The notes under the pieces were generated by a model. It was given only the letters and a program-made list of their open reading frames with translations, did not search any database and was not told the DNA's origin. Of a DNA stretch of 64,000 nucleotides, positions 1-64,000 are shown piece by piece. Source of the DNA: Pseudopyrenochaeta lycopersici (lineage: Eukaryota > Ascomycota > Dothideomycetes > Pleosporales > Pseudopyrenochaetaceae); contig NHZP01000061.1 of the NCBI GenBank assembly GCA_003313425.1, forward strand, positions 62,001 through 126,000, given 5' to 3'. Every line of letters starts with the position of its first letter. The first letter of the stretch is position 1. A program made the translations under genes and the position numbers.

Positions 1-286
1 TTAGTAATCCACCAAGACTGTCTCCCCGACAAATCCACATGAAGTGCTAGAGAGACGCATTGTTCCACGAGCTCTGCTACTCCGTCAGTGGGGGAGGCCC
101 ACTGAAGTTAGAAGTAAAAGAAACAAGTAGACACCTACCCGGCACCCGACTCCGCAGGTATTCAATGTTTGCAACTGTCCCAGGGAAGGGCTCCCCCCTT
201 TGACCCGACACAAGCGTGTCCAGTGACACTACATGACTATGATCCATAGTAGAGGCTACGGTATACTGCCCAGTGCGCGATTCCAT
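1..286 (-). CDS. WWTKESG-family gene, 3' part cut by window edge
   Basis: Exon 1 is 139-286, with ATG at 286 in the conserved GCGAT-loop context. The intron is 80-138 (59 nt): 5' splice site GTAGGTG, CTGAC branch point next to a terminal GGAG. Exon 2 runs from 79 off the left edge. Exon 1 carries the family's SLDTL...GEPFPGT...NIEYLRSRVPG pattern. Exon 2 keeps VAELVEQ...SGRQSWW before the edge. TATA box near 341-348. Confidence 0.75.
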
Positions 287-617
287 CGCAATGAAGTTTT
301 AAAGAACACTCCATGCCAACAGCAGAGGAGCTGTAGTTAGTTATATACACCTCCGTCTCTGGCACTGCCAAGACACACTAGTCCCTAGCAGGCAATGTAA
401 TGCCCATTCCATCTGTCTACCGCCATAGACCAATCAGACTGACGTTCTGAAAAAGAGTGGGCACAACAGGGTCAGACGACCCGCACTGTCCGTGCTCTGC
501 TCTGCTTACTAAGTGCAGCGCCCCTAGCCTACAAGTAGTCTACCGCTTCGCTACTCGTTCCACTCGCCGGCCCTGCTTACATGTAAAGTGTCCAGGATCA
601 GAAGCGCAAGGCTCCTG

Positions 618-669
618 ACCACTTGACAACTTTCTAGTGAAAGGAATCATATATAGCACTCGAAAGTTG
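618..669. repeat. Origin-like hairpin 1 of 41 (described in full)
   Basis: A 38-nt core (618-655) is nearly invariant at all 41 sites. Its left arm CAACTTTCTAGTG pairs with a right arm that belongs to the next module. Four right-arm types occur: CACTAGAAAGTTG, CACT-C-GAAAGTTG, ACAAGAAAGTTG, and a bulged CACTAGAAAAGTTG. The loop contains GGAATCATATATA, often followed by a mini-hairpin GGC...GCC. This site has the CACT-C-GAAAGTTG arm. Just upstream, a stem around a GCAAG loop is GAAGC/GCTCC here. Gene-free stretch 287-1072. The next hairpin is 1,569 nt on. By analogy with CRESS viruses the loop is the likely Rep nicking site; that is inference. Confidence 0.85.
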
Positions 670-1072
670 TCGGAGGGGCCCGTGCCCCAACTCGACCCGT
701 CTGTGCGCAGAACGCGCCACAGCTCCATGTGACCTGGCATCGCCTCCAGCCACAATTCCTGTGGACTTAGTCAAAATTTCTTGAGAGATTTGATGTTCCA
801 TCCCAGGGCGTCCACACCCTTACTGACCAAGCTGCGCACCACAATTTCTTAGTGCTTAACAAGGCACTGCCATTACAATATTAGCCTCCTATTCGATAAC
901 AAAAAATTAGATATATCTAAAATAAACAAACGTACCCATAATGCTACACAAATAGGTTATACCATACCAAAGAGCTTTATGATACTAAGGTATTATAAAA
1001 AGCACAAAGTCAGTATGTACTCTGTCTTTACCTTAGCATACTCTGTATCTTACCTAACATTCCTGCTACATC

Positions 1073-1807
1073 CTACTCAAAACGGCAAGAGAGCCACTCA
1101 ACGCCGTCAGGCTGTATCATGCCTACCGCATCACTGACCCCAGTAAACCAGTCTCGCTTTCCAAACGGCCATACACCCGAAAATCGGTCTACCAGAACAA
1201 ACCTTGGTGACTCATGGCTTACCCATGCGCAAGGCTCACACTGTGTGTACAAGCTACACACGCAGTCGACCCGCGTACTATAGTGCCCGAAGCGCATTCG
1301 ACGGAACATTTCTTCGACAACAGAAGCCTCCGCAGCCTGCCCATCCGGCAGTATAAGAATAGGTAGAATGCGCTCCACCAGCACATCCAGCGCCTCTACC
1401 GAGAGCTCCGCAAATGCAACCATCGTTTCCCTCTCGTTCTGATCCACTGTCTCCACCTTCACGACAAGAAACGCCTGTCGAGTTCCCCTATCGGCGCGAA
1501 ATTCTTCGCTGAACACTACATACTTCGTATGTCGTAGCAATACACACTTCTGCGGTGGTTGCCCACTCTCCTTGGTGAGCCACCAAGACTGTCTTCCCGA
1601 CAATTCTATACAGAACGTAAGGGACACAGCTTGCTCCACAAACTCTGTGATCATGTTAGTTGGGGAGATGCCCAACAAGCACTGGAAGGTTCACCTACCT
1701 GGCACTTGCCTCCGCACCTGTTCAATGTTTACAGCTGTCCCAGGGAAGGGGGAGCCCCTCTGACCCGACACAAGCGTGTCCAGTGACACTACATGACCGT
1801 CACCCAT
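1073..1807 (-). CDS. WWTKESG-family gene with usual start codon lost
   Basis: Exon 2 is 1073-1644, intron 1645-1698 (54 nt, GTAGGTGA...CTAAC...CACAG), exon 1 1699-1807. The normal ATG lies in the loop of a small palindrome (TTGCGA...TCGCAA, about 1835-1851). Here the 5-nt loop reads as its inverse, so the ATG is gone. The next in-frame ATG, at 1807, gives 226 aa and keeps SLDTLVSGQRGSPFPGT onward. Exon 2 is intact, with WWLTKESG, the CxC-x5-CxxC cluster and WFTGVSDAVG. TATA near 1897-1904. An active shortened gene or a silenced copy are both possible. Confidence 0.7.
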
Positions 1808-2186
1808 AGCCACTACGGGAGCCTCCTGCCCGGCTTGCGATGAAGTCGCAATAAAGTTTTAAAAAACACTCCGTAAAAACAGGTCCTCTGTTCATGTTAT
1901 ATCCACCTCCTCTCACCAAGAGCACCTAGTCCCTAGGGAGCAACGGAGTGCCTATTCCATGTAATTATATCCATAAACCAATCAGCGTACTGATTGAAAG
2001 GGTAGTGGGGCCAAGAGTGCCTCCCACGTGCCCACTGTGATCATCTGATCCGCACCGTCCGTGCTCCTGTGGGCTTACAGGGTGCAGCGCCCCTAGTCTC
2101 CAAGGAGTCTAACCCTTCGGTATTCGTTCCACTCATGGGCTCTGCTTAGATGTAAAGTGGCAAGGGTAACCAGCGCAAGGCTGGTG

Positions 2187-2238
2187 ACCACTTGACAACT
2201 TTCTAGTGAAAGGAATCATATATAGCACTCGAAAGTTG
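2187..2238. repeat. Origin-like hairpin 2
   Basis: Right arm CACT-C-GAAAGTTG; upstream stem CCAGC/GCTGG around GCAAG. Gene-free stretch 1808-2595. Next hairpin 1,582 nt on. Confidence 0.85.
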
Positions 2239-2595
2239 TCGGAGGGGGCCCGTGCCCAAAAACGACCCATGTCTGCGCTCCCCGAGCCACAGCCAACCTG
2301 ACTCGGCGTGCCCCTCCAGCCACAGTTCCTGTGGACTTAGCCAATTTTTTACGAATTTCCATCTGAAGGGCTCCCACCCTTACTGACCAAGCTGCGCACC
2401 ACAACTTCTTCGTTTCCAGAAGAGCCCTGCCATTACCATCTTAGCAACTATATGTGAAAAAAATAAATACACTTACAATAATGTACTAAATGAACCTGAT
2501 ACATAATGTATAATATATCCTCATAGTATACACACTATTACTTTCGTATACGCCATATACATAGAGACAAGAAGAGGAACCTACAGGTAACCACC

Positions 2596-3395
2596 TTACC
2601 AAGAACGAGTGCAACTCAACCAGTTCCTGCCAGACGGTAGTACTGCTCCCACAGCGTCACTGATTCCAGCGAACCAAGGCGACTCTCTACATGGCCGTAC
2701 CCCGGAAAATTCATCTACTCGAACAAACCTTGATGAAACACCATGTGCATACACACAAGGCTCACATATCCAGTTGAGAGTACATGCGCAGTCCACCCGC
2801 GTATTATACCATCCATCCTGTAAGGAATACAACAACATAGACGCCGTAAAGGCCTCTACCATCTGCCCCGGCGGCAGTATTAGAAGGGGTAGGATCCGCT
2901 GCAAGAGAACATCCAGTGTCTCTACCGAAAGCTGCGCAAATGAAACAAGGCTCCACAGTTCACCATCCCGACGGACCGCCTCCACCTTGAGGACCAGGAG
3001 CGACTGCCGAGTCCCACCATCGGCAATGAACTGACCGTACTCTCTCAGACAAAACGTGTGTTCCTCCTTTACACATTGGATAGGAAGGCGTCCGCTCTCT
3101 TTGGTGAACCACCAAGCTTGTCTTCCCGACGCATTTATGGTGAGCGTGAGAGACACATGATGCTCTACCAGCACTGTGATGAGGTTAGTTGGGAAGGGCC
3201 CAACTTCTTCCGTGTCTACGTAAACAGAAAGAGACACCTACAGGACACGTGATCCCTCACTACGTTAAACTCTGCTTCTGTCCCTACGGACAATGCGGAA
3301 GGGCTTCCTTCCTGCAACCCATCTATTCGTAATGGAAGGACACTTGTCATGTCTGCCTCCGCATAGCCAGTGCCCTGCCCGGTTTGCGACTCCAT
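2596..3395 (-). CDS. WWTKESG-family protein (reference description)
   Basis: Two exons: 3242-3395 (ATG at 3395) and 2596-3173, 243 aa. Intron 3174-3241 (68 nt, GTAGGTGTC...CCCAACTAAC...CACAG), phase 1 as in every family member. Exon 1 is a short variable leader ending in L-x-x-G/E-x-x-x-x-x-S-V-G-T-x-x-x-x-x-V-R-D-H-V. Exon 2 holds, in order: LVE..VSLT; SGRQAWWFTKESG; P-x-x-C; H-x-x-C-L; QSLLVLKVE; an FAQLSVETLDVLLQRILPLL helix; NTRVDCACTLNWICEPC, a CxC-x5-CxxC cluster that could bind metal; WFAGISDAVG; and a C-terminal WLSC. No signal peptide or membrane segment is evident. I do not recognise the family. It fills about half of all segments, so it may be a diversified structural or host-interaction protein, but no function is shown. 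TATA near 3469-3477. Duplicated at 12,080-12,879. Confidence 0.85.
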
Positions 3396-3768
3396 CGCAG
3401 GGTGATACAAAAAGAAAAGAATCCCTTCGAGGCCATGCCACATGTCCATGAACACAGATCCTCTGTTGTTATATACCGTGATATCCATCCTGTCTTTGCC
3501 AAGACCACCTAGTCCCTAGTAAGTAACCAAAAGCTCACTCCCTGTGTCTATGTTCATAGACCAATCAAATCATAGATTTAGATGGTGTGGGGGCAAGGGT
3601 GCCTCCCACGTGCCCACAACAGTCAGATGACCCGCACCGTCCGTGCTTTTGTAGGCTTACAAGGGTCTTTGCCTCTAGCCTCTAAAGAGACTAACACTTC
3701 GCTACTCCCTCCAGTCGTGGGCAAACCTTAAGGTAAAGTGTCAGGGGTCAAGGAGCGCAAGGCTCCTG

Positions 3769-3831
3769 ACCACTTGACAACTTTCTAGTGAAAGGAATCA
3801 TATATAGGCGGAACGCCACACTAGAAAGTTG
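3769..3831. repeat. Origin-like hairpin 3
   Basis: Right arm with mini-hairpin GGCG-GAA-CGCC then CACTAGAAAGTTG; upstream stem GGAGC/GCTCC. Gene-free stretch 3396-4164. It also holds an AATTTCTTTTGAGGGAAAAC direct repeat near 3960-4020. Next hairpin 1,578 nt on. Confidence 0.85.
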
Positions 3832-4164
3832 TCGTGGCTGGGGAGTGACCTCCCCGCACACCAAGGAATGCCTGAACGGCATGTACCTCCAGAACCGCGC
3901 TAAACTGCGCACAGGGCAATTGACAACTTCTTTTTGCGCCACACTCTGTCGTACTTAGCCAAAATTTCTTTTGAGGGAAAACACCTTACAAAATTTCTTT
4001 TGAGGGAAAACACCTTACAAAAATTCCATGGCAGCACAATGTGGTACATCCAGACACTCCGTACAACACAGAACACAGTGACTACAGAACAACAATCTAT
4101 TCGTCTCCTAAAACGCAAGTCCCTATAGTACATTAACAACCGTAAATCAAGAATACAGATGTAT

Positions 4165-4919
4165 CTAGTCTGCTCCACCTTCCACAGCCTCCGCCGTTTG
4201 TAAATGCGCTGCAACAACCTTACGGTCCACGCGCAGGGTGTGACAGGGACCACAGTCACACAAATCATCCTTACTGTGCCGGGAACCCCGTTTGGCTTTG
4301 CCTTTTCCAAGCCACATATGTCGCAAAGAACACCTTGCACCAGGCGACAAACTGGAAATCGTACCATCGCCGTGTGAGGTAGGTTCGACCACACGAACCA
4401 TACACACTTCCACCTGCATACCGTCCTTGAAGTGAACATAACACAGCTCGTTTTGCGGACCCACGCATATTTGATGCTTATACTGGCTGCACCTACCAGT
4501 ACGCCCACTCTTCGTGAACACCGTGCACTACATCGCCATGTTAGCTTTCCTAACCATACAGTCGAAAAGTTTGCCCCCACTGCTCTGTCACTAGAGGCAA
4601 AAGACATCACTACCTTCTCCAAGTCGCAAAGAAACGGCTCTTTGCCGACATACTTCATCATATCACTGTGCTCCTGCAAATGTCTCTCCCGCAGCTCACG
4701 CCTAGCGGGGCCAGCCTTCCGCGGCAACACAGCCGTGTTGTTGTGCTTGCCGACATGCCTACGACAGGCAACACCTCTACGTTTGCCATCCAACGGTTTG
4801 CGGAACAAGTCGCTCCACGCCAACACATTACCATGACGACTAGAGGTGCCCACATCGCATCCACTATACATTGCATCCGCATCGTCCCGCATGTCCTTCT
4901 TGGAGGAGCGCTGATTCAT
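4165..4919 (-). CDS. Unrecognised Arg- and Cys-rich basic protein
   Basis: Start at 4919, TATA near 5035-5041. One uninterrupted exon covers 4560-4919. The best join skips a 32-nt intron, 4528-4559 (GTATGG...GCTAAC...TGTAG), to 4165-4527, giving about 240 aa. Without splicing the frame runs on into less protein-like sequence to about 3,900. The first 90 residues are basic (KRRG, CRRH, RRELRERH). The C-terminal half has a CDCGPC motif and GKGKAKRGSRH. Nuclear or DNA-binding roles fit the charge, and a virion basic protein is possible; neither is shown. Only one copy in the window. Confidence 0.55.
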
Positions 4920-5109
4920 GCTACGCAAAAAGACAGTACCTACCAGTGCAACTCCATGCACACGCGGCAAGACAATCCGCGAGAAGGAAAAAGGAGAATA
5001 AGAAAGAGAGGGACGGGGAGCCCCCTCCCCTCTTATTATATGCCGCACCTCCATGTCGCCATGTGACTTTTGCCCACTTTCCTTGTGTAGTGCCAAGAGC
5101 ACCTAGTCC

Positions 5110-5640
5110 CTAGTTGGCAGTGTGGTGCCCATTCCATGCTGTCTATGTTCATAGACCAATCAGATAGATAATCTGAGAAGTGTGGCAACACAATGATCCG
5201 ATGATCATCACGCACAGTCCGTGCGTTGTGTTACTTACAAGGGGCAGCGCCTCTAAACTAATTCTAGTTTAACCCTTCGGTATTCGTTCCACTCACAGGC
5301 TCTGCTTAGAGGTAAAGCCGTCGTGGTCCCGAGCGCAAGGCTCTCGACCACTTGACAACTTTCTAGTGAAAGGAATCATATATAGGCGGTTCGCCACACT
5401 AGAAAGTTGAGTCGGGGCCTGTGCCCCCTCCATGCGCCACACTCCATGTGACCCAACGTGACTTCCAGCCACAACAAAATCGGACTTACGCATTTTTTGA
5501 AAAATAATTTTCAATGTTCCATCCCAGGGCGTCCACACCCTTACCAAATTCAGCCTACGCCAACAGCAACGATTGTTCCAAAAACACCACTCCATGCCTA
5601 AAAATACTGCGTCCAACAAAAACCTCAGGTATTTCAAAAA
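5110..5640. promoter_or_regulatory. Exemplar of the structured common region
   Basis: Plus-strand order, recurring in most modules: CCTAGTCCCTAG; a CTATG/CATAG hairpin; CCAAT followed by a hairpin (CAGA..TCTG here, CAATCAG/CTGATTG elsewhere); GATC/TGAC inverted repeats near 5193-5206; a 7-bp stem TAAACTA-ATTC-TAGTTTA (about 5256-5273); a small CC-TTC-GG stem; the GCAAG-loop stem; and the origin hairpin. Then, on the 3' side, come GGCC..GCC pairings, an AAAT(C)GG...C-ATTTT stem around GACTTA, and an AGGG..CCCTT stem. The stems change sequence between modules while staying paired, so structure is under selection as RNA or ssDNA. Confidence 0.7.
5347..5409. repeat. Origin-like hairpin 4
   Basis: Right arm with mini-hairpin GGCG-GTT-CGCC; upstream GTGGTC...GAGC/GCTC...GACCAC stem. 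Gene-free stretch 4920-5734. Next hairpin 1,566 nt on. Confidence 0.85.
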
Positions 5641-5643
5641 GTA

Positions 5644-5711
5644 CTATAAGACAATACTATTAGCCATACACGGACTACACCAATATCAATCCCAATACTA
5701 CACAAACGTAC
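5644..5711 (-). other. Probable 3'-UTR intron (exemplar)
   Basis: About 25 nt below the stop of the next gene. The minus strand reads CACAG|GTACGTTTG, then GGCTAATAG, and ends CTTATAG (68 nt). Comparable GTAAGT, GTATGT or GTACGT donors sit about 270-370 nt right of many hairpins (for example at 2476, 16,731, 18,275 and 35,595). Confidence 0.5.
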
Positions 5712-5734
5712 CTGTGCATATCCACCTATCTACG

Positions 5735-6551
5735 CTACACGTATTGAACAAAATAAGGGTCTCCAAGATAACCAAAACCATCATCTAAGCATTTAAGCCA
5801 GTTCTGTCCTGATGGTTGTATTTCTCCTACCGCATCGCTAATCCCAGCGAACCAGTCAAGCTTTCCAAACGCCCATACACGGGAAAATCCATCTAAGCGA
5901 ACAAACCTCGATGAAATCCGGTGTGCACACACACAAGGCTCACACTGTGTGTAGAAGGTACATGCGCAGTCGACCCGCGTACTATAGTACCCGAAGCGCA
6001 GTCGATAGAACAACGCCTCCACATCTTCGATATCCAGCCTCTCCCCCGACGGCGTTGCGATAAGAGGTAAAATGCGCTGCAAAAGCACATCAAAGGCCTC
6101 TACCGAAAGCTCCGCAAACACAACAGAACTCCGCACTTGATCCCTGGCCAGGGTATCCACCTTGAGCACAAGGACCGACTGTGCTCTACCGCCTCGTTCA
6201 CAGAACTCCTTGTAGTCTTCCAGACACTCTGTATGGTCCCAAGAAACGCATTCGCTAGGAAGGCATCCGCTCTCCTTGGTGAGCCACCAAGATTGTTTTC
6301 CCGACAGTTCCACATGAACGGTAAGAGAAACAGAGTCCTCCACAAACTCTGTCATCATGTTAGTTGGGGAGGGCCCAACCTGAGAAAAGAAGTAGATACC
6401 TACTAGGAATGTGCCTCCGCACCTCTTGAATGTTTGCCGCTGTCCCAGCGAAGGGGGAGCCCCTCTGACCCGGCAGAAGCGTGTCCAGTGACAGTAAATG
6501 ACCGTCACCTGTAACCTCTACAGTACTGCCCTGTCCCAGGAGCGACCCCAT
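5735..6551 (-). CDS. WWTKESG-family protein
   Basis: Exon 1 6404-6551, intron 6349-6403 (55 nt, GTAGGTATC...CTAAC...GACAG), exon 2 5735-6348; 253 aa. Start is ATGGGGTCG in the conserved palindrome. Exon 1 is the SLDTLLPGQRGSPFAGT type. The C-terminus extends about 16 residues past the usual end (after WLKC), with Gly and Tyr. TATA 6635-6642. Two further copies follow in tandem at 13,641-14,457 and 15,207-16,023. Confidence 0.85.
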
Positions 6552-6912
6552 CGCATTGTAAAAGCAAATAATAAAAGAGAATGTTCATTCCCTACAAACA
6601 GTAACACTCCGTGAACGGGGAAGGGGCTCCCCTCTTATATATCGATGTCCATGCTATCTTCGCCAAGACCACCTAGTCCCTAGATAGCAGAGCGCTGCTC
6701 CCTCCATGTCTCTATGTACATAGACCAATCAGACTAAAGATCTGAGAAAATGTGGGCAAGCAGTGATCAGATGATCAGCACGCGCCCGTGCTCTGCGTTG
6801 CTTACTAAGTGCATGCCCCTAAACTAATTCTAGTTTACCGCTTCGCTACTCGTTCCACTCGCCGGCCCTGCTTAATTGTAAAGTGACAAGGGTAGGCAGC
6901 ACGAGGCTGCCG

Positions 6913-6975
6913 ACCACTTGACAACTTTCTAGTGAAAGGAATCATATATAGGCGGTTCGCCACACTAGAAAGTTG
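6913..6975. repeat. Origin-like hairpin 5
   Basis: Mini-hairpin GGCG-GTT-CGCC; upstream stem GGCAGC/GCTGCC with ACGAG loop. Gene-free stretch 6552-7283. Next hairpin 1,577 nt on. Confidence 0.85.
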
Positions 6976-7283
6976 AGTCGGGGCCCGTGCACCCCCGAGC
7001 CACAGCCCCCAGCGTGACTCTGCATGGCCTCCAGCCACAGGGAAATCGGACTTAGCCAATTTTTTTTTGAAGAGTGATGTTCCATCCCTAGGGTGCCCAC
7101 ACCCTTCCTGACTGACCTCCGCAACATAACATGTACTATCCATTAGAGTAACACTTTTATTGTTTACACAATTACTGATAAATATAACTGATATACAGTA
7201 AAACAACTACACAAAACCAGAAATAGATTTTAAAAAACTTAATTATGGCCTTCAACGTAGGAAAATTCTTCCTAAGTTCCACA

Positions 7284-8019
7284 TCATCTACTAAACTTCA
7301 AGCCACTGCTCTCTGTCTTCGCAGGTAAAACGCGCACCCACTTATGCACATTCCCTGAAGCTGCTCCACAACTACCGTCTTCTCCACCAGTAACACGGGG
7401 ACGAAGACACAATACACAACCTGTACATGCCCTCAAGAAAACACGGTTTTTTAACTCCATGCGAAACCTGGCACTAGAGAGCCAGGTACTACACTCCGTC
7501 TCCCCGCAATTACCTACGGCGACTGGTATACACATAGCATGCCTAACAAGTAAAGGCAATACACATCTACCCAGATCACGTAGCGCTGCTACAGACAGCT
7601 CTGATGCAAACACATCAAATGTGGGATTCGAAAAACAGCAGGCATGGTACTGTACACGCACTACCAATGCAGGGCTTACAAACCCGCCGTACGCTCCACG
7701 CGACACCGGTCGGACTCTATACAGGACCTTCCCAGTATTCTGCACCTCACACAGAACACATAGACGAAAATCCCTTAACACTGCTCCACAGTTAGTAAAC
7801 ACCTTACATACAACACCACATACGTGTACCTTTTACGTGCCTTTCCAGCGCCACCAGAACGGTCTCCCTTGGGGAACTGCCACAGCTTCTCTGCATGCAA
7901 TCCTTGATAACAAAATTCCCTACTTCCTGGCTCCGCTGCAGAATCTCAGAGAGGCTTGGCCTGCTCTTACAACCGCAGCCCCCTAAAGCGCCTCCAGCGA
8001 CAACACAACCACATTCCAT
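7284..8019 (-). CDS. Distant relative of the WWTKESG family
   Basis: Exon 1 7830-8019 (an in-frame ATG also at 8028), intron 7784-7829 (46 nt, GTACACG...ACTAAC...GGAG), exon 2 7284-7783; 229 aa. The intron has the family's phase and place. Retained features are LCVLCEV, FASELSVAALRDLGRCVLPLL (compare FAELSVEALDVLVQRILPLL) and CTGCVLC. WWTKESG and WFTGISDAVG are missing. Exon 1 begins Cys/Gly-rich (MECGC...GGCGC). TATA near 8190-8196. A pyrimidine-rich leader of about 140 nt may hold an extra intron. A diverged paralogue is likely. Confidence 0.6.
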
Positions 8020-8489
8020 GACAAGCAATACTGGTTATACCTGCTCCACAGCTGTATACCACACTGTCCGGCTTATAACAATAGAATTTGTCCTACAAAT
8101 AGAGGTGAGTCTCACCACAAAAGAAAAGAGCACAAAGTCCCTTAGAAGCGTGCAACACATCCGTGCTAACAGCAGAGACGCTGTTGTAGTTATATAGATA
8201 TCCACCTCCTCTCGCCAGGAGCACCTAGTCCCCAGTTGGCAACATGGTGCCCATTCCATGAATCTATGTTCATAGCCCAATCAGTACTCTGATTGAGAGG
8301 GTGGTGGGGGCAGGAATGCCACCCACGTGCCCACTACGATCAGATGATCTCGCGCTACGTCCGTGCGCTAGCGGGCTTACTAGTGCTTATGCCCCCAAAC
8401 TACAAGTAGTTTGACGCGTCCGCTTCTCGTTCCACTCGTTGGCAAAGCTTACAGTAAAGTGTCAGGGGTCAAGGAGCGCAAGGCTCCTG

Positions 8490-8541
8490 ACCACTTGACA
8501 ACTTTCTAGTGAAAGGAATCATATATAGCACTCGAAAGTTG
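8490..8541. repeat. Origin-like hairpin 6
   Basis: Right arm CACT-C-GAAAGTTG; upstream stem GGAGC/GCTCC. The neighbouring 7-bp stem ends in C/G instead of T/A (CAAACTA-CAAG-TAGTTTG), a compensated pair. Gene-free stretch 8029-8830. Next hairpin 1,595 nt on. Confidence 0.85.
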
Positions 8542-8830
8542 ATTTCTGGTCTGTGCGCGCAGAATCCGCGCCACAGCTGACTCTCCCGAGCCACAGCCAA
8601 CCTGACTCGGCGTGCCCCCCCAGCCACAGCAAAAATGGACTTATGCATTTTTTTTTTCTTTGGAGATGGTGTTCCATCCCAAGGGCGCTCACACCCAAAA
8701 TGAAAAATCTTGCGAATACAACATAGGTATTCTACATAATCCAGTCCATCAAAACAGATCGTACACAATGGTAGACCAACTGCACAATAAGTCAACCATA
8801 AAATAGACATACCCTACAATAATTCCATAC

Positions 8831-9713
8831 CTACGAATACTCCCCTAACAACAGATCCCCACTACGATCATACAACACATCCGTAAGAGCCCCCAGCTCC
8901 CAGTCCTCCATCTCTACAAGACCAAGACCACCCTCTCCTTCATCGCTGTTAAAGGGTTCTGGTGCTAATGACATCCAATCAGCGGAATCGTAATCAGAAG
9001 CCACACTGTCAGAGTGGCCAGGAAGTACAAAACTACTAGCATAACAACAAAACCCTTCCGGGGGCTCCAGCCAAGCAGGGTCGACATAAGCGCATCCACC
9101 ACCACCGGATCCAAAACCGGACAGTCCCGGGGTTTCCACAATATCCATAGAGGCAGCATTCACTGGCCCGCAACCATCGCCGACACTCAACGGCGGGTAC
9201 TCCCCCGTGAATACAGAGGGATAACATCTCAGTGTATCCGCTCCATACATGAGGCTTCCCATAACAGAGGGAGCAGACAGGCCTTCTAAATTTCGCACCA
9301 CGTTATACTCTGCAAGGTCCACCTTGGCACGTAAAAAGCTCTCCACCAAAGCGACTTCTTCGCTCCCACAAGATCTAAGAAACCCCCACTTCGTGGATAT
9401 AGTTGACAGACGTTCTAGGAACCACTTCGCGGGCCCTTCGAGCAATTTATCGACCTTCTGTACCTTCGGAACCTGCAAAAACGAAGGAGTCAGCATTATC
9501 ATGCTACACAAGCGCCAAACAGAGACCTACTCTGGAGAGACCCGGATCACTACCGGGCTTACGCCTCCGCTTCCCAAGTAAAGCTGTCCCAGCAGCAACG
9601 ACAGTAGCAGCGTACAACGCCCCACCTTGCAAACAAGACGTAAACATAGAGCTCCACCGTCCGTCAGCTCCCTGACTCGAAACAAGTGTGCAGACATTCC
9701 ATCGTGCATCCAT
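8831..9713 (-). CDS. Single-pass membrane protein with acidic C-terminal tail
   Basis: Exon 1 9531-9713 (in-frame ATG also at 9725), intron 9473-9530 (58 nt, GTAGGTCTC...GCTGAC...TTTTTGCAG), exon 2 8831-9472; 274 aa. Exon 1 contains a hydrophobic stretch GGALYAATVVAAGTALL followed by KRRRK, a typical membrane helix plus stop-transfer. The cytoplasmic or lumenal tail is Gly- and acid-rich (DYDSADW, EGEGGLGLVEMEDWE). The promoter is the short TATAAATGG type (9784-9790), without most of the structured upstream elements. Small membrane proteins serve movement or egress in several ssDNA viruses, but nothing here proves that role. Single copy. Confidence 0.6.
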
Positions 9714-10084
9714 AATAAGGCACACTCAAAGAGTGAGGAAAAGAAGAACCTCCGGTGCCACGAGACCCGTGGGAACGAGCACCATTTATACAACGCGCAG
9801 ACACCGCGCCGCAGTGACACGTCCGTGCACAAGTAAACCAACGCTCCCAACCCAATCGCGCACCTACATCACCTCCGTGCATCCCTGCATCCACAGGCCA
9901 ATTAGGTCAGAGACCAAAAATGTGGCAACCCGGAGATCAGATGATCTCGCGCTACGTCCGTGCGCCGGGTTACTTAAGCGTGCATTGCCCCTAGCCTCTA
10001 AAGAGACTAACGCTTCGCTACTCCCTCCAGTCGTAGGCAACGCATACGTGTAAAGTGTCTAGGATCAGAAGCGCAAGGCTCCTG

Positions 10085-10147
10085 ACCACTTGACAACTTT
10101 CTAGTGAAAGGAATCATATATAGGCGGAACGCCACACTAGAAAGTTG
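10085..10147. repeat. Origin-like hairpin 7
   Basis: Mini-hairpin GGCG-GAA-CGCC; upstream stem GAAGC/GCTCC. Gene-free stretch 9726-10492. Next hairpin 1,586 nt on. Confidence 0.85.
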
Positions 10148-10492
10148 AGTCGTGGCTGAAAATTTTTTTTTCATCCCCCACACGTGACCTCCAGCCACAG
10201 GGAAAATGGACTTACGCATTTTTTTTTCCTGAGCGAAGGGCATCCACACCCTTACTAACCAGCATCCGCACCACAAATTCTTTATGCTCTAAGAAATATC
10301 TCAGTATACAATGGCAGTCGCTCCGCACTCTAACGACAAAGTGCAAGAATACAAAAATTCTACAGCAGCAAAGAGACGTTCTAATAAACAATACAGAACT
10401 CTGTAAGGGCTAGCGTATAACCTACTCTATTAAAAAAAAAGTGTTCATAAAAGAATTCCATAACATAGTAATCCAACATGCATACATCATAC

Positions 10493-11259
10493 CTAGAGTT
10501 GTAAACTAACAAACTTACGTTCCACTCCACGCAAACCCACGTCCAAGGGCAAAGACGGATAACACACCTTACCTAAAAGTAACGGTGATGCACACACATC
10601 ATCCCACAACTTCCAAAAAACTTTCAATAGCTCCCGCCCTTCATCTCCTACAAAAAATAACACGTAATGTCCATCCTCTAACTTAATAGCGTGTAGATGG
10701 AACTTCGCCAACTTGCTCCACATCACAGCAGAACAATTTACTGTAACCTGCCGAACTACAGTACGGATACTCCCATTCCTATAGACAACAACATTAGCAT
10801 AGCCATGCACAATACAATAGTATTATAATCATACTCTTCGTACTCGATAACCGTTTCTATATCAAAACTCGGCTTAGCCTGTAGAGTAAACGGTGCGCCA
10901 AACATAGCATCCGCCCTGTTCAGAGATCCTCGAACGACTCTCGCCTGCCGCTGAAGAACCCATTCGGCAGGGAACAGAATTCTAGGTGGAAACTCCATTA
11001 ACCACACATAGTCTGCAGGAAGTCCAAGGCCCATCACCTGCGCGGCATCATCCTGGGAAAGCGCTTCCGCAAACCTTACCAGCAAGCATCGCTCACCACG
11101 ATCCATAGTGTCACATGACCCAAACCATTGGTAACAATTCCCATTTATATGCTTTTCAGCAAGCCCTCGAAATCCAGCCTCACCTGGAATATCAAATACT
11201 CCGTACTGTGCGTACCCGTACCTCACCTTGTGAGACGTAGCAGCAATGGGACCCGCCAT
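10493..11259 (-). CDS. Unrecognised 236-aa protein
   Basis: Exon 1 10835-11259, intron 10779-10834 (56 nt, GTATGATT...TGCTAATG...CTATAG, phase 2), exon 2 10493-10778. Splicing joins two otherwise overlapping frames exactly. The ATG at 11259 is preceded by codons reading G-T, so the start shows the GTMAG context seen in exon 1 of some WWTKESG genes (around 17,556 and 55,396). An upstream in-frame ATG at 11337 would add 26 residues. TATA 11391-11398. The protein is mixed, without recognised motifs; it includes a QWFGSC and a LLKVFWKLWDDV helix. Single copy. Confidence 0.55.
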
Positions 11260-11670
11260 AGTGCCCTTCCTATGGAGAAGGCAAAGCAAACAATCAACGA
11301 TCCTCGCTGAAGCTAGAGTACCTCTAACGGCGTCCACCTTAAGAAAACGTCCTAAAAAACCATATCCATGAGAGGGAGGGCCTTCCCCTCTGATATATAG
11401 GCATGCCCATACTGTCTTGCCAAGACCACCTAGTCCCTAGTGAGTAAGGACAAGCCCATTCCATGTTGTCTACATTCATAGACCAATCAGAATAAAATTC
11501 CGAAAAAGAGTGGGCAAAGCAGCGTCATCTGACACGCCACGTCCGTGCTCTGCTTTGCTTACAGGGGGCAGCACCCCTAGTCTTTAAAAAGCCTAACCCT
11601 CCGCTACTCGTTCCACTCGCGGGCCCTGCTTAGATGTAAAGCCGTCGTGGTCCCGAGCGCAAGGCTCTCG

Positions 11671-11722
11671 ACCACTTGACAACTTTCTAGTGAAAGGAAT
11701 CATATATAGCACTCGAAAGTTG
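11671..11722. repeat. Origin-like hairpin 8
   Basis: Right arm CACT-C-GAAAGTTG; upstream GAGC/GCTC type. Left neighbour differs from hairpin 2 while the right side is the same module, placing the switch inside the core. Gene-free stretch 11260-12079. Next hairpin 1,582 nt on. Confidence 0.85.
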
Positions 11723-12079
11723 TCGGAGGGGGCCCGTGCCCAAAAACGACCCATGTCTGCGCTCCCCGAGCCACAGCCAACCTGACTCGGCGTGCCCCTC
11801 CAGCCACAGTTCCTGTGGACTTAGCCAATTTTTTACGAATTTCCATCTGAAGGGCTCCCACCCTTACTGACCAAGCTGCGCACCACAACTTCTTCGTTTC
11901 CAGAAGAGCCCTGCCATTACCATCTTAGCAACTATATGTGAAAAAAATAAATACACTTACAATAATGTACTAAATGAACCTGATACATAATGTATAATAT
12001 ATCCTCATAGTATACACACTATTACTTTCGTATACGCCATATACATAGAGACAAGAAGAGGAACCTACAGGTAACCACC

Positions 12080-12879
12080 TTACCAAGAACGAGTGCAACT
12101 CAACCAGTTCCTGCCAGACGGTAGTACTGCTCCCACAGCGTCACTGATTCCAGCGAACCAAGGCGACTCTCTACATGGCCGTACCCCGGAAAATTCATCT
12201 ACTCGAACAAACCTTGATGAAACACCATGTGCATACACACAAGGCTCACATATCCAGTTGAGAGTACATGCGCAGTCCACCCGCGTATTATACCATCCAT
12301 CCTGTAAGGAATACAACAACATAGACGCCGTAAAGGCCTCTACCATCTGCCCCGGCGGCAGTATTAGAAGGGGTAGGATCCGCTGCAAGAGAACATCCAG
12401 TGTCTCTACCGAAAGCTGCGCAAATGAAACAAGGCTCCACAGTTCACCATCCCGACGGACCGCCTCCACCTTGAGGACCAGGAGCGACTGCCGAGTCCCA
12501 CCATCGGCAATGAACTGACCGTACTCTCTCAGACAAAACGTGTGTTCCTCCTTTACACATTGGATAGGAAGGCGTCCGCTCTCTTTGGTGAACCACCAAG
12601 CTTGTCTTCCCGACGCATTTATGGTGAGCGTGAGAGACACATGATGCTCTACCAGCACTGTGATGAGGTTAGTTGGGAAGGGCCCAACTTCTTCCGTGTC
12701 TACGTAAACAGAAAGAGACACCTACAGGACACGTGATCCCTCACTACGTTAAACTCTGCTTCTGTCCCTACGGACAATGCGGAAGGGCTTCCTTCCTGCA
12801 ACCCATCTATTCGTAATGGAAGGACACTTGTCATGTCTGCCTCCGCATAGCCAGTGCCCTGCCCGGTTTGCGACTCCAT
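12080..12879 (-). CDS. WWTKESG-family protein, copy of 2596-3395
   Basis: Exons 12726-12879 and 12080-12657, intron 12658-12725. I find no difference from the copy 9,484 nt to the left, including non-coding flanks, up to the hairpin cores on each side. Confidence 0.85.
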
Positions 12880-13252
12880 CGCAGGGTGATACAAAAAGAA
12901 AAGAATCCCTTCGAGGCCATGCCACATGTCCATGAACACAGATCCTCTGTTGTTATATACCGTGATATCCATCCTGTCTTTGCCAAGACCACCTAGTCCC
13001 TAGTAAGTAACCAAAAGCTCACTCCCTGTGTCTATGTTCATAGACCAATCAAATCATAGATTTAGATGGTGTGGGGGCAAGGGTGCCTCCCACGTGCCCA
13101 CAACAGTCAGATGACCCGCACCGTCCGTGCTTTTGTAGGCTTACAAGGGTCTTTGCCTCTAGCCTCTAAAGAGACTAACACTTCGCTACTCCCTCCAGTC
13201 GTGGGCAAACCTTAAGGTAAAGTGTCAGGGGTCAAGGAGCGCAAGGCTCCTG

Positions 13253-13315
13253 ACCACTTGACAACTTTCTAGTGAAAGGAATCATATATAGGCGGTTCGC
13301 CACACTAGAAAGTTG
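13253..13315. repeat. Origin-like hairpin 9
   Basis: Mini-hairpin GGCG-GTT-CGCC, where the duplicate (hairpin 3) has GGCG-GAA-CGCC: identity with interval 2 ends inside the loop. Upstream stem GGAGC/GCTCC. Gene-free stretch 12880-13640. Next hairpin 1,566 nt on. Confidence 0.85.
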
Positions 13316-13640
13316 AGTCGGGGCCTGTGCCCCCTCCATGCGCCACACTCCATGTGACCCAACGTGACTTCCAGCCACAACAAAATCGGACTTACGCATT
13401 TTTTGAAAAATAATTTTCAATGTTCCATCCCAGGGCGTCCACACCCTTACCAAATTCAGCCTACGCCAACAGCAACGATTGTTCCAAAAACACCACTCCA
13501 TGCCTAAAAATACTGCGTCCAACAAAAACCTCAGGTATTTCAAAAAGTACTATAAGACAATACTATTAGCCATACACGGACTACACCAATATCAATCCCA
13601 ATACTACACAAACGTACCTGTGCATATCCACCTATCTACG

Positions 13641-14457
13641 CTACACGTATTGAACAAAATAAGGGTCTCCAAGATAACCAAAACCATCATCTAAGCATTT
13701 AAGCCAGTTCTGTCCTGATGGTTGTATTTCTCCTACCGCATCGCTAATCCCAGCGAACCAGTCAAGCTTTCCAAACGCCCATACACGGGAAAATCCATCT
13801 AAGCGAACAAACCTCGATGAAATCCGGTGTGCACACACACAAGGCTCACACTGTGTGTAGAAGGTACATGCGCAGTCGACCCGCGTACTATAGTACCCGA
13901 AGCGCAGTCGATAGAACAACGCCTCCACATCTTCGATATCCAGCCTCTCCCCCGACGGCGTTGCGATAAGAGGTAAAATGCGCTGCAAAAGCACATCAAA
14001 GGCCTCTACCGAAAGCTCCGCAAACACAACAGAACTCCGCACTTGATCCCTGGCCAGGGTATCCACCTTGAGCACAAGGACCGACTGTGCTCTACCGCCT
14101 CGTTCACAGAACTCCTTGTAGTCTTCCAGACACTCTGTATGGTCCCAAGAAACGCATTCGCTAGGAAGGCATCCGCTCTCCTTGGTGAGCCACCAAGATT
14201 GTTTTCCCGACAGTTCCACATGAACGGTAAGAGAAACAGAGTCCTCCACAAACTCTGTCATCATGTTAGTTGGGGAGGGCCCAACCTGAGAAAAGAAGTA
14301 GATACCTACTAGGAATGTGCCTCCGCACCTCTTGAATGTTTGCCGCTGTCCCAGCGAAGGGGGAGCCCCTCTGACCCGGCAGAAGCGTGTCCAGTGACAG
14401 TAAATGACCGTCACCTGTAACCTCTACAGTACTGCCCTGTCCCAGGAGCGACCCCAT
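13641..14457 (-). CDS. WWTKESG-family protein, second copy of 5735-6551
   Basis: Exons 14310-14457 and 13641-14254, intron 14255-14309. Same sequence as the first copy, 7,906 nt to the left. Confidence 0.85.
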
Positions 14458-14818
14458 CGCATTGTAAAAGCAAATAATAAAAGAGAATGTTCATTCCCTA
14501 CAAACAGTAACACTCCGTGAACGGGGAAGGGGCTCCCCTCTTATATATCGATGTCCATGCTATCTTCGCCAAGACCACCTAGTCCCTAGATAGCAGAGCG
14601 CTGCTCCCTCCATGTCTCTATGTACATAGACCAATCAGACTAAAGATCTGAGAAAATGTGGGCAAGCAGTGATCAGATGATCAGCACGCGCCCGTGCTCT
14701 GCGTTGCTTACTAAGTGCATGCCCCTAAACTAATTCTAGTTTACCGCTTCGCTACTCGTTCCACTCGCCGGCCCTGCTTAATTGTAAAGTGACAAGGGTA
14801 GGCAGCACGAGGCTGCCG

Positions 14819-14881
14819 ACCACTTGACAACTTTCTAGTGAAAGGAATCATATATAGGCGGTTCGCCACACTAGAAAGTTG
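14819..14881. repeat. Origin-like hairpin 10
   Basis: Mini-hairpin GGCG-GTT-CGCC; upstream stem GGCAGC/GCTGCC with ACGAG loop. Gene-free stretch 14458-15206. Next hairpin 1,566 nt on. Confidence 0.85.
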
Positions 14882-15206
14882 AGTCGGGGCCTGTGCCCCC
14901 TCCATGCGCCACACTCCATGTGACCCAACGTGACTTCCAGCCACAACAAAATCGGACTTACGCATTTTTTGAAAAATAATTTTCAATGTTCCATCCCAGG
15001 GCGTCCACACCCTTACCAAATTCAGCCTACGCCAACAGCAACGATTGTTCCAAAAACACCACTCCATGCCTAAAAATACTGCGTCCAACAAAAACCTCAG
15101 GTATTTCAAAAAGTACTATAAGACAATACTATTAGCCATACACGGACTACACCAATATCAATCCCAATACTACACAAACGTACCTGTGCATATCCACCTA
15201 TCTACG

Positions 15207-16023
15207 CTACACGTATTGAACAAAATAAGGGTCTCCAAGATAACCAAAACCATCATCTAAGCATTTAAGCCAGTTCTGTCCTGATGGTTGTATTTCTCCT
15301 ACCGCATCGCTAATCCCAGCGAACCAGTCAAGCTTTCCAAACGCCCATACACGGGAAAATCCATCTAAGCGAACAAACCTCGATGAAATCCGGTGTGCAC
15401 ACACACAAGGCTCACACTGTGTGTAGAAGGTACATGCGCAGTCGACCCGCGTACTATAGTACCCGAAGCGCAGTCGATAGAACAACGCCTCCACATCTTC
15501 GATATCCAGCCTCTCCCCCGACGGCGTTGCGATAAGAGGTAAAATGCGCTGCAAAAGCACATCAAAGGCCTCTACCGAAAGCTCCGCAAACACAACAGAA
15601 CTCCGCACTTGATCCCTGGCCAGGGTATCCACCTTGAGCACAAGGACCGACTGTGCTCTACCGCCTCGTTCACAGAACTCCTTGTAGTCTTCCAGACACT
15701 CTGTATGGTCCCAAGAAACGCATTCGCTAGGAAGGCATCCGCTCTCCTTGGTGAGCCACCAAGATTGTTTTCCCGACAGTTCCACATGAACGGTAAGAGA
15801 AACAGAGTCCTCCACAAACTCTGTCATCATGTTAGTTGGGGAGGGCCCAACCTGAGAAAAGAAGTAGATACCTACTAGGAATGTGCCTCCGCACCTCTTG
15901 AATGTTTGCCGCTGTCCCAGCGAAGGGGGAGCCCCTCTGACCCGGCAGAAGCGTGTCCAGTGACAGTAAATGACCGTCACCTGTAACCTCTACAGTACTG
16001 CCCTGTCCCAGGAGCGACCCCAT
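15207..16023 (-). CDS. WWTKESG-family protein, third copy of 5735-6551
   Basis: Exons 15876-16023 and 15207-15820, intron 15821-15875. A direct tandem repeat of the preceding module, period 1,566. Confidence 0.85.
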
Positions 16024-16384
16024 CGCATTGTAAAAGCAAATAATAAAAGAGAATGTTCATTCCCTACAAACAGTAACACTCCGTGAACGGGGAAGGGGCT
16101 CCCCTCTTATATATCGATGTCCATGCTATCTTCGCCAAGACCACCTAGTCCCTAGATAGCAGAGCGCTGCTCCCTCCATGTCTCTATGTACATAGACCAA
16201 TCAGACTAAAGATCTGAGAAAATGTGGGCAAGCAGTGATCAGATGATCAGCACGCGCCCGTGCTCTGCGTTGCTTACTAAGTGCATGCCCCTAAACTAAT
16301 TCTAGTTTACCGCTTCGCTACTCGTTCCACTCGCCGGCCCTGCTTAATTGTAAAGTGACAAGGGTAGGCAGCACGAGGCTGCCG

Positions 16385-16447
16385 ACCACTTGACAACTTT
16401 CTAGTGAAAGGAATCATATATAGGCGGAACGCCACACTAGAAAGTTG
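16385..16447. repeat. Origin-like hairpin 11
   Basis: Mini-hairpin GGCG-GAA-CGCC; upstream stem GGCAGC/GCTGCC. Gene-free stretch 16024-16811, with a donor-like GTACGTTAG near 16,731. Next hairpin 1,573 nt on. Confidence 0.85.
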
Positions 16448-16811
16448 ATTTCTGGTCTGTGCGCGAAATCCGCGCCACACCCAGGTGACTCTGCATGGCC
16501 TCCAGCCACTGTGAAATTGGACTTAGCCAATTTTTTATTTTTTTTTGATGTTCCATCCCAAGGGCGCCCACACCCTTCCTGACCAAGCTACGCACCACAA
16601 CTTCTTCGTTCCTCGAATAGCCATACCATTACTACATTAGTACCTATTCCTATATATACTATACTAAAGAATATTAGTCTATAATCATAATCTCATAGCG
16701 TAATACATGAAATACTTCATCCTACTAACGTACCGTTTCTACTACCTTAGCATACTCCATATACACGCTTAACCATGAAAGGAACCTACAACTACTATGT
16801 TACTATAACAT

Positions 16812-17586
16812 ATGGCAACTTAACTAGTTATCTCCTGATGGTTCTACTATGCCAACAGCCTCACTGATCCCAGCAAACTAGTCAAACTCCGTGCGCGGCC
16901 ATACACCGCAAAACCCATCTGAAAGGACAAACTATGATAGAGTGACATGTATTCTCACTACGCTCACACATCGTATCTTCACGGTACACACCCTTACTAG
17001 AATACCCATCCTCCAACAAGTCGAACAAACTATCGACAACCAACGCATGAGCAGCGTGCCGATTACCGGGTGTCAGACAAGGTAAGATGTGCCTTTGCAG
17101 CGCATGTAGTGCTTCCTCAGACAATAGCCCAAATGCAACAGAGCTCCGCACTTGACCCCTATAAGGGATATCCACCTTAAAAACTAGAACTGACTGCCAG
17201 GTGCCCCCCTGGCTACTAAAGCGCTCGTAGTCTTCCAGACAAAGTGTATGCTGTTCCTCTACACACTGCCGAGGGGGCTGCCCGCTCACCTCTGTAAGCC
17301 ACCAAGACTGGCTTCCCGACAACTCCACGTGAACCGTGAGAGACACATTGCGTCCCACAAGCTCTGCTACTCCGTTAGTTGGGGGGCCTCCCCTACTGAC
17401 ATCTCCAACGAGACAAAGAGAAAGAGATCACCTACCCGACACGTGATCCATCACGACTCCATATTCTATACCTGTCCCTAGAAGTACCCCACGGGAAGTC
17501 CCTTCCTTTAACGCTTCTAAAAGATATAAGAACCTTCTTGTAGCACTAGGACCCGCCATAGTGCCCTGTCCAGGCCGCGACACCAT
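16812..17586 (-). pseudogene. Decayed WWTKESG-family gene
   Basis: Exon 1 17436-17586 and intron 17370-17435 (GTAGGTGATC...CTAACGGAG) look intact. Exon 2 keeps SWWLTEVSGQPP, P-x-x-C and the helix region. After about residue 120 of exon 2 the frame shifts, and the C-terminal part survives in another frame with three TAG stops, two of them at conserved Trp positions (DWF and NWL). The CxC-x5-CxxC cluster is scrambled. As it stands it ends near 16,882. Confidence 0.75.
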
Positions 17587-17957
17587 CGCAGTATAGTAGA
17601 GAGAAAAACCTATACAGTATAGAACACCTCCGTGAAGGGGAGGGTGTCCCCCCTCTTATATCTCTCGATATCTGTCTTGCGCAATGCCAAGACCACCTAG
17701 TCCCTAGTTGGCACGAGTGTGCGCCCTCCATGAATCTATCTCCATAGACCAATCAAACAACTGATTGAGAGCGTGGTGGGGCCAAGAGTGTCTCCCACGT
17801 GCAAACCAAGGTCAGATGACCCGCACAGTCCGTGCTTCGCGTTGCTTACAGGGGCTCTTGCCTCTAGGCTTTAAAAAGCCTAACCCTTCGGTACTCCCTC
17901 CAGTCGTGGCAACGCATACGTGTAAAGTGTCCAGGGTCAGGCAGCACGAGGCTGCCG

Positions 17958-18008
17958 ACCACTTGACAACTTTCTAGTGAAAGGAATCATATATACACAA
18001 GAAAGTTG
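17958..18008. repeat. Origin-like hairpin 12
   Basis: Right arm ACAAGAAAGTTG; upstream stem GGCAGC/GCTGCC with ACGAG loop. Gene-free stretch 17587-18399. Next hairpin 1,571 nt on. Confidence 0.85.
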
Positions 18009-18399
18009 TCGGAGGGGCCCGTGCGCGCAACATTCGCGCCACAGCTGACTCTCCCGAGCCACACCCATGTGACTTAGTGTGCCCTCCAGCCACTGTTCCT
18101 GTGGACTTAGCCAATTTTTTTTCCTGAGCGAAGGGCATCCACACCCTTACTAATCAAGCTTCGCACCACAACTTCTTTGATGTTCTTGCTTTCTACAAAA
18201 CCTACACAATATAATCAGCATATATACTATAGTATAGAAACAGTTCATTAAAACAAAATAAATACAAGGACATACCTATTTACCATTACAACCTATTATA
18301 CTACTTAGTATTGCAGAGCATACTAGATACTAAGGACAGAGACCCTCCTACTACTACCTCTGTCTGCGCCCTCCTACATCAAATTTACATTGATTGTAA

Positions 18400-19181
18400 C
18401 TACTGCCAAAGGCAACCTAACCAGTCCTCACCACCTGGGAGTATAACGCCTACCGCATCGCTGACCCCAGTGAACCAACTTTTGGCACTACATGGGTTGA
18501 GACACAGAAACCTCTTCTGCACGATAAACCGTGGCGGCATACACTTGGCCGATGCACAAGGCTCACACATCCTACCCGACATGCACCCGCAGTCTACCCG
18601 CGTACTGTAGTACCCTGAGCCTAACTCACACAGCAGCGCTTTAACAGCAAGGACGCCCGCCCTCTGCCCTTCTGGTAGGATGAGAAGGGGTAGGATGCGT
18701 TCCACGACCACATCGAGTGCCTCTACTGAAAGCTCCGCAAACACAACAGAGCTCCCCACCTGACCACAATCCGGATACAAGGTGTCCACCTTAAGAACCA
18801 GAAGGGACTGCAGCGTGCTAGTACCCTGTACACTACGCTCTCCAAACTCATCTAAGCAAAGCGCGTGCTGTTGCTCTAAGCACTGCCGTGGAGGTTGCCC
18901 ACTCTCTTTGGTCACCCACCAGGAGTGTCTACCTAAAGAGTCCACGTGAACCGTGAGAGACACATTGCGTTCCACAAGCTCTACTACTCCGTTAGTGGAG
19001 AGTCCCCCAACTTTCTGGTGAAAGGAAGTATCCACTTACCGTCCATGTGCCTCCGCACCCATTGCAGATTGTTGGCTGTCCCAGGGAAGGGCTCCCCCTT
19101 GCTACCTGATACAAAGGTATCAAAAGATAACATACTACTAGCGGAGACCATAGTAGTACCGTACCTAGTATGCGACTCCAT
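18400..19181 (-). CDS. WWTKESG-family protein
   Basis: Exon 1 19040-19181, intron 18987-19039 (53 nt, GTAAGTGG...CTAACGGAG), exon 2 18400-18986; 242 aa. The cysteine cluster is CGC-x5-CEPC. The intron contains AACTTTCTGGTGAAAGGAA, which matches the origin core at 18 of 19 positions. TATA near 19,252-19,258. Confidence 0.85.
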
Positions 19182-19528
19182 CGCCGGGAAAAACCATAGT
19201 CCCTTAGAAGCGTGCAACACATCCGTGCTAACAGCAGAGACGCTGTTGTAATTATATAGATATCTACCATGGTCTCCGCCAAGGAATGCTAGTCCCTAGT
19301 AAGCGAAGAAACGCACACTCCCTATGTCTACGTCCATAGACCAATCAGAAAGCTGATTGAAAGAAAATGCGGCACAGCAAGGTCAAGTGACCCGCACAGT
19401 CCGTGCTCTGCTCTGCTTACAGGGGGCAGCGCCTCTAAACTAATTCTAGTTTAACCCTTCGGTACTCCCTCCAGTCGTAGGCTCTGCTTAGATGTAAAGT
19501 GTCCAGGATCAGAAGCGCAAGGCTCCTG

Positions 19529-19580
19529 ACCACTTGACAACTTTCTAGTGAAAGGAATCATATATAGCACTCGAAAGTTG
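19529..19580. repeat. Origin-like hairpin 13
   Basis: Right arm CACT-C-GAAAGTTG; upstream stem GAAGC/GCTCC. Gene-free stretch 19182-20091. Next hairpin 1,571 nt on. Confidence 0.85.
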
Positions 19581-20091
19581 AGAGAATGGGCCCGTGCCCA
19601 TCACAACCCGTCTGTGCGCAGAACGCGCCACAGCCCCCATCTGACTCAGCCTGTCTTCCAGCCACACACAATTGGACTTCGCCATTTTTTTGAGAAGAAT
19701 GGATGTTCGATATTCCATCCTAAGGGTGGGAGCCCTTACTAACCAAGCTCTGCCATACAAATTCTTTATTCTTCGCAATAACCCTACCTTTACTACAGTA
19801 GTACTTATTTCCAGGAAAATTAAACGTACAACTATAATTATGTATAGATATGTACATCCTATAAAGCAACCTAGTAACATGGTTAAAGCATACTTAATAC
19901 TAACTACATACCTAGCAGAAGGAATGTTATTACTTACCTTACTCTCGATAGAACGTTACATACGTACCTTAAACAAATGTACGTGTTCCTACAATAGATA
20001 CTAACACATAGCATAAAACACATACCATGCCTCACCCAGATCGTAACGCAGTCCGCGACCACCATAGCAAATAACAAGATCTACAAAAGAT

Positions 20092-20690
20092 CTAATGTGT
20101 AGTACTATAATCATTCTCTACCTCTTCGAGATCGTGCACACGAGAATTACGCCCTTGCGGACTAACAGCGTTTCTTTGCCTTGCCAATACAGCATCTAGG
20201 GATAACTCTCCGAGTGGTAAACGCCGACTTCCGTCCTGCACGAGAGAATCCAACTGGTCTCTCCAAGAAACCGTATACTGCGCATACAGACTACTGCTGC
20301 CTACCAACTCTGCAACTCGATCCCTAAAGCCGTTAACACGAGCATGCAACCATCTTCTCTCATGATCCTCCAGATATGCACCACATATCGATAAATGCGA
20401 CAACAAGAGACGAATCCGTCCTCTGAAAAAAACTGTTGTATAAGCACACGCTCCACTGGCAGGACACTACGTGATACATACCGCCACACACCTAGTCGTG
20501 TTGTGTCGAGCACAGACGTGGACGAGTTGCTACCACTAACTGGATATACAGCCTGTATAGTTTGCAGCAAGAAACACTCCGTTGTTGTTAATCTTCGATG
20601 TGCTTCGCCAAACCGTCGCCACGCTCTCGCCCCCGAACTTGCCCGGGGTAAACGTAGGCATTCCACGCTGGTGCTGTGCCGTCCAGCCAT
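20092..20690 (-). CDS. Unrecognised 179-aa basic protein
   Basis: Exon 1 20482-20690, intron 20423-20481 (59 nt, GTATGTATC...TTTTTTTCAG, phase 2), exon 2 20092-20422. The ATG at 20690 is the first after the TATA (20,801-20,807). The N-terminus is Arg-rich (RASSGARAWRRFGEAHRR). Exon 2 is helical with charged heptad-like stretches (YLEDHERRWLHARVNGFRDR). Single copy; no recognised motif. Confidence 0.6.
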
Positions 20691-21099
20691 CCGCCCCTCT
20701 GCGTACTACAAATGCTGTTTTCAAAGTAAAACAACCTTCAACAACTGTCTCCGAAACACGCACTCCCTGCGTCTCAGTACTCTGTGAGCGGGCTCCCCTC
20801 CTATATAGATCTCTGTCTTGCGCAACGCCAAGAGCACCTAGTCCCTAGGGAGCAGCGGAGTGCCCATTCCATGAATCTATGTCCATAGACCAATCAGAAC
20901 TTCAGTCTGACCGTGTTGTGGGGGCAGGGGTGCCTCCCACGGGTAACCCTGCAGTCATCTGACTCACACGGTCCGTGCTGCGTGTTACTTAAGCGTGCAG
21001 CGCCTCTAAACTAATTCTAGTTTAACACTCCGTTGTTCCCTCCACTCACAGGCTCTGCTTACAGGTAAAGTGTCGAGGGTCTCCAGCGCAAGGCTGGTG

Positions 21100-21162
21100 A
21101 CCACTTGACAACTTTCTAGTGAAAGGAATCATATATAGGCGGAACGCCACACTAGAAAGTTG
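21100..21162. repeat. Origin-like hairpin 14
   Basis: Mini-hairpin GGCG-GAA-CGCC; upstream stem CCAGC/GCTGG. Its 3' flank (21,163-21,270) closely matches that of hairpin 3, so flanks are shared between unrelated segments. Gene-free stretch 20691-21709. Next hairpin 1,583 nt on. Confidence 0.85.
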
Positions 21163-21709
21163 TCGTGGCTGGGGAGTGACCTCCCCGCACACCAAGGAAT
21201 GCCTGAACGGCATGTACCTCCAGAACCGCGCTAAACTGCGCACAGGGCAACTGACAACTTTTTTTTGCGCCACACCCTGGAGCACTTCGTGATTTTTTTT
21301 TGGTTTTTTTTCCAAAATACTGCACGCAAATAGTAACTACTACCAACCACGCTTCCCTCTGTGCACGCACCCTAACCTGAAGAACAATACTATACTACAC
21401 ACATCAGCTTCACTAACAATAAAATCTAAACCCTACGTACCGGCTATCTCCAGACATTCGCGCACGTCTACGAGGGGCGGAAGCATGACGAGTAGAGCGT
21501 TCTCATCGCAGTCTACCATACAACCACATACGTACGACAAACCATGTTCTACTAATAGTAAGCGACCCTAACTCTCACACAAATGCATCGTTCTCCTACC
21601 AGCGAATAACAATACCGTGCGCTCCCTACCCCCACACGCTCCGCAGTGAATAGTGCACGCTAAAAAACAGCAGGAAAATGCTATACACTCTGTAGGAACA
21701 GGTGGATGG

Positions 21710-22190
21710 CTAACACGAGCTTGCCACCAGCCACAGCACTACAACGCCATAGAATACAAGAACAACACTTGTATACGCACGTCGCCTCCGCCCAAAAGAC
21801 GTGACAGGATAGCTGAGCACAAGCAGGATCCAGAGTAGTCCCCATACCTGATAGACCACCGCCAACCATGCTAAAAGCGCCCCGAGGCCACCTAACCGGG
21901 CGCTACAGCTCCACATAAGACCAACTTGGTCAAACACAGCAAGAAGAACGAACGCGCTGCTTACCACCACCACCGTGACCACGCTCCACGTGACTGCAAG
22001 CCGAACACGGGCAAGACCCTAACCTGTCGTCAGCGGACTCACACGCCGGGTACAAAGCTCCACTGTAACAAACCAGCCGCCTCCGTCGAAGCCTGCGATA
22101 GACACGGCCCGCTGTCCACAGCAGCCACACTAAAAGGCCTCCTTGGGCATAAGCAAGGGCTGCAACCCATAGCAACACCGCATCGTCCAT
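21710..22190 (-). CDS. Four-helix membrane protein
   Basis: Exon 1 22043-22190 (in-frame ATG also at 22205), intron 21994-22042 (49 nt, GTGAGTCC...CTTGCAG, phase 1), exon 2 21710-21993; 143 aa. Four hydrophobic segments are visible: LLWVAALAYAQGGLLVWLLW, then YRRLRRRRL; VVTVVVVSSAFVLLAVF; GGLGALLAWLAVVYQVWGLL, then FGRRRR; and SVVLVFYGVVVLWLV. The positive clusters after helices 1 and 3 fit a polytopic membrane protein. TATA 22,403-22,412. The leader is about 170 nt with a short upstream ATG reading frame. Role unknown; channel- or movement-like functions are only guesses. Confidence 0.65.
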
Positions 22191-22682
22191 ACCGTACTTA
22201 ACCAAGTACCTAGAGCGTCACCAACGCACGTCGAAATCCGACAATACTTCGCCCAACGGCTCCTTCGTAACTGGCACACTGCCAGCTAAGTAGTGGAACA
22301 CTCCACAACAACAGGCCCACTAGCCAGGCTGATCCTCAGCAGGGTACCAACCTGTTCTAATGAACATCACACTCCGTGAGCGGGGGGAGGGCCTTCCCCC
22401 CCTTATATATATACCTATCCAGCCCTTGCGCGACGCCAAGACCACCTAGTCCCTAGATGGCAGAGTCCTGCACACTCCCTGCTGTCCATATTCATAGACC
22501 AATTAGATCAAAGATCAAAGAAATCAGGCTCAGCAACGTCATCTGACAACATATCCATGTCATGCTGCGCTTACTAAGTGCATTGCCCCTAAACTACGAG
22601 TAGTTTAACGTTCCACTGCCCACTCCGTAGGCGGCCAAAGCTTACAGGTAAAGCCGTCGTGGTCCCGAGCGCAAGGCTCTCG

Positions 22683-22744
22683 ACCACTTGACAACTTTCT
22701 AGTGAAAGGAATCATATATAGGCTGCGCCACACTAGAAAAGTTG
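22683..22744. repeat. Origin-like hairpin 15
   Basis: Mini-hairpin GGC-TGC-GCC with the bulged arm CACTAGAAAAGTTG; upstream GAGC/GCTC type. Gene-free stretch 22206-23124. Next hairpin 1,574 nt on. Confidence 0.85.
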
Positions 22745-23124
22745 TCAGGGAGGCCCGTGCCCCCCCATGTGCCACATCTCCATGTGACTCTGCATGGCCC
22801 TCCAGCCACAGGGAAAATGGACTTACGCATTTTTTTTTCGAAGGTTCGACGTTCCATCTTAAGGGTTCACACCCTTCGTTCTTCTAACCAGCCTGCTATG
22901 CCTGCTACTCCTACATTAGCTTTCTCTTCTATTAAAAGAAGATAAATAAACTAAATATAAAAATATGTACCTACTACGATATACAAATAGACTACACTGT
23001 ATGAAAAAAAGCTACACTACTCTATAATGCCCTAAGAATAACAACATAAGCATACGCTTTATCCAAAATCTATACGATTGACATTACCATAGAAAACTTT
23101 TACCATAGAGAAGGCAAAAAGATA

Positions 23125-23909
23125 TCATTCTGAGGAATACTCGGTGAGGCAAGACAGCCAATCCTCTCCTGACGGTTGTATCATGCCTACCGCATCACTG
23201 ACCCCAGTGAACCAGTCTCGCTTGAAAAACGGCCATACACTCAAAAATTGGTCGCAAAAAACGAACCGAGCAAGCGCATACTCTAACGATGCGCAAGGCG
23301 AACACATCCTGTGCAGCGTGCATGCGCAGTCCACCCGCGTAGAAAAACCACCTCGGGACAGTATATCAAACAATGCCTCCACAACATAAGCCTCTACCAT
23401 CCGCCCATCTGGCAGGATGAGAAGGGGTACTATGCGCTGCACAACCACATCCAGCGCCTCTAGGGAGAGCTCCGCAAATGCAACGATTGTATCCCTCTCG
23501 TTCTGATACACCGTCTCCACCTTCACGACAAGAAATGCCTTTAGGGTACCCCCCAAGGCACAGAATTCCTTACGAGCGTTTAAACACCCCGTGTGCTGTT
23601 CCTCCACACACTCGGTAGGAAGGCGTCCGCTCTCCTTGGTTAGCCACCAAGATTGTTCTCCCGACAATTCCATACAGAAGGTAAGGGACACAGAGTCCTC
23701 CACTAACTCTGTGATGAGGTTAGTTGGGAAGGGCCCAACGTGAGAAACCAAAGTAGATACCTACCAGGCACGCGACTCCGCAGGTATTCAATGTTTGCAA
23801 CTGTCCCAGGAAAGGGCTCCCCCCTCTGACCCGGCCGAAGCTGGTCGACTGACGGCAAATGACTATTATCCGTAGTCCCTACACTATCTACTACCTGTAG
23901 CGATTCCAT
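23125..23909 (-). CDS. WWTKESG-family protein
   Basis: Exon 1 23765-23909, intron 23709-23764 (56 nt, GTAGGTATC...CTAACCTCATCACAG), exon 2 23125-23708; 242 aa. Exon 1 ends NIEYLRSRVPG like the partial gene at the left edge, while exon 2 is nearer the gene at 1073-1807 (LTFCxELSG, LSLEALDVVVQR). TATA 23,979-23,986. Confidence 0.85.
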
Positions 23910-24255
23910 CGTAGTGCAAAAAGAGCACAAAGTCCCTTAGGGGAGTGCAACACCTCCGTGCCAACAGAGACACTGTTGTTATATATGTCCCTGTCTTGAG
24001 CGCTGCCAAGACACACTAGTCCCTAGAGAGCAACTAAGTGCACATTCCATGATATTATCTCCATAGACCAATCACAGTACTGATTGGAAAAAGAGTGGGC
24101 AACCCTGCGGTCATCTGACTCACACGGTCCGTGCTGCGTGTTGCTTACCAGGGCTCTTGCCTCTAAACTAATTCTAGTTTACCGCTTCGCTACTCGTTCC
24201 ACTCGCGGGCAGAGCTTAAGATAAAGTTGCAAGGGCTGGCAGCGCAAGGCTGCCG

Positions 24256-24319
24256 ACCACTTGCTCAACTTTCTAGTGAAAGGAATCATATATAGGCAAA
24301 ACGCCACACTAGAAAGTTG
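24256..24319. repeat. Origin-like hairpin 16
   Basis: Right arm with GGC-AAAAC-GCC. The core has the TTGCTCAAC variant, and the upstream strand changes with it to AAAGTTGCAAG, keeping the long-range pairing. Stem GGCAGC/GCTGCC. Gene-free stretch 23910-24609. Next hairpin 1,561 nt on. Confidence 0.85.
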
Positions 24320-24609
24320 AGGGCAGGCCCGTGCACCCCCGAGCCACAGCCCCCAGCGTGACTCTGCATGGCCTCCAGCCACAGGGAAATCGGACTTAGC
24401 CAATTTTTTTGTGAAGAGTGATGTTCCATCCCAAGGGCACCCACACCCTTACGAACCAAGCATTGTAGTAAAATCTAATGCATCATTTTTCCTATAAACA
24501 ATGTTTGCAGGACAAGAAAAATAATAATTGTACTAAACTATATTAAAAGAGTACGACTCACGCATAACCTACCATTACAACACTTCAATTACCAAACTCA
24601 ATCAAACAA

Positions 24610-25464
24610 TCAAGAATGCGGACTACACTCCATGCACCCGCAATCAGAACTACTCAATACTATCTCGGGGAACACAGTACCGCAGCTTAGCCAGTCTTCT
24701 CCGAACGGCTGTACCATGCCTACCGCATCGGTGATCCCAACAAACCAACCAGAAATTCCATCTGGAGCAACCCCACTAAAGCCATCCCGCCACGTAAACC
24801 TCCACTGCTGAGAGGGGATCGCCCTACACTGTGGACAAATCACAGCAAGTGTACACCCACACCAAAGAGTGCTAGAAAAGCACCCATTGTCTAACGACTG
24901 AAACAACGTTTCCACAACTGAAGGTTCCACAGCACCACCTCCCGGTAGTATGAGCAGAGGTACTATGCGCTGCAAGAGCACATCCAGTGCCTTTACAGAG
25001 AGCTCCGCGAATACAACTAGACTCCGCACCTGATCGCCTGCAAGGACATCCACCTTAAGGACCAACAGGGACTGCCTGACCCGATCATCCATGTAGATGT
25101 CGCCGCATCCTAACAAACAATCGCACTGCTTCCCGGAAATGCATTCATCCGGGGGCTTCCCGCTCTCCTTGGTGCACCACCAACGTCGTCTGCCATTCGG
25201 CAAGACGTGGCATGTTAGCGACCTATCTTGTTCCACCAGCTCTATGACGGTGTCAGTTGGGGAGATGCCCAACAAGCACTGTAAGGTCCACCTACCTTGC
25301 ACGTGACTCCGCACCGATTGCATCTGATTCTCTGTTCCTGCAAACGGGTACCCCTTACTACCCTCTTTGGACGTCACCGGTAACTGATCCCAGTTAAACA
25401 AAGACAGCGAATGGGACCGCTTCACACCGGAGATAGTCGTACCCTCTCCAAATTGCGATTCCAT
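24610..25464 (-). CDS. WWTKESG-family protein with in-frame intron
   Basis: Exon 1 25296-25464, intron 25242-25295 (54 nt, GTAGGTGG...ACTGACACCGTCATAG), exon 2 24610-25241; 266 aa spliced. The intron length is a multiple of three and lacks stops, so a retained-intron form 18 residues longer is also readable. The zinc-like cluster is CGC-x5-CPQC. The C-terminus extends beyond WLSC with a CGCMEC motif. TATA 25,543-25,549. Confidence 0.85.
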   Translation of the reverse strand: MESQFGEGTTISGVKRSHSLSLFNWDQLPVTSKEGSKGYPFAGTENQMQSVRSHVQGRWTLQCLLGISPTDTVIELVEQDRSLTCHVLPNGRRRWWCTKESGKPPDECISGKQCDCLLGCGDIYMDDRVRQSLLVLKVDVLAGDQVRSLVVFAELSVKALDVLLQRIVPLLILPGGGAVEPSVVETLFQSLDNGCFSSTLWCGCTLAVICPQCRAIPSQQWRFTWRDGFSGVAPDGISGWFVGITDAVGMVQPFGEDWLSCGTVFPEIVLSSSDCGCMECSPHS

Positions 25465-25817
25465 CGTAAATGACAACAATAAGAAAACGTTCAATCCCTT
25501 AGGGGAGAGCAACACTCCGTAAACACAGATCCTCTGTTCTTGTTATATACCTTCACAACTTGGTAACTACCAAGAGCACCTAGTCCCTAGTGGGCGAAGA
25601 AACGCACACTCCCTACCTCTATATCCATAGACCAATCATATAGATGATTGAATAAAATGTGGGTAACCCATGGTCAGATGACCGCACTGCCCGTGCGTTG
25701 TGTTACTTACAGGGGGCAGAGGCCCTAGCCTACAAGTAGTCTAACACTTCGTTATTCGCTCCACTCACAGGCTCTGCTTACAGTAAAGCCGTCGTGGTCC
25801 CGAGCGCAAGGCTCTCG

Positions 25818-25880
25818 ACCACTTGACAACTTTCTAGTGAAAGGAATCATATAAGGGCGAAACGCCACACTAGAAAGTTG
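25818..25880. repeat. Origin-like hairpin 17
   Basis: The core ends CATATAAGGG instead of CATATATAGG (shared only with hairpin 38); mini-hairpin GGCGAAACGCC. Gene-free stretch 25465-26516, including an 18-A run near 26,083-26,101. Next hairpin 1,576 nt on. Confidence 0.85.
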
Positions 25881-26516
25881 ACGTGGCTGAAAAATTTTTC
25901 AGCACCCCGGTAAAACGTGACCTCCAGCCACAACAAAATCGGACATAGCCAATTTCTGAGAGATGGTTTTCCATCTTCAGGGCTCCCACCCTTACTGACT
26001 GACCTCCGCCATACAAATTCTTCGTTGCTTTTCCTAACGCAACACGTTACTACACATATATATAGAGAAAATATTTTATAGTTAAAAAAAAAAAAAAAAA
26101 ATAATCCTAGTCTATTCTACATAAACAATATACATAGTAAGAGTATTTTTACAGAATACTACTACTAAACAATAGTTCTAGGTATCCGATACCTACATAA
26201 CTACATTAAAACACAGTCCCTATGATAGAAGTATAGGCCCATTGCCTACCTACATAAGTCATGAACACATTCAAGTACTCTACTACAATACTCCATAAAC
26301 CTAGTCCCCAAATATGCACCTACCATACATAAGAAAAAGTGTACACACTAACAATAGATAAAGACACACTTACGTGACTACAAAACATGTCTTCATAAGC
26401 CCTTATCGAGATAGGCCATCACGATACTCGCAACACGCTCCACACCTTGCGCACAGGGACAAACCACTCCATACGTTATCAGCCCTATGTCTACTCCGCA
26501 CATCCATACGGAACAA

Positions 26517-26979
26517 TCAACTACGTAACGTAAACGGTACACTCGTTTGCTTTGTAACCAACGTAGCCCGTGGAGCTCTACCAAGCGCTACCTCTAGTGA
26601 CACCAAGAGAGACATGGCAGCGGTGACGCGGCTGTCACCATCTTCTCTCGCAATAATCTCCCATTGATCCTCCCCGTCTCGCGTGTACACATGTACTAAA
26701 CACGCTTCCCAGCAACTTTGCTTATCGTCGGTAATCCAAGTGACCTCCCACTCGCCCGACATGGGCATATACAACAGTGAAGCGACGCCTACACGCCGCA
26801 ACATTAGTAACCACCCTGCAAACAGTTCCACACACTCCGCAATACACGGAGAGATTACACATACTGATCGCCTGATCGGCAATAGTGCGAGCCTCACGCA
26901 CATCAGACAACATCATGTTGATAACAACAGAGCACGATAAAAGCTCCGCTACCCAAAGCAACGCCGTGGCATGCTCCAT
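26517..26979 (-). CDS. Unrecognised small protein
   Basis: Exon 1 26865-26979, intron 26816-26864 (49 nt, GTATGTG...TTTGCAG, phase 1), exon 2 26517-26815; up to 137 aa. The ATG at 26979 overlaps a TATAAATGG box, so transcripts started from that box would use an inner ATG (near 26,919). The C-terminal half has GEWEVTWITDD and a SLLVSLEVALGR helix. A further open frame below it (26,393-26,584) has VDCSVWMCG and CPC and could be a third exon. Copy at 59,631-60,093. Confidence 0.45.
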
Positions 26980-27393
26980 TTATAGGCAGTCCTGCCAACA
27001 GCACTCCATGCTCAAGCGACGCCCGCACCTAAGCTTAGCGTACGGTAGGAACGGCCACTCCAAGAGGCCTACCAAAGGGACTGCGGCAGTACCCAACTGA
27101 TACCCTCCGGGACAACTACCGCAGAGCATCCACTACAGTCTCTATACCAAGACTATTATTCCATAATGCGCCCACTCCGTTGTGTCCATAACTATGAACA
27201 TCTGGTCCGTGTGAGGGCAGGGGTGCTCCTCACGTGCAACCTGAGGTCAGATGACCCGCGACGTCCGTGCTTCGGCTTGCTTAGCTAGTGCTTATGCCGT
27301 AGTCTTTAAAAAGCCTAACGCGTCCGCTTCTCGTTCCACTCGTTGGCAAAGCTTACAGGTAAAGTGTCCAGGGTAACCAGCGCAAGGCTGGTG

Positions 27394-27456
27394 ACCACTT
27401 GACAACTTTCTAGTGAAAGGAATCATATATAGGCAAAACGCCACACTAGAAAGTTG
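27394..27456. repeat. Origin-like hairpin 18
   Basis: Mini-hairpin GGC-AAAAC-GCC; upstream stem CCAGC/GCTGG. Gene-free stretch 26980-27825. Next hairpin 1,569 nt on. Confidence 0.85.
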
Positions 27457-27825
27457 AGGCCGGGCCCGTGCACCCCGTGTGCCACACCTCCATGTGACCC
27501 AGCATCGCCTCCAGCCACAGTTCCTGTGGACTTAGCCAAAAATTTTGGGATTTTTTTTTGACTTACCGTTTTTTTTTTGGTTGTTCCACAACAATAACTT
27601 ACCTTACTGAGTCCAACTAAATTCATACGACGTTCCCCGTCTACTACCAATACGATACTCTTGCACTACCCTTATTATTATAAGGTATATTCCTAAAAAA
27701 TTAAATAAAATTTAAAATTCAATTATTCTAAGACACTTACTGTATAAGCGCTCCCGCCCTTACCATGCCAATTCTTAACATCGTAGCAAAACTTCGTTTA
27801 TATACTGCATAAAAAACACTCCCAG

Positions 27826-28615
27826 TTAACACTGAGATGCATCCGCATACCAACAACGCAGCCACTCGACCCCAAACGGGTACACTGTACCAGGAGCATC
27901 ACTGACCCCAGCGAACCACGCTGAGTCTTCGTTCGGACGTATGCAGTGAAATCTATCCCAACGCTCGAACCGCCACTGCTTTCTCGTGAGCGCCGCACAG
28001 CATACGCAACCTTCATACAAGGTACAACCACACAACGCGCTGCTAGAAAACCGCCCGTTCTCCAACGCAGCGCACACTGCGAGCAACAACTGCACATCTG
28101 CAGCGTGCCCTCCTGGCAACACCACAAGAGGCAACACACGTTGCACAAACACATCGAGTGTCTCTTCCGAGAGCCGAGCAAAGAAGACAATGCTCTGGCA
28201 GCGACCACTTATCGAGGTATCCACCTTAAAAACAAGCAAGGCCTGCCGACTATCGCCGAGGGAAATAGAATCAACATGGCCCCTAAGACATCCGTCATGT
28301 TGTTCCTCCACGCACTGCTGAGGAGGCTTCCCGCTCTCCCGAGTGAGCCACCACAATACGCGGCCATCTTCTCTATTATGGCACGTCATCGATATTCTTT
28401 GTTCCACAAGCTCTGTCCCAGAAAACAAAATCAAGTTAGTTAGTCATCTCTAACTTGTTTACAACGAAAAAGCGCCTACCGTGCAAGTGCTCCCGCACCC
28501 ACTGTATATTAACATCAGTCCCTTCAAACGGCTCTCCGCGCACACCTGGTTCCAGTGTGTCTATCGACCGCCTCTTGGTGGAAGCAAGAGAACTCACTCC
28601 ATGCGGCGACTCCAT
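27826..28615 (-). CDS. WWTKESG-family protein, subgroup with longer intron
   Basis: Exon 1 28480-28615, intron 28413-28479 (67 nt, GTAGGCGC...CTAACTAAC...TTTTGTTTTCTGGGACAG), exon 2 27826-28412; 240 aa. Unlike most members it has a pyrimidine tract between branch point and acceptor. The sequence is LWWLTRESGKPP, FARLSEETLDVFVQRVLPL, CGC-x5-CVCC and WFAGVSDAPG (Pro for Val). Only a weak TATA (28,689-28,694). Diverged paralogue at 46,743-47,538. Confidence 0.85.
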
Positions 28616-28962
28616 CACCCATCGCAGTCAACGAGGAGTTGACCAAGGAAAGACACCACCTCCGTGAATGGAGGGAGGGCCTCCCGTCTTATACATCCAG
28701 CTCTTGCGCGCCGCCAAGATAGTCTAGTCCCTAGTAAGCACGAGTGTGCCTAGTCCCTGCGTCTACGTCCATAGACCAATCAGAAGTCCGATTGAAAAAA
28801 AGAGTGGCAAAGAAGCGTCATCTGACTCACACGGTCCGTGCTCTGCTCTGCTTACTAAGTACTTGCCCCTAAACTAATTCTAGTTTAACGCTCCGCTGCC
28901 CACTCCGTAGGCGTGACAAGTTTAACGGTAAAGCCGTCGTAGCCAGGAGCACAAGGCTCCTG

Positions 28963-29014
28963 ACCACTTGACAACTTTCTAGTGAAAGGAATCATATATA
29001 GCACTCGAAAGTTG
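28963..29014. repeat. Origin-like hairpin 19
   Basis: Right arm CACT-C-GAAAGTTG; upstream stem GGAGC/GCTCC with ACAAG loop. Gene-free stretch 28616-29434. Next hairpin 1,580 nt on. Confidence 0.85.
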
Positions 29015-29434
29015 ATTTCTGGTCTGTGCGCGCAGAATCCGCGCCACACCACCCCCTGTCCGCTCATCGCGCCACGCTGTCCCAACGTGACTGTCAGCCA
29101 CACGCCCTGTGGACTTAGCAAATTTTTTTTGGAAATTCCATCTGAAGGGCTCACACCCTTAACAACTGAGCTCCGCACCCAACATTCTTTGCTCTTCTTC
29201 CCGAATCTACAAACCTTACATCGTACCATTAGTAACTATTCTATAGTTTTTGGGTTATCCTTATTTTAATGAATTTGGAATACTGTAAATAAACAAAAAG
29301 TACTTACTATTACCAAATGTACTTTTTTTGGGTTACTACATCTTAACCTGTCTCTTACTAGATACGACTCTGATAGACCACGTCTTCTTATAACCATCTA
29401 GCTGTCCTATAGACATGACTGCTACTCCATAACC

Positions 29435-30175
29435 TTATGGCTGTACTACTCCTACTGTGTTGCTGATCCTACTCAACTACATACGCTTCCTATTGAGATA
29501 AACTCTATCAAATCCATTGGAATGGGAAAACCTCCCTGACGCGGGCCTTATGCGTCTGCAAGGCCTACAGAAACCGAACTCGTTACATCCGCAGTCTACA
29601 CTGCTGAGGAGGTTTCTCTAGCAGTATATGGAGCATACTCCATCAAGCTCTACAGCGTCTGCCCTCTGCCCCGACGACAGAATGAGAAGGGGTAAAATAC
29701 TCTGCAAGACGATGTCTAATGCCTCTAGAGAGAGCTTCGCAAATACAACGAGACAAAGAGTCTCGCCCTAGTAGTTCGTATCTGCCTTGAATACAAGGAG
29801 CGACTGTTGCGTCCCTCCCTGTCTACAGAGTTCTCCGTAGCGGTGAAGACACTCCGTGTGTTTCTGCGAAATGCATTCGCGGGGAGGCTGCCCGCTCTCT
29901 TTGGTTACCCACCAATGTCGTCTGCCTGGCAAATCTGCCTAGGTAGTTAGTGACACACGCCGCTCCACTAGGGCTACTACTCTATCAGTTACAGTACCCA
30001 ACTGATTGCGTGTCAGAAGAGAAAGATACTCACTGTGCACGTGATCTCTCAACGCTGTGGATGTCCCTACAGACACTGGGCAGCGACATCCTGCCTGTAC
30101 CCCATCTACTATAGATAGGAGGGTGGTTGTGCAAGCGGACCCCGCAAAAGCACACTATCCAGTATGCGACCCCAT
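29435..30175 (-). pseudogene. WWTKESG-family gene interrupted by five TAG codons
   Basis: Exon 1 30034-30175, intron 29980-30033 (54 nt, GTGAGTATC...GATAGAG), exon 2 29435-29979. The full family layout (HWWVTKESGQPP, C-x-x-KH-x-x-CL, FAKLSLEALDIVLQ, CGC-x5-CRPC) is in one frame with no indels. Five TAGs interrupt it: one in exon 1 at the Gln of the SHTGQ motif and four in exon 2, one at the Trp of W-F-x-G-I-S. A TAA then ends it at the P-S-G position. Probably a pseudogene. TATA near 30,248. Copy at 42,027-42,767. Confidence 0.7.
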
Positions 30176-30542
30176 CGCAAAGTAGAAATAAAAAAGGATC
30201 CCTCAAGGGACTGCCACACTCCGTAGAAACAGATCCTCTGTTGTTCCTATATACCTCTCTCTCTTGAGCGCTGCCAAGAAATACTAGTCCCTAGTAAGCA
30301 ATAGAATGCACATTCCATGACTCTATAGACATAGACCAATTAAATCATAGATTTAGCTGGAGTGGGGCCAAGAGTGTCTCCCACGTGCCCACAACAGTCA
30401 GATGACCCGCACAGTCCGTGCTTTTGTAGGCTTACAAGGGGCAGAGGCCCTAGCCTACAAGTAGTCTAACACTCCGCTTCTCGTTCCACTCGTGGCCACA
30501 GCTTAAGGTAAAGTTACATGGGTCAGAAGCGCAAGGCTCCTG

Positions 30543-30604
30543 ACCACTTGACAACTTTCTAGTGAAAGGAATCATATATAGGCTGCGCCTCACTAGAAAT
30601 GTTG
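30543..30604. repeat. Origin-like hairpin 20
   Basis: Mini-hairpin GGC-TGC-GCC; right arm with substitutions (CTCACTAGAAATGTTG). Upstream stem GAAGC/GCTCC. Gene-free stretch 30176-30894. Next hairpin 1,542 nt on, the shortest interval. Confidence 0.85.
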
Positions 30605-30894
30605 ACTGTGGCTGGAGTGTGACCTCCCGCCCACCCACTTCTGGGTGAGCACCATGTACCCCCAAATGACGCTAAATCGCGCACAGGGCAATTGACAACT
30701 TTTTTTTGCGCCACACTGTGTCGGACTTAGCCAAATTTATTCGAAAATTTTATGAACCGCATAACGTACCAATGTCGCCGCAGTACATATATTACCAAAG
30801 AAATATAAGACTACCAAAATACTTGCCTTGTCTACGTCAAAAACAGCCCGCACTTCACCATCACAGCTATACGCTGAAGGTGTCGCATCATACA

Positions 30895-31718
30895 TTAACA
30901 CCATAACGCACCATGGACATACCTGCACGATAACCAATCTACCCGCGATGGAAACACCAACCCAACAGCATCGCTAAATCCATTAAACCATCTATGCGAT
31001 GGGAGCGGAAATGCACCGCCAAATACATCAAGACGTGCAAACCCACGCTGCCACCGACCTAGCAACAGACACGAAGTGCAACACTTTCCAACTGTGCATC
31101 CACAAAGGGCACCACTAGAGAAATGCCCATTCTCTACAGCGCGGAACACCGCCTCCACTTCATCCGCCCTAGCAGCATCAGCTGCAATCATAGTAACGAG
31201 TGGCAGTACCTGCCGCACAAACACATTGAGCATATCGACAGACAGCTCCGCAAACGCAACGAAGCTCCGCAGTTGATCGTATTCTCCCACAACATCGACC
31301 TTCCAGACGAGACGCGCCCGAGACGCACCATCCAAATCGCCAGAACCCTCATAGCGATCTAAGCAGCTACAGTCTTTAAGCCTACCACAAGACATGGGAG
31401 GCTGCCCGCTCTCCTTGGTGAACCACCAGACCCGTTCCCCGTTCGCCTGCACGTGACACGTAAGAGAAATATCGTGTTCTACCAACACTACATCAACATC
31501 AGTTACTCTGAGTTTCAACCAACTCCACGGAGAAACACAACAGGGTACCCACTGTGAGAGTATTCTTCAATAATCCCTAACTCGTCTTCAGTCCCTGCAA
31601 ACGGGTCCCCCTTGCAACCCTCTTCGAGGGCGTCCATAACAAAAGACGTATACTCCGCTACACTTGGCCGGTCCACAGGCCTCCTAACGATATAAAACTC
31701 TCCGGGATGCAACTCCAT
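30895..31718 (-). CDS. WWTKESG-family protein
   Basis: Exon 1 31553-31718, intron 31488-31552 (65 nt, GTGGGTACC...ACTGATGTTGATGTAG), exon 2 30895-31487; 252 aa. Divergent: RVWWFTKESG, ARLVWKVDV, FAELSVDMLNVFVRQVLPL, CGC-x5-CTSC, WFNGFSDAVG. The P-x-x-C segment has an added Cys (C-G-R-L-K-D-C-S-C). TATA 31,807-31,812. Confidence 0.8.
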
Positions 31719-32084
31719 CGCCCTGAACAACGCGTTCAAAAGAGAAAAGAGACGAAACTACACATAATAGAGAACACTCCGTGAGCGGGGAGAGAGCCTT
31801 CCCCTCTTATATGTCGATGTCCATGCTGTCTCTGCCAAGAGCACCTAGTCCCTAGCAGGCAATGTGGTGCCCCGTCCCTGCGTCCATGTTCATAGACCAA
31901 TCAGACTGACGTTCTGAAAAAGAGTGGGCAAGCAGTGATCATCTGACCCACACAGTCCGTGCTCTGCTTTGCTTACAGGGGACAGCGCCTCTAGGCTTTA
32001 AAAAGCCTAACCCTTCGGTACTCCCTCCAGTCGTAGGCTCTGCTTACAGTAAAGTGTCAGGGGTCAAGGAGCGCAAGGCTCCTG

Positions 32085-32146
32085 ACCACTTGACAACTTT
32101 CTAGTGAAAGGAATCATATATAGGCTGCGCCACACTAGAAAAGTTG
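32085..32146. repeat. Origin-like hairpin 21
   Basis: Mini-hairpin GGC-TGC-GCC, bulged right arm; upstream stem GGAGC/GCTCC. Gene-free stretch 31719-32470. Next hairpin 1,574 nt on. Confidence 0.85.
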
Positions 32147-32470
32147 TCAGAGGGGCCTGTGCGCGACCCGCACCGCCACCCATATTTGTCCTTCGCCAAA
32201 TTTTTTTGTCGAAACATCCTAGGGTTCGCACCCTTAACAACAACGCTCCGCACCGAAAATCCTTTATTGTTATCGCTCCTCTACAAAACCGCACAACACG
32301 ATTAGGTAGTATTATAACTAACCAACAATTAAAAATAAAAATAGTTCCCACAATATCACATGGACAATATCGCATACACAATAAATATATAACGAAAAGT
32401 GCAGTACTACAATAACCAACGATTACACCCTAACACGCACATTCCGAGCTATAAGTAGAACACTCAAAAA

Positions 32471-33245
32471 CTACTCTATAACAACAAAACACCTTACATC
32501 AGAGCGATCGCAGGGGCAACGCATCCAAGGGCGCGATCCGAGCTGGCGATCACCTACAGCATCTGATACACCTGCCCACCACGTTGGCAAAGGAGCAGGA
32601 TTGAGCTCAGGGAGTCGAACAAGCCTCCAGCCACATAAGTCCCACAGTTGCTGCTCAACACAGCGAGTCCCAGCACCTACACAAGGGCAGGGAACGGGGG
32701 ACACAAGCCATGAGCAGATCTGCTGCACAGAACCCCAAGTGTCATGTCGAACATGTACCAACACCATAGGCGCAATCTCCGCGTAAAGCCACTCAACGGC
32801 AGAGGAAACCAAGGGCGCAACCAACACCTCGCACTCCTGCGGCCCGCGCATAAACTTCGCAACCAATGCAGCCCGTCGTCGCCGGGGCATCAACCCGCCT
32901 GGCACACTCCGTAAAAATGATATACAATCATCACACAACGGCGGGAGCCTACCGCTCTCCTTTGTAAACCACCACTTTACACCACATTGCTGCGAAACCT
33001 CGCACGTGACAGAAACGGCAGCGTCTTGAAACACTACCTTACCGTTAGCAAAACACAGGACCAAGCATGGCCTGTGTGCCACAAACGTAGCACACGTATG
33101 AGTCGAACCAACCTTGGATGTTCTCCACTAGAGATACGATCTCAGCCTCGCTCCCCGAGAAAGGAGCTACGCGACTCTCTTCAAGTGCGTGCACTGCCCG
33201 CTGCACAGTATAACAGTCCCACTGAGCAAATCCTTTGCTAAACAT
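32471..33245 (-). CDS. Most divergent intact WWTKESG-family protein
   Basis: Best model: exon 1 33096-33245, intron 33038-33095 (58 nt, GTGTGCTACG...GCTAACGGTAAG), exon 2 32471-33037; 238 aa. A GTTGGT donor nearer the family position is an alternative, so the junction is uncertain. Retained: KWWFTKESGRLPPLC, WWAGVSDAVG and a terminal W-x-R-C. The central cysteine cluster is CPC-x5-RC, and PRRRRAALVAK replaces QSLLVLKV. I find no TATA or usual structured promoter upstream (33,246-33,520). Confidence 0.65.
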
Positions 33246-33657
33246 GCTCCGCTAGACAACCGAAACGACTCCACCGTGAAAAATATCGCGTCCGCGCGAA
33301 ATGGAAAGCCAACCTCGCAGTCCCTGAGGGCGTGCAAAAATAGCACGACACTTCCCGTTAAGAAGAGCGCGCCTCCGCTGCGGCTAAATATGACAAACCT
33401 TACAGGATTTGATCATGAAAAGAATTGGATAAAAAGGCGCAAAGAGAGTACTCTCCGAGATGTCGTGGTACCCAGACAACTCCTCCTCCGTCATACAACT
33501 CGCTGATCGCTCGACCAACCCCTCACGTCCGTGCTCTGCTTTGCTTACTAATGGCTTTTGCCCCTAGTCTCCAAGGAGCCTAACCCTTCGGTACTCCCTC
33601 CAGTCATGGGCAAAGCTTAGGGTAAAGTTACATGGGTCAGGCAGCACAAGGCTGCCG

Positions 33658-33710
33658 ACCACATTGACAACTTTCTAGTGAAAGGAATCATATATAGCAC
33701 TCGAAAGTTG
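33658..33710. repeat. Origin-like hairpin 22
   Basis: Right arm CACT-C-GAAAGTTG. Core variant CCACATTGACAAC is matched by ACATGGG upstream (elsewhere CAAGGG with CCACTTG), a compensated change. Stem GGCAGC/GCTGCC with ACAAG loop. Gene-free stretch 33246-34120. Next hairpin 1,593 nt on. Confidence 0.85.
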
Positions 33711-34120
33711 TCGGAGAGGCCTGTGCGCACAATCTGCGCCACAGCAACCCATGTCTGCGCTCTCTCGAGCCACACCCCCAGGTGACTCAGCCTGTCTTCC
33801 AGCCACAACAAAATTGGACTTAGCCAATTTTTATTTTTTTTTTGGAGAGATGGTGTTCCATCCTGAGGGCTCCCACCCTTACTGACCGAGCTCCGCACCA
33901 CGATTTCTTCGTTCTTTTTTTTTTTGGCTTCTGTACAGAACCTACATATCTTAGTTAGTCTAGCTTATACTATGTAGGGTACGTATTTAAGTACATTTGT
34001 CTTTGGGAATGCGTGCCTCCTACGTTATAACTCACCCGATCTAGGCTACCGCTCTATCCATATACTAATGCCGTTCCATAAGGTAAACAGGCTACCTCCT
34101 CTCTTAACGATACACCCGCT

Positions 34121-34898
34121 CTACGAACAACTCAGCCAGTCTGCGTCCTGCGGTTTTCGTATTCCAATAGCGTCGCTGAGTCCAGTAAACCAATCTCCCT
34201 CTCCAAACGGCCATACACCGTAAAATCGATCTAGTCGATGAAATCGTGGCGGGGAATCGTCTACCGATACACAAGGCTTACACATCTTATCCTGTGTGCA
34301 CCCACAGTCCACGCTGGTGCTGTACCACCCATTATCCAACAGGTGCAGCACTTCGTCAACAACAAAAGCATCCACTAACTGGCCTTCCGGCGTTGTGATA
34401 AGAGGTAGAATGCGCCGTATAAGCACATCAAGGGCCTCTACTGAGAGCTCCGCAAATACAACTAGACTCCGCACTGCCCCATACCTGAGGATGTCCACCT
34501 TAAGGACCAGGAGCGACTGCCGGGTCCCACCCTCTGCAATAAACTGCTCATACTCATCTAGACACGTCCTGTGCTGTTCCTCTACACACTGCCAATGAGG
34601 CTGCCCGCTCTCCTTGGTTACCCACCAGGAACACCTTCCCGACGCATTCATGCTGAGCGTAAGAGACACACCGCGTTCCACTAAACCTGTTACTCCGTGA
34701 GTTGGCCTGACCAACTTCTCCCGTGTTTAGAAGACAAAGACACTGACTGTGCACGTGATCCCTCACCAGCTGCTGTTCCATGGGTGTCCCTACGGACAAT
34801 GCGGAAGAACTTCCTTCCTGCAACCCATCTATAAGAGATGGGGACAAACTCATGCTAGAGGCAGCCGCCTGTCTATCGTCCATAGTACACGACTCCAT
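34121..34898 (-). CDS. WWTKESG-family protein
   Basis: Exon 1 34748-34898, intron 34693-34747 (55 nt, donor GTCAGTG, branch region ACTCACGGAG), exon 2 34121-34692; 240 aa. Exon 1 is the SLIDGLQEGSSSALSVGT type. Cluster CGC-x5-CKPC; WFTGLSDAIG. TATA 34,973-34,979. Confidence 0.85.
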
Positions 34899-35251
34899 CG
34901 GAAAGCAAAACAAGGAAAAAGTTTCCTTAAGGAATGTAGAACCACTCCATGCCAACAGATCCTCTGTTGTAATTATATAGATATCTACCATGGTCTCCGC
35001 CAAGGAATACTAGTCCCTAGTGGGCGAAGAAACGCACACTCCCTATGTCTACATTCATAGACCAATCAGACAACTGATTGAAAAAAAAAGTGGGCAAGCA
35101 GCGATCCGATGATCAGCACGCGCCCGTGCTCTGCTATGCTTAGTAAGTGCATTGCCTCTAAACTAATTCTAGTTTAACCCTTCGGTACTCGTTCCACTCG
35201 TTGGCAAAGCTTACATGTAAAGTGACAAGGGTAAGGAGCGCAAGGCTCCTG

Positions 35252-35302
35252 ACCACTTGACAACTTTCTAGTGAAAGGAATCATATATACACAAGAAAGT
35301 TG
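35252..35302. repeat. Origin-like hairpin 23
   Basis: Right arm ACAAGAAAGTTG; upstream stem GGAGC/GCTCC. Gene-free stretch 34899-35705, with a clear 3'-UTR intron at 35,517-35,595. Next hairpin 1,587 nt on. Confidence 0.85.
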
Positions 35303-35516
35303 ACAGAATGGGCCCGTGCCCATCACAACCCGTCTGTGCGCAGAACCCGCCACAGCTAACGTGACCCTGCGTGACTGTCAGCCACAGGGAAATTGGACTT
35401 AGCCAATTTTTTGAAGACTCGATGTTCCATCCTGAGGGCTCCCACCCTTACTAACCAAGCTCCGCCATACAAATTCTTTGTTACTCTTCCTACTGCCGTA
35501 TAACCCCTACATTATA

Positions 35517-35595
35517 ACGTTAGTATATATTAGACTAAATAGTAACTCAATTTTCAAGGAAAATAAATAAAATAAAAGACATATACAACACATAC
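35517..35595 (-). other. Probable 3'-UTR intron
   Basis: Minus strand: donor GTATGTGTTG, pyrimidine-rich middle, branch point TACTAACG, acceptor TAATGTAG (79 nt). It lies about 110 nt below the stop codon of the gene at 35,706-36,490. It is repeated in the two copies of this module. Confidence 0.55.
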
Positions 35596-35705
35596 TTGCT
35601 ATTCAAAAATCTACACCCATAACCATAGCTTTAAAGGCGCCACCGGTCCCTTACTAAGACATGACACTGACTGAATACGTCCTCCTATAACAACCTGCCT
35701 ATTCT

Positions 35706-36490
35706 TCATAGCCGGCACGTTAACCACTGCTCTCCTTCCGGCTGCATTATCCCTACTGCATCACTGATCCTAATAAACCAATAAAGCTTTGACACCGGCC
35801 TTACAGAAGAAAATCCTTCTGAACGATTAAACCGCCGTTTTTCATAAGACACTGACTCGCACTCTTTGCAACGCTTATCGAGCTTGCACCCGCAGTCCAC
35901 GGAAGTTCCATAACACCCAAGGTCTAACCCGTAAAACACTGTAGTAACAACAGAGACATCCGCCGTCTTGCCGGAGGGCAATACGAGAAGAGGTAGGACG
36001 CGCTGCACAACCACCTCCAGTACCTCTACCGAGAGCTTCGCAAAAGTAACATGGCTCCGCACCACCCTATCCTGATGGAGCGCCTCCACCTTGAGGACCA
36101 GGAGCGACTGCCGGGTAACCCCCTCTGCACACAGTTCCTTGTGGTACTGTAAACACTCCGTGTGCTTCTGAGAAACGCATTCGCGAGGAAGCCGTCCACT
36201 CTCTTTGGTCACCCACCAAGATTGTCTCCCCGACAAATCCAAGGAGAGAGTGAGAGAAATACCGCGTTTCATGAATACTGCACTCATGTCAGATAGGCTC
36301 CCCTACTGCCATCGCCAACGACACAAAGAGATCACCTACCCGGCACGTGACCCCTCACTACGTTAAACTCTGCCTCTGTCTCTACCGACACCGCGCAAGA
36401 AGATCCTTCTTGCAGCCCATCTATCGTCGATGGGAGGATAGGGGTGCCAGCGAAACCCGCCTCAGCCTCTTGCCCAGTGTGCGATGCCAT
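35706..36490 (-). CDS. WWTKESG-family protein
   Basis: Exon 1 36340-36490 (ATG in a perfect TGCGATG-C-CATCGCA palindrome), intron 36278-36339 (62 nt, GTAGGTGATC...CTGACATGAGTGCAG), exon 2 35706-36277; 240 aa. Exon 2 starts VFMKRGISL instead of LVExxVSL. Cluster CGC-x5-CKEC; WFIRISDAVG. TATA 36,559-36,564. Two further tandem copies at 43,589 and 45,176. Confidence 0.85.
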
Positions 36491-36838
36491 CGCAGTGTAG
36501 AAAAGATGAAACTACACAAAGTAGAACACTCCGTGCGCGGGGAGGGGGCTCCCCTCTTTTATATGTCGATGTCTATGCTGTCTTTGCCAAGAGACACTAG
36601 TCCCTAGCAGGCAATAATGTGCCCCTTCCATGCTGTCTACGTTCATAGACCAATCACAGTACTGATTGAGAGAAAAGTGGGCAAGCAGTGATCATCTGAC
36701 CCGCGACGTCCGTGCTCTGCTTTGCTTACAGGGGCTTTTGCCTCTAGCCTCTAAAGAGCCTAACCCTTCGGTACTCCCTCCAGTCGTGGCAACGCATACA
36801 ATGTAAAGTGTCAGGGGTCAAGGAGCGCAAGGCTCCTG

Positions 36839-36889
36839 ACCACTTGACAACTTTCTAGTGAAAGGAATCATATATACACAAGAAAGTTG
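36839..36889. repeat. Origin-like hairpin 24
   Basis: Right arm ACAAGAAAGTTG; upstream stem GGAGC/GCTCC. Gene-free stretch 36491-37547. Next hairpin 1,570 nt on. Confidence 0.85.
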
Positions 36890-37547
36890 TCGGAGGGGCC
36901 CGTGCGCGCAACATTCGCGCCACAGCTGACTCTCCCGAGCCACACCCATGTGACTTAGTGTGCCCCCCCAGCCACAGTTCCTGTGGACTTACGCATTTTT
37001 TCTTCGGGAAATAGTGTTCCATCCCAAGGGTGCCCACACCCTTCCTAACTGACCTCTGCACCACAATTCCTTCATTGTACTAAAGCCCTTGCCATTACGA
37101 CATTAGCTTTTTTTTTTTCTGCAATTTGAAAAAGGTAAACACACTTATAATAATGTACTTTACTGTAACATACAAGAGACCGCAGGAGAGAGAAGAGGGT
37201 ACGCGCCCTTGCCTCCGCATCCTCTACTACTGCTTCGCGCCTGATACAGATACCTGTATACTAGACACACTTCTGTGCTGTCCCAGGAATGCTACCTGCA
37301 ACGAAAAATACCTTAAAACGCAGGGTATTTTACTTACACAGTCAAACCAAGACTACGCTTCTACTCTTATTTCTTTTCTCCACTTACTGTACCCAGTAAG
37401 AGACTACAGTCACGTGTACAGTCTGCACATACACTTCTAGTATAACAACAATGTGACGAGACACTGCCTACATTTCTAAACCTGTTCTGCCCCACCACCA
37501 ATACTTGGTTGGAAAAGAAGAGGTCGCGCTACTCCCCTATACAACAG

Positions 37548-37772
37548 TCATCTGTTCCTGCCTTCACCACCATTGCAATCGTCGTGCTGTGCCGATTGAG
37601 GAGCAAGAGGAGCAGAACATAATATTTCTGCCGCCTGAAGCGCAAGATACTCCGTATTGCCCGCCGTCTCCCCGGCTGCCACTCCCTGGCCAAGCACCTC
37701 CAAAACGTCTACAGCTTCCAGCGCACTACGATCCTCATGCGCGGTCCCCGCACAACCTCCAGATGAAGACAT
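37548..37772 (-). CDS. Possible small acidic protein, 74 aa
   Basis: This ATG (37772) appears to be the first on the minus strand after the TATA box at 38,114-38,119, about 330 nt downstream, so the leader has no competing starts. The product is Ala/Gly/Glu-rich with a helical middle (LEAVDVLEVLGQGVAA). Donor- and acceptor-like signals in the leader (GTACGTTGC, GTACGTTAG) suggest splicing, and an alternative product using the hydrophobic frames there cannot be excluded. Low certainty. Confidence 0.35.
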   Translation of the reverse strand: MSSSGGCAGTAHEDRSALEAVDVLEVLGQGVAAGETAGNTEYLALQAAEILCSAPLAPQSAQHDDCNGGEGRNR

Positions 37773-38052
37773 CCTGTACCAAGTTCACCTTGGGCACAAG
37801 AAGCGCTGGTACGAAACAGACGCTGGGAGTGATCCCTCACAACCGCCTACGTGGATACTAACGTACGTTTTCCAATAGAAAAACTGCGCTACACACAGTA
37901 TACAATCTGCGTAAACAGCCGCAGAATAAGAACAAAACGTATGCTCCGCAACGTAAACCAGCCAGAACTCCACTGGCCCTGTCAACAGAGACAGTAACGA
38001 GACTTCGTCTAAACCTAAGCTGTCCCAGCAACGTACCTGCACTCCGTGTAGC

Positions 38053-38080
38053 AGAAGAAGAAGAAGAAGAAGAAGAAGAC
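38053..38080 (+). repeat. (GAA)n microsatellite
   Basis: About nine GAA/AGA units lie between the TATA box and the body of the leader, where other modules have the AACAG...CTGTT hairpin. Confidence 0.8.
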
Positions 38081-38407
38081 AGAGAACGGGAGGAGAGGGG
38101 GAAGCCACCCCTCTTATATCTCTGTCTGTCCAAGTGTCCGTCCACACTCTTGGCATTACTAATACACACTAGTCCCTAGTTAGCAGAGGTATGCGCATTC
38201 CATGTAGTTATATCCATAGACCAATCAGACAACTGATTGAGAGAAGAGTGGGCAACCCAGCGTCATCTGACCCGCACCGTCCGTGCTCTGCGTTGCTTAC
38301 AGGGATCTTTGCCTCTAAACCCCAAGTGGTTTAACACTTCGTTATTCGTTCCACTCATAGGCAAAGCTTAGAGTAAAGTTGCAAGGGCTGGCAGCACGAG
38401 GCTGCCG

Positions 38408-38470
38408 ACCACTTGCTCAACTTTCTAGTGAAAGGAATCATATATAGGCTGCGCCACACTAGAAAAGTTG
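38408..38470. repeat. Origin-like hairpin 25
   Basis: Mini-hairpin GGC-TGC-GCC, bulged right arm; TTGCTCAAC core variant with matching AAAGTTGCAAG; stem GGCAGC/GCTGCC. Gene-free stretch 37773-38539. The 3' flank before the Rep stop is only about 70 nt. Next hairpin 1,573 nt on. Confidence 0.85.
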
Positions 38471-38539
38471 AGTTCTGGCCTGTGCGCGACCCGCACCGCC
38501 ACCACGAAAATGGACATAGCCATTTTTCATTCTATCTAT

Positions 38540-39718
38540 CTACGCTAGATCGTCATCTACATACAGTAGATCCGCCAACTCAACCACAACACAAGGCGCA
38601 TGCTTCAGATACGCCGCAATGTCAGGAACTTTCCGAGGGTCATTATCTGCATTGCACGTTACAATGACTGGAAATCCCCAACTCAAATTCCGTGTTTTCG
38701 TATACCGATCGTGCGCATCAATACAAGCCTGCCCACCAAGTATTTCTCGCCAATACCGGTACTTACCAGACCCAAAATTGCTGAAATCGATGTCGTTTAA
38801 CACGAGATGCGACGCATCCTGGTCATAATTACCAAGGTTCCACTGATTGGACATGGCCATGGGCTTGGGCCCTGCACGCAAAGCCCATTCTGTCTTTCCT
38901 AGCCTCGATGGACCAACAAGAATGAGGGGGACAGGTCTACCCTTATATGACCCCCCAATGTAACTTTTCCGCCAATCCTCCATGGCGACCGGGACACGCC
39001 ATTGCTTCAGGGGTTCCCCAGAGTCTACCCACCCTCGTCCAGGCGTGCCTTTCTTCTCGTTAGCCAGATAGGACGAGTACGCGTTATAAAACTTGATAAA
39101 TCCCATAGGATCCAGTTCCATCAACATCCGTTTCGCTTTAATGTAATCAGGTTCCACCAGCACCTCAGCGAACTTGCGCTTCCGAGACTCAGAACTACTG
39201 AGTGACTCGATCCTCGTCCCAAAAAACACCGAATCATCATACTTAAAACAGTAATTCTGTGTGTTTTCCAAAAAATCAGACTCCCGCTGATACGGGCGAG
39301 GCACCGAGAACCGAATAGCCTCTGTATCCACTGTGCCATCAGACAGATAAATTCGAAAATGTTGGTGTGCATCCACCCAATTCGTCCGACGCGTGAACCG
39401 AAACACTGCGTGATAATGAGGCTTCCCATCCTCATGGCGCTCTTGACAACCGTAAATCTCCGTACCAGGAGGCATCCGCTCCTGAAGAAGATTGTAAAAT
39501 TCGGACGCGTCCTCCAGACGACTCTGTGACCACGTTACAAGAACAACGTTGACCCTCAACGCGAAAGCTTCCCTTTCCCCACACCCATCCGGGAGGTCAT
39601 CGACTACGCTCGACGCACTTCCTTGCGTACTACACGAAAACAAAGACGCAAAAGATGTCCGCCTGGACGACGGTCCCACCGTAGAAATATCGCACGTCTC
39701 TACTGTAGGCTCCGCCAT
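38540..39718 (-). CDS. rep: CRESS-type replication initiator (HUH endonuclease + SF3 helicase)
   Basis: Single exon, 392 aa. A Ser/Thr-rich N-terminal extension of about 50 residues comes first. Rolling-circle motif I is LVTWSQ (60-65), motif II HYH (101-103) in the HEDGKPHYHAVF context, and motif III YCFK (Y156, K159: the nicking tyrosine and lysine). A basic SRKRKF (178-183) may be a nuclear signal. The helicase has Walker A GPSRLGKT (269-276), Walker B LVLNDIDF (305-312) and motif C VIVTCN (351-356). This set is diagnostic of Reps of circular ssDNA viruses, which nick the origin loop, join ends and unwind. No Rep is encoded on any other module type except the duplicate, so it probably serves all segments in trans. 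Promoter: TATTTATA-type element near 39,762-39,769, without the CCAAT and long structured region. Duplicate at 52,757-53,935. Confidence 0.95.
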   Translation of the reverse strand: MAEPTVETCDISTVGPSSRRTSFASLFSCSTQGSASSVVDDLPDGCGEREAFALRVNVVLVTWSQSRLEDASEFYNLLQERMPPGTEIYGCQERHEDGKPHYHAVFRFTRRTNWVDAHQHFRIYLSDGTVDTEAIRFSVPRPYQRESDFLENTQNYCFKYDDSVFFGTRIESLSSSESRKRKFAEVLVEPDYIKAKRMLMELDPMGFIKFYNAYSSYLANEKKGTPGRGWVDSGEPLKQWRVPVAMEDWRKSYIGGSYKGRPVPLILVGPSRLGKTEWALRAGPKPMAMSNQWNLGNYDQDASHLVLNDIDFSNFGSGKYRYWREILGGQACIDAHDRYTKTRNLSWGFPVIVTCNADNDPRKVPDIAAYLKHAPCVVVELADLLYVDDDLA

Positions 39719-39981
39719 AATATCGCTCCACGATAGCGCGCTACATATCGGCCAGAGCGCGCATATAAATACTACCTACCTCAAGCTCCGCCAAGATACA
39801 CTACTCCGTAGAAAGAGACATACTGCCCACTCCATGTGTTCCCGCCTCCACGTGACAAAAAGGCTAGCGCTTACAGGGGGCAGAGGCCCTAAACCCCAGG
39901 TGGTTTAACGCTTCGCTTCTCGTTCCACTCGAGGCCCTGCTTAGATGTAAAGCCGTCGTGGTCCCGAGCACAAGGCTCCTG

Positions 39982-40043
39982 ACCACTTGACAACTTTCTA
40001 GTGAAAGGAATCATATATAGGCTGCGCCACACTAGAAAAGTTG
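39982..40043. repeat. Origin-like hairpin 26
   Basis: Mini-hairpin GGC-TGC-GCC, bulged right arm; GAGC with ACAAG loop and GCTCC. Gene-free stretch 39719-40432. Next hairpin 1,573 nt on. Confidence 0.85.
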
Positions 40044-40432
40044 TCAGGGAGGCCCGTGCCCCCCCATGTGCCACATCTCCATGTGACTCTGCATGGCCCT
40101 CCAGCCACAGGGAAATTGGACTTAGCCAAAATTTCTTGAGAGATTTGATGTTCCATCCCAAGGGCGCCCACACCCTTAACAATGAAGCTCCGCACCACGA
40201 TTTCTTCGTTTCCAGAAGAGCCCTACCATTACTAAATCAGTCCTATTTTCTAATACGAAAAAAAAGTAAAATACAATAAACATACCTATTCTCCTACACA
40301 AATAGGCTATACTATACCATAGAGCTTTATGATACTAACGTATTATAAAAAGCACAAAGTCAGCATGTACTCTGTCTCAAAGACTATAGCATTACCAATG
40401 CCATTCCATAAGGCAAACAAACTACATCGTGG

Positions 40433-41219
40433 TTACGACCATCCACGACAGGAGAGCCAGTCCTCTCCTGACGGTTGTACTATTCCTACTGCATCGCTGA
40501 GTCCACCAAACCAACATGTCCTTGACGACCGCCATAAACGGTAGAATCGGTCTAGACGAACAAACCTTGGTGATGTATGGGATAAAAACCCACAAGGCTC
40601 ACACCTACTTTTAACAGTACACGCGCAGTCGACCCGCGTACTATACCACCCTTCCTCTAAAACGTAGAACAATCTACGTACCGTAACAGAAGAAGCATCC
40701 GCAGCTTGCCCACTAGGCAATGCAAGAAGAGGGATAACGCGCTCCACCAGCACATCCAGTGCCTCTAACGAGAGCTGCGCAAACGCAACATAGCTCCACA
40801 CCACGCCCCTAACCAACGTATCCACCTTGAAGACCAGGAGAGACTGCCGGGTGGTACCCTGTGCACAGAGTTCTTTATAGTCCTCCAGACAAAACCGGTG
40901 CTTCTGAGAAATACACTGTCGAGGGAGCTGCCCGCTCTCCTTGGTCAACCACGCGGATTGTCTCCCCGACACATCGAGATAGAGAGTAAGAGAAACGCAG
41001 TGTCCCACCAGCTCTGTGACGATATCAGTTGGGAGGGGATACCCAACCTGAGAAAAGAAGTACATACTTACGTTGAACGTGCCTCCGCACCCATTGAAGA
41101 TTGTTGGCTGTCCCAGGAAAGGGCTCCCCCTTCTCGCCAGGCAAGAGCGTATCTACTGCTAACAAGCGACTATCATCCATAGCCTCTATGGGAGCACCCT
41201 GTCCCTGTAGCGACTCCAT
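40433..41219 (-). CDS. WWTKESG-family protein (Ala for second Trp)
   Basis: Exon 1 41072-41219, intron 41014-41071 (58 nt, GTAAGTATG...ACTGATATCGTCACAG), exon 2 40433-41013; 242 aa. SGRQSAWLTKESG replaces the first of the paired Trp. Cluster CAC-x5-CEPC; WFGGLSDAVG. TATA 41,278-41,283. Confidence 0.85.
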
Positions 41220-41554
41220 CGCAAAGCAAAAAGAATGAAAAAAAGACACTCCGTACAAACAGCTCCCCTGTTATTATTATATACCTCTGTCTCTTGCACC
41301 CTGCAAAGACCAACTACTACATAGTAAGCAGCGGAGTGCCCATTCCATGTTGTCTACATTCATAGACCAATCAAATGACTGATTGAAAAAAAGAGTGGCA
41401 AAGAAGAGTCAGATGACCCGCACCGTCCGTGCTCTGCTCTGCTTACTAAGTGCATTGCCTCTAAACTAATTCTAGTTTAACACTCCGTTGCGATCTCCAA
41501 TCGCAGGCAAAGCTTACGTGTAAAGTGGCAAGGGTAAGGAGCGCAAGGCTCCTG

Positions 41555-41606
41555 ACCACTTGACAACTTTCTAGTGAAAGGAATCATATATAGCACTCGA
41601 AAGTTG
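41555..41606. repeat. Origin-like hairpin 27
   Basis: Right arm CACT-C-GAAAGTTG; upstream stem GGAGC/GCTCC. Gene-free stretch 41220-42026. Next hairpin 1,580 nt on. Confidence 0.85.
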
Positions 41607-42026
41607 ATTTCTGGTCTGTGCGCGCAGAATCCGCGCCACACCACCCCCTGTCCGCTCATCGCGCCACGCTGTCCCAACGTGACTGTCAGCCACACGCCCT
41701 GTGGACTTAGCAAATTTTTTTTGGAAATTCCATCTGAAGGGCTCACACCCTTAACAACTGAGCTCCGCACCCAACATTCTTTGCTCTTCTTCCCGAATCT
41801 ACAAACCTTACATCGTACCATTAGTAACTATTCTATAGTTTTTGGGTTATCCTTATTTTAATGAATTTGGAATACTGTAAATAAACAAAAAGTACTTACT
41901 ATTACCAAATGTACTTTTTTTGGGTTACTACATCTTAACCTGTCTCTTACTAGATACGACTCTGATAGACCACGTCTTCTTATAACCATCTAGCTGTCCT
42001 ATAGACATGACTGCTACTCCATAACC

Positions 42027-42767
42027 TTATGGCTGTACTACTCCTACTGTGTTGCTGATCCTACTCAACTACATACGCTTCCTATTGAGATAAACTCTAT
42101 CAAATCCATTGGAATGGGAAAACCTCCCTGACGCGGGCCTTATGCGTCTGCAAGGCCTACAGAAACCGAACTCGTTACATCCGCAGTCTACACTGCTGAG
42201 GAGGTTTCTCTAGCAGTATATGGAGCATACTCCATCAAGCTCTACAGCGTCTGCCCTCTGCCCCGACGACAGAATGAGAAGGGGTAAAATACTCTGCAAG
42301 ACGATGTCTAATGCCTCTAGAGAGAGCTTCGCAAATACAACGAGACAAAGAGTCTCGCCCTAGTAGTTCGTATCTGCCTTGAATACAAGGAGCGACTGTT
42401 GCGTCCCTCCCTGTCTACAGAGTTCTCCGTAGCGGTGAAGACACTCCGTGTGTTTCTGCGAAATGCATTCGCGGGGAGGCTGCCCGCTCTCTTTGGTTAC
42501 CCACCAATGTCGTCTGCCTGGCAAATCTGCCTAGGTAGTTAGTGACACACGCCGCTCCACTAGGGCTACTACTCTATCAGTTACAGTACCCAACTGATTG
42601 CGTGTCAGAAGAGAAAGATACTCACTGTGCACGTGATCTCTCAACGCTGTGGATGTCCCTACAGACACTGGGCAGCGACATCCTGCCTGTACCCCATCTA
42701 CTATAGATAGGAGGGTGGTTGTGCAAGCGGACCCCGCAAAAGCACACTATCCAGTATGCGACCCCAT
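42027..42767 (-). pseudogene. Copy of the TAG-interrupted gene at 29,435-30,175
   Basis: Same sequence 12,592 nt to the right, with the same five TAG codons and TAA. The decayed copy was amplified after decay, or remained unchanged in both. Confidence 0.7.
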
Positions 42768-43134
42768 CGCAAAGTAGAAATAAAAAAGGATCCCTCAAGG
42801 GACTGCCACACTCCGTAGAAACAGATCCTCTGTTGTTCCTATATACCTCTCTCTCTTGAGCGCTGCCAAGAAATACTAGTCCCTAGTAAGCAATAGAATG
42901 CACATTCCATGACTCTATAGACATAGACCAATTAAATCATAGATTTAGCTGGAGTGGGGCCAAGAGTGTCTCCCACGTGCCCACAACAGTCAGATGACCC
43001 GCACAGTCCGTGCTTTTGTAGGCTTACAAGGGGCAGAGGCCCTAGCCTACAAGTAGTCTAACACTCCGCTTCTCGTTCCACTCGTGGCCACAGCTTAAGG
43101 TAAAGTTACATGGGTCAGAAGCGCAAGGCTCCTG

Positions 43135-43185
43135 ACCACTTGACAACTTTCTAGTGAAAGGAATCATATATACACAAGAAAGTTG
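43135..43185. repeat. Origin-like hairpin 28
   Basis: Right arm ACAAGAAAGTTG; upstream stem GAAGC/GCTCC. Compared with hairpin 20 the left side is the same and the right side different. Gene-free stretch 42768-43588. Next hairpin 1,587 nt on. Confidence 0.85.
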
Positions 43186-43588
43186 ACAGAATGGGCCCGT
43201 GCCCATCACAACCCGTCTGTGCGCAGAACCCGCCACAGCTAACGTGACCCTGCGTGACTGTCAGCCACAGGGAAATTGGACTTAGCCAATTTTTTGAAGA
43301 CTCGATGTTCCATCCTGAGGGCTCCCACCCTTACTAACCAAGCTCCGCCATACAAATTCTTTGTTACTCTTCCTACTGCCGTATAACCCCTACATTATAA
43401 CGTTAGTATATATTAGACTAAATAGTAACTCAATTTTCAAGGAAAATAAATAAAATAAAAGACATATACAACACATACTTGCTATTCAAAAATCTACACC
43501 CATAACCATAGCTTTAAAGGCGCCACCGGTCCCTTACTAAGACATGACACTGACTGAATACGTCCTCCTATAACAACCTGCCTATTCT

Positions 43589-44373
43589 TCATAGCCGGCA
43601 CGTTAACCACTGCTCTCCTTCCGGCTGCATTATCCCTACTGCATCACTGATCCTAATAAACCAATAAAGCTTTGACACCGGCCTTACAGAAGAAAATCCT
43701 TCTGAACGATTAAACCGCCGTTTTTCATAAGACACTGACTCGCACTCTTTGCAACGCTTATCGAGCTTGCACCCGCAGTCCACGGAAGTTCCATAACACC
43801 CAAGGTCTAACCCGTAAAACACTGTAGTAACAACAGAGACATCCGCCGTCTTGCCGGAGGGCAATACGAGAAGAGGTAGGACGCGCTGCACAACCACCTC
43901 CAGTACCTCTACCGAGAGCTTCGCAAAAGTAACATGGCTCCGCACCACCCTATCCTGATGGAGCGCCTCCACCTTGAGGACCAGGAGCGACTGCCGGGTA
44001 ACCCCCTCTGCACACAGTTCCTTGTGGTACTGTAAACACTCCGTGTGCTTCTGAGAAACGCATTCGCGAGGAAGCCGTCCACTCTCTTTGGTCACCCACC
44101 AAGATTGTCTCCCCGACAAATCCAAGGAGAGAGTGAGAGAAATACCGCGTTTCATGAATACTGCACTCATGTCAGATAGGCTCCCCTACTGCCATCGCCA
44201 ACGACACAAAGAGATCACCTACCCGGCACGTGACCCCTCACTACGTTAAACTCTGCCTCTGTCTCTACCGACACCGCGCAAGAAGATCCTTCTTGCAGCC
44301 CATCTATCGTCGATGGGAGGATAGGGGTGCCAGCGAAACCCGCCTCAGCCTCTTGCCCAGTGTGCGATGCCAT
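43589..44373 (-). CDS. WWTKESG-family protein, second copy of 35,706-36,490
   Basis: Exons 44223-44373 and 43589-44160, intron 44161-44222. No differences seen. Confidence 0.85.
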
Positions 44374-44721
44374 CGCAGTGTAGAAAAGATGAAACTACAC
44401 AAAGTAGAACACTCCGTGCGCGGGGAGGGGGCTCCCCTCTTTTATATGTCGATGTCTATGCTGTCTTTGCCAAGAGACACTAGTCCCTAGCAGGCAATAA
44501 TGTGCCCCTTCCATGCTGTCTACGTTCATAGACCAATCACAGTACTGATTGAGAGAAAAGTGGGCAAGCAGTGATCATCTGACCCGCGACGTCCGTGCTC
44601 TGCTTTGCTTACAGGGGCTTTTGCCTCTAGCCTCTAAAGAGCCTAACCCTTCGGTACTCCCTCCAGTCGTGGCAACGCATACAATGTAAAGTGTCAGGGG
44701 TCAAGGAGCGCAAGGCTCCTG

Positions 44722-44772
44722 ACCACTTGACAACTTTCTAGTGAAAGGAATCATATATACACAAGAAAGTTG
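44722..44772. repeat. Origin-like hairpin 29
   Basis: Right arm ACAAGAAAGTTG; upstream stem GGAGC/GCTCC. Gene-free stretch 44374-45175. Next hairpin 1,587 nt on. Confidence 0.85.
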
Positions 44773-45175
44773 ACAGAATGGGCCCGTGCCCATCACAACC
44801 CGTCTGTGCGCAGAACCCGCCACAGCTAACGTGACCCTGCGTGACTGTCAGCCACAGGGAAATTGGACTTAGCCAATTTTTTGAAGACTCGATGTTCCAT
44901 CCTGAGGGCTCCCACCCTTACTAACCAAGCTCCGCCATACAAATTCTTTGTTACTCTTCCTACTGCCGTATAACCCCTACATTATAACGTTAGTATATAT
45001 TAGACTAAATAGTAACTCAATTTTCAAGGAAAATAAATAAAATAAAAGACATATACAACACATACTTGCTATTCAAAAATCTACACCCATAACCATAGCT
45101 TTAAAGGCGCCACCGGTCCCTTACTAAGACATGACACTGACTGAATACGTCCTCCTATAACAACCTGCCTATTCT

Positions 45176-45960
45176 TCATAGCCGGCACGTTAACCACTGC
45201 TCTCCTTCCGGCTGCATTATCCCTACTGCATCACTGATCCTAATAAACCAATAAAGCTTTGACACCGGCCTTACAGAAGAAAATCCTTCTGAACGATTAA
45301 ACCGCCGTTTTTCATAAGACACTGACTCGCACTCTTTGCAACGCTTATCGAGCTTGCACCCGCAGTCCACGGAAGTTCCATAACACCCAAGGTCTAACCC
45401 GTAAAACACTGTAGTAACAACAGAGACATCCGCCGTCTTGCCGGAGGGCAATACGAGAAGAGGTAGGACGCGCTGCACAACCACCTCCAGTACCTCTACC
45501 GAGAGCTTCGCAAAAGTAACATGGCTCCGCACCACCCTATCCTGATGGAGCGCCTCCACCTTGAGGACCAGGAGCGACTGCCGGGTAACCCCCTCTGCAC
45601 ACAGTTCCTTGTGGTACTGTAAACACTCCGTGTGCTTCTGAGAAACGCATTCGCGAGGAAGCCGTCCACTCTCTTTGGTCACCCACCAAGATTGTCTCCC
45701 CGACAAATCCAAGGAGAGAGTGAGAGAAATACCGCGTTTCATGAATACTGCACTCATGTCAGATAGGCTCCCCTACTGCCATCGCCAACGACACAAAGAG
45801 ATCACCTACCCGGCACGTGACCCCTCACTACGTTAAACTCTGCCTCTGTCTCTACCGACACCGCGCAAGAAGATCCTTCTTGCAGCCCATCTATCGTCGA
45901 TGGGAGGATAGGGGTGCCAGCGAAACCCGCCTCAGCCTCTTGCCCAGTGTGCGATGCCAT
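45176..45960 (-). CDS. WWTKESG-family protein, third copy of 35,706-36,490
   Basis: Exons 45810-45960 and 45176-45747, intron 45748-45809. Direct tandem repeat of the previous module, period 1,587. Confidence 0.85.
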
Positions 45961-46308
45961 CGCAGTGTAGAAAAGATGAAACTACACAAAGTAGAACACT
46001 CCGTGCGCGGGGAGGGGGCTCCCCTCTTTTATATGTCGATGTCTATGCTGTCTTTGCCAAGAGACACTAGTCCCTAGCAGGCAATAATGTGCCCCTTCCA
46101 TGCTGTCTACGTTCATAGACCAATCACAGTACTGATTGAGAGAAAAGTGGGCAAGCAGTGATCATCTGACCCGCGACGTCCGTGCTCTGCTTTGCTTACA
46201 GGGGCTTTTGCCTCTAGCCTCTAAAGAGCCTAACCCTTCGGTACTCCCTCCAGTCGTGGCAACGCATACAATGTAAAGTGTCAGGGGTCAAGGAGCGCAA
46301 GGCTCCTG

Positions 46309-46371
46309 ACCACTTGACAACTTTCTAGTGAAAGGAATCATATATAGGCGGTTCGCCACACTAGAAAGTTG
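46309..46371. repeat. Origin-like hairpin 30
   Basis: Mini-hairpin GGCG-GTT-CGCC; upstream stem GGAGC/GCTCC. Gene-free stretch 45961-46742. Next hairpin 1,571 nt on. Confidence 0.85.
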
Positions 46372-46742
46372 AGTCGGGGCCCGTGCCCCCCCCATGTGCC
46401 ACACCTCCATGTGACTCTGCATCGCCTCCAGCCACAATTCCTGTGGACTTAGCCAAAAAAATTTGGGATTTTTTTTTTCGCACTTACCTTACTGAGCCCA
46501 ACTAAATTCATACGACGTCCCCCGTCTACTACCAATACGATACTCTTGCACTACCCTTATTATTATAAGGTATATTCCTAAAAAAATCAAAATAAACTTA
46601 AAATGTAATCAAATTTAATCATTCTAGAACACTTACTGTATAAGCGCTCACACCCTTATCATGCCAATTCTTAACATCATAGCAAAACTTCGTTTATGTA
46701 CTGCATTTCTGTACTACAGCAAAAAAAAGCAAACACTCCCAG

Positions 46743-47538
46743 TTAACACTGAGATGCATCCGCATACCAACAACGCAGCCACTCGGCCCCAAACGGGTAC
46801 ACTGTACCAGGAGCGTCACTGACACCAGCGAACCACGCTGAATCTCTATTCGGACGCATGCAGTGAAATCTATCCCAACGCTCGAACCGCCGCTGCTTTC
46901 TCGTGAGCGCCGCACAGCATGCGCAGTCTTCATACAAGGTACAACTACACAACGCGCTGCTAGAAAACCGCCCGTTCTCCAACGCAGCGCACACTGCGAG
47001 CAACAACTGCACATCTGCAGCGTGCCCTCCTGGCAACACCACAAGAGGCAACACACGTTGCACAAACACATCGAGTGTCTCTTCCGAGAGCCGAGCAAAG
47101 AAGACAATGCTCTGCCAGCGACCACTTATCGGGGTCAGGGTATCCACCTTAAAAACAAGCAAGGCCTGCCGACTATCGCGGAGGGAAATAGAATCAACAT
47201 AGCCCCTAAGACATCCGTCATGTTGTTCGTCCACGCACTGCTGAGGAGGCTTCCCGCTCTCCTTCGTGGGCCACCACAATACGCCGCCATCTTCTCTATT
47301 ATGGCACGTCATCGATATTCCTTGTTCCACAAGCTCTGTCCCAGAAAACAAAATCAAGTTAGTTAGGCGTCTCTAACTTGTTTACAACGAAAAAGCGCCT
47401 ACCGTGCAAGTGCTCCCGCACCCACTGTATGTTAACATCAGTCCCTTCAAACGGCTCCCCGCGCACACCTGGTTCCAGTGTGTCTATCGACCACCTCTTG
47501 CTTCCACCAAGCGAACTCACTCCGGCTTGCGTCTCCAT
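46743..47538 (-). CDS. WWTKESG-family protein, diverged paralogue of 27,826-28,615
   Basis: Exon 1 47403-47538, intron 47336-47402 (67 nt, same layout), exon 2 46743-47335; 242 aa. Differs from its relative at scattered residues (LWWPTKESG, CSC-x5-CACC, two extra residues after KVDT). It shows slow divergence, unlike the unchanged copies elsewhere. TATA 47,601-47,608. Confidence 0.85.
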
Positions 47539-47879
47539 CGCAGTCAACGAGGAGTTGATCAAGGAAAGACACCACCTCCGTGGGTGGGAAGCCCTCCCCT
47601 CTTATATATTCCTCGATACCTTGCGCTACGCCAAGATGTGTTAGTCCCTATCAGGCAGCGGAATGCCCCGTCCCTGTGTCTATGTTCATAGCCCAATCAT
47701 ATAGATGATTCAAAGAAAAGTGGGCAAAGCAGCGTCATCTGACCCGCACCGTCCGTGCTCTGCTTTGCTTACTAAGTGCATTGCCTCTAAACTACTCGTA
47801 GTTTAACGCTTCGCTTCTCGTTCCACTCGAGGCCCTGCTTAATTGTAAAGTGTCCAGGGTAACCAGCGCAAGGCTGGTG

Positions 47880-47930
47880 ACCACTTGACAACTTTCTAGT
47901 GAAAGGAATCATATATACACAAGAAAGTTG
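47880..47930. repeat. Origin-like hairpin 31
   Basis: Right arm ACAAGAAAGTTG; upstream stem CCAGC/GCTGG. Gene-free stretch 47539-48429. Next hairpin 1,577 nt on. Confidence 0.85.
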
Positions 47931-48429
47931 AGGGCAGGGTCTGTGCGCTCTCCGCGCCACACCCCCCAACGTGGCTCGCCGTGCCCTCCAGCCACAACAA
48001 AAATGGACTTACGCATTTTTTCTTCAGATTTGATGTTCCATCTACAAGGGCTCCCACCCTCGAGCACTTAGTCAATTTTCTGCTCCGCTTACCATCAATC
48101 CTGCCCACACTGCTCCCACAGGCATATATGCCCGGGAAAAAAATTGTGCGCACACAACACACACATCCTAGTCAATTCAAGTCAACACTACTCCTCATAG
48201 CAATGGAATAGACACTGACCAATACTACAGAGGACGCATCCTGCCTGCCGTGTCCCACTATTGAGACCCTATGCATCCAATGAACATGCTCTGAACACAA
48301 CGCAAAATTAACAGAGCACAACCTCATAGCGTACGAAATCTATACCACATGGTATAACAAAGACAACTGACATATACCTTAAGCACAGTACCTATACCCA
48401 AACGCCTTCATTATGCGCAAATAAGACTA

Positions 48430-48993
48430 TTACCGTAACTCCTCCTCCTCCGCGTCCAATAAAAGAGGAGTGCCACACCGCCAGAACTCCAATGGCGCCG
48501 AAAACATAGACAACTCTTGGTCAAACGCGTAACCAAAGGGCGCACCTCCTGTAGTACCCCAACGCTCTGCATTGGCATCACCGTACCCTCCAGAACACGC
48601 CTTCACGCAAGGCCTCCGTCCCCAAAGCGTAACATGTTTTCCCAGATCAAGCGCTTCGCGACTACTGCATCCACCAAAATCAATGAACACGTCTACCCAG
48701 ACGAATTGGCAGTAGGGCGCACGGCATGCTGGCCCCCGGATACCACCATACAACACACTGCACACAGGATCACCAACAGGCGAGGCATCCGCGTCAAGTG
48801 CACCAGCACCAAGGCAAGCTGCATGCCAACGTGTCCCTACCGGCAAAGACTTGCGAAGAATCGAAGATACCTCCGCTCCGCTCGGGGAAAACACCTGTTT
48901 AAACCGCAGCTTCACAAAGCGAACCCCTCCTGGGCATCCCGTAACCGGAACTCCTGAATGTATGCGCCAACGATCCCACCGAGGCACAATCAT
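48430..48993 (-). CDS. Unrecognised 187-aa protein
   Basis: Open from ATG 48993 to 48430. The long leader to the TATA (49,155-49,160) holds intron-like signals (GTATGCGT...GGCTGAC...TGCGTAG, about 49,007-49,060) that would remove an upstream ATG. The protein is Gly/Val/Cys-rich, probably beta-rich (WRIHSGVPVTG, VRFVKLRFKQVF, CQFVWVDVFIDFGG), with a terminal EEEE. A beta-rich fold of this size would be compatible with a capsid protein, but no motif supports it. Single copy. Confidence 0.55.
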   Translation of the reverse strand: MIVPRWDRWRIHSGVPVTGCPGGVRFVKLRFKQVFSPSGAEVSSILRKSLPVGTRWHAACLGAGALDADASPVGDPVCSVLYGGIRGPACRAPYCQFVWVDVFIDFGGCSSREALDLGKHVTLWGRRPCVKACSGGYGDANAERWGTTGGAPFGYAFDQELSMFSAPLEFWRCGTPLLLDAEEEELR

Positions 48994-49456
48994 AACACAA
49001 CGCTACGCATAGAGTCAGCCAAAGTTACTACCAGTACACAGATCCTCTGCACGCATACCACGCGAGATCTATACAATGCAGTCGCAATGTAAAAAGAGAC
49101 GAAACTACACATAATAGAGAACACTCCGTGAGCGGGGAGAGAGCCTTCCCCCTCTTATATCTCTCGATATCTGTCTTGCGCTACGCCAAGAGAACCTAAT
49201 CCCTAGTTAGCAGAGCGCTGCTCACTCCCTGTGTCTATCGCCATAGCCCAATCAGAAAGCTGATTGAGAGGGTGGTGGGGCCAGGTGTGTCTCCCACGTG
49301 CAAACCAAGGTCAAGTGACCCGCACAGTCCGTGCTCTGCTTTGCTTACAGGGTGCAGCGGCCCTACACTCTAAAGAGTTTAACGCTCCGCTACTCGTTCC
49401 ACTCGTCGGCCCTGCTTAGATGTAAAGTGTCGAGGGTCTCCAGCGCAAGGCTGGTG

Positions 49457-49518
49457 ACCACTTGACAACTTTCTAGTGAAAGGAATCATATATAGGCTGC
49501 GCCACACTAGAAAAGTTG
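49457..49518. repeat. Origin-like hairpin 32
   Basis: Mini-hairpin GGC-TGC-GCC, bulged right arm; upstream stem CCAGC/GCTGG. Gene-free stretch 48994-49895. Next hairpin 1,578 nt on. Confidence 0.85.
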
Positions 49519-49895
49519 AGTTCTGGCCTGTGCGCTCTCCGCGCCACACCCCCAGGTGACTCTGCATGGCCCTCCAGCCACAACAAAATTGGACTTAGCC
49601 ATTTTTTTTTTGGAAAATTCCATGTTCCATCGTAAGCGTAGCCACCCTTCATGACGGAGCTCCGCCCCACAACGACTTCTCATTGTCATAACGACTTTAC
49701 CATTACAAAATCAGTAACTACCGAAATAAAGATAAAATTGAGTGTATCAACGTACTGTTATAATAACGTACTAAACTAAACTAAGCTGATACGCAAAATG
49801 TAACGCATCGTAATCGTATCGTAGACAACTACTACTACTACCTTAGTATACCCCATATACATTAATAAAGAGTAGAAAAACCTACTACAACCAGC

Positions 49896-50689
49896 TCAGC
49901 AGGAACGCCGGCAGGTTAACCAGTCCTCGCCTTCCGGCTGTATAGTCCCTACCGCATCGCTGAACCCAATAAACCAATAAAGCTTTGACCGCTGCCATAC
50001 GCCGTAAAATCGAGCTAAACGAATAAACCTCCGTGACTGGGAACGTACCGACGCGCAAGGCTCACACCTCTTATATAGTAAACACGCGCAGTCCACCCGC
50101 GTATTAAAAACCCCTTCGTCTAACGCGTAAAACACTTCGTCAACAACAGAAGCCTCCGCCCTCTGGCCTTCTGACGTTGTGATAAGAGGTAGAATGCGCC
50201 GTGTAAGCACATCGAATGTCTCTACTGAGAGCTCCGCAAACACAACCTGGCTCCGCTCCACCCCATCCTGGAGTGCATCTACCTTGAGGACCAGGAGCGA
50301 CTGCCGGGTGCCCCCCTCGTAACAGAGATCTTCATGGAACTTCAGACATGCTCTGTGTCGTTGCTCCACACACTGCCGAGGGGGCTGCCCACTCTCTTTG
50401 GTAATCCAACATGATTGTCTCCCCGACAACTCCACACTAAACGTGAGAGAAATACCGCGTCCCATGAACACTGTACGCATGTCAGATAGGCTCCCCTACT
50501 AACTACTTACCTCTCTAACGAGATAAAGAGACACTTACCAGGCACGTGATCCCTCACTACGTTAAACTCTGCTTGTGTCCCTACGGACAATGCGGAAGCG
50601 CTTCCTTCCTGCAACCCATCTATCGTCGATGGGAGAACACGGGTGCCAGCGAAACCCGCCTCAGCCTCTTGCCCAGTGTGCGATGCCAT
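49896..50689 (-). CDS. WWTKESG-family protein (Cys for first Trp)
   Basis: Exon 1 50539-50689, intron 50471-50538 (68 nt, GTAAGTGTC...CTGACATGCGTACAG), exon 2 49896-50470; 241 aa. SGRQSCWITKESG has Cys in place of the first Trp. Close to the 35,706 gene in exon 1 and at the start of exon 2, but its cysteine cluster (CAC-x5-CEPC) follows other members, suggesting mosaic ancestry. TATA 50,756-50,761. Confidence 0.85.
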
Positions 50690-51033
50690 CGCAGTGTAGA
50701 AAAGATGAAACTACACAAAGTAGAACACTCCGTGCACACAGCTCCCCTGTGGTTATTATATACCTCTATCCATGGCACCGCCAAGAGAACCTAGTCCCTA
50801 GTAAGCACCGGGGTGCCGATACCCCGTGTCTATCGCCATAGACCAATCAAATGATTGATTGAAAAAGAGTGGGCAACCCACAGATCAGATGATCTCACGC
50901 TACGTCCGTGCGTTGCGTTGCTTACTAAGTGCAGCGCCCCTAAACTAATTCTAGTTTAACGCTTCGCTACTCGTTCCACTCGTCGGCCCTGCTTAATTGT
51001 AAAGTTGCAAGGGCTGGCAGCGCAAGGCTGCCG

Positions 51034-51097
51034 ACCACTTGCTCAACTTTCTAGTGAAAGGAATCATATATAGGCAAAACGCCACACTAGAAAGTTG
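51034..51097. repeat. Origin-like hairpin 33
   Basis: Right arm with GGC-AAAAC-GCC; TTGCTCAAC core variant with matching AAAGTTGCAAG; stem GGCAGC/GCTGCC. Gene-free stretch 50690-51664. Next hairpin 1,591 nt on. Confidence 0.85.
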
Positions 51098-51664
51098 ATT
51101 TCTGGTCTGTGCGCGAAGTCCGCGCCACAGCAACCCATGTGCTCTCCCGAGCCACACTGACTCAGCCTGTCTTCCAGCCACAGTTCCTGTGGACTTGGTC
51201 AAAATTTCTTTTTGACTTTTCGTTGTTCCACAACAACACTTCCATCGTAATGGTACACAAACCTACTCCCTCGTCTCAACAACCTGCGTACATTAAGCAT
51301 TACACACTTCACAGTAACAAATACTGTTACTTACATATAACATAAAACACAAAATACTTATACCTACTTACTTATAAATCAGTTACACCTAACGTTATAC
51401 ATCCCCGTAGAGACCGTTACACGATAAACAAACGCGCCTCCGAGCAGCAAGGACCATACTATACAATAACGCGCTACGCAAGCCGCGAACACTAAATCAA
51501 TTATTAACCGCGTTCCCTATACAATAGCATTATACGACGTACAGACAATCGATTTTATTGTTCCACAAAATACAAACACTAATTCGTTCCACGACCTGGA
51601 TATATCAGTCGTTTATAGCCCTAGCGAAAAGATAGACTATACGTCAGATACCTATAACCAATAT

Positions 51665-52222
51665 CTAGACAGTCGCAAACTTTCGGGGGAAAGCAAGTAT
51701 CGCTGCGAACCATCGCATCCACAAACAACCACACAGCACGCTACACGCACTACACCCTGCCGTTTGACCAATATACACCAACAGGTATATTGGCCCTAGA
51801 GACTGGCTGTCCCCGCCACCGTGTCTGCGCAAAAGAAAAGAACGCCGCCTCCGGTTCAGTACCACTTCGTATTGTAGACCACATCTCCACGCCACGTCGA
51901 TGCATCGCTGCAACTACATTAGCACAACATGCAACACAACAAATATGGCATCCGCCAACGACTCCTACTGACCAACTTCGTCGTCCATAATATAAGCAAT
52001 AGATCGTTCAACAGAACGAACCAGCCCACAACCAAGATGCACTACCGGCGGTTGCCCATCCAGCCAGCAAACTAAAGACCCGCGTCTCCACGCTGCGAAG
52101 AGCTTACAAACCTGTCCCAGGCGCACAAACTCTGAAAGAGAGACTCCGTCTGCGCATATCTCCAGCGCCGCAAACCAGAGCTCCGCGGGGAGCATAGACA
52201 ACGGATCTACGCCCCCACCCAT
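51665..52222 (-). CDS. F-box protein
   Basis: Exon 1 51977-52222, probable intron 51908-51976 (69 nt, donor GTTGG or the nearby GTCAGT, branch GTGCTAATG, acceptor TTGCAG), exon 2 51665-51907; about 162 aa. Residues 9-45 of exon 1 match the F-box pattern: LPAELWFAALEI, then LSEFVRLGQVCKLFAAW. That is L-P-x-E-L, spaced hydrophobics, and V-C-K-x-F-x-x-x-W. F-box proteins dock to Skp1 and bring targets to SCF ubiquitin ligases. Exon 2 is basic, then Cys-rich. Nanovirus Clink proteins also carry an F-box, so a ssDNA multipartite element encoding one has a precedent. TATA 52,327-52,334. Confidence 0.65.
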
Positions 52223-52625
52223 CCTGCACACGTAACGGATGTAAATAAAAGGCACTGCCAGCTACGTCCTACGTAGTGGAGGAACTCCCTCCAAACCACT
52301 CCATGCCAACAGATTCTCTGTTGCTCTTATATATACCTCTCTGTCTTGCGCGCCGCCAAGAGAACCTAGTCCCTAGTGCGCAACAGAGTGCCTAGTCCCT
52401 GTGTCTATGTCCATACACCAATCAAAGAATCGATTGAGAGAGTAGTGGGGGCAAGGGTGCCTCCCACGTGTAACCCAGCGTCAAACGACCCGCACCGTCC
52501 GTGCTCTGGCTTACTTACAGGGGCTTTTGCCCTAAACTACGAGTAGTTTACCGCTTCGCTACTCGCTCCACTCGTGGCAACGCATACGATGTAAAGTGGC
52601 AAGGGTAACCAGCGCAAGGCTGGTG

Positions 52626-52687
52626 ACCACTTGACAACTTTCTAGTGAAAGGAATCATATATAGGCTGCGCCACACTAGAAAAGTTG
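52626..52687. repeat. Origin-like hairpin 34
   Basis: Mini-hairpin GGC-TGC-GCC, bulged right arm; upstream stem CCAGC/GCTGG (hairpin 25, its right-hand duplicate, has GGCAGC/GCTGCC). Gene-free stretch 52223-52756. Next hairpin 1,573 nt on. Confidence 0.85.
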
Positions 52688-52756
52688 AGTTCTGGCCTGT
52701 GCGCGACCCGCACCGCCACCACGAAAATGGACATAGCCATTTTTCATTCTATCTAT

Positions 52757-53935
52757 CTACGCTAGATCGTCATCTACATACAGTAGATCCGCCAACTCAA
52801 CCACAACACAAGGCGCATGCTTCAGATACGCCGCAATGTCAGGAACTTTCCGAGGGTCATTATCTGCATTGCACGTTACAATGACTGGAAATCCCCAACT
52901 CAAATTCCGTGTTTTCGTATACCGATCGTGCGCATCAATACAAGCCTGCCCACCAAGTATTTCTCGCCAATACCGGTACTTACCAGACCCAAAATTGCTG
53001 AAATCGATGTCGTTTAACACGAGATGCGACGCATCCTGGTCATAATTACCAAGGTTCCACTGATTGGACATGGCCATGGGCTTGGGCCCTGCACGCAAAG
53101 CCCATTCTGTCTTTCCTAGCCTCGATGGACCAACAAGAATGAGGGGGACAGGTCTACCCTTATATGACCCCCCAATGTAACTTTTCCGCCAATCCTCCAT
53201 GGCGACCGGGACACGCCATTGCTTCAGGGGTTCCCCAGAGTCTACCCACCCTCGTCCAGGCGTGCCTTTCTTCTCGTTAGCCAGATAGGACGAGTACGCG
53301 TTATAAAACTTGATAAATCCCATAGGATCCAGTTCCATCAACATCCGTTTCGCTTTAATGTAATCAGGTTCCACCAGCACCTCAGCGAACTTGCGCTTCC
53401 GAGACTCAGAACTACTGAGTGACTCGATCCTCGTCCCAAAAAACACCGAATCATCATACTTAAAACAGTAATTCTGTGTGTTTTCCAAAAAATCAGACTC
53501 CCGCTGATACGGGCGAGGCACCGAGAACCGAATAGCCTCTGTATCCACTGTGCCATCAGACAGATAAATTCGAAAATGTTGGTGTGCATCCACCCAATTC
53601 GTCCGACGCGTGAACCGAAACACTGCGTGATAATGAGGCTTCCCATCCTCATGGCGCTCTTGACAACCGTAAATCTCCGTACCAGGAGGCATCCGCTCCT
53701 GAAGAAGATTGTAAAATTCGGACGCGTCCTCCAGACGACTCTGTGACCACGTTACAAGAACAACGTTGACCCTCAACGCGAAAGCTTCCCTTTCCCCACA
53801 CCCATCCGGGAGGTCATCGACTACGCTCGACGCACTTCCTTGCGTACTACACGAAAACAAAGACGCAAAAGATGTCCGCCTGGACGACGGTCCCACCGTA
53901 GAAATATCGCACGTCTCTACTGTAGGCTCCGCCAT
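52757..53935 (-). CDS. rep: CRESS-type replication initiator, second copy
   Basis: Same 392-aa product and flanks as 38,540-39,718, 14,217 nt to the right. All catalytic motifs are kept. Confidence 0.95.
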   Translation of the reverse strand: MAEPTVETCDISTVGPSSRRTSFASLFSCSTQGSASSVVDDLPDGCGEREAFALRVNVVLVTWSQSRLEDASEFYNLLQERMPPGTEIYGCQERHEDGKPHYHAVFRFTRRTNWVDAHQHFRIYLSDGTVDTEAIRFSVPRPYQRESDFLENTQNYCFKYDDSVFFGTRIESLSSSESRKRKFAEVLVEPDYIKAKRMLMELDPMGFIKFYNAYSSYLANEKKGTPGRGWVDSGEPLKQWRVPVAMEDWRKSYIGGSYKGRPVPLILVGPSRLGKTEWALRAGPKPMAMSNQWNLGNYDQDASHLVLNDIDFSNFGSGKYRYWREILGGQACIDAHDRYTKTRNLSWGFPVIVTCNADNDPRKVPDIAAYLKHAPCVVVELADLLYVDDDLA

Positions 53936-54198
53936 AATATCGCTCCACGATAGCGCGCTACATATCGGCCAGAGCGCGCATATAAATACTACCTACCTCA
54001 AGCTCCGCCAAGATACACTACTCCGTAGAAAGAGACATACTGCCCACTCCATGTGTTCCCGCCTCCACGTGACAAAAAGGCTAGCGCTTACAGGGGGCAG
54101 AGGCCCTAAACCCCAGGTGGTTTAACGCTTCGCTTCTCGTTCCACTCGAGGCCCTGCTTAGATGTAAAGCCGTCGTGGTCCCGAGCACAAGGCTCCTG

Positions 54199-54261
54199 AC
54201 CACTTGACAACTTTCTAGTGAAAGGAATCATATATAGGCAAAACGCCACACTAGAAAGTTG
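54199..54261. repeat. Origin-like hairpin 35
   Basis: Right arm with GGC-AAAAC-GCC, where hairpin 26 has GGC-TGC-GCC: duplication ends inside the loop. Gene-free stretch 53936-54634. Next hairpin 1,570 nt on. Confidence 0.85.
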
Positions 54262-54634
54262 AGGGAGGGTCTGTGCGCGAAATCCGCGCCACACCCAGCT
54301 GACCCAACGTGCCCTCCAGCCACAACAAAATTGGACATAGCCAATTTTTGAGAGATGGTGTTCCATCCTGAGGGCTCCCACCCTTACTGACTGACCTCCG
54401 CCATACAAATTCTTTACTACTCATACTACTGTAGTTAGCACAGATTCATACAGTATACAATGACTTTATTTTAACAAAAAATAAAAAAATTCGATACACA
54501 ATCGTTACTTACAATTACCAAATATACCCAAACAAATTATCTCCATAAATATGCTAGGCACCCATCTCCTACTGAGATATATTATTACCATTACATGGAC
54601 ACAGGGACTAGGTAATCTTACCATCACGATATTC

Positions 54635-55426
54635 TTACCAAGAACGAGTGCAACTCAACCAGTTCCTGCCAGACGGTAGTACTGCTCCCACAGCGTCACT
54701 GATCCCAGTAAACCAGTAACACTTCCCGAATGGCCTTACCCCAGAAAACCCATTCAAACGAAGAAACCTCGATGAAATCCGGTGCGCACACACACAAGGC
54801 TGACAGATTCTGTACAAAGTACACGCGCAATCCACCCGCGTACTATAGTACCCAATGCTTAAAAACTGCATTAGTCCCTCCATGCTTACAGCATCTACAA
54901 CTTGCCCACCAGGCAATCTAATTCTAGGCAGTACCCGCTGTACGACAACATCCAGTGTCTCTAGGGAGAGCTTCGCAAATATAACACGGCTCCGCACCAC
55001 GCCATTCCAACTCGTATCCACCTTGAGGACAAGAAGCGCCTGCTGGGTACCCCCCGAGGCACTGAGTTCCTGGTAATCCTCAAAACACTCCATGCGTTGT
55101 TGTTCGGTACATTGACGGGGAAGGCGTCCGCTCTCCTTGGTAATCGACCAAGCTTGTCTTCCCGACGCATCAACATACGCCATGAGAGAGACATGCTGCT
55201 CCACCAGCACTGTGATGACGTTAGTTGGGCATCGGCCAACCTATCGTGTGTCTAGGGGAAAAGAAAAACACTGACTGTGCACGTGATCTCTCACGCGTTG
55301 CAGTTCCACAGCTGTCTCTACAGACAATGAACAGGAACTCCCTTCCTGTAACTGACGCACAATAGATAAGAAGCTTATGGTAGCACTGGCTCCCGCCATA
55401 GTGCCCTGTCCAGAGCGCGACTCCAT
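54635..55426 (-). CDS. WWTKESG-family protein (Ser for second Trp)
   Basis: Exon 1 55276-55426, intron 55210-55275 (66 nt, donor GTCAGTG, CTAACGTCATCACAG), exon 2 54635-55209; 241 aa. SGRQAWSITKESG. The last 20 or so residues (AVGAVLPSGRNWLSCTRSW) equal those of the gene at 2,596, while the middle differs: a sign of recombination within the coding region. TATA 55,492-55,498. Confidence 0.85.
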
Positions 55427-55768
55427 CGCATGTGTAGTAAAAAAACTACATATTGTAAAACATATCCATGAACACAGATCCTCTGTTGTTATTATATACC
55501 TCTATCTATGGCACCGCCAAGAGAAACTACTACATAGCAGGCAGTGTTGTGCCCCTTCCATGAATCTATATCCATAGACCAATCAAATCTTAGATTTAAC
55601 AAATGTGGCAACCCACAGATCAGATGATCTCGCGCTACGTCCGTGCTTCGGCTTGCTTACTAAGTGCAGAGGCCCTAAACCCCAAGTGGTTTAACACTTC
55701 GTTACTCCCTCCAGTCATGGGCTCCGCTTACGTGTAAAGTGACAAGGGTAAGGAGCGCAAGGCTCCTG

Positions 55769-55831
55769 ACCACTTGACAACTTTCTAGTGAAAGGAATCA
55801 TATATAGGCTTTTCGCCACACTAGAAAGTTG
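55769..55831. repeat. Origin-like hairpin 36
   Basis: Right arm with GGC-TTTTC-GCC; upstream stem GGAGC/GCTCC. Gene-free stretch 55427-56225. Next hairpin 1,581 nt on. Confidence 0.85.
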
Positions 55832-56225
55832 AGGGAGGGTCTGTGCGCACAATCCGCGCCACACCCAGGTGACTCTGCATGGCCTCCAGCCACTGTGAAA
55901 TCGGACTTAGCCAATTTTTTTTTGAAATGGTGTTCCATTTTAAGGGTTCACGCCCTTACTAACCAAGCTCCGCAACAACGAGAAGTCATTGTTTTAATGG
56001 CCCTACCATGACCAAATCAGCAACATTTTCTAATACCAAAAATCCTCCGCACAAAATAAACTACGCATACTTACAATACCACATGAAAACTACGTATCAA
56101 ACTACTCTCGCATGCAACCATTAGCATAGAATCTAAAATACAAAGTATTTCATCCTAACGCACCAATACTATGATCACTCCTTCCGATGTACACTCCACG
56201 TACCACAGCGACGGACTACATTGAC

Positions 56226-57029
56226 CTACTCGGGGCATGGCTCACAAGTCAACCAGTTCCTTCCCGATGGTTGTACTACACCAACAGCGTCACTGACCCC
56301 AGTGAACCACTCAAGCTTTCCAAACGGCCATACACCCGAAAATCTATTCAGCCAAAGAAAACCTTGCCACGAATGCGATCCTAACGCACAAGGCCTACAA
56401 ATTCCATCTAGCATGCAGCCGCAGCCAGCACCTTTAGGAAAAACCCCTAAAGAGAATGCATCAAACCATCCCTCGACAGCTAACGCATCTGCAGTCTGAC
56501 CATCTGACAGCACAAAAAGAGGTAAAATGCGCTGCACAACCACCTCCAGTGCCTTCGAAGACAGCTGAGCAAACAGAACGTAGCTCCGCACCCCGCCATC
56601 GTGAACTCCATCCACCTTGAGGACCAAGAGTGCCTCCTGGGTCCAACCATGGCAATCCAACTTCTCATAGTCTCCCAGACAACCTAAATGGACCTCCGTC
56701 TCACACTGCCGCGGAGGCTGCCCGCTTTCTTTGGTCACCCACCAAGATTGTCTCCCCGACAATGGCACATGGACAGTTAGCGACACTCCACGCTCTACAA
56801 GCTCTATGACGCTGTCAGTTGGGCATCGGCCAACCTGCCTTCTAAGAGAGGCAGAAAGAAGACGTATTCACTGACTGTGCACGTGATCCCTCACCACTTG
56901 CCGCTCCGCCTCTGTCCCTACAGACACTGGACAGGGCCTCCCTTCCTGTAGCACATCTACAATAGACGGGAGGCTGTTCTTGGTATCGGCCTCCACCATA
57001 ATAACCTCTTGCCCAGTACGCGACTCCAT
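56226..57029 (-). CDS. WWTKESG-family protein
   Basis: Exon 1 56876-57029, intron 56804-56875 (72 nt, donor GTCAGTG, ACTGACAGCGTCATAG), exon 2 56226-56803; 243 aa. Cluster CGC-x5-CRPC; WFTGVSDAVG. It lacks the usual R-V-D before the cluster (KGAGCGC). TATA 57,081-57,087. Confidence 0.85.
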
Positions 57030-57349
57030 CGCACTATGCTTTAAAAAATTCACTCCGTAAAAACAGCTCCACTGTTCTTGTTATATACCTCTCTGTCTTG
57101 CGCGCCGCCAAGAGAACCTAGTCCCTAGCAGGCAATGTGGTGCCCCGTCCCTGCGTCTACGTTCATAGACCAATTAGATCAAAGATCTTGTGAGGCACAG
57201 CAACGTCAGATGACTCACGCTCCACGTGATGCCGTGCTTACCAGGGCTTTTACCTCTAAACTACAAGTAGTTTAACCCTTCGGTATTCGTTCCACTCATA
57301 GGCAAAGCTTAGCGTAAAGTGTCAGGGGTCAAGGAGCGCAAGGCTCCTG

Positions 57350-57411
57350 ACCACTTGACAACTTTCTAGTGAAAGGAATCATATATAGGCTGCGCCACAC
57401 TAGAAAAGTTG
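57350..57411. repeat. Origin-like hairpin 37
   Basis: Mini-hairpin GGC-TGC-GCC, bulged right arm; upstream stem GGAGC/GCTCC. Gene-free stretch 57030-57864. Next hairpin 1,582 nt on. Confidence 0.85.
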
Positions 57412-57864
57412 AGGACGGGTCTGTGCGCGTCAAATCCGCGCCACAGCTAACGTGACTCAGCGTGTCTTCCAGCCACACATAATTGGACTTAGCCAATTTT
57501 TGAGACACAAAACTATTGTTCCTCCAAACGTAGTGTACCCACTAACAATATAGCCTACGCTACCATAAGATAATAGCTTCCGCCATTACCAATACATCAA
57601 TTCCTAAAACGATACAAAAATATAGTACCTTAATACAAATATGACTGCATGACCAGTAGCATACAAAAAATTGCATACCGGGCTTGAAAAAGCATACAAC
57701 GCATACTACCGTAACACATTACGCATAACATGACAAAGCAATAAACCTCTGCGAGCACGCCATAACAAAGGATAAAGCAGAGCTTGAACAACATCAAAGT
57801 ACTGATATGGTCAGTACTACCCTATAGAATATTGTTAGCAACCGCCAAAATACAACTCCGTTTG

Positions 57865-58458
57865 CTACACACCTGATGTATGTACAGCAGACTCGTCTTG
57901 CCTAACGACCAAAGGATCGCGAACGAGCCCCACAAGACCACGCCACCGCTCGATGCGCCTCTGCCACATTGCAACTGAGGCTAACGCTTCACGATGCCAC
58001 TGTACGTTCGATCCACGAGTGCCTGGCCGGCCACAAAGTCCTGCAATTATCCCCGAAGACTCCGCAACACGGAAGGGACTCTCATGCAGCCAAACCACTG
58101 TCCGCACTGACACAGGGCCAAAGTCCACCAAGGCATACACACAGCGTAACCACCTCCGGTCATGCAGTTCCACACGCAGACTCGCATAAAACTCAGCCTC
58201 CGCAGGTAAAACATTGGACAACTCCTGTTCCACATTGTTGACGCCCCACGGGCCTGTCCAAGGCGCATAGTGGACGAGAAAGAACCTATCACGGGGCATA
58301 AAGACACCCTCAATGCCCCATAACTCGAACCTGGACCGAAAACGACGCGGTTCATGCACACTCTGTAAACCCGATCCGGGTGGCATGGAAACAGGTTGAC
58401 CTGATGTGCCTCCAACACGACGGCTCCTACAAGAACGCTGCCTACGCGAGCGGGACAT
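57865..58458 (-). CDS. Rep-like domain protein with catalytic motifs lost
   Basis: Open from ATG 58458, 197 aa. The first 16 residues are Arg-rich (SRSRRQRSCRSRR). Residues about 55-130 align with the Rep of this array by eye: FFLVHYAP for motif I (LVTWSQ); LPAEAEFYASLRVELHDR for MPPGTEIYGCQERHEDG; CVYALVDF where Rep has HYHAVFRF; and RTVVWLHESPFRV for RTNWVDAHQHFRI. The HUH histidines and the YxxK tyrosine are absent, and there is no helicase. It may bind origins without nicking; that is inference. A coat-like protein with an Arg-rich N-terminus is the alternative. The promoter lacks the usual elements; the nearest TATTTAT is about 360 nt up. Confidence 0.55.
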   Translation of the reverse strand: MSRSRRQRSCRSRRVGGTSGQPVSMPPGSGLQSVHEPRRFRSRFELWGIEGVFMPRDRFFLVHYAPWTGPWGVNNVEQELSNVLPAEAEFYASLRVELHDRRWLRCVYALVDFGPVSVRTVVWLHESPFRVAESSGIIAGLCGRPGTRGSNVQWHREALASVAMWQRRIERWRGLVGLVRDPLVVRQDESAVHTSGV

Positions 58459-58930
58459 AGGGACGAGCTACCCGCAAGCCTCCACTATAAACCTGATATG
58501 CGATCTTCGCAACCCCACTGACCGTGGTGGAGTTGGTAAGGATAGAACCAACGATCCCGCAGCCTGCTCTTTTTCATTGGAAAAGACGTCGAATCCCCTG
58601 AAGCACTTCCGTGCCAAACAGTCCTGCGTGGTGCCCAGCCCCGCAGACAAGATAAAAGATCAACTACGTTAAGAATGCCTTCGCAGGCAACGAAAACCAG
58701 CCGGTACCTCACCTCCGTTCACAGTAACCCCGCATCCACGTGACGAGAGCACGGCAGCGCCCTTGCCTGCAATGACTCAACCATGCTCCACAAGGACCGT
58801 ATCCACGTCATGCATTGCATAAATAGTGCATTGCCTCTAAACTAATTCTAGTTTAACACTTCGTTGTTCCCTCCAGTCACAGGCAAAGCTTACAGTAAAG
58901 TTACATGGGTCAGGCAGCACAAGGCTGCCG

Positions 58931-58994
58931 ACCACATTGACAACTTTCTAGTGAAAGGAATCATATAAGGGCGAAACGCCACACTAGAAAGTTG
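58931..58994. repeat. Origin-like hairpin 38
   Basis: CATATAAGGG core ending with GGCGAAACGCC; CCACATTG variant matched by ACATGGG upstream; stem GGCAGC/GCTGCC. Gene-free stretch 58459-59630. Next hairpin 1,576 nt on. Confidence 0.85.
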
Positions 58995-59630
58995 ACGTGG
59001 CTGAAAAATTTTTCAGCACCCCGGTAAAACGTGACCTCCAGCCACAACAAAATCGGACATAGCCAATTTCTGAGAGATGGTTTTCCATCTTCAGGGCTCC
59101 CACCCTTACTGACTGACCTCCGCCATACAAATTCTTCGTTGCTTTTCCTAACGCAACACGTTACTACACATATATATAGAGAAAATATTTTATAGTTAAA
59201 AAAAAAAAAAAAAAATAATCCTAGTCTATTCTACATAAACAATATACATAGTAAGAGTATTTTTACAGAATACTACTACTAAACAATAGTTCTAGGTATC
59301 CGATACCTACATAACTACATTAAAACACAGTCCCTATGATAGAAGTATAGGCCCATTGCCTACCTACATAAGTCATGAACACATTCAAGTACTCTACTAC
59401 AATACTCCATAAACCTAGTCCCCAAATATGCACCTACCATACATAAGAAAAAGTGTACACACTAACAATAGATAAAGACACACTTACGTGACTACAAAAC
59501 ATGTCTTCATAAGCCCTTATCGAGATAGGCCATCACGATACTCGCAACACGCTCCACACCTTGCGCACAGGGACAAACCACTCCATACGTTATCAGCCCT
59601 ATGTCTACTCCGCACATCCATACGGAACAA

Positions 59631-60093
59631 TCAACTACGTAACGTAAACGGTACACTCGTTTGCTTTGTAACCAACGTAGCCCGTGGAGCTCTACCAAGC
59701 GCTACCTCTAGTGACACCAAGAGAGACATGGCAGCGGTGACGCGGCTGTCACCATCTTCTCTCGCAATAATCTCCCATTGATCCTCCCCGTCTCGCGTGT
59801 ACACATGTACTAAACACGCTTCCCAGCAACTTTGCTTATCGTCGGTAATCCAAGTGACCTCCCACTCGCCCGACATGGGCATATACAACAGTGAAGCGAC
59901 GCCTACACGCCGCAACATTAGTAACCACCCTGCAAACAGTTCCACACACTCCGCAATACACGGAGAGATTACACATACTGATCGCCTGATCGGCAATAGT
60001 GCGAGCCTCACGCACATCAGACAACATCATGTTGATAACAACAGAGCACGATAAAAGCTCCGCTACCCAAAGCAACGCCGTGGCATGCTCCAT
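59631..60093 (-). CDS. Unrecognised small protein, copy of 26,517-26,979
   Basis: Exons 59979-60093 and 59631-59929, intron 59930-59978. Same module 33,114 nt to the right, including the long A run near 59,197-59,215. Confidence 0.45.
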
Positions 60094-60507
60094 TTATAGG
60101 CAGTCCTGCCAACAGCACTCCATGCTCAAGCGACGCCCGCACCTAAGCTTAGCGTACGGTAGGAACGGCCACTCCAAGAGGCCTACCAAAGGGACTGCGG
60201 CAGTACCCAACTGATACCCTCCGGGACAACTACCGCAGAGCATCCACTACAGTCTCTATACCAAGACTATTATTCCATAATGCGCCCACTCCGTTGTGTC
60301 CATAACTATGAACATCTGGTCCGTGTGAGGGCAGGGGTGCTCCTCACGTGCAACCTGAGGTCAGATGACCCGCGACGTCCGTGCTTCGGCTTGCTTAGCT
60401 AGTGCTTATGCCGTAGTCTTTAAAAAGCCTAACGCGTCCGCTTCTCGTTCCACTCGTTGGCAAAGCTTACAGGTAAAGTGTCCAGGGTAACCAGCGCAAG
60501 GCTGGTG

Positions 60508-60570
60508 ACCACTTGACAACTTTCTAGTGAAAGGAATCATATATAGGCAAAACGCCACACTAGAAAGTTG
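60508..60570. repeat. Origin-like hairpin 39
   Basis: Right arm with GGC-AAAAC-GCC; upstream stem CCAGC/GCTGG. Gene-free stretch 60094-61022, with a weak open frame at 60,814-61,107 I do not credit. Next hairpin 1,575 nt on. Confidence 0.85.
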
Positions 60571-61022
60571 AGGATGGGCCCGTGCCCCCCCCATGTGCCA
60601 CACATCCATGTGACTCAGCTTGGCCTCCAGCCACAGGGAAATTGGTCTTCGCCAATTTTGACAGAGAACAAGTGATTTTCCAAATCACAACGCTCCTAAA
60701 CTATACCTATTGAAGCATTAAAATTCATCCTCACCATTTTGGTAGGACTGCAAACAGAGAACACACCCTGATATGAGTATCATACAAGTACATTGTCGCC
60801 CTACTATAATAAGCTACGCATTAAACAAACAGGAAAAAGTAACGCCGTACATTACCACAATCATCGGTTGCAACACCACAATGACCCACTGGCCATGTCC
60901 CACAAAGGCACCCGCCTGCTTATACAACACGTCTCTACATAACATTTCATAGCGTAACGTCCTGTCTCTACCAGAAGAAAAACAAGAACTAATACAGTAG
61001 GGGACACCTCTTGTACTACGTA

Positions 61023-61608
61023 CTAATAACCCACTGAGCGTGCACGCAGCGTTGTAACAAGATAATGTAGTTCCACGTGACTCTCCAAGCCCTCTGCAAT
61101 ATAGCAAAGTATCAGATTAAAGAGACTCACGACCAATGTGAGCCTCGACAATTGCATAAAGCCGTTCCACTTCTACGCGTAACGCTTCCACCGACTGTAA
61201 TAGTTCGGTACCACCGCCACGCCCTCTTCCGGGCTTACGACAAACACAAACACGCCGTGATGGAGACGTTCTCTCCATACGCGTACGCTTCGCATTCCTT
61301 GTCCCATCAGAGCCCTGATCGGAAGAAGACTCTTCAGAATCTACGATGCACCACCGCTTCCGTCGCGGCTTACCCCTCGCCACCCGGTCTCGTGCAAACA
61401 ATGGTGATGCACCTACAGCAGTACAGTTGATACTGTTAGGACCATCCGCCCCATTCGCTTCGCTGCAAGAGGTACCCTGCGATGCATCCAGCACGCACTC
61501 ATCATCGCCAACGATAAACCCATCGAGATCAGTATCCTCTGAATCTCCATCCGGCTCAGTACTAGACATTCCGTCATGGTTACGTGAACGCGCAGCCGCT
61601 GAAACCAT
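61023..61608 (-). CDS. Acidic, nuclear-signal and coiled-coil protein
   Basis: Exon 1 61131-61608, intron 61094-61130 (37 nt, GTGAGTCTC...ATCTGAT...TATTGCAG, phase 1), exon 2 61023-61093; 182 aa. The N-terminal third is acidic with a DLDGFIVGDDE motif resembling acidic histone-binding segments (family resemblance only). Next come two basic clusters, GKPRRKRW and AKRTRMERTSPSRR, around a Ser/Asp patch (DSEESSSDQ). An RGRGGG stretch and a helix with heptad leucines (LLQSVEALRVEVERLYAIV) follow. A nuclear regulatory or nucleic-acid-binding role fits. TATA 61,804-61,810. Single copy. Confidence 0.65.
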
Positions 61609-62082
61609 GTAAGCTACTCCATATCAAACGCTATACATAACTGTATACAGCTACTACTTACAAGACTCCGTTATAAAATAAGACGCAACACTTGTTTGCG
61701 CCATAACAATAGTACGCTGTACACCCACCTCCGTGTACTCTTAGTTAAGAGTGTTGCTGGAAAACATCCGTCCCACCTCCGTGAAAACAGAGAAGCTGTT
61801 ATGATTATATACCTCTCTATCTTGCGCACTGCCAAGACACACTAGTCCCTACGAGGCAGAGGCGTGCCTACTCCCTATGTCTACATTCATAGACCAATCA
61901 GAATTTTATTCTGAGAAAGAGTGGGCAAGCAGTGATCATCTGATCAGCACGCGCCCGTGCTCTGCGTTGCTTAGTAAGTGCAGCGCCTCTAGTCTTTAAA
62001 AAGACTAACCCTTCGGTACTCCCTCCAGTCGTAGGCTCTGCTTAGATGTAAAGTGTCCAGGGTCTCCAGCACGAGGCTGGTG

Positions 62083-62144
62083 ACCACTTGACAACTTTCT
62101 AGTGAAAGGAATCATATATAGGCTGCGCCACACTAGAAAAGTTG
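62083..62144. repeat. Origin-like hairpin 40
   Basis: Mini-hairpin GGC-TGC-GCC, bulged right arm; stem CCAGC/GCTGG with ACGAG loop; 7-bp stem TAGTCTT-TAAA-AAGACTA fully paired. Gene-free stretch 61609-62987, AT-rich between 62,300 and 62,700. Next hairpin 1,601 nt on, the longest interval. Confidence 0.85.
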
Positions 62145-62987
62145 AGTCGTGGCTGAAAAATTTTTCAGCACCCCGGTAAAACGTGACCTCCAGCCACAAC
62201 AAAAATGAACTTAGCCATTTTTTCGAGAGGTCTGATGTTCCATCTTCCATCCCAAGGGCTCCCACCCTTAACAATGAAGCTCCGCACTTCCTAACGTACT
62301 ATGCCCCACCACAAGCAACGCACGTCTAACGCATAGTACCTCTTACCTAGTTCCTATATAACACAAATTAGTAAAAACACCCATGATAGAGACAAAACAA
62401 ATAGCCTCGCAATTCTAAAAAAAAAAAAAGAACCTACGACATAGATACCATCAACGTATTGTAAAAAAGCAAGTAGGGTAGGAAATACCCTAAACACAGA
62501 ACACAAGGCTACTACCTAGCCTATCAGTAGGGAAATAAAACATTTACAGAAACAAACACTCACGTAATAGACGCTGCCCTAACATTATAGCTACGCATTA
62601 TGAGAAAAACAGTACTACGCACATACTGCATCCTCAAATAGGGAAGAGTAAAGATAACTCTATACGTTACAGGCTACACGACATATGCTTCCCGCAGTAC
62701 AACCACATATCGTAGAGAACTACGAAGACAGAAACGTCAGTAACATGATACACAAGCCTTCTTAACTTGTCGCAATAGACAAGGCGGTATACTTACCAAA
62801 AAGCCCACACCTTCGGCGCAGCAACCATCCCTACCCACTGCGTCCACAGTGCGTCCGCTTCCGCAAGTAACTCTCCGAGGCCGACCGATCACCAACCCAG
62901 CACATCCGTGACAGGCAAGTGCAACAGAGTAAAGCACTCTGTAGGACGCTCACGAAAATCACCCCAAGCGCCTCCAACGCAATCGAG

Positions 62988-63398
62988 CTACACTCGACCG
63001 ATATCGCGGCCTTCCCGCTCTCCAGCACCTTCATCCAGTGTTGTGACTGGGCCTGCGCCTTCCAAACCATTGTTCGCTCCCGCCGAAGAACGACCATCGT
63101 AAAGTATTCCGCTCTGCATCCAGGTCTGCCAACCGGGAGACACGCTCCACGCACCACTCGTGCTTTGCATAAACACCTCTTGGGGCCGGTTCCACCGTGC
63201 GTCCATGTCCAATATGTGCGGCGCACAAGGAATACGATATGCGAGGCTCCGCCGTACAATGAGAAAACGTCCCTTTTCGTTGCAATTCTTGCTCAATGCG
63301 TCCGCGATGGAAGAGTTAAAGAAGTCTTTGCGATAACCCCGCAACAGACAGAAGCCGCGAGCCTCCGCCAGCCCCGCGGAAAAACGGCGGAAAAACAC
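62988..63398 (-). CDS. Uncertain gene of interval 40
   Basis: Two overlapping open frames cover 62,831-63,398. The upstream one (136 aa from 63398) has RRSLAYRIPCAPHILDMDARW. The other has a hydrophobic helix (IALEALGVIFVSVLQSALL) that recalls the WWTKESG-family helix. A splice probably joins them, with donors such as GTGTTTATG or GTGCTGGAG, but I cannot choose. No TATA seen. Confidence 0.3.
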   Translation of the reverse strand: MFFRRFSAGLAEARGFCLLRGYRKDFFNSSIADALSKNCNEKGRFLIVRRSLAYRIPCAPHILDMDARWNRPQEVFMQSTSGAWSVSPGWQTWMQSGILYDGRSSAGANNGLEGAGPVTTLDEGAGEREGRDIGRV

Positions 63399-63683
63399 CG
63401 GTGCCCCGCCTTGATGTCATCCGACCAATAAGCATACCAGTAGATACCTAACCCACGTCCGTGACCCGCTACTAGCTCCCAACGCTCCCGCTAACAAATC
63501 AGACCAAAGATCTGAGAGAGAGTGGGCAACCCTGCGGTCATCTGACTCACACGGTCCGTGCTGCATGTTGCTTACCGGGGCTTTTGCCATTAAACTACAA
63601 GTAGTTTGACGCGTCCGCTGTTCCCTCCAGTCACAGGCAAAGCTTACAGTAAAGCCGTCGTGGTCCCGAGCGCAAGGCTCTCG

Positions 63684-63734
63684 ACCACTTGACAACTTTC
63701 TAGTGAAAGGAATCATATATACACTCGAAAGTTG
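63684..63734. repeat. Origin-like hairpin 41
   Basis: Right arm CACTCGAAAGTTG following a loop that ends TATATA; upstream GAGC/GCTC type. Gene-free stretch 63399-64000. The window ends in the 3' region of the next module, so the array goes on. Confidence 0.85.
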
Positions 63735-64000
63735 ACGGAATGGGCCCGTGCCCATCACAACCCGTCTGTGCGCAAAACGCGCCACAGCAACCCAGCGTGA
63801 CTCTGCATGACCGTCAGCCACACGGAAAATGGACTTACGCATTTTTTTTTGAAGGTTCGACGTTCCATCTGAAGGGCTCCCACCCTTAACAATGAAGCTG
63901 CGCAATAATAACTTCTCATTGTTCCAATGTTCCCACTCTTACAAAATTAGTACTGCTGCCCCATAATAACAGCTGTCAGTCAACTTAACGACAACCAGTT

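What the first reader, a model, noticed from the sequence alone, without database searches (positions are those of the whole stretch)
618..63734. Array of 40 fixed-length (about 1.58 kb) modules bounded by 41 origin-like hairpins
Counting from the same base of each hairpin, the 40 intervals are 1,542-1,601 nt, mean 1,577. Coding content ranges from a 74-aa to a 392-aa protein, with unrelated genes, yet intergenic length compensates. Ordinary tandem duplication gives equal lengths only among copies of the same gene, whereas here unrelated modules are also equal. A packaging or replication size limit on individual circles is the natural explanation. That would make this a multipartite rolling-circle element with at least 32 distinct segments visible, far more than known multipartite ssDNA viruses such as nanoviruses.
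Basis: partly seen in the sequence, partly recalled or inferred. Interest (0 to 1): 0.97.

Follow-up and report, generated by a model that had tools for sequence, protein, structure and literature searches.

The report
Hundred-piece viral-like DNA arrays on telomeres
A fungus carries, stacked on its chromosome ends, hundreds of equal-sized 1.58-kb DNA modules that look like separate circles of one many-part single-stranded-DNA virus-like element, each joined at its replication hairpin and in step with the telomere repeats, which suggests a new way for mobile DNA to dock on chromosome ends.

Summary
Observation confirmed: 41 hairpins, 40 intervals of 1,542-1,601 nt, 32 distinct modules of 40. 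The window lies in a 62.7-Mb pleosporalean fungal genome with about 890 such hairpins. Of these I read 154 complete modules: all 1,536-1,609 nt, 73 types, Chao1 about 98. One type encodes a CRESS-DNA Rep; others a HUH-only Rep relative, a Rad52-like protein and a capsid candidate; 41 of 73 carry one orphan family. Exactly identical modules have different neighbours (94/98 pairs left, 99/102 right) and break in the hairpin loop at GGAA^TCATATA. Arrays sit on chromosome ends: 21 of 21 inner edges read GGAA|CCCTAA (one with an extra C), 5 of 11 telomere-capped outer ends start at TCATATA, and 19 of 20 telomere-holding internal joints contain an integer 1-5 repeats. Best reading: a very highly multipartite ssDNA element whose Rep joins nicked circles to telomeric 3' ends, building polar arrays outward. 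Rep gene, joint and polarity are shown; circles, particles, capsid and Rep's telomere reaction are inferred.

The parts
618..63734 (+). Array of 40 modules bounded by 41 hairpins (G000:C61:62618-125734), all joined with no telomere unit between them
626..670 (+). First hairpin (stem ACAACTTTC.../...GAAAGTTGT); join point GGAA^TCATATA between 646 and 647; on the - strand TATATATGATT^CCTTTC, the inferred Rep nick region
   Evidence: join point
63692..63734 (+). Last hairpin (41st)
647..2215 (-). Module m01, cut at the join points; ORF 1073-1654 (193 aa) of the orphan family
2216..3797 (-). Module m02; identical letter for letter to m08 (11700-13281)
5376..6941 (-). Module m04; identical to m09 and m10 (13282-16413); orphan-family ORF 5735-6358 (207 aa)
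8831..9502 (-). m06 ORF, 223 aa, no Pfam match
10756..11259 (-). m07 ORF, 167 aa, no Pfam match
23125..23673 (-). m15 orphan-family ORF, 182 aa
24610..25464 (-). m16 orphan-family ORF, 284 aa, long uninterrupted form
27826..28389 (-). m18 orphan-family ORF, 187 aa
30895..31395 (-). m20 orphan-family ORF, 166 aa
34121..34651 (-). m22 orphan-family ORF, 176 aa
35706..36287 (-). m23 orphan-family ORF, 193 aa (m23 = m28 = m29)
38438..40010 (-). Module m25, the Rep module; identical to m34
38540..39718 (-). Rep ORF, 392 aa: VTWSQ, HYHAVFRF, YCFK (HUH motifs), GPSRLGKTEW, LVLNDIDF, IVTCNAD (helicase motifs)
   Evidence: motif names recalled
40433..41065 (-). m26 orphan-family ORF, 210 aa
46743..47312 (-). 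m30 orphan-family ORF, 189 aa
48430..48993 (-). m31 ORF, 187 aa, no Pfam match
49896..50480 (-). m32 orphan-family ORF, 194 aa
51965..52222 (-). m33 ORF, 85 aa, looks F-box-like to the eye but no Pfam match
52757..53935 (-). Second Rep ORF (module m34 = m25), 392 aa
54635..55183 (-). m35 orphan-family ORF, 182 aa
57865..58458 (-). m37 ORF, 197 aa, Arg-rich N-terminus; 12 copies found in the genome, all 100% identical
61117..61608 (-). m39 ORF, 163 aa, no Pfam match

Best explanation
The array is a stack of integrated segments of a very highly multipartite circular ssDNA (CRESS-DNA) element, virus-like and about 100 segments strong. Each circle of about 1.58 kb carries the same origin hairpin and one or few genes. 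Rep nicks the coding strand in the hairpin loop at TATATATGA(TT)CCTTTC (two-base ambiguity) and stays on the 5' end. Instead of only re-closing circles, that 5' end is passed to a 3'-OH of the telomeric G strand (...TTAGGGTT-OH), or to the 3' end of a module already on the chromosome. The new 3' end (...TATATATGATT-OH) is then extended by telomerase (AGGGTTAGGG...) or receives the next circle. Repetition builds polar arrays outward from short telomeres. SHOWN: array, equal lengths, Rep and Rad52-like genes, one join point, telomere register, one polarity, arrays at contig ends. INFERRED: free circles, ssDNA, nick strand, Rep doing the telomere joining, the telomerase step, the capsid and a packaging size limit.
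For: (1) Rep: 392-aa intact ORF; 14 relatives at E<=0.001, the top five 51-57% identical, Pyrenophora and Colletotrichum among the named sources, one on a 1,600-nt contig. A profile of 15 Reps matches six solved Rep domains, E 4e-6 to 3.6e-5. At least 9 full-length copies, all 100% identical in protein. (2) Equal size: 154/154 modules 1,536-1,609 nt, 73 types. (3) Units: 102 of 144 same-type pairs are exactly identical, yet the flank differs within 150 nt on the left in 94/98 and on the right in 99/102; 16 right flanks differ at the very first base after GGAA (pairs within a type are not independent). Module order is close to random. (4) Telomere register: all 41 places of CTTTCTAGTGAAAGGAAYCC read; 21 inner edges, 19 internal joints GGAA-(CCCTAA)n-TCATATATA with n=1-5, 1 off register. 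The pattern presupposes an intact GGAA; without that demand, 836 of 840 places of TTGACAACTTTCTAGTG still go on to AAAGGAA. In the window and loci of 3 kb or more all telomere runs of two units or more lie at joints, at terminal telomeres or, once, inside the chromosome (17 runs). (5) 11 outer ends with terminal telomere: 5 at TCATATA (4 exact, 1 with a slipped unit), 6 on a broken module; all 11 have one polarity, the one expected if a 5'-linked - strand is joined to a telomeric 3' end. (6) Internal telomere-holding joints cluster: 6 adjacent pairs among 20, null mean 0.44, 0 of 20,000 trials. (7) Main stem present in 73/73 types (invariant, so no covariation); an adjacent stem-loop covaries (pair 128/140: CG 34, GC 33, GT 6, none broken; pair 127/141: GC 42, CG 22, 9 broken). 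(8) A segment encodes a Rad52-like protein (PF04098, 7.2e-28), 13 copies found, all 100%.
Against: No circle, ssDNA or particle data exist here. The capsid candidate has no Pfam, PDB, PHROG or viral-contig relative and its model is unusable (pLDDT 36). Single-sequence Pfam matches of Rep are below cut-off. Rep is not shown to act on telomeres; telomerase healing plus end-joining could mimic part of it. 6 of 11 telomere-capped outer ends are on broken modules, so healing of breaks also occurs. One internal joint is off register (L036), one inner edge has an extra C (L005) and one holds a single unit (C5). Inner edges hold at most 3 perfect repeats, which the model explains only by adding that short telomeres are preferred. 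In the window itself no joint holds a telomere unit. Rep is on the inferred nicked strand, whereas in BcssDV1 the Rep ORF is in negative sense (passage). Own-arm pairing gave no circle signal: hairpin energy -13.46 own ends, -13.64 neighbours, -13.53 random.
Confidence: 0.68

Rival explanations
1. Passive capture: a multipartite ssDNA mycovirus replicates in the fungus, and host repair ligates its linearised forms onto eroded telomeres; Rep only makes the ends, it does not join them.
For: Inner edges hold only 0-3 perfect telomere units (21 of 21), as expected for eroded ends; the element encodes a Rad52-like protein; 6 of 11 capped ends are healed breaks.
Against: End-joining would trim and scatter the joints. 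The module end is intact in 836 of 840 places, and 19 of 20 internal telomere-holding joints also keep TCATATA intact, with whole repeat units between. The second figure rests on joints found by an intact GGAA.
Confidence: 0.17
2. A host-useful chromosome-end system: the arrays are kept because they lengthen and protect chromosome ends, as telomeric retrotransposons do in flies (recalled); the viral ancestry is secondary.
For: About 890 hairpins; on contigs C1-C60 all 8 arrays lie at a contig end; the 301-kb contig C61 shows hairpins in every stretch read; polarity is constant.
Against: Telomere repeats, and so probably telomerase, are still used at 11 capped ends; 52 of contigs C1-C60 have no exact 17-mer; an orphan protein family in 41 of 73 types and a capsid candidate are not needed for end protection.
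Confidence: 0.08
3. Ordinary subtelomeric gene-family tandem array spread by unequal crossing-over and gene conversion between chromosome ends.
For: Subtelomeres exchange often (general knowledge); 4 left and 3 right flanks are shared by identical modules.
Against: Exchange would break anywhere in the roughly 500-nt shared ends, not in the hairpin; order is near random (5 recurrent neighbour pairs, shuffled mean 1.2, maximum 6); telomere units sit between modules; a Rep is encoded.
Confidence: 0.03
4. Assembly artefact: extrachromosomal concatemers stitched into chromosomes by the assembler.
For: Contigs C4, C10, C23 (both ends), C61, C81 and C101 run out inside modules; variants within types are mostly indels, as base-calling errors would be.
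Against: 21 inner edges lead into sequence without any module match (190-3,000 nt read), including contigs of 1-2 Mb (C4, C5, C10, C18, C23 both ends), with the same joint.
Confidence: 0.04

Closest known systems
[quoted passage not shown]
   Same: Fungal host; one gene per circle; segments of similar length (DNA-B 1,690, DNA-C 1,669, DNA-D 1,707 nt); Rep of 380 aa with geminivirus-type domain; shared common regions with origin stem-loop; proposed nick TACTCTT^CA (DNA-A, B, D) against ...GATT^CC here.
   Different: 4 segments against 73 types seen; telomeres and integration are not mentioned in its text (0 hits for telomer and integrat); its Rep ORF is in negative sense, here Rep is on the same strand as most other ORFs; its capsid of 327 aa was recognised by structure.
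Fusarium graminearum gemytripvirus 1 (FgGMTV1; PMC11708013, passages)
   Same: Multipartite circular ssDNA mycovirus with three segments, two of them mutually dependent, one accessory.
   Different: 3 segments; 0 hits for telomer in that paper.
Nanoviridae (PMC5094692, passages)
   Same: Circles of near-equal length (eight segments, 920-1,022 nt), read there as possibly optimal for packaging; all genes on one strand (recalled).
   Different: 6-8 segments, plant hosts, no chromosomal arrays (recalled).
Polydnaviruses of wasps (search listing and abstract starts only)
   Same: Many circles arise from segments lying in the host chromosome (recalled).
   Different: Large dsDNA circles, unrelated replication genes, not telomeric (recalled).
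Helitrons and other HUH transposons (search listing only; rest recalled)
   Same: HUH nuclease, hairpin, rolling-circle chemistry.
   Different: Helitron Rep-helicase differs in family and size; insertion at AT, not telomere repeats; no fixed-size multigene set (recalled).
Telomere-bound elements: fly HeT-A/TART, TRAS/SART, MoTeR, telomeric herpesvirus HHV-6 (recalled)
   Same: Residence at chromosome ends; polar arrays in flies.
   Different: Reverse transcription or homologous recombination, not an HUH-type joint in exact repeat register.

Membership tests
CRESS-DNA elements (Cressdnaviricota) | Rep with HUH endonuclease motifs and SF3-type helicase | tested here: met
   Intact ORF with the motifs aligned in relatives (motif names recalled); profile matches solved Rep domains E 4e-6. 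Pfam Gemini_AL1_M 8.7e-4 and Gemini_AL1 0.026 for the single sequence, both below cut-off; 6 of 14 relatives carry precomputed PF00799 or PF08283
CRESS-DNA elements (Cressdnaviricota) | Origin stem-loop with nick motif in the loop | tested here: met
   Stem present in 73/73 types; exchange point lies in the loop. Nicking itself not tested
CRESS-DNA elements (Cressdnaviricota) | Covalently closed circular ssDNA genome | not testable with these tools
   Only chromosomal copies are held
Genomoviridae | Genome about 1.8-2.4 kb with Rep and CP (PMC11708013, passage), or a segmented form of it | tested here: inconclusive
   Segments 1.58 kb; segmented members exist; CP candidate unproven
Genomoviridae | Rep grouping with genomovirus Reps in a tree | not tested
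   No named genomovirus Rep was held for a tree
Multipartite virus | Several distinct segments sharing an origin, of similar size | tested here: met
   73 types, all 1,536-1,609 nt
Multipartite virus | Segments packaged in separate particles | not testable with these tools
   No particle data; capsid candidate only
Helitron | RepHel with Helitron-type HUH and Pif1-type helicase; insertion at AT (recalled) | tested here: not met
   392-aa Rep of geminivirus type; joints at telomere units
Telomeric retrotransposon | Reverse transcriptase; joints at its own transcript end (recalled) | tested here: not met
   No reverse transcriptase among the Pfam matches of the proteins scanned (10, 12, 10 and 9 proteins, some scanned twice; not every ORF of every type); joints at a hairpin loop

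The most novel reading that the evidence does not exclude
A virus-like ssDNA element of about 100 separately replicating circles uses the natural 3' end of telomeres as the acceptor for its Rep-bound DNA, so that every infection adds 1.58-kb modules to chromosome ends and the host's telomerase re-caps them: a third way, besides telomerase and reverse transcription, of adding defined DNA to chromosome ends, and perhaps the most segmented virus-like genome known.
Probability: 0.45. Interest if true: 0.98.

Novelty: new variant of a known kind. Interest (0 to 1): 0.94.

Why it matters
Multipartite viruses are a puzzle because every added segment lowers the chance of a complete infection; an element with about 100 equal segments, banked on chromosome ends as a heritable library, would be an extreme test case and a possible answer (a chromosomal reserve that supplies missing segments). 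The joint to telomere repeats makes a new integration chemistry directly testable with one protein and two oligonucleotides. It would also show telomeres as docking sites for Rep-bound DNA. Searches of the held paper library (at most 20 titles and abstract starts seen per search, two searches empty) listed no ssDNA or Rep element joined to telomeres; that library lacks most subscription journals and holds no bioRxiv preprints.

Tried and rejected
Other organisms were considered from the array alone (trypanosome or other antigen-gene arrays, kinetoplast minicircles); dropped when the Rep and the pleosporalean RPB2 were found.

Looked for free relatives in IMG/VR viral contigs with the Rep, the hairpin, a 7-Rep alignment and the capsid candidate: none. 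The orphan family found no relative among the 8,000 candidates scored from 5.8 billion proteins and no usable model (pLDDT 48). The capsid candidate gave no Pfam, PDB or PHROG match and no usable model (pLDDT 36), so it stays a lead: basic first 66 residues (19 K/R, 3 D/E) and mostly strands in a model too poor to trust. No structure search was made on either model.

Whether a module's own two hairpin arms fit each other better than its neighbour's was tested and says nothing. Rfam, tRNA and tandem-repeat scans of the window gave nothing relevant. RIP indices were equivocal (1.12 and 1.06) and are not used.

The sum 853 + 41 = 894 looked like a complete split of all hairpins, but C60 has one exact 17-mer that is neither, so at least one of the 853 must carry a mismatch in the 17-mer; the split is all but one. 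Because the telomere joints were found by a pattern that demands an intact GGAA, I checked afterwards without that demand: 840 places of the shorter arm, 836 of them intact. Trims deeper than that arm were not searched genome-wide; in the held loci of 3 kb or more no telomere run lay inside a module.


Full report
THE OBSERVATION. Searches find 41 hairpins with the core AACTTTCTAGTGAAAGGAATCATATA and 40 intervals of 1,542-1,601 nt, mean 1,576.65, SD 10.2; none lies on the other strand. Eight modules are exact copies of others (m08=m02; m09=m10=m04; m27=m19; m28=m29=m23; m34=m25; m38=m17), leaving 32 distinct. Between modules roughly the last 350 and first 200 nt are shared and the middle mostly is not.

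THE GENOME. The window is contig C61:62001-126000 of a 62.7-Mb, 188-contig genome. Its RPB2 (a 906-aa frame) is 94% identical to that of Plenodomus lingam and 93% to Parastagonospora nodorum and Pyrenophora seminiperda: a fungus of the Pleosporales, species unknown. The hairpin core occurs 853 times with up to 2 mismatches, 512 on one strand and 341 on the other, against 0 for the reversed pattern.

MODULES. From the window and the loci of at least 3 kb I cut 154 complete modules (of roughly 890 in the genome). All are 1,536-1,609 nt. They form 73 types at 90% identity; 31 types were seen once and 19 twice, Chao1 about 98. Of 144 same-type pairs 102 are exactly identical. Within types the 19 pairs of distinct variants differ mostly by indels, which may partly be assembly errors. 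In the 46 types whose longest ATG-started ORF has 150 aa or more, that ORF lies on the - strand in 43.

GENES. m25/m34 encode a 392-aa Rep with HUH and helicase motifs (motif names recalled). It has 14 relatives at E<=0.001, the top five 51-57% identical, with named sources Pyrenophora tritici-repentis (a 1,600-nt contig), P. seminiperda and Colletotrichum sojae. Single-sequence Pfam matches are weak and below cut-off, but the 15-Rep profile matches six solved Rep domains at 4e-6 to 3.6e-5. Found in the genome: 9 full-length copies, all 100% identical, two broken ones, and in three places a 46%-identical HUH-only relative (such counts are lower bounds), which lies in a 1,596-nt module. Outside the window one type encodes a Rad52-like protein (PF04098, 7.2e-28), 13 copies found, all 100%, while a two-piece 45-48% match at C12 is presumably the host's own Rad52. 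One type encodes a 353-aa protein with a basic N-terminus, a capsid candidate, 8 full copies found, all 100%, and two N-terminal fragments. 41 of 73 types contain pieces of one orphan family with conserved cysteines, unknown to Pfam and without relatives found. One type outside the window is F-box-like (7.3e-4, below cut-off).

THE JOIN POINT. For 102 exactly identical pairs, the left flank differs within 150 nt in 94 of 98 pairs with enough flank and the right flank in 99 of 102. On the right 16 pairs already differ at the first base after GGAA; on the left 2 pairs differ after the two bases AA. So the exchange point is GGAA^TCATATA with a two-base ambiguity, in the hairpin loop. Eight window pairs show the same with lower resolution. 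Neighbour order is close to random: 126 adjacencies, 5 recurrent ordered pairs (shuffled mean 1.2, maximum 6) and 5 same-type neighbours (shuffled mean 2.3).

THE TELOMERE. The 17-mer before the join point occurs 894 times. 41 are followed by YCC and I read all 41. 21 are inner edges: GGAA, then 13 with two, 6 with three and one with one perfect CCCTAA unit, and one (C4) that begins CCCCTAA; what follows (190-3,000 nt read) has no module match in any of the 21. 19 are internal joints GGAA-(CCCTAA)n-TCATATATA with n=1 (7), 2 (2), 3 (5), 4 (4), 5 (1). One internal joint (L036) is off register, its next module lacking the first bases. One further 17-mer, on C60, lies outside any array. The pattern demanded an intact GGAA; without it, 836 of 840 hairpin arms still run into AAAGGAA. 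Of array outer ends, 11 carry a terminal telomere: C18, C77, C99 and C118 exactly at TCATATA, C92 there with one slipped unit, and C5, C54, C65, C83, C102 and C124 on a broken module. Seven others that I looked at (C4, C10, C23 both ends, C61, C81, C101) end inside a module. All 11 capped ends and all 21 inner edges have the same polarity. On contigs C1-C60 the listing shows arrays only on C4, C5, C10, C18, C23 (both ends), C50 and C54, each with its outermost hairpin within 1.8 kb of a contig end. Internal joints with telomere units cluster: 6 adjacent pairs among 20, null mean 0.44, 0 of 20,000 trials.

MECHANISM. Read on the - strand, an array end is 5'-chromosome-(TTAGGG)n-TTCC...module...TATATATGA-(TTAGGG)m-3'. 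The element's 5' side faces the chromosome and its 3' end faces the telomere. An HUH Rep that nicks this strand keeps the 5' end and can pass it to a 3'-OH (established chemistry of the family, recalled); a telomeric G-strand 3' end is such an acceptor, and the freed element 3' end is a telomerase primer. This one scheme accounts for the join point, the integer repeat numbers, the fixed polarity and the terminal position. The short tracts (0-3 units at inner edges, 0-5 between modules, against at least 18 at a terminal tract, C118) suggest that short or new ends are the usual acceptors. Direct joints (n=0) may come from rapid successive addition or from Rep acting on hairpins already in the array; I cannot separate these.

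SIZE. Equal length across unrelated contents is what nanoviruses show (920-1,022 nt, read as possibly optimal for packaging; PMC5094692, passages) and what the tetrasegmented mycovirus BcssDV1 shows (1,669-1,707 nt for three segments; PMC10731770, passages). Here a packaging limit is only an inference, because no particle is known and the capsid candidate is unproven.

VERDICT. The larger point, which it could not see, is the register-exact, one-way joint to telomeres. I file the element as CRESS-DNA by its Rep and origin; I do not file it as a genomovirus, since neither a tree nor a proven capsid is in hand.

Noticed in passing
G000:C60:240697-240713 (L072): An exact 17-mer outside any array; followed by ACCTAATC and a degenerate CCTTAACC run, flanks unlike the module ends. 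A chance match or a very old relic of a telomere joint.
   Followed up: partly
C99:184-1360 and C166:1872-3045: Two Rep copies broken by a frame change or TGA while nine others found are intact and identical; the C99 copy is the module directly under the telomere.
   Followed up: no
L023 (C131), also C92:44965 and C119:20485: A segment with a HUH-only Rep relative (187 aa from ATG, no helicase part), 46% identical to Rep over 122 residues.
   Followed up: partly
last about 60 nt of each module, e.g. window 590-625: A second stem-loop (GGAGC-GCAA-GGCTCC type) beside the origin, with compensatory changes across 73 types; possibly a Rep-binding or packaging signal.
   Followed up: partly
window 24610-25464 and L008:7965-8789: Some orphan-family genes are one long frame, others are split into a short first and a longer second frame; an intron is likely but was not tested.
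   Followed up: no
G000:C23:33.6-36 kb (L003): Degenerate telomere-like tract (CCCTAA, CTTACC, CTCTCC variants) inside the chromosome next to the array, perhaps an eroded older telomere.
   Followed up: no
C119:23296-28092 and C81:14314-17487: Runs of consecutive single modules each separated by 1-5 telomere units, as if added one at a time.
   Followed up: partly
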